In this document: piece after piece, positions 1 through 64,000 of the stretch
Layout: the number at the start of each line of letters is the position of its first letter
How positions within the stretch are numbered: position 1 is the first letter of the stretch
Source: Plumapathes pennacea
Lineage: Eukaryota > Cnidaria > Anthozoa > Antipatharia > Myriopathidae
DNA: 64,000 bases
Assembly (NCBI GenBank): GCA_964036295.1
Contig: OZ038467.1
Location: forward strand, 14,905,670 to 14,969,669
Direction: 5' to 3'
Made by a program: the position numbers and the translations under genes
The notes under the pieces: generated by a model
What the model was told of the DNA's origin: nothing
Seen by the model: the letters and a program-made list of their open reading frames with translations, nothing else
Database searches by the model: none

Positions 1-745
1 TGACGTAGACAAATGCGATAAATAATATAAGGAACATTACACAACTAGATGCACTTTTTCGTGGACATAGCAACCATATTGGCATGCACACCTTTTCAGC
101 GCTTTGCTACATCTTTATTTATGGGAAAATTGGTCTTCTGAAAAACATAGGGAAGGTATTTCTGGGTCACTAAATTTAAAGATTTTCCAAGCGGCTTGTG
201 CCTTCGAACTCACACAAACTTATGTTCGTACGTACACCAGGAAAAGTGCTCGTTATGCCTGCCATCCTCTTTTTGTGTAAAATATATGGTTACATCGTAC
301 GCATTTTATATTCTCATTACACATTTTTTGGGATCACTCCGTGTAGGACTATGCAAATGCGCAGAATGCAGCGCAATAACTGCTGACTTATCTAGATTTG
401 ATAGCTCCTTCAGATTTCATGCAAGTGAAGAGATAGTTACCTAGTTCTCTTCACATATGTAATTATTGCTGGTAAGAGATTGAAAAGAGAAAATATTGCA
501 AGGGTCAAGAAGATCAGGAGTTGCTTGGGTGTTATTGCACTCTTCTCTGAACCTATTACTACTGTATGGTAATAGTATAGTATTACTGATGACTCCTAAA
601 AAAAAAAAATACAAATAATTTTTTACCCTGATATTTCCTGGTATATAAGTTGATAATATGCAGCATGCTAACAGCAGCTGAAGAGACCAACAGTGCTTTT
701 TGTGTAAAAGTGATAACTTACATGTGTGATTGTGGCCGGCTCCAG
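1..745. other. Intron or upstream sequence of the UBE2L3-like gene
   Basis: No exon was recognised here. The first part of the UBE2L3-like protein (roughly its first half) must lie upstream of the window, because none of it can be read in these 745 bases. An A-run at about 599-609 is the only low-complexity feature. Confidence 0.5.
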
Positions 746-1459
746 ATTAACTTCAAGACCAAGATCTACCATCCAAATGTTGATGAGAAAGGTCAAGTGT
801 GCCTACCAATCATTAGCCCTGAAAACTGGAAACCAGCTACCAAAACAGATCAGGGTAAGATCACAGAGCAAATTCTCCTAACATTTGTACACATTTTAAT
901 AATGCAGATGTGGTGAGAATTTATAGCTGCATCAGTTCATTTAATAGTGATCAGAAGCAAGCTTCTCTTTTTGGTACATAGTCAGTTATAGTATATGTAG
1001 ATTGATGTGGAGAAAGTGGCATGTGGTCTCTCATTTAGGAGTTGGTCAGACTGCCATTTTCCCAATAATACTTGTATATTTTGCACAAGGCAAGGTTGGG
1101 AGAATACATGACAGTCTCATGTTACGAGAAGTAGTTAGTAAATTACACTTGATCTGTACTGTAGATATTTAGATAAAGTGGTCAAAGTATGAAAGGAGAA
1201 ACTTTAGTTTGCTGGCATCTAGCAATGGAAGGATTAATACACTTCATGTTTTTAGTGTAATACAGGTATACAGTATTCTCACTATTTCAACTTGTCTTTG
1301 TCAGTGATCCAAGCTCTGGTAGCTCTTATCCATCACCCAGAGCCAGAGCATCCACTTCGAGCAGATCTGGCTGAGGAATATTCTAAAGATAACAAGAAGT
1401 TCATGAAGGCTGCTGAAGATTTCACAAAGAAGCATGCTGAGAAAAGGCCCAGTGACTGA
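746..1459 (+). CDS. UBE2L3: UBE2L3-like E2 ubiquitin-conjugating enzyme, 3' two exons (partial)
   Basis: E2 enzymes take ubiquitin from E1 as a thioester and pass it on. UBE2L3 (UbcH7) works mainly with HECT and RBR-type E3 ligases in cytosol and nucleus. Exon 746-854 encodes the central UBC core, including the YHPN turn and GQVCLP, whose Cys (codon 800-802) is the catalytic cysteine; it runs to the KTDQ residues. It ends in phase 1 at the donor GTAAGA (855). Exon 1305-1459 follows the acceptor TTTGTCAG and encodes the C-terminal helices with [14 protein letters not shown] and [10 protein letters not shown], then TGA at 1457-1459. Joining G+TG restores the Val of the family's DQVIQ segment. 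The 5' exons are outside the window. The match to animal UBE2L3 is strong throughout, so the family is secure; orthology rather than a UBE2L3-like paralogue is inferred. Confidence 0.9.
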
Positions 1460-1952
1460 ATTTGTGACTTCTTACATATAGGAGTGCATGACTAAAGTTC
1501 CTTAAAATGCTGGATTTTTGTGTGCAAGACCATAAAAATTGGCTGTACTTTTAGCAGAGTTTGTATTTGTATCTTGAAGTTGCAGTTTATTTTTAATTTC
1601 AATTTTCCATTGTAGTGGTGTGAAGGAAACTAGTCATTATCCTTGTACAAATGATCATGTAGCATTAAGTATCAGTAAGGTTCTTGCATCCATCTTTGGA
1701 GGTCTTTTGTTATAGCAACTACACAGCTTTCTGATTTTGCTCCTATGTAATCATAGCTGAGTTTAAAGTAGTGTAAAATAATCACGCCAAAACAGTTTTG
1801 TAAGTGCATGTAAAACCTTACTGAATCAATATTTAAAGCAGCTTTTTTTTTTCTTTCTGTCTTTTACTATTTCATGGAAACATTGTTATGCTAAATGGAT
1901 TGTCCAATTCACTATTACAAGAAGAAGATAAAGACTTAGTCTTGTAAATACT

Positions 1953-1958
1953 AATAAA
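1953..1958 (+). promoter_or_regulatory. AATAAA polyadenylation signal of the UBE2L3-like gene
   Basis: A canonical AATAAA lies about 495 bases after the stop codon in T-rich sequence, which is a reasonable 3' UTR length. No other AATAAA was noted between the stop codon and this point. Confidence 0.5.
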
Positions 1959-4273
1959 AGACTTTCTTTAGTCCAAGACCTCTGAAGTGGTATGTGTGAG
2001 CCTTACTACATGTTTTCCTACACTGGTTTAGTTTGCATGGCAGACATAAAGTATTGGTTTCAAAAAACAGTGAAACCTTTTATGAACAATGACTGCTTCT
2101 ATTTCTCAAAGAATCAAAACCATGTTGTTCTTGCTGACTATCGTGTCTGCTGCAAATCCTTAAGTCTAACTCATTCCCTCAGCAATAATATTTTCCATTG
2201 ATCTAAGGGCACATTGTCTTGGGTCCATTTCTGAATAGGAATACCTAAAATGACCCAACGTGTTGCATGTTGCAGGGAAATTTTTGTTTAAAATTTGTTT
2301 TTGGAAACCTTCACACTATCGTTTAGAACTGCTCGTGATACCCCTCTACCCAAGTCAGCTTCAAACCAAAGAATTTTACGGATCAACATCACTATTCCTA
2401 CCCTGGAATAGACACAATTGAACGTGCATTCAATGGTTATCTGACTCTGAGTTGGAATTTTTATGGTAGCAACTATAAGTCAAGTAAAAAGAACTTGTAG
2501 ACTTCTTTCCAGCATTCACTCATTTTCTCCTGAGCTCAATGCAGATTCCTTCTAAAACCATTCCTTAGGAGGATAGAAGTGTTCATAGTTGGTACAATAC
2601 CGTAGTTATAGCAGCTATTGTCTGATCAATTTATTATTAGATGTTGTGTTTTTACTACACTGAGTATCTGTCGTTAGAGTTACAAACGAGAAACCTGAGT
2701 GGACGAGTTGGTCCTTGCACTCCCACAGTTTCCGTCTGATTGGATATCTTTTCCTCGGCCAATCAGCGCCCAGAAGGTACAAACTGAAATAAAAATTCCG
2801 TATGTCTTTCCGCACCTCGTAAGGACGTGTTGGATTGAGTTCGTTAAAGGACTTAACCTCTATTGTTTATTGTTTATTTAACTTCGCCAAACTAATAGTA
2901 CAACTAGTTACATAAACAAGAGCATACAAATATACAGGAAAAGGCGGGGTACCCACAACAGCTTGCGGCCAATTTAATACCGTGGACCCTTAAAGACTAA
3001 AAATATGTTTTAAATATAGTAAACTAGTTCAAAGGGGGTAAAAACTAAAAACTTCAAGGGTGAAAACTAAAAACAGCAAGATGGCGTAACTAGTAATACG
3101 TGAGCGGAGCTCCATTATTCGTCTTGGTAATTCTGTAAGGGAGTATGGCAAGACAAGTGACTTATTGAAACTCGTTCACATTCACTGCAAGAGCATGCAC
3201 AATGGAACATAGGCTTTTTAAATATTGATTACCCATAAGTCAATAGGGTCGGAATTTCGAATTTCCCGGTTTCTTTTCATTGAAAATACAGTTACTTCCA
3301 CTAAACAAGCGCATTGGGAACACCGCTGAGCGAGTTCTAACACCTCGGACTCGATTGAGATTTTTCGTTAGTCACTTATATGTAACATGTTCCTGCTCAA
3401 AGGTATAAATGGACTTTACAAGAGGCATATAATAGGTCATTATTTCGACCCCAGGGCCCGGTTGTTCGAAATCCGATTAAGCTAATCCAGGATTAACGAA
3501 GTTCTTTCTCTCGACCTCTCTGCCAATATGCTGCAGGGTTTTGTTTGAAGATGGATTAAAAAGCTTGTTCCAGCTCGTTGTGGACGACACCTTCACATTT
3601 TCAGGCTTATAAATGGCGGGAAAGGTTAACATTTGGTTCTCACCAAATGTCTCGTTTTGAGGTTCATAACACGTGTATGGCATTTTGGCGCGAATTGAGA
3701 TCTTACTGTGCGTTTGGTTAAGAAATATTACTTGTCACATCAGTTTTGCTTTCGTGCACCAGAGATAACCAACTTGTGCTGTCGTACTTGTGCTGTCGCT
3801 CTTTCCGCCTGTTGGTCAGGCGAGCCTGGGGTTCAGGTTAAATTCCTGGGGTTTAGTTTTAATTCCGTGTTACAATTCATCAAAGGTCTCTGTACTCCAG
3901 CTGCACTACTTGACACCCTGACAGGAAAACCACTTAAACAATATAGTACTGTGTATGCTATAAGCCATGTTATCATCACACCAAATCCAAAACCATTTTG
4001 TCTGGCTTGTGGTCAAAGTTGAGACTTGATTTTGCATTCCAACGTCACGGCCACACGCGAGCGCAAGGCATATCAAGATTTTTTCTTTCAAGCGGTTGAG
4101 TTTTGAAAACTATTGATGAAGTAAGTGTACTATTATGCATGCAGTGTTGTATTTTGATATTTTATCTCGTGAATATTTGATTGGGTAAACTTTCGCCCAA
4201 GCGATAACAGGCGAGGTTAAGCTACGATCTCGTGTTACCGCAGGGAGCCTTTTAACAATTGACCTTTTAGAGA

Positions 4274-4302
4274 GGGGGGGGGGGGGGGGGAGGGGGGGGG
4301 GG
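4274..4302. repeat. Poly-G tract
   Basis: A run of 29 bases is all G except for one A at 4291. A second G-run lies at 4523-4539. They give spurious poly-Pro and poly-Gly ORFs and could form G-quadruplexes. Length polymorphism or sequencing error is likely here. Confidence 0.85.
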
Positions 4303-4522
4303 TATTTGAAAACATGGGATGACAACAGACGTATTCTTGGTCAACAAAATACTATGTGAAGTTAGATGTGGGAAATGTAAAGTTAAAAAATATATGACCA
4401 AACATCTAATGCGCGTCATTTATCTTCTCTACTAATGCGTGCATGAAGTCGACAGAATAGAAATGGGGGAATGGGGAGGCTTATTAGAGAGGGGGAGCTT
4501 ATTTTTAACTTTTGCCTCGTAC

Positions 4523-4544
4523 GGGGGGGGGGGGGGGGGTGGGG
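4523..4544. repeat. Second poly-G tract
   Basis: A run of 17 G, then T, then GGGG, upstream of the first exon of the VWA gene. Confidence 0.85.
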
Positions 4545-4769
4545 CTTATTAGAGCATTTACGGTGCAACCCGCTGGCTTTTCAGAAATACCCGTTCCTTC
4601 TACTCGCCCTCTTTTCTCCCTTAATTGACTTTGCGACCATTCATGTCGATGACAAGTTTGACTGAGGTGGTTGCATTTATGTAGTAAGGACCTATCGACT
4701 TTCTTAGTGCTCGTGGCTACACTTTTATTCCGAGCCGGTTTTTGCTGGATTTGTGGCTCATTCTGCAAC

Positions 4770-7700
4770 ATGCGTGGGTGTACAGAAGTTGTGTCCATAT
4801 TCCTTTGTGGTTTGGCTCTTTCCGTCTGGGCTGAGAATGGAGGTCAGCACCAAACCACAGGAGAAGAGGGTGAGTATGATACAGCACAATTGAACTCAGT
4901 GATTATGAAGGGTTATCAGCAAATATGACCTGACTCACGACTAGGTTATCAAGTGTCTGGTGTAAAATGGTCTAGAAACAGTATCAATCCTGATAGCACT
5001 AAAATAATCGTAAGGAAATTGCTGGCTCGTTTCAATCGTCAGAGCAATAACTGGATTGATTTCTTCGTGCATCGGATCGTATTCGGCCCACACTAATAAG
5101 TCCGGCGCAAAGGTGATGTCAATGCAAACCAATGGAGAAGCAAAAAACTTACTTCGGAAGTTCGGATACGTCGATTTCTTATGCTGACTGTCTCCAGACC
5201 TTGTCTCGTTTCCGAAGAAACTGAGTTGCAAGCAAATTTGTCAGGTCACAAAGTGATTTAATAAAACTGATATTACGATAGCTGTAGAGCGTTCTTTCGT
5301 GATTCACACGGTCTGCCCCTGGGTGTCTGTCAGCACCCCCCATAAAGTCCAACATGGCTCGTCACGACCAACCAAGATTTCGTCTGGCAAGTATGATTGC
5401 GTGGGTCCGGCTGTCTTGTTCGGTTGACGGCAACGATAGCAGAAGTCATCCGGATTTATTGACTCAGTCGTGTGTAAAAAAAAATACACAAATGTCTGAT
5501 TATTGCTCACGCCAGCGTCGAATTGTTTAAACAACTGACATACGAGATATATATTTATTTCTGACTTGGCCGGCAATGAGAGAAAGCCGTCATCGAAAGG
5601 GAAAAACAACCAGGTCAAAAGAACGCCCCTTCATTCTATTCATGGGCTTTGAAATTGGCCCTCTGGGTTTTGCTTCGTTGTGGTCCCATAAATTTCCTAA
5701 GTAGGGGTCTGGCTAAAGGGACAAAAACAACAAAACGAGAATTTTGAAGAGTTGTTTGTTGTTCGACAACACCCCAATCTGATCATTGATCTTTTCGAGA
5801 GACCTGAAAAATTGGCCTGCAGTTGGATGGATAGATATTGAAGTGCCTCACAATAGAAGTGCATATTGCGAGACTAAGCTAAATTCATCTGCAGTTATTT
5901 GTTTCCTTAGTTACATAGTTTTTTCGTTGTTATTTACCAAAGAAGCATTTAGAACTGCGCGAGTCATTTGACAAAATAAACAGCCGGACAAATCGGATCA
6001 TTCTTGGGTCAGACCAATCTTTCCGGCGGAATGCAATTTAGGTTTAGATTTCACCTCCCGTCTACACGAAAATGATTGAACTCGGAGTTGAAAATGCCAT
6101 CGATTCGAAACCACTGCCACAAATGGATTGTTTTTCAAACGGCTTTAAACTCTCTTCAAGCTATCATGAAGCTGTTGGTTTGGGCTCCGTTCTTAATTTG
6201 ATTCGTGACCTTTGCTTCTGCAAGTGGGCAATTTATTCCAAAAGAGCATTAAGACAGCTTATATGCTGCACTTTCATGGAAGTTTCCAGTGAAATTTGTT
6301 GAGGGTCTAGTCAGTAAATATGTATGGTTTTGAGACTTCCCCAACCGAGAAAATATTGACAACGTGAACTGACGGTTATTAGAATGTACTCATTGAGAGG
6401 TGACTGACGGTCAAGAATTGCTTGCATATCCCAGCACGCAAAGCATCATGGACAAACAAAAGTGAGTTTGAAAAAAATATTGAAAATATAAGGTGGCCGT
6501 GGCTCAAATGTCATTGTTCGGATTATGAAGCTCTTCCTGTACGATTTGTAAAAGTTCTTGGTACTCTTTTTCGTGAATTCAAAAACCTGCATGGGCTTGG
6601 GTTGAGCACCGAGAAGACGACTGACATTTCCGGCTAAAACTTGCGATAACTAAAGCAATACGAGGCAGGGTAACCATGGGGATTTTTTGACAACGTTTAA
6701 GTTTAGATGCTTTATGTCGCAAAGCAAAATAAGATGTGTCAATTCGTGATTATATCTGTCTGTTCTGACATGTTTTCCTATTCCAACAGAACTACTGAAA
6801 GTTCCCTCTCCACAAGAGACAGCCGACAAAATATTGAAGTACATGATGCACAGAGACCGGGACAGGCGCCAAGCTGTCGACAAAACGAACAATGTAATCT
6901 TCGTCATTGATTCGTCCAATTCCATAAGACCACGTGACTTCCTCGTGGGACTGGAGGCCCTGAAAACGTTGATAAGCAGGGCCTCACCACAGTCCCGGTA
7001 CGCTTTTGTTAATTTTGCAACCGAGGCAGAGTTGGTCAGTGGGTTCGTCGGACCAGATGAGGCGTTCAGCGTGGCAGATAAGATACCTCGCTTGGCCGGC
7101 CTGACCAACACCCAAGCAGCTCTCTCGCTGTGTCTGGACAGATTGTACGGAAACGAAAGGTAAGGCGGGAACTAAAACACCTTAGTATACTGTGATTGCT
7201 TATTTTGCACAGAAAATTAGATGAATCTAAGTTTAGCTTTCATGTGTTTGTTAGGAATCTAGCTGGAGTAGCCAGTACGCGCATCTTTATCTTTAAGACC
7301 TTCACAAGGGCCGTCACATAGAAACATAATAATGTGGGAGTTGAGGTAATTGCACAACAAGCGGGTTTTTTTTTTTAAACGACTTGGTGCTTTAGTTCCG
7401 TGACAATTTTTTAAAGATTTTAAAGGGTCTTTAATAACGTTTCAGTCATGTCGTTTGATATATTTCAACCTAAACATTCTTCGTGAATTTTTCACGGTAC
7501 TTTTTGATCAAATTCTGTGAAGATACTTAACATATTGACTAGCAAATACAATGTTCCTCGCATTCTGTTTGAATATATATTGACGACTTGTTTTATGTTG
7601 GCTTATAGTTTTATTTTAATCTTTTTCAGCTCTGGTTTTAATCTTCAAGGTTACAGGAATGTAGTCCTCATAACGGATGGACTGTCAAACACAGAAAGTC

Positions 7701-7921
7701 ACTTGACACAGCTCAAGGCGTTTGATCTCAAAGCCGGTGGAGCGGAAGTGTTTGTGGTGGCCGTGGGCGGGTTTCAATACGGACTCCAAGAAATCATCAG
7801 CATGGCATCTTCTACAGATGCCCACATCTATCGCGTGAACAGCTTCCAAGGTTTGCTGGAAGTTGTTACACTCATCCCGCCATACCCCACGCCATCGGGC
7901 CCCATGTATGAGTTGCCATAG
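4770..7921 (+). CDS. Small secreted VWA-domain protein (three exons)
   Basis: The inferred exons are 4770-4869, 6790-7159 and 7630-7921, giving 253 residues (762 coding bases, exactly in frame). Exon 1 starts MRGCTEVVSIF and encodes a hydrophobic signal-peptide-like stretch, then ends in phase 1 at the donor GTGAGT. The exon 2 acceptor TTCCAACAG restores the frame. Exon 2 ends at AAAG/GTAAGG, and exon 3 follows CTTTTTCAG. Exons 2-3 encode one von Willebrand factor A domain with the full MIDAS set: DSSNS (first Asp codon 6909-6911), the Thr in LTNTQAAL, and the Asp in ITDG. VWA domains of this matrilin or collagen-VI-like type bind proteins through a divalent metal. Exons 2 and 3 are well supported. 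Exon 1 is inferred from phase and signal peptide, and a further exon in the 1.9-kb intron cannot be excluded. The last exon is duplicated at 22526-22817. Confidence 0.72.
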
Positions 7922-9575
7922 TAACAGAGTTTAAATTGCCATAGTATTATAGTGATGTCGTTGCTTTGCGTCTGCAAGAGAGCGCCCCAAAACTAATAGT
8001 GCAGCAAATTAACGAATAGGAACAAATGTTTATTTACTCTCTACATACAGACTGTATTACATAGTATATTTACATAAATTTCCCTACTTGAAAAATCCTA
8101 TAATTCGACCTAAAGCCTGCGTTTCCCTATAGATCAATGTCGATCGACACAAATCCGCCCTGTTGCTATAGAAACGTTATATTAATAAATCTGTGGTCAT
8201 GAGTATCCTGCTAACTCAGAAGAGTTCTTTTTAAATTGAAACTGCTAAACGTTTTTTATTGTTGCCGTTTCCCAGAATGCATTGCACACTACACTATTGA
8301 ATCGCCAGATTTTAAATCCGGCTCTTGGGCAATATTTCCCGGCATTCTAATTTATCCACTTGTAGAAATAATGCTGCGAAGTTGTGCTTAACTTACTAAA
8401 AATATATTAGCAGTTGCGGCGTACGAAATTCAAAAGTACCAACAAAATATAACTGATCCTCATCATCTGCAAATAAGTTTAAAAACGAAATGGGACAACA
8501 AATTAATGTAGTTATATTGTACAAAACACTGATTATCAACTGTTCTGTAGATTATTGACGTCTCACTAGCCTCACAGGCACTTGCTGTACACCTCTCCGG
8601 GTCTGATATTAAACTGTACTTTGCGTTTGTTTATATGCCTGTCTTTAGAGCTTTGTACGGCCAAAGATTGCAAGTGGCCACCTAAATTTTTCTAGTTCCT
8701 GACTGACTGGTCAGCGTCTATTATGTTCAGCTACGTATATTTACGTAATTCACAGCGTATTCCTTCAATCCTACACCTATGTCAGACGCAGCTCTTAAGC
8801 ACATGCGCCGAACCTAATGACAACGAGGAAACACCATTGTTTGAGCTATTTTACATTATGTTCGCCACATTTGAGGAGTGGCGTCTGAAACAGGCCTTGG
8901 CAAAGAAACGCAGTGCAGATTTTAATAATCAGTTCGTTGAAAGTGCCGAGCACAACGTAGACACGGTTCTGTTTTCATGTTTTCTGAGCAATTTTTGTTA
9001 CAGTGTGATCCAAGGTGCAAATTCATCGTCCGTATGAACTCATGTCGCCGTCCGATTAATTTCAGTCAGCCACTTTTACTGCTTTAGTATATAAATCCAT
9101 TGCTTGTTCGCAAATATAGTTATCACCTTTATAGTTTCTTCATGTATTCCAGTAATTTATGCTTCAGTCTTCAGTGTTACTAACAGCTTTGTCGAGTGAT
9201 CTGGGCCACCATCATAATCAGCCAGCACTGCGTCAGGCAAAAGTTGCCCATACGACCCAGTGTGTTGATGTTCTTCCTTTTAATATCCTCTCCATTTTAA
9301 AGCTTTCGCGAGTGTCTCCAGAGTAGCTTGATGGTCAGCCAAGCTTGATGTTATGAATAATTTGCTAGCTGGAACTTGTGCAGCCAAGCTCAATGTCATA
9401 GCTGGTTCAATCTCCATGTTTTACGAGCCAGTAATTTGAGTCGCTTTGCTGGAGGATTCGTGTGCGAATTTCGGGCACCTTCATAGTCAGCCAGCCGCTT
9501 CAATGTGCAGCCAAGAAGTGCCGGGCCTTCATCTCCTCGGAGTAATTTCTGTCGCATTGCACGGGCTTCCTTGTC
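7922..9575. other. Intergenic region between the VWA gene and receptor A
   Basis: It is duplicated nearly base for base at 22818-24328. It holds a 104-codon ORF at 8723-9037. From about 9180 to 9575 it holds the decayed 3' end of receptor A's TPR array, which can still be recognised from cagccaagc and gtcagccagc words on the - strand. Confidence 0.6.
8723..9037 (+). other. 104-codon ORF of unknown status, duplicated at 23638-23952
   Basis: The ORF starts MFSYVYLRNS and ends with GANSSSV. No domain is recognised. The duplicate is the same length and also open. By eye the copies differ at about five amino acids and about three silent sites, which does not suggest selection on protein sequence. 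It may be a last exon of something, or a chance ORF kept open because the duplication is recent. Confidence 0.2.
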
Positions 9576-11905
9576 TCATTCCAGGGCACCTTGATAGTCA
9601 GCCAGCTGAAACTGTGTGAAGCCAAGCTGGTCATAAGAGCGGGCTGTGTCTTCATGTTCTCCGAGTAATTTCTGTCGCATTACTAGTGCTTCTTTGTGTG
9701 ATTCCAGGGCACCTTGATAGTCAGCCAGCTGAAACTGTGTGCAGCCAAGCGAGTGGTAAGAGCGGGCTGTGTCTTCATGTTCTCCGAGTAATTTCTGTCG
9801 CATTACTAGTGCTTCCTTGTCTGATTCCAGGGCACCTTGATAGTCAGCCAGCTGAAACTGTGTGCAGCCAAGCGAGTGGTAAGAGCTGGCTGTGTCTTCG
9901 TGTTCTCCGAGTAATTTCTGTCGCATTACTAGTGCTTTCTTGTGTGATTCCAATGCACCTTGATAGTCAGCCAGCTGAAACTGTGTGCAGCCAAGCCCGT
10001 GGTAAGAGCTGGCTGTGTCTTCATGTTCTCCGAGTAATTTCTGTCGCATTACTAGTGCTTCCTTGTCTGATTCCAGGGCACCTTGATAGTCAGCCAGCTG
10101 AAACTGTGTGCAGCCAAGCGAGTGGTAAGAGCTGGCTGTGTCTTCGTGTTCTCCGAGTAATTTCTGTCGCATTACTAGTGCTTTCTTGTGTGATTCCAAT
10201 GCACCTTGATAGTCAGCCAGCTGAAACTGTGTGCAGCCAAGCCCGTGGTAAGAGCTGGCTGTGTCTTCATGTTCTCCGAGTAATTTCTGTCGCATTACTA
10301 GTGCTTCATTGTCTGATTCCAATGCACCTTGATAGTCAGCCAGCCGAAACTGTGTGAAGCCAAGCGAGTGGTAAGAGCTGGTTGTGTCTTTATGTTCTCC
10401 GAGTAATTTCTGTCGCATTACTAGTGCTTCCTTGTGTGATTCCAGGGCACTTTGATAGTCAGCCAGCTGAAGCTGTGTACAGCCAAGCTCGTGGTAAGAG
10501 CTGGCTGTGTCTTCGTGTTCTCCGAGTAATTTCTGTCGCATTACTAGTGCTTCCTTGTGTGATTCCAGGGCACTTTGATACTCAGCCAGCTGAAACTGTG
10601 TGCAGCCAAGCGAGTGGTAAGAGCGGGCTGTGTCTGCATGTTCTCCGAGTAATTTCTGTCGCATTACTAGTGCTTCCTTGTGTGATTCCAGGGCACTTTG
10701 ATAGTCAGCCAGCTGAAACTGTGTGAAGCCAAGGTCGTGGTAAGAGCGGGCTGTGTCTGCATGTTCTCCGAGTAATTTCTGTCGCATTACTAGTGCTTCC
10801 TTGTCTGATTCCAGGGCACTTTGATAGTCAGCCAGCTGAAGCTGTGTACAGCCAAGGTCGTGGTAAGAGCGGGCTGTGTCTGCATGTTCTCCGAGTAATT
10901 TCTGTCGCATTACTAGTGCTTCCTTGTGTGATTCCAGGGCACTTTGATAGTCAGCCAGCTGAAACTGTGTACAGCCAAGCTCGTGGTAAGAGCTGGCTGT
11001 GTCTTCGTGTTCTCCGAGTAATTTCTGTCGCATTACTAGTGCTTCCTTGTGTGATTCCAGGGCACTTTGATAGTCAGCCAGCTGAAACTGTGTACAGCCA
11101 AGCTCGTGGTAAGAGCTGGCTGTGTCTTCGTGTTCTCCGAGTAATTTCTGTCGCATTACTAGTGCTTCCTTGTGTGATTCCAGGGCACTTTGATAGTCAG
11201 CCAGCTGAAACTGTGTACAGCCAAGCGAGTGGTAAGAGCGGGCTTTGTCTTCGTGTTCTCCGAGTAATTTCTGTCGCATTACTAGTGCTTCCTTGTGTGA
11301 TTCCAGGGCACTTTGATAGTCAGCCAGCTGAAACTGTGTGCGGCCAAGCGAGTGGTAAGAGCGGGCTGTGTCTTCATGTTCTCCGAGTAATTTCTGTCGC
11401 ATTACTAGTGCTTCCTTGTGTGATTCCAGGGCACCTTGATAGTCAGCCAGCTGAAACTGTGTCCAGCCAAGCGAGTGGTAAGAGCGGGCTGTGTCTTCAT
11501 GTTCTCCGAGTAACTTTTGTTGCATTACTAGTTCTTCCTTGTGTGATTCCAGGGCACCTTGATAGTCAGCCAGCTGAAACTGTGTACAGCCAAGGTCGTG
11601 GTAAGAGCGGGCTGTGTCTGCATGTTCTCCGAGTAATTTCTGTCGCATTACTAGTGCTTCCTTGTGTGATTCCAGGGCACCTTGATAGTCAGCCAGCTGA
11701 AACTGTGTCCAGCCAAGGGCGTGGTAAGAGCGGGCTGTGTCTGCATGTTCTCCGAGTAATTTCTGTCGCATTACTAGAGCTTCCTTGTGTGATTCCAGGG
11801 CACTTTGATAGTCAGCCAGCCGAGACTGTGTACAGCCAAGCTCGTGGTAAGAGTGGGCTGTGTTTTCATGTTCTCCGAGTAATTTCTGTCGCATTGTTAC
11901 AGCGT
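9576..11905 (-). repeat. 123-bp tandem repeat (TPR array of receptor A)
   Basis: About 19 units of exactly 123 bp encode 41-residue TPRs of the form MRQKLLGEHEDTA..YH.LG.TQFQLADYQ.ALESHKEALV (dots variable). Units are nearly identical. Around 9780-10270 a two-unit (246-bp) block, alternating HKK and DKE types, is itself repeated. The opposite strand is open over long stretches as a by-product of the repeat. Confidence 0.93.
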
Positions 11906-14900
11906 TGGTATACGACTCTAGGGCGCCTTCATGGTCACCCTTTTGGAACTGCGCTGTCCCCAAAAGATGATATATGTTTGCCTTCTGGGTGTCGTTGTCT
12001 TGGAACAGTTGCAATATGTTCTTGTAGCCCTGAACAGCTTGGTTAAATTCGCCAAGGTGTACAAGAACTACATTGACAGTTAGGTAGAAAGGACTTACAC
12101 ATACCTCATCTTTAAGAGAAATTTCCAGGTATCTACGAATTGCTAAGACGTACTCTGTCATAATATCTTTAGCCTCATGAATGTTGAGTTTCTTTAAAAC
12201 AGCACTAAACAAATATATCATTTCCAGTATGAATGGTTGATCTTCGACAGCTGCATTCCCAGTCTTCTCCTTTAAGAACAAAGCAGGAACATGTGATACA
12301 TTTGTTGCAGGTTTTTCGTGCGTTTTGTGAGGAGATGTTTCCCGAGATGATTTTGGTAATCTGTCGCACAGTTCGAGAATGTTTCTGGTTAGTAGCTTTG
12401 TCACAGAGTTCGTTGCTTTCTCTGTTGGGATTTGATACGCACTTTGAAGAAGCTCCACTCCTTCGTCTGTTTCACCACGGATTATTAGATCAATCCCTTG
12501 GTAGTACTGAAGTCTTTCATTCAGTTCAACAGGGTGAATGTCCTGCAGCAGCTCTTTTGCTTCTTGCAGCAGCCTTTTGCTTTTTCCGTCAGACCATGTT
12601 ATATACCCAAATGCTTTGGAAAGAAGAAGTTTGAAGTGGTCTGATGTTTGTTGTCGATGCCGAGCTTGCTTAATTGCATTGTCATAAATGTTTTCAAATG
12701 TTTTGGAATCATTATAGTTGATGACACTTAAAAACATTTCTGCTTGTGACAATACACTAACAGCAGTAGTGTAACGTTCTTCAGTTAAGATGCCCTTCAA
12801 AAGAGACTGGATTATGTTCTGATGGTCGACCAAGAACAATCGATAAGCTAGTGAAGACTGCCCTGTGTGAAACTGTGCGTTCAACCTCTCTAATAGGGAA
12901 AGGTAGTGACCAAAGAAGCGACTTTTGGCATCTTGAAACATTTGTTTCATTTCGTCGTTTCTTTTGGCATCCTGAAAAATTTCTTTCATTTCGCCGTTCC
13001 CAATCGATTCGCCAAAGGATCGCAACAATGGATGGATTGTGACTGAGCTATTAAGAGAACTGTGCTGCACTAAGGACTTCAATTCCAATTCTTTTAAAAT
13101 TGTGGCGCCTGCCAACTGTTTCTTCACGTCTAGAACAGCCATTGCGGCGAGGAAATCAAAATAGCCATGGAAAACTGACAAAGAAACAAATGCTTTTTGC
13201 TGCTTAGTTGAAAGACTGCGAAAACAATGTTCAAAGATAACTTGCAGATGGAGTTCTTTTGGGAAGTTGGGCATGTTCAGAACATATAATGCGGTGGAGC
13301 TTATTTCAGCCATCAGCTCTTTCCAATTCGGCTGGAGTCTTCCATTTGTGCTGACAATTGAGGAGACAAGCCTTATGGCTAGAGGAACATCGCCACTTGC
13401 TTTTGTGATGGAATCAATGGCGTCGTCTGGGGCGTCTGGTAGAATCTTCCGCACCAATTCTTTGGACGCAGAATCATCCAACGGTTTGACTCTCACCGGG
13501 GCAGTAGAAAACCAGTCGTTTGCGAGGGATTCTCGTGTGGTAAGCAGCAGCTTAACCTCCTTGGAAGATCTCAGCACCTCCCGCAGAAACTTTAAAAGCT
13601 CCTCTTTATTTGCCAATAAATCGTCTGCATTGTCAAGCAGCAGATAAAGGGGGCTTAAAACTGAGGAAAGCCATTGCAGTACTCTGTCTCGTGCTTTTTC
13701 CTCGGGCGTGTGCTCACTCTGCGGAGACAAGGTGAGGATTCTTTGGGCCATCTCACTAACTGACTTCACCTCTTCAAGAGATATGGACAGCACAACGTGT
13801 CCTTGTGAGTCGAGTTCGTGTCCCACAGCAGTCGCTACAGACGTCTTTCCAAATCCCGGCGAGCCCCACACGCTCACCAGGCGCGTGGGTTCGTTGGTCA
13901 GGTGATTGATAATTTCATTACATTCTTTGACACGTCCAGTGAAGTGAGAGATCATGGGAAGAAGGCGTGATTTGAGTTTAAGGGAAGGGGGATGTCCTGG
14001 AAACATAATTATAATTGCTAAGGATATAAATTATATTGATGATCTATACGGAATGCACTTTATCACAACATCCTGCCACTACCTTAAAAAGGTTCAAAGG
14101 ACGTTTTTCTGGTGAACGTGTATAACAAATACAGATGAAAAACTGACGGATATACAAATACCATATACCATGCATCCTGTAGCCAGGTAGCTGACAACTA
14201 AATAGTTTTCGGCTCACCTTTCAGAAAAACCTTCAGGTCCTCTAATGTCTCCTGCAACTTGTTTAAGTCTCCCTTGACATCTTCAATACCTTCTTGAAGC
14301 TTCAACTTTGCATGAAACTCTACCAAAAGACGTTCCAGCAATCTGTTCACTTTCTTTGTTGGGAAGTCTTCCTGTTTCATTCCCCTGATGTTGTCGATGG
14401 TTCCTGTGCTCAGCCCAAGAGCGGTGAAAGCATCTTTAGCAAGCTTCGCATAATGGTCAAAGGTCTTCTTATCAATGCTCCTAGTTGAAGCCTGGTGAAA
14501 AAGAGCGTTCCTCAGCCGACGTAGCTGATCAATGGCCAGAGTGCACGTTTCATTGTTGTCACCAGTGCTGCTATTCACAGTCGTGTGGAATTCTCTACTT
14601 GGCAACTTCAAAGGTTCCACGTACAGATCACTCAAGGTCTTGAAGTGGCCACTGGACGCATCTGGCAATTTGAAATAATCCGCGAAGATTATGGCTTGGG
14701 ACAGAGCGGTGCAGTCCCAGTCTTTGTAGGACTTGTCTGTGGGGATCTTGCACTTGGCGCCCTTTTTAGTCTTGACATAGTTCCGGACAGCAACTGAGTC
14801 ATCCCAGGGCAGGTTGGTTGGCGGCCCAGCATATCGGTTGTTCCAAAGGGAAACAAACGTTTTACGTATAGCCTCAGGAAACTCATCCAACACAATAGCT

Positions 14901-14950
14901 GCGAACTTGAAGTAGTTCAGCTGCTGATCAGTTAGTCTGTACAGAGACAT
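9576..14950 (-). CDS. Receptor A: HEPN - NB-ARC - TPR STAND protein (NLR-like)
   Basis: The exons are 14950-14218 and 13996-9576, giving 1717 residues. Exon 1 (MSLYRLTDQQ) is a DZIP3-like HEPN domain whose R147-N-x3-H152 (14495-14512) fits the Rx4-6H active site of HEPN RNases, followed by a heptad-like coiled coil at about 205-243. It ends in phase 1 at donor GTGAGC; the acceptor GTTTCCAG restores GGA. Exon 2 holds the P-loop GSPGFGKT (about 289-296), Walker B LLLDNADD (about 363-370), TTR sensor (about 397-399), GDVPLA and IHPLL (about 565-569), as in NB-ARC plus winged helix. About 350 helical residues and then about 20 TPRs of 41 residues follow. The role as a cytosolic immune sensor with RNase output is inferred. 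The array ends at a TGA where other units have a Ser codon (TCA), so the tail is shorter than the ancestral array. It is the best-preserved copy together with D. Confidence 0.87.
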
Positions 14951-16364
14951 GATAACCTGAAAGAGCCAAAGTGGTTTGGCTAATGAAAGTAAAATTATGA
15001 AGTGAGTGATGAGATTGGAAACGAGTAAAAGCAATTTGAGGCGATTATCATTTGGTACTTCCCAAACGCTGGTAAAATGTTTGAAAATCAATCAGTCAAA
15101 ACTTTATTTAGCAGACTTTATGTGTTTAATCATTTTTTCCTGTTTAAGCGGTTTGATACTGGAGATCATTTATATTACTTCACTCTAACAAAACTCACCA
15201 TCGCCCACTTATTAGGCGACTATGATACTACATTTGACAAACATGACCACAGAATGCGATACCACATTCCTCTAAAGGTAACGATTATTGTGCTGCGGTA
15301 TCCTTAATTTTAGCGCAGTTTAATATAAAAGCGGAGTATGGATTTAAAACAGTCTGGCTAGAATTTTTTTCCAAATGTCAATTCTTTGGGAGGTTTTAAA
15401 AGACTTTTATGAACCTGCCCGTGCCTTGGCTCACTAAGGCGCCTTCAACAAAATAATGCCACGGAATTACGGGCATTGACAATATTAAAACTAACTGAAA
15501 CTAACTCCCAACTATAACATGCAGCTGGATTATTACTAGAAAATATGAAAAGAATTATGTTTGTGTCGTAAGCCATATAACGGTCATGACTAATTTGTAC
15601 AATAATGCAATTGCATTACCCAAAGCCTGCTTGATAATTTTTTGTTGCCTTTGCTTCGTTGCCAACTGCACTGAACTTCTGCTTCGGTTCCAGGTTATTT
15701 TGCGCCCATAACTAAAAAAGAAGTTTTAATGAGCAGCGGCTTCATGCATAAGGTAAAAACAGCAGATTAATGAACATTTTCAACTAATAACATTATCTAT
15801 TTTTAACTAATAACAAAATACTATAGTAAGTTGGTTGTGAACGTAAGGGTTAGAGTGCTCTCTAGGAAGACTACTGTTGCTGACCAACATTTCGACTGCC
15901 TGAGCGGAAGTCATCTTCAGAGTCAAGTGAAGAGTCATGACTCTGAAGATGGCTTTCCGCTCAAGGCAGTCGAAACGTCGGTCAGCAACAACAGTCTTGT
16001 CCTGGAGACTACTCTAGCCCGGACGGTCACAACCAACCAACCAACGCACTGTTCTGGGTCCACACTTCTGGGTTCAAACCATTTGAACAAAAACAAAATA
16101 GTTACCAAATGAGGGAAAACATCCTTTGTTTTGTTATGACTTATCTATAAATAAGTCTGATGCAAGATGATGCCAAAACGGAAACGCCTCGAGGAAAAAC
16201 AATTACCGCCCATGCACTCCTTTGTGTTTTGTGTTTTTGTTTTTCTTGTCTCACAAATATTTTAAATAACAAGCGCTTTCGATACACCTTGTTTCATTTC
16301 TATTTATTCGAATTTCAATCAACTAAATTGTCATTTAAGTGTAACGTTAGCTCTTTCTGTTGAT
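14951..16364. other. 5' flank of receptor A (shared with B and D)
   Basis: No gene was recognised. The sequence aligns by eye to 29205-30880 (B) and 49438-50680 (D), so it is a flank shared within the family and probably contains promoter or 5' UTR. I cannot place a TATA box or start site with confidence. It contains the palindrome at 15849-16024. Confidence 0.55.
15849..16024. repeat. Imperfect palindromic element (A copy)
   Basis: The arms carry GTTGCTGACC..TTTCGACTGCC..GAGCGGAAGTCATCTTCAGAGTCA and its near reverse complement on the other side of a short AGTGAAGAG loop. Homologous copies are at about 30130-30320 and 50165-50365. It is a foldback element of a widespread invertebrate type that carries the words CTGAAGA and TCGAAACGTC. 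Confidence 0.75.
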
Positions 16365-18520
16365 TGTCCTGGTCCCTCCAAATGAACAACTGGCACACTT
16401 CTATATATAAAGTACTTTGTGCACGACGTTCGGCAGTATAATTGTATGATCTCGAAAACTTTTATCGTTTTCGGCTTAAAAATTACGTTTTATACTCATT
16501 ACATATCGGCGCCATGGCATGCCTTTTCCACGGAGTCCTGAATATTCTTATCGTTTGTTGACGGAATGCTTATACATACCGAAACATTGTTGAAGTTAAC
16601 TAATCCACCTTCCTGCCATCGGTTTGATTCGTGCTGATTTTCAATGATCGCAAGCAGCTTCCTGAGATTCGTGGCTATATGAATGCCTAAATGGGGCTTT
16701 TAATCTGAACCTCATAGACGACCAATGTATTTTTGATAATTCTTGTGTCATACTTGATTGATTTCATCGCTTACTCTCTCATTTGGTTTTAGTTTCATTA
16801 GAAAAATCTCGCGTCTGTAGGTTTCGGAGGCTTACGCTGACAACTCACTTCTTTAAAATGACATACCTCTAGAATTTCCTTGGGGACTTTTTCCTTTTAA
16901 CGTTGCTTCAAACGAAGACGTCGTTCTTTACTGCGAGCTCCGCCTAGTTTGTCCGACTGTGCACTTACGCCAGCAGTGCTTTCGGCTATGCAGAACAACA
17001 AATTTCAGACCGTCTATGAGTTGGGTACCGTAAGGTTTTTAAGCCTTTAAACTATTTGGTTTATTTTACAGAAAAAAATCTAAGAGAGAGAGAGAGAGGA
17101 CAAACACTGTCATAACTATTGATCATTCGTTTGGAGCCAAACAGTCAGAAACAATTTGATGACGCCATGGTTTTTATCCCACCAGACCGATAGGAGGAGT
17201 CGCTGAATGATGGGGACCACATTCCTCAGAGACGTCGGCTAGCCTTTCGGTATGTAGAACTCAGGCTCTTTTTACACCAACCCTCTTCACTTGAATGTAC
17301 TCCTGTGTCTTTTTGTTTTTGACTCACAAATATTTTGAACAACAAGCACTTTCGGTTTAACTTGTCTCGTTTTGGGCCTATGATAGAATTTTTAACCAAA
17401 TTGTCATTTAAGTATAACGTTAGCTCTTTTTGTTGATTGTCCTGGTCCCTCCAAATAAACAACTGGAACACTTCTATATATAAAGTACTTTTGTATAGAT
17501 ACGCACAACGTTCGGCAGTAATCATATGATTGTTTTCTATCTCGACAAATTTATCGTTTTTAAGCTTAAAACTAACAGTTAATGGCGTCTGTTGTATACT
17601 CATACTCATATCAGCGACATGGCATGCCTTTTCCATGAATTCTTAAATATTTCTATCTTATGTGGACGGAATGCTTTTGCATACCGTAACTGTGTCGAAG
17701 TTAACTAATCCACCTTCTTGCCACCTGTTTGATTCGTGCTGATTTCCAATGATCGCAGACAACTTCCTGTGATTCGTGGCTATATGAATGGCTAAATAGA
17801 GGCTTTTAATCTGAGCCTCATAGACGACCAATGTATTCTTAATAATTCTTAAGTCATACTTGATTGATTTCATCGCTTACTCTCTCAGTTGGCTTTAGTT
17901 TCATTAGAAAAATCTCGCGCTTGTAGGTTGCCGAGGCTAACGCTGACAACTTACTTCTTTAAAGTATTAATTGCCTGGTCCCTTCAAATAAATAACTGGC
18001 ACACATCTATATATGAAGTACTTATGTAAGATATGTGTATGACGTTCGGCAGTAATTATGCATATGGTCGTTTTCCAACTTGACAAATGTTATCGTTTTG
18101 AGCTTAAGAAGAGCAGCTAATGGCGTCTGTTTTTTACTCATTTTAGCGCTATGGCAAGTCTTTGGCATAAACTCTAACATATTTCTATAATATGTTGACG
18201 GAATGCTTTTACATACCGTAACTGCGTCGAAGTTACTAATCAGCTATCCTGCCACCCATTTGGATTTGTGCTGACTTCCAATGATTGCAGACAGCTTCCT
18301 GTGATTCGTAGCTATATGAATGGCTAAGGAGGTTTTTAATCTCAGCCTCATAGACGACCAATGTATTCTTGATAATTCCTAAGTCATACTTGATTGATTT
18401 CATCGCTTACTCTCTCAGTTGGCTTTAGTTTCATTAGAAAAATCTAGAGTCTGTAGGTTGCGGAGAGGTTTAACGCTGACAACTCACTTCTTAAAACTGA
18501 CATACCTCTAGTATTTCCTT
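16365..18520. repeat. About 530-bp tandem repeat block upstream of receptor A (three units)
   Basis: Three diverged units can be aligned by the landmark TTGACGGAATGCTT or its variants at about 16557, 17662 and 18193. Each also carries TCCAATGAT.GCA and TCATAGACGACCAATGTAT. Four units occur upstream of B and one upstream of D. Short GA tracts lie close to the units at 17083-17099 and 18739-18751. No coding frame is conserved across the units. Confidence 0.75.
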
Positions 18521-18878
18521 GGTGACGTTTTCTTTTTAATGTTGGTTAAAACGGAGACGTCGTTCTTTAAGTGAGCTCTGCCTAGTTTGTCCAACTGTGC
18601 GCTTACGTCAGCAGTATTGTCCTTTGGCTGTGCAGTACAAGAGAACTATGGGAACGAATTTGCTTTGGTTGAATGCATGGTAAGAGACCATCTATAAGTT
18701 GGGTACCGTAAGTTTTTTAAGCCTTTAAACTAAATCTGAGAGAGAGAGAGGACAAAGACTGTCATAATTATTGATCCTTCGTTTGAAGCCAACCAGTCAG
18801 AAACAATTTGATGACGCCATGGTTTTTATCCCACCAGACCGACAGGAGGAGGAGCTGAATCAATGGGAACCACATTCG

Positions 18879-19058
18879 TCAGAGAGGTCGGCTCGCCTTT
18901 CGGTATGCAGAACTCAGGCTCTTTTTACACCAACCCTCTTCACTTGAATCAAACATAAACTTTGCGTTAAACAGTAACACTACTATGTTTGATAGTGACA
19001 AACCGAGAGGCACTGGTGCCAAGATGAATGCAAATAGGATTTGGTAGATGAAGGCCAT
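18879..19058 (-). CDS. 59-residue ORF with hydrophobic N-terminus (A copy), unknown
   Basis: It starts MAFIYQILFAFILAP, which looks like a signal peptide or single membrane segment, and ends in a charged, Ser-rich tail (RKASRPL). The duplicate at 33640-33819 has the same length and frame. No family is recognised. The copies differ at 11 residues with few silent changes, so selection on the protein is not evident. It could be a short first exon of an unseen gene. Partial remnants of its 3' end recur at 17226-17290 and near 51600. Confidence 0.3.
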   Translation of the reverse strand: MAFIYQILFAFILAPVPLGLSLSNIVVLLFNAKFMFDSSEEGWCKKSLSSAYRKASRPL

Positions 19059-19764
19059 CTTCACGTGTGTAGGTAAGGAAATGCTTTATAATTTTGTGCA
19101 CTGATTGGATATTTCTACTACACGTCAGTTCTAAATGACACCAAGTTCTTTCTTTATATGCAAAAGATACATGTTCTCCTAACACTTAGCCAAGGCTTGT
19201 AAGATGCAATACAACTTCTTGGTTATCAGTGTCTGTGCTTGATTATATTCCTTTTGGTTCGATAACATCGGAAATCTGATGTCAGGAATAGACGTAAAAC
19301 GTTGTAGTTGATTTATCGGAAAACTTTCAGTCACACATGTTTGTTTTCTTATTATTTCACGGTAAAGGTTTTCTCTTAAACCGAAGCCAGACTAGTAAAC
19401 AACTATTGGTTTTATTTGTATTATTAGAGCTCGAGTTGACTATCATTGCAATTAAATTTCTACGTCACGTTGCTAACTAGAAACGAGCGCTGAAAACGTT
19501 TTAGACTTTCCACCATTTGGAATACGTCGCCGCCATTTTGAATTCTCCTTTAGTCACGTGACGGAGAGACTACTTGTGACACAATACCTCCGTGGCCATT
19601 GTGGTGAGATTGGGAATTTGCGAATCAATATTAGAACAGAAACCTTAGTTACGTACGGTCAACGTACTTTCGATCTCCGAATCTGTCAACATCAACTATG
19701 TTCAGCGGACAGCCATGTGCTTTTTACGAATTTATGTCGCATCACTTAAGCTTTAATAAAAGAC
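19059..19764. other. Intergenic region, no gene recognised
   Basis: It is part of the segmental duplication (copy at 33820-34555). Only short ORFs are present. Confidence 0.45.
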
Positions 19765-21327
19765 TGCCTGACAGCTTGATGGTCAGCTAGCTGGACTGTA
19801 TATATGCAGCCAAGTGTGCCGTAAGAAAAGGATGTCTTTTCATGATCTCCGAGTGCTTTTTCTCCGCATTGTTATACAGCTATAGTAAATCAGACTTAAA
19901 GGCGCCTCCATAATCAGCTAGCTGAAAATTTGTGTTACCAATGTTGTTATAAAAGTTGGATGTCTTCATGATCTCCAAGTAACTTCTGCCTCGTTGCTAC
20001 AGCTTTAGTAAAGAACCCTCGGGCAACTTAGTGATAGCTGGCTACCCGGAACTGTGTACAACCAAGATCGTTGTATATATCTGAGCTATTGTTCTCCGAT
20101 TAATTTCCATCTCATGACTACAACTGTAGTGAGTGAGTCCAGAGAGTCTTGATAGTCAGCTAGCAGAAACTGTGTATCCAAGGTTATTGTAACCGTGTAA
20201 GATCGGGATGTCTCCAAGTAATGTTTGTCGCATCGGTACAGCTTTGGTGTGTGATTCCAGGGCACTTTGACAGTCAGCCAATTGAGACTGTGTGCAGCCA
20301 AGCTTGCCGTAAGAGCTGTATCTTTGTGTTTTCAGGGTAATTCTTGTCAACTCTGTCGCATGCTACAGTTTTGATGTGCAACTTCAGAGTATTTGGCCAA
20401 TACTGTGGAGTGTGCACAGCGAAGTGGGAGTTGCAAAAGAGGGTTTTGCGTTCGTGTTTTCCGAGTAATTTCTGTGGCATTGTTCCAACTTTGGTGTGTT
20501 ACTCCAGGACATTGTGGTAGTCAGCCGTCGCGTCGCACGCAGCTTTACGTTTCGAGAAGATATCAGCACATCTCGCAGACAGTTTGAACTATCTTCTTCA
20601 CATTCTTCCAAATCATCTGTATTGTTAAGAAATACAGATAGAAGGAGATTAAAACCGAGAAAAGCCGTGATTGCAATACTCTGCCTTATGCAGTTTCCTT
20701 GAACGATGTTTGTTCACTTTGCGGACACAAGGTGACGTTTTTTGGGCCATCTCACTGACTTACTTTCGCAACAGTCGCTATGTGACGTCTTTCTATATCC
20801 CGGCGAGCCCCACACGCTCACCAGCCGCGTGGTTTGGATGGTCAGGTGATAGAAATGATATTATCACACTCCTGTAGGCTGAGCATTACTGCAGCTTTGG
20901 TCAGTGTTTCCAGCGCATCCGTGTAGTCATAAAACTGCAACTCTGTCATACAACCAAACTCAGTGCAATGTCAGACATCTGGCATTCGCATCACTATTGC
21001 ATTACTAATTATTCCAGAGCAGTCTTCTTTAAGCTGTTTTGATAAGCTCGTCCTGAGAGCGGGCTTTAACTTCATTTTCTCTGGGTAAATTTGGGCCCAA
21101 TAACGCTTCGAAGCTAGATCAATATGTGATTATTCCAGCCTAAATGTGAACCACTAGTGTGAACAGTCCAGTGCGTTTTCATCATCGCAAATGCGCGTCA
21201 GTATCATTTTTGCATTGATCACAGTACCGATCTCAAATTGATTTCAGCTGGCAATCCTTGACATGTTACTCAATAGCATCTTGATAGTCAGTTATAGCCG
21301 AATATCTGTTTCATTTTGGCCACGGTT
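19765..21327 (-). pseudogene. Relic F: decayed NB-ARC/TPR receptor
   Basis: On the - strand, 19765-20470 contains TPR fragments in several frames, each only one or two repeats long. At 20580-20680 the Walker B neighbourhood (AATCATCTGTATTGTTAAG on +) is recognisable. At 20700-20860 the region coding GHxLDSQ to the P-loop and SVWG is present but internally deleted, with the P-loop codons damaged. Stops and frameshifts are frequent. It is an older relic than B, C or E. Confidence 0.75.
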
Positions 21328-22023
21328 TTAGTCAACAGACAAAGCGGCCAGTTCGTGTTCTTTGAGTATTTTCTGTCGCAATGCTGCAGCTTCGGTGAAT
21401 CCCCCTGAGGCACCTCGATAGTCAGTCAGCATACACATGGCGGCCCTAAGATTGCTGTAAGACTTGACTGTGTCTTCGTGTACTTCAAATAGTCTCTGCC
21501 GTATTGCTAGAGCTTCAGTGTGTGACTCTATAGCACCTTTATAGTCAGCCAGCTCAAACTGTGCGCACCCAAGGTTGCTGTAAGACTGGGCCGTATCTAC
21601 ATGTTCTCCGAGTAGTTTCTGCCGCATTACTAGAGCTTTGGTATGCGACTCCAGGGCACCATGATAGGCACCCAGCTCCAACTGTGCGCAGCCAAGGTTG
21701 CAGTAAGATTGGGCTGTGTTCTTGTTTTCTCCGAGTATTTTCTGTCGCATTTCTACAGCTTTGGTGTACGATTTCACAGCACCTTTGTAGTCGTCCAGTG
21801 AATTTTGTGCGCCGCCAAGGTCGTTGTAAGAGCAAGCTGTGGCTTTATGTTCTCCAAGTAATTTTTGTCGCATTGCTGCAGCTTTGGTCTGTAACTCCAG
21901 AGCCCCTTGATACCAACGGAAACGCGCATTTTCGTCCTGTGAGTCAGCCAGCTTATACTGTGCGCGGCCAAGGTTCCTGTAAGAAAGGGCTGTGTCTTTA
22001 TGTTCTCCAAGTAATTTCTCCAT
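21328..22023 (-). pseudogene. Relic F TPR tail: open frame of about five TPRs
   Basis: The 231-codon open frame runs from KLLGEHKDTALSY to the family C-terminus KILKEHELAALSVD. The repeats are of the NLGCAQFELADYQGALESHTKA subtype also seen in E. One repeat carries a 10-residue insertion (DENARFRWYQ region). No HEPN or NB-ARC exon is joined to it: the frame starts abruptly at 22023, where the segmental duplication begins. It was probably cut off from its 5' part by that event. An alternative is a small TPR-only protein. Confidence 0.6.
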
Positions 22024-22042
22024 TATCGTTATTTACAATTTG

Positions 22043-22817
22043 ACTAGCAAATACAATGTTCCTCGCATTCTGTTTGAATATATATTGACGACTTGTTTTA
22101 TGTTGGCTTAGTTTTATTTTAATCTCTTTCAGTATACTGTGATTGCTTATTTTGCACAGAAAATTAGATGAATCTAAGTTTAGCTTTCATGTGTTTGTTA
22201 GGAATTATCTTTAAGACCTTCACAAGGGCCATCACATAGAAACATGATAATGTGGGAGTTGAGGTAATTGCACAACAAGCGGATTTTTTTTAACGACTTA
22301 ATGCTTTAGTTCCGTGACAATTTTTTAAAGATTTTAAAAGGGTCTTTAATCACGTTTCAGTCGTGTTTGATATATTGCAACTTAAACATTCTTCATGAAT
22401 TTTTCACGGTACTTTTTGATCAAATTCTGTGAAGATACTTAACATATTGACTAGCAAATACAATGTTCCTCGCATTCTGTTTAAATATATTTATGTTGGC
22501 TTAGTTTTATTTTAATCTTTTTCAGCTCTGGTTTTAATCTTCAAGGCTACAGGAATGTAGTCCTGATAACGGATGGGCTGTCAAACACAGAAAGTCACCT
22601 GACACAGCTCAAGTCGTTTGATCTTAAAGCAGGTGGAGCGGAAGTGTTTGTGGTGGCCGTGGGCGGGTTTCAATACGGACTCCAAGAAATCATCAGCATG
22701 GCATCTTCTACAGATGCCCACATCTATCGCGTGAACAGCTTCCAAGGTTTGCTGGAAGTTGTTACACTCATCCCACCATACCCCACGCCATCGGGCCCTA
22801 TGTATAAGTTGCCATAG
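22043..22817 (+). pseudogene. Duplicated VWA intron 2 and last exon, orphaned
   Basis: 22526-22817 repeats VWA exon 3 at the same 292-base length and in open frame, with ITDG intact and one Glu-to-Lys change near the end. There is no copy of exons 1 or 2. Upstream, 22043-22131 matches the end of VWA intron 2. It is followed directly by 22132-22525, which matches the same intron from its beginning, so part of the intron is present twice. Alone it cannot make a VWA domain. Confidence 0.8.
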
Positions 22818-23637
22818 TAACAGAGTTTAAGTTGCCATAGTATTATAGTGATGTCGTTGCTTTGCGTCTGCAAGAGAGCGCCCCAAAACTAACAGTGCAG
22901 CAAATTAACGAATAGGAACAAATGTTTATTTACTCCCTACATACAGACTGTATTACATAGTATATTTACATAAATTTCCCTACTTGAAAAATCCTATAAT
23001 CCTTTGAAGCAAATTCGACCTAAAGCCTGCGTTTCCCTGTAGATCAATGTCGATCGACACAAATCCGCCCTGTTGCTATAGAAACGTTATATTAATAAAT
23101 CTGTGGTCATGAGTATCCTGCTAACTCAGAAGAGTTCTTTTTAAATTGAAACTGCTAAACGTTTTTTATTGTTGCCGTTTCCCAGAATGCAGTGCACACT
23201 ACACCTGTCCATTGAATCGCCAGATTTTAAATCCGGCTCTTGGGTAATATTTCCCGGCATTCTAATTTATCCACTTGTAGAAATAATGCTGCGAAGTTGT
23301 GCTTAACTTACTAAAAATATATTAGCAGTTGCGGCGTACGAAATTCAAAAGTACCAACAAAATGTAACTGATCCTCATCATCTGCAAATAATTTTAAAAA
23401 CGAATTGGGACAACAAATTAATGTAGTTAAACTATAAGAAACACTGATTATCAACTGTTCTGTAGATTATTGACGTCTCATTAGCCTCACAGGCACTTGC
23501 TGTACACCTCTCCGGGTCTGATATTAAACTGTACTTTGCGTTTGTTTATATGCCTGTCTTTAGAGCTTTGTACGGCCAAAGATTGCACGTGGCCGCCTAA
23601 ATGTTTCTGTTTCCTGACTGACTGGTCAGTGTCTATT

Positions 23638-23952
23638 ATGTTCAGCTACGTATATTTACGTAATTCACGGGGTATTCCTTCAATCCTACACCTGTGTCAG
23701 ACGCAGCTCTTAAGCACATGCGCCGAACCTAATGACAACGAGGAAACACCATTGTTTGAGCTATTTTACATTATGTTCGCCACATTTGAGGAGTGGCGTC
23801 TGAAACAGGCCTTGGCAAAGAAACGCAGTGAAGATTTTAATAGTCAGTTCGTTGAAAGTGCCGAGCACAACGTAGACACGGTTCTGTTTTCATGTTTTTT
23901 GAGCAATTTTTGTTACAGTGTGATCCCAGGTGCAAATTCATCGTCAGTATGA
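23638..23952 (+). other. 104-codon ORF, second copy
   Basis: Same length and frame as 8723-9037, within the segmental duplication. Here the frame is open further upstream (from 23497). No domain is recognised. See the first copy for the comparison. Confidence 0.2.
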
Positions 23953-24429
23953 ACTCATGTCGCCGTCCGATTAATTTCAGTCAGCCACTTTTACTGCTTT
24001 AGTATATAAATCCATTGCTTGTTCGCAAATATAGTTATCACCTTTATAGTTTCTTCATGTATTCCAGTAATTTATGCTTCAGTCTTCAGTGTTACTAACA
24101 GCTTTGTCGAATGATCTGGGCCACCATCATAACCAGCCAGCACTGCGTCAGGCAAACGTTGCCCATACGACCCAGTGTGTTGATGTTCTTCCTTTTAATA
24201 TCCTCTCCATTTTAAAGCTTTCGCGAGTGTCTCCGGAGTACCTTGATGGTCAGCCAAGCTTGTTGTTATGAATAATTTGCTAGCTGGAACTTGTGCAGCC
24301 AAGCTCAATGTCATAGCTGGTTCAATCTTCATGTTTTACGAGTAATTTTTGCTCGAGCATTCGTGTGCGAATTTCGGGCACCTTCATAGTCAGCCAGCCG
24401 CTTCAATGTGCAGCCAAGACGTGCCTGGC

Positions 24430-25090
24430 CTTCATGTTCTCTGAGTAATTTCTGTCGCATTACTAGTGCTTCCTTGTGTGATTCCAGGGCACCTTGATAG
24501 TCAGCCAGCCGAGACTGTGTGCAGCCAAGCGAGTGGTAAGAGCGGGCTGTGTCTTCATGTTCTCCGAGTAATTTCTGTCGCATTACTAGTGCTTCCTTGT
24601 GTGATTCCAGGGCACCTTGATAGTCATCCAGCCGAAACTGTGTGCAGCCAAGCTCGTGGTAAGAGCGGGCTGTGTCTTCATGTTCTCCGAGTAATTTCTG
24701 TCGCATTACTAGTGCTTCCTTGTGTGATTCCAGGGCACCTTGATAGTCAGCCAGAAGAAACTGTGTGTAGCCAAGGTCCTGGTAAGAGCGGGCTGTGTCT
24801 TCATGTTCTCCGAGTAATTTCTGTCGCATTACTAGTGCTTCCTTGTGTGATTCCAGGGCACCTTGATAGTCAGCCAGCCGAAACTGTGTGCAGCCAAGCG
24901 AGTGGTAAGAGCGGGCTGTGTCTTCATGTTCTCCGAGTAATTTCTGTCGCATTACTAGTGCTTCCTTGTGTGATTCCAGGGCACCTTGATAGTCAGCCAG
25001 CCGAGACTGTGTGCAGCCAAGCGAGTGGTAAGAGCTGGCTGTGTCTTCGTGTTCTTCGAGTAATTTCTGTCGCATTGTTACAGCGTTGGT
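24430..25090 (-). repeat. 123-bp tandem repeat (TPR array of receptor B)
   Basis: About five to six 123-bp units in the same register as those of A, all of the YQGALESHKEALV type. This is far fewer than in A, although the flanking sequence is nearly identical. Confidence 0.9.
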
Positions 25091-27666
25091 ATGCGACTCT
25101 AGGGCGCCTTCATGGTCACCCTTTTGGGACTGCGCTGTCCCTAAAAGATTATATATTTTTGCCTTCTGGATGTCGTTGTCTTGGAGCAGTTGCAATATGT
25201 TCTTGTAGCCCTGAACAGCTTGGTTAAGTTTGCCAAGATGTACAAGAACTACATTGACAGTTAGGTAGACAGGTCTTACACATACCTCATCTTTAAGAGA
25301 AATTTCCAGGTATCTACGAATTTCTAAGACGCACTCTGTCATAATAACTTTAGCCTTCTGAATGTTGAATTTCTTTAAAACAGCACTAAACAAATATATC
25401 ATTTCCAGTATGAATGGTTGATCTTCGACAGCTGCATTCCCAGTCTTCTCCTTCAAGAACAAAGCAGGAACATGTGATACATTTGTTGCAGGTTTTTCGT
25501 GCGTTTTGTGAGGAGATGTTTCCCGAGATGATTTTGGTAATCTGTCGCACAGTTCGAGAATGTTTCTGGTTAGTAGCTTTGTCACAGAGTTCGTTGCTTT
25601 CTCTGTTGGGATTTGATACGCACTTTGAAGAAGCTCCACTCCATCGTCTGTTTCACCACGGATTATTAGATCAATCCCTTGGTAGCACTGAAGTCTTTCA
25701 TTCAGTTCAACAGGGTGAATGTCCTGCAGCAGCTCTTTTGCTTCTTGCAGCAGCCTTTTGCTTTTTCCGCCAGACCATGTTATATACCCAAATGCTTTGG
25801 AAAGAAGAAGGTTGAAGTGGTCTGATGTTTGTTGTCTATGCCGAGCTTGTTTAATTGCATTGTCATAAATGTTTTCAAATGTTTTGTAGTCATGCCAGTT
25901 GATGACACTTAAAAACATTTCTGCTTGTGACAATACACTAACAGCAGTAGTGTAATGTTCTTCAGTTAAGATGCCCTTCAAAAGAGACTGGATTATGTTC
26001 TGCTGGTCGACCAAGAACAATCGATAAGCCAGTGAAGACTGCCCTGTGTGAAACTGTGCGTTCAACCTCTCTAATAGGGAAAGGTAGTGACCAAAGAAGC
26101 GACTTTTTGCATCTTGAAACATTTGTTTCATTTCGTCGTTTCTTTTGGCATCCTGAAAACTTTCTTTCATTTCGCCGTTCCCAATCGATTCGCCAAAGGA
26201 TCGCAACAATGGATGGATTGTGACTGAGCTATTAAGGGAAATGTGCTGCACTAAGGACTTCGATTCCAATTCTGTTAAAACTGAGGTGTCTGCCGGGTGT
26301 CCCTTCACGTCTAGAACAGCCATTGCAGCGGGGACATCAAAATAACCATGGAAAACTGACAAACAAACAAATGCTTTTTGCTGGTCAGTTGAAAGGCTGC
26401 GAAAACAATGTCCAAAGATAACTTTCAGATGGTCCTTTGGGAGGTTGGGCGTGTTCAGATTATGTAATGCGGTGGAGCTTATTTCAACCATCAGTTCTTT
26501 CCAATTCGGCCAGAGTGTTCCACCTGTGCTGACAATTGTGGAGACAAGCCTTATGGCCAGAGGAACATTGCCACTTGCTTTTGTGATGGAATCAATGGCG
26601 TCGTCTGGGGCCTCTGGTAGAATCTTCCGCACTAATTCCCTGGACGCAGAATCACGCAACGGGTTGATTCTTACAGTGGCAGTAGAAAACCAGGCGTTCG
26701 CACGCTTGAGGGATTCTTGTGTGGTGAGTAGCAGCTTAACCTCCTTGGAAGATGTCAGCACTTCTCGCAGGAACTTTAAAAGCTCGTCTTTGCTTGTCAA
26801 TAAATCGTCTGCATTGTCAAGAAACAGATAGAGGGGGGTCGAAACCGAGGAAAGCCATTGCAGTACTCTGTCTTTTGGTTTTTCCTTGGACGTGTGTGCA
26901 CTCTGCGGAGACAAGTTGAGAATTTTTTGGGCCATCTCACTGACTGACTTCACTTCTTCAAGAGATACGGACACCACAACGTGTCCTTGTGAGTCGAGTT
27001 TGTGTCCCACAGCAGTTGCTGCAGACGTCTTTCCAAATCCTGGCGAGCCCCACACGCTCACCATCCGCGTGGTTTGGTTGGTCAGGTGATTGATGATGTC
27101 ATCACACTCTTTGACACGTCCAGTGAAGTCAGGGATCATGGGCATGGGGTGTGATTTGAGTTTAAAGGAAGAGGGATGTCCTGGAAACATAATTATAATT
27201 GTTAAGGATATAAATGAGATTGCTGGTCTATACGGAATGCACTTTATCACAACATTCTGCCACTACCTTAAAGAGGTTCGAAGGACCTTTCCTGGTGTAC
27301 ATGTATAACAAATAATAGATCAATGACTTTTTAACAGGACAATTTATGTTTAAATATCATCAGAATAACTTACCACGATTATTTGACAATTTTAAAATTT
27401 AAATGAGGATATACATTCATACAATACAAGGAATTGCAAGAACATCTACCGAAACCATAACAAAACAAATTATGGAGTTCATAGCCTAAAAAATAAAGGA
27501 GGCAAACTTTGGAATGAACTACCTGAAAATCTGAAAAGCTTACAGTATTCACTCAAAAAATTTAAACAAATGCTAAAAAAATTATAGAGGAAAAAACTTA
27601 TCAATAATATTCAATTATGTTTTGCATACCACCCAATAACAAATTCTTACTCAAGATAAATAAGCT

Positions 27667-27773
27667 AACAATTATTCGCCGAAGTGGAGGTGAATAGCGG
27701 TGGATATTTACCGAGCCGTTTCGGCGAGGTAAATATCCACCGCTATTCACCTCCACTTCGGCGAATAATTGTT
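27667..27773. repeat. Perfect 46-bp inverted repeat (foldback element)
   Basis: Arms 27667-27712 and 27728-27773 are exact reverse complements around a 15-base loop (GAGCCGTTTCGGCGA). It lies in intron 1 of receptor B and is absent from the matching intron of A. Confidence 0.95.
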
Positions 27774-27970
27774 TTAGTATATACCACACAAGTTTAATAG
27801 CCAACTCCCAAATAGCTATTTTATTTCCGACAAAAGTGGGCAAAAGTTGGGCTCGCGCGCCATTTTGTTTTATCGGAAGCCGCCGGGAGGTGAATAGTAC
27901 TTGGTATTCCGAGATTGAGGAGCCAATCAGAGCGCACGAAAAGCACTATTCACTTGTGTGGTATATACTT
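27774..27970. mobile_element. MITE-like element with inverted ends
   Basis: The ends AGTATATACCACACAAGT and ACTTGTGTGGTATATACT are exact inverted repeats about 195 bp apart. The interior has no coding capacity. It directly abuts the perfect palindrome to its left, and together they may be one nested insertion in the B intron. Confidence 0.7.
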
Positions 27971-28093
27971 CTTATTATTTTTATTCTTATCTTTATCCTT
28001 ATTCTTATTATTCTTATTATTTATTATTTATTCTTATTCTTATTCTTATTCTTATTATTTATTCTTATTCTTATTCTTATTCTTTACTATTAC

Positions 28094-28144
<51 letters not shown>

Positions 28145-28165
28145 AATTATTATTATCATCATCAT
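27966..28165. repeat. Low-complexity (TTATTC)n / (TTA)n tract
   Basis: About 200 bases of TTATTC and ATT repeats followed by CATCAT. They give spurious Tyr/Leu/Ile-rich ORFs in all frames. Confidence 0.95.
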
Positions 28166-29204
28166 CATTATTAGTTTATTATCACCATTATATTTATTAT
28201 TACAAATCTTTTTATGGTGATATCTAAGAAAAATTAGGCATACCAATTACCTAATAAGAGATATTAACGATGGCTTATTAACAACTTATAAAAATCTTGT
28301 AACAAGGGGTCTCCTAGAAAAATACCAAGGTACTTTATGAGATCTCTTGTCGTATAGGAACAAATAAAATATGTATCTGATTATGGGTTTATATTAATAA
28401 AGGCGAATCATCATAAAAAAAAAAAAGATGAAATCTGACAGATGTAAAAAAAAAAACAAATACCATGCATCCTGTAGCCAGGTAGCTGACAACTAAATAG
28501 TTTTCTCACCTTTTATAAAATCCTTCAGCTCCGCTACTGTCTCTTGCAACTTTTTGATATTTTCTTGAAGCTTCAACATAGTACCAGCCTCTACCAAATA
28601 ACGTTCCAACAATGTCAACACTTTATTTGTTGGAAAGTCCTCCTCTTTCAACCCCTTGATGTTGTCGATGGTCGTTGTGCTCACCTCAAGAGCGGTGAAA
28701 GCATCTTTAGCAAGCTTCACATAACGGTCAAAGGTCTTCTTATCGATGTTTTGAATTGAGGCCTGGTGACAAGCGATGTTCCTCAGCCGACGTAGCTGAT
28801 CAATGGCCAGAGTGCACGTTTCGTTGTAGTTACCAGTGCTGCTCTTCACAGATATGTGGAAATCTGTCTCTGGCAAGTCTCCTACGCGGTACCGCCAACT
28901 CAAGGTATTTGGTTGGCGGCGACTAGTGAACGACGTAGCATAAATGGTAGCCTTGAACAATGCGGTGCAGTCCCAGTCTTCGTAGGAGAGGTGGGTGGGA
29001 ATGTCGCATATGTCAGGTCCGCCTTCATTGGTGTTGAGCTGGTTCCGCACAGCATCCGAGTCATCCCAGGGCAGGTTGGTTGGTCGACCAGCATATCGCT
29101 TGTTCCACAGGGAAACAAACGTCTTACGCAGAGCCTTAGGAAACTCGTCAAGCACAAAAGTTGCGAACTTGAAGAAATTCAGCTGTTTGTCCGTAAATAG
29201 GCAT

Positions 29205-30880
29205 AGTAACCAGAAAGAGCCAAAGTGGACTGGCTGACGAAAGTAAAATTCTGAAGTGAGTGATAAGATTTGAGTAAAAGCGATTGAAGGCGTTTATCAC
29301 TTGATACCCCTGAAACGCTACCAATATTTAGTAGACCTTATGCGTCATTTTCTCCTTCTATAAGCAGTCTGACACTGGAGATACCTCACTATAACAGAGA
29401 TTACCACCGCACCCTTAACCTCGATTACTAGGCGTCTTATGATACTATATTTGACAAAAATGACCACAGAATGCGATACCACATTCCTCCAAAGGTAACA
29501 ATTATTGCGCTCCGGTATCCTCAATTTTAGCGCGGTTATAAAAGCGGAGTATGGATTTGAAACAGCCTGGCTAGAATTTTTTATCCAAACGTCAATTCTT
29601 TGGGGTGTTTTAAAAGATTTTTTGGCTCACTAAGGTGCCTTCTACAAAATAATGCCACGGAGTTACGGGCATTAACAATATTTAATCGCTATCACTGACT
29701 GATATTCTGCATGCCAGACTAAGTTCTTTAGAATGGACTAAAGCTACATGTAACTGCTTCACTTTGCTTATTCAGAAGGTTTTTTTCAACGGGAAACTAA
29801 CTCCCAACTATAACATGCAGATGGACCATTACTAGAAATGAAAAGAACTATGTTTGTACTGTCATAAGCCATAGAACGGTCAATGACTAATTTGTACAAT
29901 AGTGCAATTCCATTACCCAAAGCCTGCTTGATATTTTTTTGGCACCTTTGCTTCGTTGCCAATTGTACTGAACTTCTGCTTCTGTTCCAAGTTATTTTGC
30001 GCCCATAACTGAGACATAAGTTTTAATGAGCAGCGGCTTCAAGTATGGGGTTAAAAAACAGCAGATATAATGAATATTTTCAACTAATTATATTATCTAT
30101 TTTTAACTAATAACAAAATAGTCAGTTGGGTGTGATAGTCAGGGTTAGAATAGTCTCTAGGGAGACTGTTGTTGATGACCGACGTTTCGACTCCCTGAGC
30201 GGAAATCGTTTTCAGATTTAAGTGAAGAGTCATTACTTTGAAGATGACTTTCCGCCGAAACGTTAGTCACCAACAACAATCGTAGTCTTCCTGAAGACCA
30301 CTCTAACCCATACGATCACAACCAACCAACCCGACGTACTGTTTACACTCCTGGGTTCAAAACATTTGCGCAATAACAAAATAGTTACTAAATGTGGGAA
30401 AACATCCTTTGTTTTGTTATGACTTATCTATGAATGGCTAAGGAGGCTTTTAATCTCAGCCTCATAGGCGACTAATGAATTCTTTATAATTCTGAATCAA
30501 CAACAATCGGAGTCTCCTGAAGACCACTCTAACCCATAAGATCACAACCAACCAACCCGACGAACTATTTACACTTCTCGGTTTAAAACATTTGCGCAAT
30601 AACAAAATAGTTACCCAGTGTGGGAAAACATCCTTTGTTTTGTTATTTGAGATGTACCTATAAATATTTCTGATGCAAAATGATGCGAAAACGAAATCGC
30701 CTCAAGGCAAAACAATTATTGCTCATGCACTCCTGTGTTTTGTCTTTTTGTTTTTCTTGTCTCACAAATATTTTAAATAACAAGCACTTTCGGTTTACCT
30801 TGTTTCATTTTGGGCCTATGATACAAAATTCAACCAATTTGTCATTTAAGTGTAACGTTAGTTCTTTTTTAGTTGATTGT
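29205..30880. other. 5' flank of receptor B
   Basis: It aligns by eye with 14951-16364 and 49438-50680. It includes the palindromic element at about 30130-30320 and a second partial copy of its right arm near 30510-30560. No gene was recognised. Confidence 0.5.
30130..30320. repeat. Imperfect palindromic element (B copy)
   Basis: Homologue of 15849-16024, more decayed: the right arm has lost the AGGCAGT segment between TTCCGC and CGAAACG. Confidence 0.65.
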
Positions 30881-33240
30881 CCTGGTCCCTCCAAATAAAC
30901 AACTGGAACATTTCTATATATGAAGTACTTTTGTATAGATATGCACGACGTTCGGCAGTAATCATATGATCGTTTTCTCTCTCGACAAATTTATCGTTAT
31001 GAGCTTAAAAATAACAGTTAATGGCGTCTGTTGTATACTCATTTCATATCAGCGACATGGCATGCCTTTTCCATGAATTCTTGAATATTTCTATCATATG
31101 TTGACGGAATGCTTTTACATACCGTAACTGTGTCGAAGTTAACTAATCCACCTTTTGCCACCCATTTGATTCGTGTTGATTTCCAATGATCGCAGACAGC
31201 TTCCTGTGATTCGTAGCTATATGAATGGCTAAATGGAGGCTTTTAATCTGAGCCTCAGACGACCAATGTATTCTTGATAATTCTTAAGTCATACTTGATT
31301 GATTTCATCGCTTACTCTCTCAGTTGGCTTTAGTTTCAGTAGAAAAATCTCGCGCTTGTAGGTTGCCGAGGCTAACGCTGACAACTCACTTCTTTAAAAT
31401 ATTAATTGCCTGGTCCCTTCAAATGAATAACTGGCACACATCTATGTGTGAAGTACTGATGTAAGATATGTGTATGACGTTCGGCAGTAATCATGCATAT
31501 TAGTGGTCGTTTTTTAACTTGACAAATGTTATCGTTTTGAGCTTAAGAAGAACAGCTATTGGCGTCTGATTTATACTCATTTTAGCGCTATGGCAAGTCT
31601 TTGGCATAAACTCTAAAATATTTCTATCATATGTTGACGGAATGCTTTTACATACCGTAACTTTGTCGAAGTTAACTAATCAGCCTTCCTGCCACCCATT
31701 TGGATTCGTGCTGATTTCCAATGATTGCAGACAGCTTCCTCTGATTCGTAGCTATATGAATGGCTAAGGAGGTTTTTAATCTCAGCCTCATAGACGACCA
31801 ATGTATTCTTGATAATTCTTAAGACATACTTGATTGATTTCATCGCTTACTTTCTCAGTTGGCTCTTTAGTTTCATTTAAAAAGTCGCTTTTGTAGGTTG
31901 CTAAGGCTTACGCTGACAACTCACTTCTTTAAAGTATTAATTGCCTGGTCCCTCCAAATGAATAACTGGCACACATCTATATATGAAGTACTTATGTAAG
32001 ATATGTGTATGAAGTTCGGCAGTAATCATGCATTTGGTCGTTTTCCAACTTGACAAATGTTATCGTAGTGAGCTTCAGAAGAACAGCTAATGGCGTCTGT
32101 TTTATACTAATTTTAGCGCTATGGCAAGTCTTTGGCATAAACTCTAAAATATTTCTATCATATGTTGACGGAATGTTTTTACATACCGTAACTGTGTCGA
32201 AGTTACTAATCAGCCTTCCTGCCACCCATTTGGATTCGTGCTGATTTCCAATGATTGCAGACAGCTTCCTGTGATTCGTATAGCTATATGAATGGCTAAG
32301 GAGGCTTTTAATCTCAGCCTCATAGACGATCAATGTATTCTTGATAATTCTTAATCAACAACAATCGGAGTCTCCTGAAGACCACTCTAACCCATAAGAT
32401 CACAGCCAATAAACCTGACGTACTGTTTACACTTCTGGGTTCAAAACATTTGCGCAATAACAAAATAGTTACCAAATGTGGGAAAACATCCTTTGTTTTG
32501 TTATTTGAGATGTATCTATAAATAAGTCTGATGCAAAATGATGCGAAAACGAAAACGCCTCGAGGCAAAACAATTACCACCCATGCACTCCTGTGTCTTT
32601 CGTCTTTTTGTTTTCTTGTCTCACAAATATTTTGAATAACAAGCACTTTCGGTTTAAATTGTTTCATTTTGGGCTTATGATACAAAATTCAACCAATTTG
32701 TCATTTAAGTGTAACGTTAGCTCTTTCTGTTGATTGTCCTGGTCCCTCCAAATAAACGACTGGCACACATCTATATATGAAGTACTTATATGTAAGATAT
32801 CTGTATTACGTTCGGAAGTAATCATGCATATGGTCGTTTTCCAACTTGACAAATGTTATCGATTTGAGCTTAAGAAGAACAGCTAATGTCGTCTGTTTTA
32901 TACTAATTTTAGCGCTATGGCAAGTCTTTGGCATAAACTCTAAAATATTTCTATCATATGTTGACGGAATGCTTTTACATACCGTAACTGTGTCGAAGTT
33001 AACTAATCAGCCTTCCTGCCACCCATTTGGATTCGTGCTGATTTCCAATGATTGCAGACAGCTTCCTCTGATTCGTAGCTATAGGAATGGCTAAGGAGGT
33101 TTTTAATCTCAGCCTCATAGACGACCAATGTATTCTTGATAATTCCTAAGTCATACTTGATTGATTTCATCGCTTACTTTCTCAGTTGGCTATAGTTTCA
33201 TTAGTAAATTATAGAGTCTGTAGGTTATGGAGGTTTAACG
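30880..33240. repeat. About 530-bp tandem repeat block upstream of receptor B (four units)
   Basis: Landmark TTGACGGAATG occurs at about 31101, 31632, 32163 and 32959. The spacing is 531, 531 and 796; the last interval contains an inserted piece of the palindrome-flank sequence (32350-32720). Confidence 0.8.
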
Positions 33241-33639
33241 CTGACAGCTCACTTCTTATAAAACTGACATACCTCTAGTATCTTCTTGATGACTTTTTCT
33301 TTTTGACGATGGTTCAAACGGAGACGTCTTTCTTTCAGTGAGCTCCGCCTAGTTTGTCCGACTGTGCGCTTGCGTCAGCAATAATGTCTTTGGCTGTGCA
33401 GTACAAGAGAACTATGGGAACGAACTTGCTTTGGTTGAATGCATGGTAAGAGACCGTCTATAAGTCTTTAGACTACTTGGTTCATTTTACAGAAAAAATC
33501 TGAGAGAGAGTACAAAGACTGTCATAATTTTATTGATCATTCGTTTGGAGCCAATCAGTAAGAAAAAACTTGATGACGCCATGGTTTTTATCCCACCAGA
33601 CTGACATGAGGAGGAGCTGAATGATAGGAACCACATTTC

Positions 33640-33819
33640 TCAGAGACGTCGGCTAGCCTTTCGGTATGTGGAACTCAGGCTCTTTTCACACCAACCGTCT
33701 TCACTTGAATCAAACATAAACTTTACGTTAAGCAGTAACACTACTATGTTTGAAAGTGGCAAACCGAGAGACACTGGTGCCAAGGTGAATGTAAATAACA
33801 TTTGGTAGATGAAGGCCAT
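33640..33819 (-). CDS. 59-residue ORF with hydrophobic N-terminus (B copy), unknown
   Basis: Starts MAFIYQMLFTFTLAP and ends YRKASRRL. It has the same length as the A copy at 18879-19058, with about 81% identity. No family is recognised; see the A copy. Confidence 0.3.
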   Translation of the reverse strand: MAFIYQMLFTFTLAPVSLGLPLSNIVVLLLNVKFMFDSSEDGWCEKSLSSTYRKASRRL

Positions 33820-34639
33820 CTTCGCGTGTGTATAGGTAAGCTCGGAAAAGCTTCATAACTTTTTAGTGGAATGTCAGTTCTAAATGACACCAAGTTCTTT
33901 CTTTATATGCAAAAGATAAACGTTGCGTTCTTCTAACACTTAACGAAGGCTTGTAAGATGCAATGCAACTCCTTGGTTATCAGTGTCTGTGCTTGATTAT
34001 ATGCCTTTTGGTTTGATAACAGCTGAAACCTGATGTCAGAAATAGACGTAAAACGTTTTAGTTGATTTATCGGAAAACGTTCAGTCACACATGTTAGTTT
34101 TCTTATTATTTCACAGTAAAGGTTTTGCCTTAAACCGAAGCCAGACTAGTAAACAACTATTGGTTTTATTTGCATTAAATTAGAGCTCAAGTGGACTGTC
34201 ATTGCAGCCAAAGTCCTACGTTACGTTGCTAACTAGAAACAAACGCTCTAAACGTTTTATATTTTTCGCCATTTTGGAATACGTCGCCGCCTTCTTAAAT
34301 TCTTCTCAAGTCACGTGACGGATAAGACTACTTTTGATATAATACCACAGTGGCCATTGCGGTAATACTGGTAATTTGGGAATCTTTTTTGTTCTATAGA
34401 AGAATAATGGCAGACCTAAATTTAGAACAGAAACCTTAGTTATGTACGCTTTTGATCTCCGAACCTGTCAGCATCAACTATGTTCAGCGGACAGCCATGT
34501 GCTCTTCACGAATTTATGTCGCATCACTTTAACTTTAACAAAAGACTGCCTGACAGCTTGATGGTTAGCTCGTAGGAAAATTATTTTTCAGGATTTCTCG
34601 CATTGTAGCAGCTATAGTAAGTCAGACTTCAAGGCAACC

Positions 34640-35711
34640 TCGCTCCCAGGGCTTTGCGGAAAATCTCTGGGACGAGGTTGACTTCAAGGCACCCCTAGCT
34701 GAAAATGTGTGTTGCCAAAGTTGTTAAATATATGAATGAAAAACTGCAACCTTACAAAGTTATTAGGACATAAACTATAACTGATACTGTTTACAGAACA
34801 GTTGCTACAGGATGATGTTTTATCAAGAGTCCTGTGCTAGAGACTTTCCATTTGCTAAATGTCCTCCTTGCAACATTTTTACAGGTGAATGTTTATGTTA
34901 TTGATGACCACATAGTCATATTAGGTACACAGTTTGATAACTTTTAATTCATAACAGGAGGTATGTTTTATTGTGTTCAGATATTCTTTAGCTCATCACG
35001 TAAATGCTTGAAGGACTCTTTTTTCTGTTGCGAGAGGATGCTAAGAAGTAGATTTAAAATATACTCATTATATGTTAGGTAAGTTGTAGTTTTTCAGGGC
35101 TTTCAGTATATTTTGAAGTATGCAGCCAGAGGAATACTTTTAAGTAAATGCACCATCCTATCAATTTTTAGAAATCAGATTTGATGGTATCTTTTTTCGG
35201 GGAAAATTTGAAAAATTCAATACTCTAAGATTCAGTTTGGAGCATTTCCTTCAAGACCTTCAAGGATTTTGATTAAATCAGTGCCATAAATTTGTTCTTT
35301 AAATCTGAAAACTAATATATTGTGTCAAATATATGCTTTGATTGCACCAAGCTGCGTAACATTTATCACCATAGTATGTTTTATTAAGGTTACGCTGGAC
35401 CTCCAAAGTCGTTATATGTGCATTTATTAAAAATGTATCGGGAATGTGCTGCTGGATAGGGTGTCGTTTTCAGGGTCCTCTGTCTTATACAGGGTGTACA
35501 GTTTACAATTTACATCTTGAGCAGGGTCATTATTCCCTGTCTTCTGGGATAGGGTATCAATTTTGAGCCTTTGGTCTGAATAGGGTAGAAAAGTTTGATA
35601 TTTGCTCTAAATTAGGATTGAAAACGATCGAAAATCAAACATTTGGTCTGGAATAGGGTAAGGGTTTTCATTCCCGGGCGGCAAACTCCAACACAAAATT
35701 TTTAATATGGC
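34640..35711. other. Intergenic region, no gene recognised
   Basis: 34640-34690 contains an inverted GGCAACCTCG..CCAGGG / CTCTGGGACGAGGTTG pair of a type common in coral DNA. 35460-35690 contains repeated AATAGGGTA and GGGATAGGGT words from another dispersed element. No coding sequence was seen. Confidence 0.4.
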
Positions 35712-36945
35712 TTAGTCAACAGACAATGCCGTCAGTTCGTGTTCTTTGAGTATTTTCTGTCGTATTGCTGCAGCTTTGGTTTGTGATTCTAGGGCGCTTT
35801 GGTAGTCAGCCACATGGTACTGTGCGCAGCCAAGCTCATGATAAGAGCGGGCTGTATCTTCATGTTCTCCGAGTAAATTCTGTCGCATTGTTACGGCTTT
35901 GGTGTGTGATTCTATGGCGGCTTGGTAGTCAGCCATTAGGAGCTGTGAACTGCCAAGCAAAAAGTAAGATTGGGCTGTGTCTTCGTGTTCTCCAAGTAAT
36001 TTCTGTCGCATTGTCACGGCTTTGGTGAGTGATTCCATGGCGCCTTGGTAGTCAGCCATTTGGTACTGTGTACAGCCAAGCTGACTGTAAGAACGGGCTG
36101 TGTCTATGTGTTCTCCAAGTAATTTTTCTCGCATTGTTACGACTTTGGTGTAAGATTCTATGGCGCCTCGGTAATCAGCCATATGGTACTGTGCGCAGCC
36201 AAGTTCATGGTAAGAGTGGGCTGTGTCTTTGTGTTCTCCGAGTAATTTCTGTCGCATTGTTACGGCTTTGGTGTGATTCTATGGCGCCTTGGTAGTCAGC
36301 CATTTGGTGCTGTGTACAGCCAAGCGCATTTTAAGAGTGAGCTGTCTGTCCATGTTCTCCGAGTAATTTCTCAGTCTTGCATTGTCACGGCGTTGGTTTG
36401 TGATTCTATGGCGCTTTGGTAATCAGCCATTAGGAACTGTGAACCGCCAAGCACAAAGTAAGAAAGGGCTGTGTCTTTGTGTTCTCCAAGTAATTGCTCT
36501 CGCAGTATCACGGCTTTGGTTTGTGATTCTAGGGCTCCTTGGTAGTCATCAATTTGGAGCTGTGCACAAGCAAGCACATAGTAAGGCTGGGCTGTGTCTT
36601 CGTCTTCCCCAAATAATTTCTGTTGCGTCGTCACGGCTTTTGTGAATGATTCTATGGCGCCTTCATAATCACTCAGCTGTAACTGTGTAGAGCCAAGCTC
36701 GGTGTAAGAGTGAGCCGTCTGTTCATGTTCTCCGAGTAAGGCTTGTCGCATTTTCGCAGCTTTGGTTTTAGATTGTAGGGCACCTTTATAATCACCTAGT
36801 TTGTGCTGCACTCCTAACAATTGATAGGTTTCTGCTTTGTAAACTGCATCTTCATTTGGTCTTGCTCTATTTTGAGACTGGAGTATCTTCTCGTAGCAGT
36901 GAAGAGCTTCCTTGTATTGATTGAGGTGCAGGAGCAATATTTCAG

Positions 36946-37700
36946 CTGCTGCGAGCACTTTCGATTCTCAATCCCTTCTCGCCGTTTTATTGCTTATTTC
37001 TTTGTTGTTCTGCTTTGTTTACTGTCTGATAACTTTTAATCGGCATCCTCTCTTGCACATACCTGATCGATCGAGTATCCTTTACCAGATTCAAAGTGTG
37101 TGTCCCAATGGAGCCATCAAACTAAAATGAACATTGCCTGGTTTCGTGAGCCTTCCACGCGGAAGTCTGGGACGACGTTGGTACGTCACATCACGTGATT
37201 ACATGTTTGTCCACCATCTTTGATGGCAAAGGCGCGATTTTCGAAGGCACGGAAGCTGAGTTGTCGACGCAGTAATTTCGTTACTTTCTGTCAATATGTT
37301 AACCTGTGTAGGGTACAGTCGTCACAACAGACAAGGAAGCGGCCTGGAATTATTTTACAGATTAGCAGCCGTCCCAAAGAGAATGACGCCACTTCTTCAT
37401 GCTCACGCCGTCCTCTTGGCTGTGCAGTTCTCGTCTCATATCAGGTAAAGTCTCTATGCTATATTGTATTTTGTCGTGCAATCGAGAAGTTGTAACAGGA
37501 AATGTCCTAACCTGCACATGACATCAGACATATGTACGGGCTCTCAGCGTGCCTTTAACTCTTTCACTTCTGATAGTGATCAACTTCAATTCTCTCCCTC
37601 AGTTTCTCACCAGAGACAAGTAGCATAGTATGGAGAATGTGACCCTTGATTGAGTTCATTCAGACGAAAGCTGATTGGCCTATCAATTCTCACTATTTTA
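36946..37700. repeat. Dispersed element, copy 1 (paired with 41114-41890)
   Basis: From GCACTTTCGATTCT through ATCGGCATCCTCTCTTG, CACGTGATTACATGTTTG and ATTGGCCTATCAATTCTCAC the sequence matches 41114-41890 in order. The left edge coincides exactly with the point where receptor C loses homology to D. Each copy has a + strand ORF starting MMAKARFSK, but the ORFs diverge by frameshift, so coding is doubtful. Confidence 0.75.
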
Positions 37701-37800
37701 TATTTATAACATTTGCGGCAGGAAATAAGTTAAACAAGACTGGTTTCCTGCCAAGATGTTGTACCCCGCGAATACCGCCGCCTTGTCACGAAACTATATA

Positions 37801-37980
37801 AACAATAAACTACTTTTGGCGAGGAAATATGCACGGATAATTGTCCGAGGATATTATCTGTTCCGAGAAGCGAACAGTTGCCCGAGAGCGAAGCTCGAGG
37901 GCAACTGTGAGCTTCGAGGAACAGATAATGTCAGAGGACAATTATCCGTGCATATTTCCTCGCCAAAAGTAGTTTATTGT
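37801..37980. mobile_element. Foldback element with 43-bp arms
   Basis: The arm AATAAACTACTTTTGGCGAG.. at about 37804-37846 is the reverse complement of 37936-37978. A nested inverted repeat (CAGTTGCCC..GGGCAACTG) lies in the loop. The sequence on both sides matches the continuous sequence at receptor D (near 48130), so this is an insertion in the C copy. Confidence 0.85.
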
Positions 37981-38279
37981 CTTTATTATCCTTCAAATAT
38001 TTCCTCTCGCAGCGCAAATAACGGCGCGGAAACTGTGAAGCTTTTTAGTGCTTTCTGGAACTGCTTTTTCGACCAATAAATTTGTGTCCTCCTCAGTAGT
38101 CATCTTGTAATGATTTTTGTGACTAAATAAATAGAACTGTGTTCGGATATTGTCAATAAACAGCGTTAGTTCGCCAGGCGGGGGTTATTCGCTGATAACG
38201 TCCGCTCACGAGCGGACGTTATTCGGTCACGTGTCATGATTTTACCAATCACGCGCGGGAGGAAATATTTGATGGGTCA

Positions 38280-39549
38280 TAATGATGTTTATCGGGGCAA
38301 CTTTTGACCCCCTTCCCCCAGAGATTGTCGCCACTAAATTAGTGTCGACCAAAGCTTCTGTGACGACATAAAAACCTCTGAGAAGATGCTAGGCCGAACT
38401 GATATCGTATCTCGGCTAAAAGGAGCGAATAAAGTCCATTTCCAGTTAATTGTTTACATGCCATGTACTAATTAGTCAAGACTCCTCTCTCGATCTAAAA
38501 GCGCTCAAATGCTCACAAAGTGCACATTCTTTGCCTAATTTGCCTTCGAAATATCGCAGAAATATAGTAACATCACAAAGAGAATATTCCGTACAAGCTA
38601 AGTAGAACCATTGTGGAAATATAAAGCATTTCGAACGGCACAAACACGGTAATGCGACGATGCCATTACAACGTGAATGCTCCAAGACTTCACGAGGCAT
38701 TTGAACAATGGTGACCAAGAAGACCCGTCAACCGATTAGAGTGTAATACTTGGTGCGATACACAGACAGATATAACATGCATGTTAGCCAAGTAACTGAC
38801 ATATTGTAAACTGGACTAATCTCACCTCTTAGATAATCTTTCAGCTCATGCTGTAGGCCCTCTACGGTCTCTTGCAACCTCTTTAACTCTCCTTTGATAT
38901 CTTCCATACCTTCTTGAAGCTTGAGCAGAGCACTAGCCTCAACCAAAAGACGTTCCATCAATCTGTGCACCTTTCTTGTTGGGAAGTCCTGTTTCAACCC
39001 CTTGTCAATGGTCGCTGTGCTCAACCCAAGAGCTGTGAAAGCAGCTTTAGCAAGGTTTGCATAATAATCAAATGTCTTCTTATCAATACCCTCAGTTGAG
39101 GCCTGGTGACAAGCAGTGTTCCTCAGCCGACGTAGCTGATCTATGGCCAGAGTGCACGTTTCGTTGTAGTTACCAGTGCTGCTCTCCACAGTCATGTGGA
39201 ACGTTCCTGCTGGCAAACGTCCTGCATACAAACTACTCAGGGTTTTCCGTGGGCAGCCACTAGTGAACGACTTAGCGTAAATAGTAGCCTTGAACAATGC
39301 GGTGCAGTCCCAGTCTTTGTAGGAGAGGCTGGTGGGAATTTCGCATTTGCCAAGTCCGCCTTCATTAGCGTTGAGCTGGTTCCGCACAGCAGCCGAGTCA
39401 TCCCAGGGCAGGTTGGTTGGTGGACCAACATATCGGTTGTCCCACAGGGAAACAAAGATCTTCCGCAGAGCCTCGGGAAACTCCTCCAGCACAATAGCCG
39501 CGAACTTGAAGTAGTTCAGATGTTTGTCTGTGAGTGTGTACAGAGGCAT
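38280..39549. repeat. Duplicated HEPN-exon and intron block (paired with 48140-49437)
   Basis: The intron 3' part and the HEPN exon of C match those of D in order and with high identity (TGTTTATCGGGGCA.CTTTTGACC onward). The match stops at the ATG, upstream of which the flanks are unrelated. Confidence 0.8.
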
Positions 39550-39814
39550 GGAACTTGGAGGAGCCAAAGTGGACTGGCTGATTAAAATAAAGTTCGTCAC
39601 GAACCTTAATCCTGAAGTAAGAGTAAAAAGTGGCGCCCATTAATTAAGCGGGTGTGTCCGCAAGCTAATCTAACACGTCATACACATGTGTATTTGCGGT
39701 TTCTGCTTGAGCAGCATTGGACTGAATTGAATAATATTCAGTAAGCTGTAAGTTAGTAAACTTCTGGTGTCCAATGATTCAGCCTGCATATTGATGCATA
39801 TATGGCTGGTGACC

Positions 39815-40000
39815 CAGGGGCGGATCTAGACCGGTTTACACCGGTTTACGCAAACCGGTCAGATTTTTGAAATTTAGTTCTCATCCTCAGAAAATGGCGT
39901 TTTGGTGAGCCCGATCTTAAAACCTCTTCGCTCCAGAACTCCCCCTTTTGCCGCTCGCACATTTAGAAACCGGTCAGATTTTCTCCTGAGTCCGCCCCTG
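39815..40000. mobile_element. MITE-like insertion in the 5' flank of C, with empty site in E
   Basis: Ends CAGGGGCGGATC and GAGTCCGCCCCTG are imperfect inverted repeats. The flanks on either side match a continuous stretch at about 63640-63670 upstream of receptor E, where no element is present, so E shows the empty site. The interior contains repeated AAACCGGTCAGATTTT. Confidence 0.8.
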
Positions 40001-41113
40001 GATTGCCAAGTGTGCTGGCTTATGGTTGTCATCGCCAGAAAACAGTACTCGAGGAAATTGCGTTATTCTGGCTGACTATCAACTGTTTTCTCTTATTTCT
40101 GTGTCAATCGATTACTGTTAAACCTGTTATTAGGCCATTTATAAGTTTGTTTTGCTTGTCCACCAGTCTGCAGTCGTCTTTAACGCATGAGTAATTGTGA
40201 TGACTATCTTATGAAAACATACAAATATGTTTTTGTGGGTTTAACTTATTTACACTTTACTAAAGTGTGACACTTGAGCCGCATTGACTGAATGACTCAG
40301 TGGGTTAGTTTCCAATTCCTAGCGTGTAATATGCCCTTCAGGGTTACGATTTCTAACATTTTCCCTGATAGGAAAAAGCACAAGGAAACTCCCGGCCTGC
40401 AGAGGTGCAAAATTAATGACATAGACATTGATTCACACATCCGCCGTCTATAAAGAGTAAAGCTAGCCGCTCAGCCGTAAAACCATCAATACAGGGTCAG
40501 TAATACATCGATAATTTTCTAAAACATAAACAAAGCGATTTTTTCTCTCTTCAAAACGATAATATTTTTATATCGAAATCAGTGGTTGGCTGATATTATA
40601 TTTATTCAAATTTCTTAAAAAATCTTGTTTTGAACGCTCATCATAACTATATGTTCCGATAATTTGGTGATATAAAAGATAGGTGCGATAATTCTTGGTG
40701 CTATAAAATCATATAATTAAAAAGAGTCAGCCTTTTTAAGTATTCTACGTATAGTGTGAACTGGCTTGAGCCTTCGTGATTCTGCCTGTTATAAATTTTC
40801 GATTCTTGATATAGATATCTCGCTGATGCAACTTCTTCCCCTGTGCTTTTCTGCTTCGTTCACAGTCAAACGCATTATTACATAGATTACTTGCCAAACG
40901 TACAATCGTGTGTTTTATGTGATGATAAACAGATTAACTCACTTCCGGTCTTTCTCTGAAAATGCTGATATGCAGGCGAAAACTTTAACACAGAACCACT
41001 GCGGAGATTAACATCGCGTCGTTTGCTCCACGGATCACTTCCTAATTCAAAACTGAGGCAGAAAAACCATCTTTCAGGCTGGTGATGCTTATGCCTTCGT
41101 GATCTGCTTATTC

Positions 41114-41890
41114 GAGCACTTTCGATTCTCGATCTCTATCTCGCCGCTCTACGGTTTATTTCCTTGTTGCTCGATCTGCTGTATTTACTGTATATAACTT
41201 GCAATCGGCATCCTCTCTTGTACATACCTGATCGATCGCAGTATCCTTTACCAGATTCACAGTGCGTGTCCCTGTCAGTTTCGATGGCTCCGTTGAGCAA
41301 GCTATTCAGTTCGTGAGCCTACCACGCGGATGAGTCTGGGACGAAGTTGGAACGTCATATCACGTGATTACATGTTTGTCCGCCATCTTTGATGGCAAAG
41401 GCGCGATTTTCGAAGTCACGGAAGCTGAGTTCTCGACGCAGTAATTTCGTTACTTTCCTTCGATATGTTAACCTGTGTAGGGTACAGTCGCCACAACAGA
41501 CAAGGAAGCGGCCTGGAATTATTTTACAGATTATCAGCCGTCCAAAGAGAATGACGTCACCTCTTCGTGCTGCATGGATCTTCACGTCGTCCTCTTGGCT
41601 GTGCAGTGCTCGTCTCATATCAGGTAAAGTCTCTATGCTATATTGTACTTTGTCGTGCAATCGAGAAGTCGTAACAGGAAATGTCCTAACCTGCACATGA
41701 CGGGTTCTCGTGCCCTGGTTCAAGATTGAGGTCCTCATCTTACTCCTTTAACCCTTTCACTTCTGATAGTGATCAACTTCAATTCTCTCCCTCAGTTTCT
41801 CACCAGAGACAAGTAGTATAGTATGGAGAATGTGACCCTTGAAAGTTCATTCACACGAAAGCTGATTGGCCTATCAATTCTCACTATGTC
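41114..41890. repeat. Dispersed element, copy 2
   Basis: Pair of 36946-37700; see that entry. The two copies lie on either side of receptor C's HEPN exon, in direct orientation. Confidence 0.75.
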
Positions 41891-41957
41891 ACTCATACAT
41901 TTTCTTCTTGAATAGTTAGGAGAATTTGTAATCTGAGCTTAGGAGTGAAAGGGTTAA
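41749..41957. mobile_element. MITE-like element with TAACCCTTTCACTTCT ends
   Basis: The left end TTTAACCCTTTCACTTCTGA and the right end AGGAGTGAAAGGGTTAAG are inverted repeats about 205 bp apart. A left-end fragment is also present at about 37556. Confidence 0.7.
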
Positions 41958-42417
41958 GAGAGATAACGACCGAAAAGGACGAGAGTGGAGAAATGCCACT
42001 GAAACCAGGGTTCTCGCCACCAGCAAGTTTGAATTTTTCCTCATAACCTGGCCTTACCTGTCCTCGACACACATAAACCAGTGGTTTACCTTCTCAGCAT
42101 GCCGTCCATTATTTTGGTAAAACAAACTGTCACGTGATATTGTGACGTCAAACGATTTTGGTAAGGGAGGCAAGAGCGGGTCACTTTCTGCAAAGCAGAG
42201 GTCTTGTGCCTCGATGGAAATGATATTTGATTACTTATTCAAGGTTGCATCTCCTAAATCCATAAAAAAAGTTACGTAAATGTGGTAAAAATTCTTGTTT
42301 CGTCTCAGGCTGAGTTGCTAATCGGAAGAAACTGTCAAGGTGACGTGTGAGACCGAGGGCGAGGTCAATCTGTCGCGAAAAAGTGGTCAGAGTTGTTTAA
42401 AATGATGACGCTCATCC

Positions 42418-42697
42418 CAATTGAGTGTGTGACGTCACGATTGGGTTTTATAACAAGGAAATGTATGGGAGATTTTAGTCGATCGATAACTCGAAAAGTA
42501 TTGCGAGAATAAAGCTTAAACATGTTAACCTTGTTCCGATGGTGGCTTTGCTTTGCAACGATTTCAGCGTGATCCGCTGAATTTTTTCTCTCTAACAGAA
42601 AAATTATGTTCTCGAAATATTTTTCGAGTTATCGATTGACTTAAGTCTCCCATACATTTCCTGATAAAACCCAACCGTGACATCACACACTCAATCA
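42418..42697. mobile_element. Long foldback element
   Basis: The arms of about 85 bp contain TTGAGTGTGTGACGTCACG..GGTTTTATAAC..GAAATGTATGGGAGA and, inverted, TCTCCCATACATTTCCTGATAAAACCC..CACACTCAA. The similarity is high but not perfect. No coding capacity. Confidence 0.85.
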
Positions 42698-42713
42698 GCT
42701 TGGCATGCGCTGC

Positions 42714-43931
42714 CTGTGGTGCAGCCAAGGTCGTTGTGAGAGCAGGCTTTGTCTTTATGTTCTCTGAGCAAATTAATTTGGGCTTATTTACGCTGGGAAG
42801 TTAGATTGATCTCAGATCTATCCAGGATAAATGCGAACCAAGGAAACAAGAAAACTGAGGAAAGCCATTGCAATACTGTGCTATTCGCAGTTCCATCGAT
42901 TTTTGGTCAGTCTGTTGAGACAGAGTGAGGATTCTCTTGGCCATCTCACTCACTGACTTCGCTTGTCGAAGAGATTAAAAAACACGTGTCCTTTTGGATG
43001 GAGTTTGTCCCACAGCAGTCGCTGCAGACGTCTTTCCAAATCCAAGGGAACCCCAAACGCTCACCAGCCGCGTGGGTTTGGTTGGCCAGGTAATCTACAG
43101 TATGATGAAATCACATTCCTGCAGGCTCAGCATTGCTACAGTTTTGGTCAGTGCTTCCACCGCATCCCTGTACCGATAAAGCTGCAACTCTGCCCTACAG
43201 CGAACGTCGCTTAAGATAATGCAATTTCACGCACCTGGCTTTCGCAACTGCCGCATTGTTGCAGCTTTTCAGAATATAACTTATAACTCCAGAGCATTGT
43301 CTTATTGAAAGTGTGCTTTTCAAAGCTCGCTGTGACAGAAGGCTATATCTTCATAGTCTCAATACATTTGGGCACATTCTTGCTGGAAAACTAGATCATT
43401 CTCGGATCAGTGCTTTTTTGTTGTCAAACACGCGCGCTACGATCTTGGCATCAATCACAGTACCGACCTAAGATTGATCCCACCTTAGCGATCCGTACGT
43501 CATGAGTCCCTTTACTATGTCCCTCCAGAGCATCTTAATACCAATCAGTTATAGCCGAAACTGTGTGTAGCCACAATTTTAGTCAACAGACCATGCGGCC
43601 AGCTCGTGCTCTTTAAGTACTTTCTGTCGTATTGCTGGGGGCTATATCTTCATGGTCTCAATAAATTTGGGAACGTTCTTGCTGGAAAACTAGATCAGTC
43701 TCGGATCAGTGCTTTTTTGTTGTCAAACACGCACGCTACAATCTTTGCATCAATCACAGTACCGCAAAGGGACAACTACTGCACACTACTTGGTGGGGGC
43801 TTGGACTGGGTCCCGGTACTTCGTCATCAATCCTTTACCATGTCGCTCCAGAGCATCTTGATAATCAGTTTTAGCCGAAACTGTGTGTAACTGCCACGGT
43901 TTTAGTCAACAGAGAATGCGGCCAGCTCGTG
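42714..43931 (-). pseudogene. Relic G: decayed receptor fragments
   Basis: 42720-42770 is a TPR fragment. 42860-43120 matches the Walker B to P-loop region of D in reverse order on the - strand, with the P-loop reading damaged by substitutions in the GFGKT codons, and with stops. 43560-43640 and 43850-43931 are two copies of the family 3' end (VLKEHELAA.SVD), part of a local duplication of about 290 bp (43570-43640 and 43640-43900 share long words). No open reading frame spans the remains. Confidence 0.7.
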
Positions 43932-46900
43932 TTATTTAAGTACTTTCTGTCGTATTACAGTAGCTTTGGTGTGTGAATTCAAGGCACCTCGCCAGTCAGC
44001 TAGTAAAAACTGTGCAACTCCAAGGTTTTCGTAAGATTTAGCTGTGTCTTCGTGTTCTCCGAGTAATTTCAGTCGCATTGCTACAGCTTTGGTGTATGAC
44101 TCTAGGGCACCTTGATAGTCAGCCAGATATAACTGTGTGCTGCCAAGCTCAATGTAAGATAGGGCTGTGTCTTCATGTTCTCCAAGTAGTTTTTCTCGCA
44201 TTACTAGAGCTTTCTTGTATGCTCCCAGGGCACCTTCATAGTCAGCCATCCGATACAGTGTTACACCAATGTTGTGGTATGTGCTAGCTGTGTCTTCATG
44301 TTCTCCGAGTATTTTCTGTCGCATTGCTAGAGCTTTCTTGTACGCTTCCAGGGCACTTTCATAGTCAGCCATCCGATACAGTGTTACACCAATGTTGTGG
44401 TAAGAGGTTGCTGTGTCTTCATGTTCTCCGAGTAGTTGTTGTCGCATTGAAAGAGCTTTCTTGTTGGCTTCCAGGGCACCTTCATAATCAGTCATCAAAA
44501 ACAGTGTTCCACCAATGTAGTGGTAAGAGGTTGCTGTGTCTTCATGTTCTCCGAGTAGTTTCTGTCGCATTGCTAGAGCTTTCTTGTACGCTTCCAGGGC
44601 ACCTTCATAGTCAGCCATCCGATACAATGTGATACCAATGTTGTGGTATGTGCTAGCTGTGTCTTCATGTTCTCCGAGTATTTTCTGTCGCATTGCTAGA
44701 GCTTTCTTGTATGCTTCCAGGGCACCTTCATAGTCAGCCATCCGATACAATGTGACACCAAGCTCGCAGTAAGAGCTAGCTGTATCTTTATGTTCTCCGA
44801 GTAGTTTCTGTCGCATTGCTAGAGCTTCCTTGTGGGATTCCAGAGAACTTTGATAGTCAATCATCTCATACTGTGTGCAGCCAAGCTCTTTGTAAGATGT
44901 GGCTGTGTCTTCATGTTCTCCGAGTAATTTCTGTCGCATTACTAGAGCTTTCTTGTATGCTTCCAGGGCACCTTCATAGTCAGCCATCCGATACAGTGTT
45001 TGACCAGTGTTGTGGTAAGAGCTAGCTGTGAGTTCATGTTCTCCGAGTAATTTCTGTCGCATTGCTAGAGCTTTCTTGGATGCTTCCAGGGCACCTTCAT
45101 AGTCAGTCATCCGATACAGTGTTTGACCAGTGTTGTGGCAAGAGCTAGCTGTGAGTTCATGTTCTCCGAGTAATTTCTGTCGCATTGCTTGAGCTTTCTT
45201 GGATGCTTCCAGGGCACCTTCAAAGTCAGTCATCCGATACAATGTTCTACCAATTTTGTGATAAGAGGTAGCTGTGTCTTCATGTTCTCCAAGTAGTTTC
45301 AGTTGCATTGCTAGAGCTTTCTTGTCTGCTTCCAGAGAACCTTGATAGTCAGCCAGTTGATACAATGTTTCACCAATGTTGTGGTAAGAGTTAGCTGTGT
45401 TTTCATGTCCTCCGAGTATTTTCTGTCGCATTGCTAGAGCTGTCTTGTGTGCTTCCAGGGCACCTTTATAGTCGGCCATCCGAAACAGTGTTGCACCAAT
45501 GCTGTGGTAAGAGTTAGCTGTGAGTTCATGTTCTCCGAATATTTTCTGTCGCATTGCTAAAGCTGCCTTGTTGGATTTCAGTGAACCTTGATAGTCAGCC
45601 AGCTGATACTGTGTCCAGCCAAGCTCGTTATAGGAGCGGGCTGTATCTTCATGTTCTCCGAGTAATTTCTGTCGCATTACTAGAGCTTTCTTGTGTGATT
45701 TCAGGGACCCTTTATAGTCAGCCAGCCGATACTGTGTGCAGCCAAGCTCGATGTAAGAGTGAGCCGTCTGTTCATGTTCTCCGAGTAATGCTTGTCGCAT
45801 TTTCGCAGCTTTGGTTTTAGATTGTAGGGCACCTTCATGATCACCTAGTTTGTGCTGCACTACACCCAAACACTGATAGGTTTCTGCTTTGTAAACTGTA
45901 TCTTCATTTGGGCTTGCTCTATTTTGAGACTGGAGTATCTTCTCGTAGCAGTGAAGAGCTTGCTTGTATTGATTGAGGTGCAGGAGTAACGAACTGACAG
46001 CGTGGTAGAGTGAACTAAGACGAACCTCATCTCCGAGAGAATCCTCCACTTGTCTTTGAATATTTAAGACGAACTTTGCCATATTTTCCATTTCTTTTAA
46101 GGTGTTCAACTTTTCACAAACTGCATTGAACAAGTACACCATTTGTAGCATGAATGGTTGATCTTCCTCAATTGCATTCTTTGACATCTCCGAATTCAGA
46201 AAACAAAAAGTAGAAACATGTCCTTCATCCAACATGTCTTTTTCTGAAATAATGTTTTCATCCGACAAACTTTTGTTGCATAGTTCTAGAATGCTTTTCG
46301 TAAGCACTTTAATGACAGAGTTCACTGCACTTTCACTTAGGATAGAATATGCAGCTTGAACACATTTCATTCCATCTTCTGTTTTACCGCGTATAACAAG
46401 ATCGATCCCTCGGTAGCATTGAAGTTTCCCTTTTGTCTCAGCTGAGATGGAATGAGCGTCGTATTGCTTCTCAGCTTCTTGAAGTAAGTCTGCACTCTTT
46501 TTACCTTCTCGTCCCCTGGTGAGGAAAGCAAAAGCCTTAGAAACCAGAAGTTGGGTGCAGTCGGATGCTTCATGTCCTGCCTGCGCTGACTTGATTGCGT
46601 TTTCATAAATGTCTTCAAATTGTGAAGTATCATTCCAAAAGATCGACGCCAGAAGCATTTCTGATTCTGATAGCGCACTAACAACAGTTGTGTAGTGTTC
46701 TTCAGTTCGTATTCCGTTCAAGAGAGATTGAATTATGTTCTGCTGCTCCATCTGGAAGACTTGACATGCGGTAGATGACTTTTCAGCAAGGAACTCCTTG
46801 TTAAGTTTCTCTAGCACTTCCAGGTAGTAGCCATAAAAGCGAATTTTAGCATCATGGAAGATTGTTTTCATTTCTGTTTCTCCAATCAATTCTCCAAACG

Positions 46901-49437
46901 ACTGCAGCAATGGATGGATTGTGTACAACATGCTATCTGCATCGTACTCTAATAGGGATTGCCGCACGATTTCATTTAAAACCTTCTTGGTTGCCAACGA
47001 TTTCTTTGCGTCTAAAGCAGCCATTGCAGCGTCCAGACTGAAGAATCCGTTAAATACAGACAAACAAACAAATGCACTTTGCTGATCAAAGCTAAGTTTT
47101 CGAAAGCAATGTTCAAAGAGAGATTTCAAGCGGAGATCTTCTGGGTTGTCGGGCATGTCCAGAGCTTCCATGGTACTAGAGCTTAATTCGTTTGTGAACT
47201 CGTTCCAGTGGGGAGAGAGTTTTCCGTTTTCAGTGACAATCGAGCAGACAAGTTTTATGGCCAGAGGAACATCGCCACAGATCTTCGTAATGGCATCAGC
47301 GTCATTGTCACTGACATTTGGTGCAAGATTCTGAACCAGTGTCCGAGATGAAGCCTTGTCCAATGGTTGGATTCTGACCGAAGCAGTGGGAAACGAGTGC
47401 TTAGCGTACTCGAGGGATTCCCGTGTGGTGCACAGCAGTTTAACCGTTGTGGAAGAGGCAAGGATATCTCGAATAAACTGTAGATATTCGTCCTTGTTTT
47501 CCAACAAATCATCTGAGTTGTCAAGAAACAAGTAGAGGGGTATTGAAACCGAAGAAAGCCACTGCAATACTTTGCTTTTCTCAGTTTCATTCTGGAACGG
47601 TGGTTGGTCACTCTGTTGAGACAAACTGAGGATTCTTTGGGCCATCTCACTCACTGACTTCACTTGTCGAAGAGATATAAACAACACGTGACCAACTTGT
47701 GAGTCGAGATCGTGTCCCACAGCAGTCGCTACAGACGTCTTTCCAAATCCCGGCGAGCCCCACACGCTCACCAGCCGCGTGAGTTGAGTGGTCAGGTGGT
47801 ACATGATCTCATCACATTCTTTGGCACGACCAATGAAATGAGGAACCATGGGAAAGAGGTGTGACTTGGGGAGTTTGGAAGAGGGTCTTTGTTCTGGAAC
47901 AGCATCGTAAAATGTCAAGAAAAACAAAATTAGATATCTACGGTACGGTACGCAATTGATCAAAAATGCCCTGTGGCTATTTGCGTAAGAATTTGAAGAG
48001 GATAATTTTATGGTGTGCATGTATAAAACAAAAACAAAGTATTTCATAAAATTTGCGGCGGGAAGTAAGTTAAACAAGACTGGTTTCCTGCCAAGATGTT
48101 GTGCCCCGCGAATACAGCTGCCTTAGCACGAAACTACTGGTGTTTATCGGGGCAGCTTTTGACCCCCCTTCCCCCAGAGATTATCGCCGCTAAATTAGTG
48201 TCGACCAAAGTTTCTGTGACGACATAGAAAACCCCTGAGAAGATGCTAGGCCGAATTCATATCGTATCTCGGCTGAAGGGAGCGAATAAAATCCATTTCC
48301 AGTAAAGTGTTTACATGCCATATACTAATTAGTCAAGTGGAGATGATGAGCCCGATCGACTCCTCTCTCGAAGTAAACGCGCTCAAAAGCTCACAAAATG
48401 GACTTCTCTTGCCTAATTTATTTTCGAAATATCGCAGAAATATAGTAGCATTACAAAGAGAATATTCCGTATACAAGCTAAGTAGAACCATTGTGGAAAT
48501 ATAAAGCATTTCAAATGGCACAAACACGGTAATGCGACGATGCCATTACAACGCGAATGCTCAAGACGTCACGATGCATTTGAACAATGGCTACGAAGAA
48601 GGCGCGTCAACCAATTAGAGCGTAATACTTGGCGAGATACATAGACAGATATAACATGCATGTTAACCAAGTAATTGACATACTGTAAACTGTATTAATC
48701 TCACCTCTCAGAAAATTTTTCAGTTGATGCCCTAGGCCCTCTACGGTCTCTTGCAAATTCTTTAGGTCTCCCTTGATATCTTCCATACCTTCTTGAAGCT
48801 TTAGCAGAGCACTGGTCTCTACCAAAAGACGTTCCATCAATCTGTGCACCTTTTTTGTTGGGAAGTCTTCCTGTTTCAACCCCTTGATGTTGTCAATGGT
48901 CGCTGTGCTCAGCCCAAGAGCAGTGAAAGCATCTTTAGCAAGGTTTGCATAAGAATCAAATGTCTTCTTATCAATACCCTTAGTTGAGGCCTGGTGACAA
49001 GCAGTGTTCCTCAGCCGACGTAGCTGATCAATGGCAAGAGTGCACGTTTCGTTGTAGTTACCAGTGCTGCTCTCCACAGTCATGTGGAACGTTCCTCCTG
49101 GCAAACTTCCTGCGTACAAACTACTCAGGGTTTTCGGTGGGCGGCCACTAGTGAACGACTTAGCGTAAATGGTAGCCTTGAACAATGCGGTGCAGTCCCA
49201 GTCTTTGTAGGAGAGGTGGGTGGGAATGTCGCATTTGCCATGTCCGCCTTCATTAGTGTTGAGCTGGTTCCGCACAGCAACTGAGTCATCCCAGGGCAGG
49301 TTGGTTGGTGGACCAGCATATGGGTTGTCCCACAGGGAAACAAACGTCTTCCGCAAAGCCTCTGGAAACTCATCCAGTACAATTGCGGCGAACTTGAAGT
49401 AGTTCAGCTGTTTATCCGTGAGTGTGTACAGAGGCAT
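43932..49437 (-). CDS. Receptor D: HEPN - NB-ARC - TPR STAND protein (NLR-like)
   Basis: The exons are 49437-48705 and 47893-43932, giving 1564 residues. Exon 1 starts MPLYTLTDKQ and encodes the DZIP3-like HEPN domain with R-N-T-A-C-H and a terminal coiled coil. Donor GTGAGA and acceptor GCTGTTCCAG join in phase 1 (G+AA). Exon 2 has P-loop GSPGFGKT, Walker B LFLDNSDD, TTR, GDVPLA and IHPLL, a helical middle region, then about 16 TPRs of 41 residues. Many are of a YHNIG.TLYRMADYEGALEAYKKAL subtype not seen in A or B. The frame ends in TAA where relic F and C have the GAA of the KEHEL..SVD tail, so about ten residues are lost; this is unlikely to matter for the fold. Exon 1 and intron resemble C, while the 5' flank resembles A/B. 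Function as for A: inferred nucleotide-switched immune sensor with RNase effector. Confidence 0.87.
43980..45860 (-). repeat. 123-bp tandem repeat (TPR array of receptor D)
   Basis: About 15 units of 123 bp are more diverged from one another than those of A. The DYEGALEAYKKALAMRQK subtype is locally amplified at about 44200-45250. Confidence 0.9.
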
Positions 49438-51660
49438 GGTAACCAGTAAGAGCCAAAGTGGACTGGCTGACGAAAGTAAAATTCTGAAGTGAGATATAAG
49501 ATTGAGTAAAAGTGATTGAAAGCGATTATCATTTGATACCCCTGAAACGCTATCTTTATTTAGTAGGCAAGACTTTGTGGACTGTTTAATAATTTTCTTC
49601 TTCTAAGCAGTCTGATACTGGAGATCATTTATATTACGTTCTCTAACAAAATTAACCATCGCCCACTTAACCTCGATCAGTTGGCGACTATGATACTACA
49701 TTTGACAAACATGACTACAGAGTTACGGGCGTTGACAATATTTAATTGCTGTACAGATTTCTGCCAGACTAAGCCCTCAAATGGACTAAAGCTACATATA
49801 ACTGCTTCACTTTGTTTATTTCAGAAGATTTTTTTAACGGGAAACTATAACATGCAGCTGGAACATTACTAGAAAATATGAAAAGAATTATGTTCGTGTC
49901 GTAAGCCATATAACAGTCATGATTAATTTGTGCAATAGTGCAATTCCGTTACTCATAGCCTGCTTGATAGTTTTTGTTACCTTTGCTTCGTTGCCAATTG
50001 TACTGAACTTCTGCTTCGGTTCCAGGTTATTTTGAGCCCATAACTGAGAGGGAAGTTTTAATGAGCAGCGGCTTCAAGCATGGGGTAAAAAACAGCAGAT
50101 ATAATGAACATTTTCAACTAATAACATTACCTATTTTTAACTTATAACAGAATACTATAGTAAGTTGGTTGTAGTCGTCAGGTTTAGAGTACTCTCTAGG
50201 AAGACTATTGTTGCTGACCAACGTTTCGACTGCCTGAGCGGAAGTTATCTTCAGAGTCAAATGCAGAGTCATGACTCTGAAAGATGGCTTTCCGCTCGCT
50301 CAGGGAGTCGAAACGTCGGTCAGCAACAACAGCCTTGTCCTGGAGACTATTCTAACCCGGACAATCACAACTAACCAACCAACGCACTGCTCTGGGTCCA
50401 CATTTCTGGGTTCAAACCATTTGCGCAATAACAAAATAGTTACCAAATGAGGGAAAACATCCTTTATTTTGTTATTTAAGATGTATCTATAAATAAGTCT
50501 GATGCAAAATGATGCGAAAACGAAAACGCCTCGAGGCAAAACAATTACCGCCCATGCACTCCTGTGTGTGTTGTCTTTTTGTTTTTCTTGTCTCACAAAT
50601 ATTTTAAACAACAAGCACTTGCGATACACCTCGTCTCATTTTGGCGGGCCCATTTATACGAATTTCAACCAAGTTGATTGTCCTGTCCCCCCAAATGAAC
50701 ATCTTCTATATATAAAGTACTTTTGTATAGATATGCACGACATTCGGCAGTATAATCATATGATCTCGACAAATGTTATCGTTTTGGGCTTAAAAATTAC
50801 GTTTTATACTCATTTCATTACATATCGGCGCCATGGCATGCCTTTTCCATGCAGTCTTGAATATTCTTATCGTTTGTTGACGGAATGCTTTCACATACCG
50901 TAACTGTGTTGAAGTTAACTAATCTACCTTCCTGCTACCCATTTGGATTCGTGCTGATTTCCAATGATCGCAGACAGCTTTCTGAGCTTCGTGGCTATAT
51001 GAATGGCTAAATGGAGGCTTTTAATCTGAGCCTCATAGACGACTAATGTATTCTTGATAATTTTTAAGTCATACTTGGTTGATTTCATCGCTTACTCTCT
51101 CAGTTGGCTTTAGTTTCATTAGAAAAATCTCGCGTCTGAAGGTTGCCGAGGCTTAAGCTGACAACTCACTTCTTTAAAATGACATACCTCTAGTATCTTC
51201 TTGGCGACTTTTTCTTTTTAACGTTGGTTCAAACGGAGACGTCGTTCTTTAAGTGAGCTCCGCCTAGTTTGTCCGACTGTACGCTTACGTCAACAGTAAT
51301 ACCTTTCGGCTATAGTTCAGAACAAGAGAACTTATGGCAACGAATTTGCTTCGGTTGAATGCATGTAAGAAACTGTCTATGAGTTCGGTACAGTAAGTAT
51401 TTTAAGCCTTTAGAGTACATTTTACAGAAAAAAATCTGAGAGAGAGAGTACAAAGGCTGTCATAATTATTGATCATTATTGTCATAATAATTATTGATCA
51501 TTTGTTTCAGTCAGAAACAATTTGATGACGCCATGGTTTTTATCCCACTAGACCAACAGGAGGATGCGCTAAGCTATGTGGTAATTACATTCCTTGGAGA
51601 CGTCGGCTATCCTTTCGGTATGTTGAACTGATTTCTTTTACACCAACCCCTCTTCACTTA
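49438..51660. other. 5' flank of receptor D (A/B type)
   Basis: It matches the flanks of A and B from just upstream of the ATG, including the palindrome at 50165-50365, one unit of the roughly 530-bp repeat (about 50680-51180, landmark at 50878) and the GA tract near 51440. The 59-residue ORF of A and B is reduced to a fragment of its 3' end at about 51595-51660. No gene was recognised. Confidence 0.6.
50165..50365. repeat. Imperfect palindromic element (D copy)
   Basis: Homologue of 15849-16024. The arms GTTGCTGACCAACGTTTCGACTGCC and GAGTCGAAACGTCGGTCAGCAAC are well kept. Confidence 0.75.
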
Positions 51661-52918
51661 TCAAATAGTCAAATATAAAGTGTCCCCCCCCCCTCCCCCC
51701 GCATTCAGATTGGCTCACGAAGCGAGGGTATTTAGCGTGGAATTACACGTGCGAGAAGCGATATTGTATGACCTGTGCAGTCGATGCGAGCAAATTAAGC
51801 AAATATATAGCTTTTATGTTCCACACAAACACGACATCGCGATATCGGTTTTTCGCGTGAAAGGATTTAACGTGGAATTCACTGGTCAGGCAGTCAATTT
51901 TTCTATAGAATATGACGGAGCGTACGTGCGAATTTCCTTTTATAACCCAAAAGAGAGGCCATAAAGTTCGAATTTTAGCCAAAGTATTGCACAAAGCCCG
52001 TCTGCCCAATAGTTTTATGAGCAGTAAGAAAGAGTCCCCGTTTACAATGATCAATTTTCGGGCAAGATCCAGCACTCCTCTTCCACCCATCACGTAACTC
52101 CAATTTGCTGGAACCCAACACGAGCAATGACGCAAAATCGGCGGACTATGATTTTCTCTTCGCAACTGAATCATGCAAATATATTTTCGCGCTAAAGTGA
52201 CGTTCACTTGGCGAAATTAACAATCCGGCCTTAGCACAAAAAAAGGAAAAGGAAAATACGAAGTTTCGCAGTTTCAGTTAGCAACACATGGGGATGAATG
52301 GACGGTTAGCGAGCTCAATCTTATCCAGGCCACAGCCAAACATGAACCGTATGACCCGATTCAATCACGAGTTCTGCAGCTCCCGGTGAGTCACATTTGT
52401 TCTTGTATTATAATCTAATGCCTTGCTTTCCTTTAAAATTCGGTTTCAATCATATTCTTTCACTAACTACTTGAAATCATTCTTGAGCCTTGATCGAACA
52501 CAAAACACTTTTATGTCTTGGCTGTGTTCCATTGTGCTTAGGTCACACTAGCCTTCTACTAGTTGCCTAATGGTAGAAATGTCTTACAAAAAACCAATTC
52601 GGACAATTTTAAAGAAGAGCGTTTCCTCAAATCATTAAAAAATAAGCTGAAATATGTCGATCTCCTCATCGTAATAAGGTTACTCTTTCAACATTTATAT
52701 TCTAATATTGAATTGCAGTTTTGATATATATACAAATAGAAATTTGTCCCCGAGCGAAGCGAGGGTAATAATCACGACGCTAATGCAGCAAATCACCCTG
52801 TTTGAAGACTCCAAGCGGGTCGCCATCTCGAAATTAGTTTTGTTCGTGTGTCTGTCAGTCTGTCAGTCTGACAAAGGATTGATCACGTGTCCCGCTGTAG
52901 TTTTAAGCGCAAGCGACC
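51661..52918. other. Region with unassigned short ORFs, probably repeat-derived
   Basis: A C-rich tract at 51681-51699 precedes a 95-codon + ORF (51680-51964). A 154-codon - ORF (52207-51743) overlaps it. Neither shows a domain. Words such as CGAAGCGAGGGTA recur here and at 52750, suggesting old dispersed elements. I do not call a gene. Confidence 0.35.
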
Positions 52919-53025
52919 GGTTCACACGATAAAATTTGTGAAGCAAACGCAAACGCAAGCGCAAGAGAATGGAAAAGTTTTCATTCTCTTGCGCTTGCGT
53001 TTGCGCTTGCTTTACCGTGTGAACC
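52919..53025. mobile_element. MITE-like hairpin
   Basis: The left end GGTTCACACG and right end CGTGTGAACC are inverted repeats. The arms continue through AAGC.AACGCAA.CGCAAGCGCAAGAGAATG and its complement around GAAAAGTTTT. 107 bp, no coding capacity. Confidence 0.9.
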
Positions 53026-53089
53026 AGCCTTTACTGATACTCTGAATAAAATTGAACGAAGCAACAATATCGTAACTGCGTTCACAAAA

Positions 53090-53332
53090 ATGAATTTGAA
53101 AACTGGAAAACTTGAAACACAAAAGTCTCGTGAAACTCGTCTTCAAAAGAGAAGGGAACAAGCACGGGCAAGGCGGAATCGCGAAACAATCGAACAGCGC
53201 CAAATCCGTCTCGACAAAAGACGACAATCCTGTTATGACCGAAAGCATCATGAACAGAAGTGTGCTGAAGAAACGACTCCACAACAGAAACAGCGCTTGA
53301 AAGCAAATCGGGAGCTTCAGACGCCGTTTTGA
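53090..53332 (+). CDS. Arg-rich ORF resembling the N-terminal region of Helitron proteins (fragment)
   Basis: The 80-codon ORF (MNLKTGKLETQ) is built from loose repeats of the form NRETIEQRQIRLDKRR. Such ETxEQRxxRL-type repeats are common at the N-terminus of Helitron and related transposon proteins in invertebrates. No Rep or helicase motif follows, so at most this is a transposon remnant. The assignment rests on composition and repeat pattern only. Confidence 0.35.
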   Translation: MNLKTGKLETQKSRETRLQKRREQARARRNRETIEQRQIRLDKRRQSCYDRKHHEQKCAEETTPQQKQRLKANRELQTPF

Positions 53333-54391
53333 TCAGATACTCATTCAGAAAGGACAAGCAACAAAGGTCAGTCAGTGGAAATCAAACAATCACCGTGACA
53401 AAGAATGTAATAAAATCTGTATGCCGATCATTTTCCCTCAAAGTATTGTTTTAATACGCTTCTGTCGCCAGTTTCGACTACCGTATTCGCTCAGAGCAAT
53501 CGGAACTTGGAGTCTTGAATGATTTAGTCAGTGCTGTAATCTGGCGCGCGGTGATTGCAGCGAGAATCGTTCACAAGCCTGTGAAGTATGACTAGGTCTG
53601 AAACCCGTGTATAATAAGTAAACCCTTCAAGCTTTGCTTTGATTCTGAGAGAAATCATGCTGTTTTGAGCAGGTTCACAGACAAAACAATTCGAGCTCAT
53701 TAAGTCTGGTGCATAGCCTATTTAATTGTACTGCCTATGAACTCGAAAATGGAAAATCAGCGTTCCTTTTTTTCCCGTACTACGGCGGCCGACCAACTTC
53801 AAAATTTTAGTATTAAATTTTGAGAACGTGCTTGGCAGACTGTATGAATTAATTTGACGTTCCGACCGTGGGAAATACGTACTTCGTCACGCAATCAACT
53901 CTTTTTTCAACGCAAAAGTATAACACACACCATTCTTTTTGTATTTTGCACAGCTGTCAAGTAGAAAAAAGTGGACATGTATTTTGTAGCATCCTCTTTG
54001 ATGAAATTACCATGGTTAAATATGGAGTTCCTATCCTATCCTATCTTATTCCATGTGAACAACTTGTACAAACTCAAAGTTGTTTCCCAGCGACAACGCA
54101 AGGAGTCTTCACTGCCACGCCACCCTTGTTCTACTTGGTCTGAGGCTACTCTGAGCCATGATAGGTTGAGGACGTACATTCCGTCGGTGACGTCACGGAA
54201 TGTATCGGTGTACTAACTGTGAAGGTACAAAAAGAGTAAATGATCCAAGTCGACCTCAGAGAAAAGGGGCTCGTTGTTCCCTTGCTCTTGCTCAATCAAT
54301 GCTGCAGCTGGTAAGTGAATTATTATGCAGGGTTCAACACCCCACACGGGAAATGTATAATTAATTGTTTCAACACCACTTACCGTCATTA
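53333..54391. other. Intergenic region, no gene recognised
   Basis: Short ORFs only. A near-palindromic pair ACATTCCGTCGGTGACGTCACGGAATGT lies at about 54175-54202. Confidence 0.4.
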
Positions 54392-55561
54392 CTAAGGCAA
54401 TAAATGCAAGATGCTGTCCAATATTTTGTCGCACTGTACCTTCCAAGGGTACTCCTCATCATAGCTGCGACGAATATTGCAGATTTCTTTCAGACGCATG
54501 CCCCTGTTTTTCTCTTTCACTTCCCTGATGCGATTCCTCCAATCCTCTGGCTTACCAGAGGATACAATACACGAAAGGCCATGCGGAACAGCAGCCAAAG
54601 CTTCTCCTAGTCCGGAGTCTCGGCTAACGAGAATGGGTAGACCTGCTGAGAGAGCCTGCAGGCCAATGAAACCAAAACCTTCATTTCTGGAGGACAGGAA
54701 AGGAAGGATCAACAAATCCGCTTCCATGAATCTTTTGCGGCCCATCTCAATACCTTTACAGTAGCTCCGCACTTTCAATTTATCGAGAGGAATTTTTTGC
54801 CGTTGAATGAACATTTTCAAATCATCAGGCTCGTCTTGAGGGGCACAAACAGCAATCAATTGGTACTTTTCATCCGTGAGCATACCAACTGCTTTGGCTG
54901 GAATACTGTAGCTGTCTTTGCCCGCAATGCATTCTTTTGCAGAGGGATAAAAAGCAATTATGGTGAATACGCCAATTTCTTTTGGATATTGCTCAGTCCG
55001 TCCCAACTCCCTGAATATACCAGGAGTAAAAGCATCGACCTTCTTACGAACAAGCCGTTCATACGCACTGGCAGCCTCACAACCAAAAGCGTAAGTCAAA
55101 TCTGAACCTTCACAAAACTGCCTCTCGTTCTCGTTCTCCTCTTGAGGAGAGGCGCACGCAACGTGGACCCATTTGCTCTCGGCAAAACGGTTCCTTACAA
55201 TCTGTACCTGCCGTCCCAAAACTTCGCCATACCCAATGACAGTATCAACATTAACTAAACTCTCGGGTGGTAAAAAGGGGAATTCCTGGGTGGAAAAACC
55301 ATTCGCATGTACCGCAACATATAGGTCTACTCCAAGTTTCTTGGCTTCACGTTGCAGATTGCTATTACTGTGTGCAACAAGGCAGGAGACCTGCACTTTG
55401 TCAGTTTTTGCGAAATTCACTGCCATTTCCTTAATTATGCTGGAAAGCTCACTGCCATCATTAGACCAACCCCATGTTTTGGCCAACAAAAGCACAAGCC
55501 TCTTTGGGGAAATTCCATTAGTGTGGCTGTTATCGTGGTCGTCTCCACTGGAGTAAGATTT
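54392..55561 (-). CDS. GT4-like glycosyltransferase exon of the cnidarian NLR-associated type, altered active site
   Basis: A single exon of 389 codons follows acceptor TTTCCTGTGCAG (no ATG at its start, so a 5' exon must exist) and ends LHLLP-TAG; a strong donor-like GTAAGT lies just downstream. The two-lobed GT-B fold can be followed: an N-lobe with VIGYGEVLGRQ.QIV and SKWVHVACASP, a linker DAFTPGIF, and a C-lobe with ADLLILP and EGFGFIGLQALSAGLPILVS. This resembles glycosyltransferase group 1 domains known from coral NLR-like proteins. The usual E-x7-E motif reads E-x7-Q (Gln codon 54656-54658), and the GR loop expected at the start of the C-lobe is not evident (FTIIAFYPSAK). It may bind a sugar nucleotide without transferring, or be an effector or sensor module of a receptor whose other exons are outside or lost. 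It lies on the same strand as the receptors. Confidence 0.75.
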   Translation of the reverse strand, partial: KSYSSGDDHDNSHTNGISPKRLVLLLAKTWGWSNDGSELSSIIKEMAVNFAKTDKVQVSCLVAHSNSNLQREAKKLGVDLYVAVHANGFSTQEFPFLPPESLVNVDTVIGYGEVLGRQVQIVRNRFAESKWVHVACASPQEENENERQFCEGSDLTYAFGCEAASAYERLVRKKVDAFTPGIFRELGRTEQYPKEIGVFTIIAFYPSAKECIAGKDSYSIPAKAVGMLTDEKYQLIAVCAPQDEPDDLKMFIQRQKIPLDKLKVRSYCKGIEMGRKRFMEADLLILPFLSSRNEGFGFIGLQALSAGLPILVSRDSGLGEALAAVPHGLSCIVSSGKPEDWRNRIREVKEKNRGMRLKEICNIRRSYDEEYPWKVQCDKILDSILHLLP

Positions 55562-56615
55562 CTGCACAGGAAATATAGATATCTATATAAGCGTCCGTCC
55601 GTGTGTCTGCCTGTCTGTAACGGAGATTCCTAATACGGAGATAAGCTATTGTTTTGGAAAACCTTATATCGAGGCAGCCATTGTTTCAGGAGAAAAGTAT
55701 TATGATTTAGGCGATCGATTTATCGACCGGTTGTCACAAACGACGCGTCGAAAGTTTCCATCCCGAAAGGTTAACAAATCACGCCGCGGTGTTCATCACC
55801 AAACATATCATTTTCCACCATGGAGTTCAGTGAATTCAAGTATTATCTTGAAAAAAGTACTGAACCCTGAGTACTAAAACACTCAGCTCGGACAAACTTC
55901 AAGTCTTGTCATACGGGGGCCAAGATGGTTCAATTTGTTGTCGCTGTCAGTGGCACGGTTTTCTGGTAAACGAGCGATGTAAATGCGAAGAAGCTTCGAA
56001 TAATACAAGGTGACATACGCAATTTGAATAATAAATTTTCAGTCGTCGAGCTTTGTTGTATTGTAGATGGCCATGAACTGTAATAGAGGCCAAATCGCTA
56101 AGTATCAAAGCTAATTCGAGAGTGCCTTTGTGCAAAGTAACGTATTCCGTTGTTTGTATTTGAACCGTGGTGATGGCATATGCATTTGTGAACTGTAATA
56201 GAGGTCACATGGGAGAGGAATGATATATTCTTGCTTTGTTGGTACACTGTGAGCGAGTGTACCAGCCCCTCCTACCCCTGCCCACAAATGTTAGCAAGGT
56301 TTATGTAAAGTTAGAGATTACCGGTACATATGCCAGACCTGCAAATATCGAGGTTTGTGTAGTAATACTTTGATTACAGTTACGCACTGAGGTGAAATTA
56401 AGAAAACAAATCTGAACACTCAAAGTGCAAGTTTCAGATGCTATTTAAAAAGAAAACAGAGTAAAATATTTATATGTGAGACTCAAGAAATACCACATAT
56501 TATTACACGACTAGACAGCTGAGAGGGCCGATACAGAAAATCCACCAATCAGATCGCTCCTTTGCCGGTCTGGTATTTTCAAAGTATCAGACCGGCTGTA
56601 TCAGACCGGGAAAGA
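55562..56615. other. Region upstream of the glycosyltransferase exon
   Basis: A 5' exon of the glycosyltransferase gene should lie here or further upstream, but none could be recognised. An AGACCGG..CCGGTCT inverted pair lies around 56560-56610, next to the 3' end of the E array. Confidence 0.4.
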
Positions 56616-59251
56616 TCACGCGTATTTTTTTGAGCCGAAAGGAAAATCAATATGGCGGACCAAGCTCAACAGTAATTTCAGTCGCATTATTCGAGCTTCC
56701 TTGTGTGATTCCAGTGCACCTTGATAGTCAGCCAGCCGATACAGGGTGTAGCCAAGCGAGTCGTAAGATCTGGCTGTGTCTTCATGTTCTCCGAGTAATT
56801 TCTTTTGCATTACTAGAGCTTCCTTGTGTGATTTCAGGGCGCCTTGATAGTTAGCCAACCTCCACTGTGTGCAGCCAAGTTCGTGGTAAGAGCTGGCTGT
56901 GTCTTCATGTTCTCCGAGTAATTTCTGTCGTATTACTAGAGCTTCCTTGTGTGATTTCAGGGCACCTTGATAGTCAGCCAGCTTATACTGTGTGCAACCT
57001 AGATGGTCATAAGAGCGGGCTGTGTCTTCATGTTCTCCAAGTAATTTCTGTAGGATCTCTGCAGCTTTAGCGTGTGACTCCAGGGCACCTTTGTAGTCAG
57101 CTAACTTATATTGCGCACAGCCAATGTTGCTGTAAAAGAAGGCTGGGAGGTTATGCTCTCCACGTAAATCTTTTAGCATCGTTGCAGCTATGGTGTGTGA
57201 CTTCAGCGCACCTTGATAGTCTGCCAGCTGAAACTGTGCACAGCCAAGGTGGTTGAAAGCGAGAGCTGTGTCGTTATGTTCTTCGTGTAATTCCAGGGCA
57301 CCTTTATGGTCAGGCGGCAAATACTGGTGACAGTCCTTTTGATGTAAATACTGTAGCATCTCTGCTGCTATGTTGTATGCCTCCACGGCACCTTGATAGT
57401 CAGCCAACCAAAGGTGTGTGTTGCCAAGGTTGTTGTAAGAGTGGGCTGTGTCTTTATGTATTCCAAGTAATTTTAGTAGCATTGTTATAGCTTTGATGTG
57501 TGACTCCGCTGCACCTTGATAGTCAGCCAGTTCAAACTGTGTGCAGCCAAGGTTGTTGTAAGACTTGGCCGTGTCTTCATGTTCTCCGAGTAAATTCTGT
57601 CGCATCTCTGCAGCGTTCTGGAATGACTCTTTGGCACCTTGATAGTCAGCCAGCCGAAACTGTGTGCCACCAAGGTCGTGGTATGAGTAGGCTGTGTCTT
57701 CATGTTCTCCAAGTAACTTCTGTCGCATTGATAGAGCTTTGGTGTGTGACTTAAGAGCACCTTGATAGTCAGCCAGCTTAAACTGTGCGCAGCCAAGCTT
57801 GCAGTAAGATATGGCTGTGTCTTTATGTTCTCCGAGTAATTTCTGTCGCATCTCCACAGCTTTAGTGTGTGACTCCAGGGCACCTTGATAGTCAGCCAGC
57901 TCAAACTGTGCGCACCCAAGGTTGCAGTAAGATTGGGCTGTGTCTTCATGTTCTCCAAGTAATTTCTCTAACATCGCTACAGCTTTTTGGCTTGATTCTT
58001 TAAAACCTTGATAGTCAGCGAGCCAAAACTGTGCGTTGCCAAGGTCGTGGTAAGAACGGGCTGTGTCTTAATTTTTCATGTTCTCCGAGTAATTTCTGTC
58101 GCATTGCTAGAGCTTTCTCGTGTGATTCCAGGGCACCTCGATAGTCAGCCAACTCAAACTGTGCGCACCCAAGCTCATTGTGAGAGGAGGCTGTGTCTTC
58201 ATTTTCTCCGAGTACCTTCTGTCGCATCGCTACAGCTTTGGTGTGTGACTCCAGGGCACCTTGATAGTCAGCCAGCTGATGCTGTGTGCAGCCAAGAGCA
58301 CTATAGGAGCTGGCTGTGTCTTCGTGTTCTCCAAGTAATTTTTGTCGCATCGCTACAGCTTTGTTCTGCGACTCCAGGGCACTTCTATAATTAGCTAGTC
58401 GAAACTGTGTGCTGCCAAGCTCATTGTAAGAGGAGGCTGTGTCTTCATGTTCTCCGAATAATTTCTGTCGCATCGCTACAGCTTTGGTGTGTGACTCGAG
58501 AGCACCTTGATGGTCATACAGCTGATTCTGTGTGCAGCCAAGGGCGCTACAGGAGCGGGCTGTGTCTTCGTGTTCTCCGAGTAATTTCTGTCGCATTCCT
58601 AAAGCTTTGGTGTGCGACTCCAGGGCACCTCGATAGTCAGCCAACTCAAACTGTGCGCACCCGAGCTCATTGTAAGAGCTGGCTGTGTCTTTATGTTCTC
58701 CAAGTAATTTCTGTCGCATTGCTGCAGCTTTGGTGTGTGACTCAAGAGCACCTTGATAGTCAGCTAGCTCAAACTGTGCGCAGCCAAGGTTGGTGTAGGA
58801 GTAGGCTGTGTCTTCATGTAGTCCAAGTAATTTTTGTCGCATCTCTACTGCTTTGGTATATGATTTTAAAGCACTTTCATATTTACCCAGCCGAAACTGT
58901 GTGCCGCCAAGGTCGTTGTAAGAGGAGGCTGTGTCTTTATGCTCTCCAAGTACTTTCTGTCGCATTGCTGCTGCTTTGGTGTAGGACTTCAGAGCAGCTT
59001 CATAGTCAGCCAACTGAAACTGTGTGTACCCAAGTTCAGTGTAAGAGTGGGCTGTGTGTTTATGTTCCCGAAGTAATTTTTGTCGCATCGTTACAGCTTT
59101 TGTGTGCGAGTCTAGGGCACTTTTATAGTCAGTAAGGCGAACCTGGGTGCTGCCAAGGTCGTTGTAAGAGCGGGCTGTGTCTTCGTGTTCTCCGAGTAAT
59201 TTCTGTTGCATCTCCACAGCATTGGTGTACGACTGTTGGGCACCGTGATAG
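56616..59251 (-). pseudogene. Frameshifted TPR tail of receptor E
   Basis: About 20 further 123-bp TPR units continue receptor E's array in two other frames. 59251-58075 is open in one frame, and a 7-base insertion (around 58070-58076, AATTTTT on +) shifts it to the frame of 58060-56616. The repeats are of NELGCAQFELADYRGALESHTKA and YHDLGGTQFRLADYQGA types. One unit at about 57290-57350 is degenerate. The last repeat runs into unrelated sequence (LLSLVRHIDFPFG) and lacks the family C-terminus. It is coding remains, 3' UTR, or an assembly error. Confidence 0.75.
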
Positions 59252-62200
59252 TCAAGCAAACTGTGCGCAGCCAAGGTGGTAGTAAGAGTGGGCTGTATCT
59301 TCATGTTCTCCTAGTATGTGCTGTCGCATCGCTACAGCTTTTGTGTGAGAATCAACAGCTCCTTTGTAGTCAGCGAGGCGAAACTGTGCAGAACCAAGTT
59401 CACTGTAGGAGTGGGCTGTGTGTTCATGTTCTCCTAGTAACTTCTGTCGCATCTCTGCAGCTCTGGTGAGTGATTCTAGGGCACCTTCATGGTCACCATT
59501 CTTGAACTGCAACATTCCTAAAGCATGATAGATGCTTGCTTTCTGAATGGCATCCTCTTGATACAGCAACATTTTCGTCAAGCCTCGAATTGCTTGGTCG
59601 ACTTCGCCGAGTTTTGCAAGAACTCCGTTGACAGTGGTGTAGAAAGGACTGACACAGACCGCGTCTCCCAGAGAAATCTCCAGTTGTGTACGAATCTCCA
59701 AGACGCACTTCGTCATAATTTCCTTGGGCTTCTTAATTTTGACTCTTTTGCAAACTGCATTAAATAAGAAAATCATTTGCAGCATAAAGGGTTGATCTTC
59801 CCCAGGTGCATTCCCTGGCATCTCCATAAAAAGCAAAGTAGGACTATTTTGAACATCTGATGGAAATTCTTCGTCGGTTTTTTGAGGACATGTTTGCGGA
59901 TTCTTTGGCACACTGTCGCACAGTTCAAGAAGTTTTTTAATAAGTACCTTTGTCACAGAGGTAATGGCTTTCTCTACTTGGATTGCATAAGCACCTTGAA
60001 GAAGCCTGACTCCATCATCTGTTTCACCACGGATTATTAGATCAATCCCTTGGTAGCACTGAAGTCTCTCTTTCATCTCAACAGGAAAGGAATGCATGTC
60101 TTGCAACTTCTCAGCTTCTTGTAGAAGCCTTTTGCTTTTCCCGTCAGACCATGTTAAATACACAAACGCTTTGGAAACAAGATGTTGGAAGTGGTCTAGA
60201 GCTTGTTGTCGGTCCTGCGCTTGCTCGATTGCATCGTCGTAAAGCTCCGATAAAGTTGCATTGTCATACCAGAAGATCAAGTCCAGGAACATTTCTGCTT
60301 GTGACAATACTTGCACGGCTGTATCATAGTGTTTGTCAGATGTGATTCCTTTCGAAAGAGACAATATTATGCTCTGCTGGTCTTTCAAAAACAGTCGTAA
60401 AGCCGATGAGGACTGTCCTGTGTGAAACTGTGTGTTCAACATCTCTAAAACGGAAAGGTAGTAACCAAAGAAGCGACTTTTGGCATCCTGAAATACTTGT
60501 TTCATTTCTTCGTCTCCAATCGATACGCCAAAGGACCGCAACAACGGATGGATTGTGACTGAACTATCAAGAGAATCTCGCTGCAGTAAGGACTTCATTT
60601 CCAATTCTTTTAAGATCTTGTTGATAGCCAGTTCTTCCTCCAGGTTTAGAACAGCCATTGCAGCGGGGACGTCAAAAGAGTCATTGAAAACTGACAAAGA
60701 AACAAATGCTTTTTGCTGGTCAGTTGAAAGACTGCGAAAACAATGTTCGAAGAGAACTTTGATGCGGAATTCATCGGGATAAATGGACGTGTTTAAACCA
60801 TCTGTGGGACTGGAGCTTATTTCAATCATCATCTTTTTCCAATTCGGACAGAGCCTTCCATCTGTGCTGACAATTGAGCAGACAAGCTTTATAGCCAGAG
60901 GAACATCGCCACTTGTATTTGTGATGGAATCAATGGCGTCGTCAGGGGCCTTTGGTAGAATCTTCCGCACCACTTCTTTAGACGCAGACTTATCCAATGA
61001 GTTGATTCTCACTGTGGCAGTAGAAAACCAGACATCCGCAAATTCGAGGGATTCTCGTGTGGTGAGCAACAGCTTTACTTTCTGGGAAGATGTCAGCACA
61101 TCTCGCAGGAACTTTAAAAGCTCGTCTTTGCTTGCCAATAAATCGTCTGCATTGTCAAGAAACAGATAGAGGGGGATTGGAACCGAGGAAAGCCATTGCA
61201 ATACTCTGTCTTGTGCTTTTTCCTTGGATGTTTGTTCACTCTGCGGAGACAAGATGAGGATTCTTTGGGCCATCTCACTGACTGACTTCACGCCTTGAAG
61301 AGATCTAGACAGTACAACGTGTCCTTGTGAGTCTAGTTCGTGTCCCACAGCAACCCCTACAGACGTCTTTCCAAATCCCGGCGAGCCCCAAACGCTCACC
61401 AGCCGCGTGGGTTGGTTGGTCAGGTGATTGATGATTTCATCACATTCTTTGACACGTCCAGTGAAGTTAGGGATCTTGGGAAAAAGGTGTGACTTGAGGG
61501 GTTTGAAGAAGGGGCTTTGTTCTGCAAAAATCATTGAAAGTGAAAGAAAGTGGTAATTTACATTGCGCCATGTTGGAATAAATGCTGTAACTACTGAAAA
61601 TAGTTCTTAGGGATCTTTTATGATGTACATGTGCAACCTATTTCATAAAAACAGACATTTTTTTGATATTTAAAGATGAACAAAATAGCACATGTTCTAA
61701 AAGATCTGATACTGACTTAGGCGAGTAAGGTAGATTTTTTTCTTAGGAACAGGAAACTGTGCAGCGTGATTATCTTTTCTCTGGCGTACATTTACTAAAC
61801 AAGAACAAACTACTTTACAAGAACAAACATTTTCTGAAGAATAATAATAACTTTTAAATCTGAGAATGAGTTGGGGTAGTAAAGTCGATGTTTCTTAGCA
61901 GAATGAAATAAGCGAGTGGTCATTGTTTATGGGTAGGGGCGGCAAATACGTGGTGGAGGAGGGGGGGGGGGAGGCACAAAAAGTTTGGAGTGCTTTTGTA
62001 GGGGAAAGGGTCATCAAAGTTTTTACTTTCTCCTGGTGTGGGGTCATCAAAGTTTTGTCCTGTCCCTACCTCAAAATGTAGAAAACGCATCAGATATTCC
62101 AGAATTTCCCACAAGCACTTAAGGTCTTCCCACGTCCTTCCCCATTTGTCAAGAATCCCTGATTAAATGTTTATTTTGACTTTGTGTATTCCTCTCTTAG

Positions 62201-63380
62201 TTTTCTCTCAGTTTCAGAGTATGATTGTTATGAAAATATAAACCAGATGTAGAAAGAAGCCAGTGCCTAGTCCATTTGCCGGGATCTGACGTTGTCATAG
62301 ACTAGCTATTTTATTGTTATAAATATGAACGAAAAGTGCGTAAACACTGAACAATTCAAGACATTAACAATTCATCATTGTAAAAAATGAAAACTTCTGT
62401 GTGCTTTGAGTAGTGTTTTATCCTCTGCCTTCTTTCACACAACTTTACCTGGCATGTACACGGGTACCATTTATGAGGTGAGGAAGGAAAAATCTTTAAA
62501 CTGACTCCCACTAGTCGCCCTCCTCCCACCCTCCTCCCCCCCCCCCCCCCCCCCCCTCCCCACCATAAATAATGACTACTCCCTAAGGCCACTGTGTGGT
62601 GCAAACCTCACCTAGCAGGAAATTCCTCAAATCTTTTACATCACGTGCTGTCTCTTCCCAATTCTTTCCTTGTTTTTCCAATTTCGCCTTGATGTCTTCC
62701 ATATCTGCTGTGATGTCTGTCTGCAGAAACTTGATCATGGAACCCTGCTCTTCCAAAAGATGTTTCTGCAAACTCTGCACTTTCTCCGTTGGGAAATCTT
62801 CCTCTTTCAACCCCTTGATGTTGTCGATGGTCGCTGTGCTTAGCCCAAGAGCCGTGAAAGCATCCTCAGCATGCTTTGCATAAAGATCAAAGGTCTTCTT
62901 ATCGATGTTTTGAGTTGAGGCCTGGTGACAAGCAGTGTTCCTCAACCGACGCAGCTGATCAATGGCCAGAGCGCACGTTTCGTTGTGGTTACCAGTCCCG
63001 CTCTTTACAGCTGTATGGAGCGTCCTACTTGGCACAGGTAAAGGCCGCACGTACAGATCACTTAAGGTCTTCAAGTGGCCAGTTGCATCTGGTAATTTGA
63101 AGGAATCAGCGAAGATGGTGGCCTGGAACAGAGCGCTGCAGTCCCAGTCTTTGTAGGACTGGTTGGTAGGGATCTTGCACTTGGTCCCGCCCTCTTGAGC
63201 CTTGAGTTGGTTCCGGACAGCAACTGAGTCATCCCAGAGCGGGTTGGTTGGTGGACCAGCATATCGGTTGTCCCACAGGGAGACAAACGTTTTACGCAGA
63301 GCCTCAGGAAACTCATCCAACACTATAGTTGCGAACTTGAGGTAGTTCAGCTGTTCATCTGATAGTATGTACAGAGGCAT
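59252..63380 (-). CDS. Receptor E: HEPN - NB-ARC with truncated TPR array
   Basis: The exons are 63380-62612 and 61521-59252, giving 1012 residues. Exon 1 (MPLYILSDEQ) is a DZIP3-like HEPN domain with R-N-T-A-C-H and a coiled-coil end (256 codons plus phase 1, slightly longer than A and D). Donor GTGAGG and acceptor TTTTTGCAG join as G+AA. Exon 2 has GSPGFGKT, LFLDNADD, TTR, GDVPLA and IHPLL intact, and a well-preserved middle region. The array stops after about two and a half TPRs because a 5-base deletion near 59252-59260 turns CAGTTTGAGCTGGCT-type sequence into CAGTTTGCTTGA. Without it the frame would enter the long array to 56.6 kb. The product could be a functional short receptor or a recent pseudogene. 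The 5' flank is of the C type. Confidence 0.72.
61522..62611. other. Intron of receptor E
   Basis: It holds a short G-run at 61963-61974 and a C-run at about 62537-62556, but no recognisable exon. Confidence 0.6.
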
Positions 63381-63870
63381 GGTTACGAAAAGGGACCAAA
63401 GTTGACTGGCCGACGAAAGTAAAGTTCGTTACGAACTTTGATCTGAAGTGAGAGTGAAATGTTGCGTCAATATTAATCAGCCGGTGCGTCCGCAGGCTAA
63501 TGCACCACGCCCTATACATGTGTGTTTGTGTTTTTTGCTTGATGCAGCATTGGGCTGAATTGAATATATTCAGTAAGCCGTGTACGTTAGTACTTCTGGC
63601 GTACAATGATTCAGCCTGCATACTAATGATGCATATTGATATATGGTTGGAAACTGATTGCCAAGTGTTGGCTCCTGAATTATAAGGATGTCACCTCTTT
63701 AAGTTTGTATGATCGGCATAAAACAGTACTCGAGGAAATTGCTTTATTCTGGCTTATTATCCAGTGTTTTCTTATGTCATACTTCTGTGTCAATCGATTA
63801 CTTATACTGGGCCGCTTATAATTGTATTTGCTTATCTACCTGTGTGCAGTCCACTTGTCTATTCCCAAGG
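63381..63870. other. 5' flank of receptor E (C type)
   Basis: It aligns with 39550-39814 plus 40001-40150 upstream of receptor C, including TGTGTTTG..TTTTGCTTGA..GCAGCATTGG and AATGATTCAGCCTGCATA. It lacks the MITE present in C. It probably contains the promoter, but no start site can be placed. Confidence 0.6.
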
Positions 63871-64000
63871 TTATAAACTGATCCACTACTGAAGAGGTTT
63901 TGAATGTGCGGAGGTGTCAGATTGTTCTCATGTTTAAAGTCAAGAACAATCTGACACCTCCGCACATTCAAAACCTCTTCAGTAGTGGATCAGTTTATAA
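63871..64000. repeat. Perfect 58-bp inverted repeat at the window end
   Basis: Arms 63871-63928 and 63943-64000 are exact reverse complements around a 14-base loop (CATGTTTAAAGTCA). The right arm ends exactly at the last base of the window, so the true arm could be longer. Confidence 0.95.

Follow-up and report, generated by a model that had tools for sequence, protein, structure and literature searches.

The window, by which we mean the whole 64-kb stretch of DNA analysed here, harbours between positions 9576 and 63380 a tandem array of five HEPN-type exons, all of them on the minus strand. The first exon of each copy (5/5) encodes a divergent DZIP3-like HEPN domain and a short coiled coil. 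An initial annotation of this DNA had ascribed a two-exon plan to all five copies; this stands for the four that possess a full NB-ARC/TPR exon 2 (4/5) but not for c3, from which the NB-ARC domain is missing.

Among the five copies c2 alone appears whole. Its exon 1 (48705..49437; HEPN and coiled coil, with R143, N144 and H148) is followed by an exon 2 (43932..47893) that encodes the NB-ARC domain and about 15 TPR units without interruption, and the predicted spliced product comprises 1,564 amino acids. The HEPN exon of c3 (38826..39549; RNTACH) is 90% identical to that of c2, and the copy resembles a c2 duplicate minus NB-ARC that still has exon 1, some of the intron and, spread over more than one frame, TPR remnants (35712..36967). 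c1 is damaged: exon 1 (62612..63380; HEPN and coiled coil, RNTACH) precedes an exon 2 (59252..61521) with NB-ARC and the first TPRs that remains open until a stop at 59252, a spliced frame of 1,012 codons, and further TPRs run beyond this stop in several other frames to about 56616. Exon 1 of c4 (28510..29206; RNIACH) lacks an in-frame ATG where the start is usually found, and the spliced frame that it forms with exon 2 (24329..27180; NB-ARC and about 6 TPR units) runs for 1,182 codons without one at that point. Finally, c5 combines exon 1 (14218..14950; RNALFH) with an exon 2 encoding NB-ARC and about 19 TPR units (9576..13996) into a product of 1,717 amino acids, the stop of which falls in mid-repeat while repeat sequence extends to about 9426. 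Relics are found on the same strand at 42811..43121 (NB-ARC without HEPN) and at 19962..22032, the latter including TPR (22032-21463), NB-ARC (20854-20525) and again TPR sequence (to 19962).

Exon 1 ends in AG/GTGAG, in phase 1, in all five copies. The introns of c1, c2, c4 and c5 (1090, 811, 1329 and 221 nt, respectively) are of the GT..AG type (4/4), and the frame is predicted from the sequence to be continuous over the joint. If spliced as predicted from the genomic sequence, the four in-frame exon pairs would place an effector, a nucleotide-binding domain and repeats in one polypeptide, as in animal NOD-like receptors, with TPR rather than LRR repeats. The receptor half was correctly recognised by the initial annotation as a STAND NTPase of the NB-ARC/TPR type, since both exon-2 proteins scanned pass the Pfam cut-off for NB-ARC (PF00931; 40.9 bits in c2 and 35.7 in c1 against 23.5) and Walker A, GxxGxGKT, is present in 15/15 NB-ARC rows. 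The same rows carry TTQ in c4, L035 and L042 and TTR in c1, c2, c5 and four others; in the remaining five the search pattern detected neither.

The measured repeat period of 123 nt, or 41 amino acids, bears out the TPR length given previously. Within an array the likeness of the units is 94% in c5, 95% in c4, 83% in c2 and 76% in c1. For the analysis of variability we omitted edge or low-scoring units (1/19 in c5, 1/6 in c4, 2/15 in c2 and 5/23 in c1) and compared positions 2, 5, 6, 9, 12, 13, 33 and 34, which we take to line the TPR groove, with the rest. The groove positions are the more variable in 4/4 arrays (permutation p 0.0028, 0.0005, 0.0013 and 0.0001), and their pN is 2.4 to 7 times the pN of the rest; pN/pS in the groove exceeds 1 in just two arrays, c2 and c4, and c4 shows an equally high value at its other positions. 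This pattern is consistent with a diversifying ligand-binding surface and is no proof of positive selection.

A divergent HEPN domain and its R-N-x3-H motif

The designation of exon 1 as DZIP3-like HEPN holds as a relationship but not as family membership. HEPN_DZIP3 is the sole Pfam family matched by all five window HEPNs at E<=1 (best E 0.00064), but no score reaches the cut-off of 27 bits (PF18738): three window exons score 18-19.5 bits, c3 and c4 are unlisted at E<=0.01, and the HEPNs of the related loci L042, L039 and L041 score 14.6-15.5 bits. A search of the genome with PF18738 yielded 54 matches, none of which corresponds to the window's five HEPNs. An hhalign comparison of the subfamily with eight canonical HEPN_DZIP3 domains that the genome also encodes (176-184 bits) aligned the two over 51 columns (E 4.2e-5, probability 69.5) with R-N placed on R-N; the canonical domains have one extra residue before the histidine compared with the window subfamily. 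Because its scores lie under the curated cut-off, the window HEPN is filed, on sequence criteria, as a divergent relative of HEPN_DZIP3 and not as a PF18738 member by that family's rule. Both the sub-threshold scores and the damage to most of the window copies count against the explanation that we favour below.

An AlphaFold2 model of the domain (19 sequences, single chain) is mostly helical, with a pLDDT of 84.9 and a pTM of 0.85. R143, N144 and H148 are located on a predicted helix spanning residues 128-151, which also bears E130, D137 and R140, the remaining polar residues that do not vary.

R-N-x3-H is indeed present in all five window HEPNs, damaged copies included (5/5), as first noticed. 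The mere occurrence of some Rx4-6H is of little worth, since 51% of shuffles of the HEPN domain hold one; RNx3H arises in 1.1%. Likewise, invariance among the five paralogues constitutes weak evidence, because 113 of their 263 columns show no variation and all five use identical codons for R, N and H. The genome provides a stronger test. In its 290 Mb we found at least 23 matches of the subfamily, counted as 21 loci with the window included (L025 and L030 as well as L029 and L031 were each merged into one locus). The alignment comprised 19 rows, drawn from the window and elsewhere in the genome, with 43-91% identity to c2; R and N are two of just 23 invariant columns, and H is retained in 17/19, having been lost once among the aligned rows (L044 has it). 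With the two broken loci L043 (H) and L047 (no H) added, R-N is found in 21/21 and H in 18/21 of at least 21 loci, and the Rx4-6H motif of the HEPN superfamily is accordingly present in 5/5 window copies and 18/21 loci. We searched for HEPN relatives in viral contigs and prokaryote genomes using two short peptide patterns each and could confirm none, and tblastn of phage records retrieved no relative of the window HEPN.

The unvarying codons, the damage in c1, c3, c4 and perhaps c5, the two stretches of relics and the 94% likeness of the c5 TPR units are all features to be expected if the locus were mainly a decaying, neutrally duplicating array in which motif conservation merely reflects recent common descent. 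We regard this as quite improbable. Pairwise dN/dS amounts to 0.31-0.62 for HEPN and 0.36-0.66 for NB-ARC, open genes persist in c2 and at some loci elsewhere (exon 2 of L034, for example, is open over 2,515 codons), and across loci the codons for R, N and H change synonymously (AGG/AGA, AAC/AAT, CAC/CAT) while the residues stay.

Exons with separate histories

Placement of the effector on an exon of its own had been proposed from the window; it is substantiated by the five phase-1 donors (5/5), and the effector and receptor exons do not share one history. Outside the window, NB-ARC follows the HEPN exon at 13/16 loci; it was not found within the stretches examined behind the HEPN in L033 (TPR only), L038 and L039. 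A GTRAG donor marks the end of the HEPN exon in 10/15 loci examined (L033-L041 and L044), by our count in phase 1 in all ten; the pattern is absent from L032, L045 and L046, and L042 and L047 have just unrelated occurrences. L042 encodes HEPN and NB-ARC in one intronless frame and was considered as a spliced retrocopy, a notion we rejected because the joint does not coincide with the ends of the exons and there is no coiled coil.

The four window copies that have both exons (c1, c2, c4 and c5) yield conflicting trees: HEPN pairs c1 with c5 and c2 with c4, whereas NB-ARC pairs c4 with c5 and c1 with c2. In the AU test each data set rejects the other's tree (p 0.00085 and 0.00016), and since the conflict is significant at p<0.001 both ways the two exons have assorted apart. 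Synonymous divergence agrees with this (bootstrap 95% ranges): between c4 and c5 dS is 0.33-0.60 for HEPN versus 0.07-0.13 for NB-ARC, between c2 and c4 it is 0.24-0.48 versus 0.77-1.21, and for c1-c5 and c1-c4 the two exons do not differ.

A possible, if not quite probable, account of the tree conflict is that gene conversion homogenised exon 2 of c4 and c5, the effector exon never having moved. The shift in c4-c5 divergence is located within the intron, exon 2 and the final 119 intron nucleotides being 89-95% alike and exon 1 just 78%, as such an event would leave them. A single c4/c5 conversion is nevertheless insufficient by itself, as c2-c4 points the other way. Under either account, a displaced exon 1 or a converted exon 2, the join falls in the intron and the exons assort apart.

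Three related loci, L039, L041 and L047, in which an exon encoding a trypsin-like peptidase stands behind the HEPN exon, lend weight to the earlier suggestion of a swappable effector. A tblastn search over the window and 17 stretches (L032-L048) was carried out for this exon, and all three copies match Trypsin_2 (PF13365) at 53.2-55.6 bits against a cut-off of 27.6 (3/3). The loci that carry it (3/21) are exactly those that are devoid of the histidine, with Ser, Ile and Ser in its place, respectively. They span about 75 kb of a single contig, C1, and L039 and L041 form a clade with support of 100/99 in a tree without L047; as one cluster, the association of histidine loss with the protease exon is best taken as one event, not three. 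Inspection by eye places both boundaries of the trypsin exon in phase 1 in L039 and L047, and no acceptor is evident before it in L041. All three genes look partly damaged now: codons 848, 1308 and 1492 of L041 exon 2 are in-frame stops, a retroelement-like ORF lies downstream of L039, and the HEPN of L047 is split and contains a stop. A dN/dS of 0.25 between the HEPN exons of L039 and L041, and of 0.28-0.50 for trypsin exons, is compatible with constraint on both for some time.

Across the genome the trypsin exon is matched 32 times; beyond C1 the nearest matches are six near-full-length copies on contig C11 with 60-68% identity. The genome search detected no match of the window HEPN subfamily on C11, which carries three canonical PF18738 matches at 14.2 Mb, about 2 Mb from the trypsin exons. 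In L049, the one of these six copies that was examined downstream, the trypsin exon ends in a donor that is separated by about 1.2 kb from the acceptor of the next exon, both of them in phase 1 by eye; this next exon matches NACHT (84 bits, cut-off 26.7) and LRR. A kindred trypsin exon hence precedes a NACHT-LRR receptor and also sits in HEPN-NB-ARC-TPR genes. We tentatively envisage, while regarding it as doubtful, that the phase-1 intron serves as a socket for effector exons across STAND classes and that the trypsin-like exon, found also before NACHT-LRR receptors, entered HEPN-NB-ARC-TPR genes by this route; the HEPN domain, relieved of its enzymatic job, would then have lost the histidine and stayed on as a dimerising scaffold, the output having changed from RNA cutting to proteolysis. 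As a further candidate for a swapped-in effector we considered a GT4-conflict exon, and rejected it; its acceptor is in phase 0 by eye, and no NB-ARC/TPR sequence lies behind it before c2.

HEPN might, alternatively, be a non-catalytic scaffold throughout the subfamily, dimerising or binding RNA, with R-N-x3-H kept for structure or RNA binding and the output passed on via partner proteins. The mostly silent differences between the HEPN exons of the lineage without histidine, as well as the scores under the Pfam cut-off, would fit such a role. We consider it unlikely, as 18/21 loci keep the histidine, even at an identity as low as about 43%, and those without it are just the ones in which another enzyme exon is present.

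A putative RNA-cutting receptor and its relatives

The exon plan, the ATPase motifs, the retention of R-N-x3-H, the variability of the TPR groove and the separate exon histories can all be read from the DNA; ligand binding, oligomerisation, RNA cleavage and an immune role are inferred. A working copy would encode an intracellular receptor that begins with the HEPN domain and a short coiled coil, continues with NB-ARC as an ATPase switch and ends in a TPR superhelix. Binding of a ligand in the TPR groove would cause NB-ARC to open and oligomerise and bring the HEPN domains together as dimers, the R-N-x3-H helices of which would cut RNA, so that translation is stopped or the invader's RNA destroyed. 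Members of the array would recombine HEPN and receptor exons using the phase-1 intron between them as a socket, and one lineage, with a HEPN that is without the histidine, has a protease exon at this position. A ligand-triggered HEPN-NB-ARC-TPR receptor that cuts RNA via R-N-x3-H is, in our judgement, the best explanation of the locus and a reasonably probable one.

In outline, this reading, which the initial annotation had advanced and which we find plausible, has been published before (PMC3710099, PMC8260672, PMC9646362, PMC10236652), at least as far as the portions of these papers considered here go. They describe cnidarian proteins that combine HEPN-DZIP3 and NACHT, of which anthozoans have 17 to 83 (PMC8260672); corals with an N-terminal DZIP3-like HEPN and with NB-ARC mostly joined to TPR (PMC10236652); fusions of DZIP3 to TPR, CARD, NACHT, DEATH and LRR (PMC3710099); and, in oyster, Rx4-6H in 194/202 proteins, interpreted as an RNase site (PMC9646362). 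Shuffling of coral NLR effectors is on record as well (PMC4083563, summarising Hamada et al. 2013). The literature already contains both the shuffling of effectors and the view of DZIP3-like HEPN-NACHT/NB-ARC proteins as immune receptors of animals for which an RNase site is proposed.

To judge from the same excerpts, the DZIP3/hRUL138-like HEPN and NACHT/NB-ARC receptors of cnidarians and bivalves likewise feature an N-terminal HEPN with Rx4-6H, a STAND NTPase, repeats and expansion (PMC8260672, PMC10236652, PMC9646362, PMC3710099), and among the oyster receptors, too, Rx4H is the most frequent form, like in the window array. The window genes differ from them in their divergent HEPN under the Pfam cut-off, in the separate exon histories exposed by the tree test, and in the sub-lineage with a trypsin exon and no histidine. 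The coral NLR repertoire, as summarised in the part of PMC4083563 at our disposal, names CARD, DED, Death and glycosyltransferase but not HEPN or a trypsin-like peptidase and, unlike our treatment of the window array, includes no test of exon phase or tree conflict. Effectors of conflict systems include GT4, trypsin-like and HEPN domains (PMC8195603, in the section available), and expansions of TPR-CHAT and glycosyltransferase genes are noted for Acropora in the portion seen of PMC12314368. STAND conflict systems of bacteria that use HEPN or trypsin-like domains as effectors, going by the extracts of PMC3710099 and PMC8195603, share the common logic of an enzyme effector on a STAND switch, often with repeats; they are, however, prokaryotic genes without the exon plan of the window array. 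A partial literature search, covering titles and abstract openings, found no description of HEPN-trypsin-NB-ARC genes. What the present analysis adds is evidence for separate histories of the effector and receptor exons, and one lineage in which a second enzyme exon coincides with a HEPN devoid of its histidine.

Should HEPN be the output, some innate receptors of animals would act enzymatically, like bacterial defence STANDs, and not via death-domain adaptors. The absent histidine beside a protease exon amounts to a natural experiment by which the proposition that HEPN is the effector becomes directly testable. The common exon phase, in turn, would offer a large receptor repertoire a simple route to alter its output while leaving its sensing unchanged.

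A GT4-conflict exon between two receptor copies

Within the array of five minus-strand HEPN copies (c1–c5), with c1 on one side and c2 on the other, lies a GT4-conflict glycosyltransferase exon (54395–55582, minus strand) that matches PF20706 at 109.9 bits against a cut-off of 26. A start codon is absent ahead of the PF20706 domain, and the splice acceptor, judged by eye, is in phase 0. In the downstream stretch of the window, between this exon and c2, neither NB-ARC nor TPR was detected.

Repeats and extent of the array

For c5, c4 and c2, blocks of repeated units, 73–92% alike across copies, are situated 5′ of the HEPN exon (15.5–19.2 kb, 29.7–34 kb and 49.7–51.7 kb, respectively), and none of four ORFs within or close to these blocks has a Pfam match. 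The c4 intron, which separates the HEPN exon from the NB-ARC–TPR exon, harbours a TTA repeat of approximately 76 copies (27972–28202). Adjoining the array is a plus-strand ORF (7508–7918) whose similarity to von Willebrand factor A is weak (23.1 bits, under the cut-off of 23.8). The array extends beyond the window on the same contig (G000 C6:14974339–14998237), and this continuation includes a frame-shifted HEPN copy (L043) and another array copy, L032, which carries NB-ARC and TPR.

Subfamily relatives outside the window

Among the loci of this HEPN subfamily outside the window, L042 encodes HEPN and NB-ARC in one shared, intronless frame (L042:503–2620) that is devoid of the coiled coil and includes a single in-frame stop in its NB-ARC portion. 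At L033 the TPR exon is located about 6 kb downstream of the HEPN exon, with no NB-ARC detected in the interval between them. Two other relatives possess a single, very long NB-ARC–TPR exon, with 2,515 open codons in L034 (oriented positions 1675–9219) and at least 2,254 in L040 (oriented position 3138 to the end).
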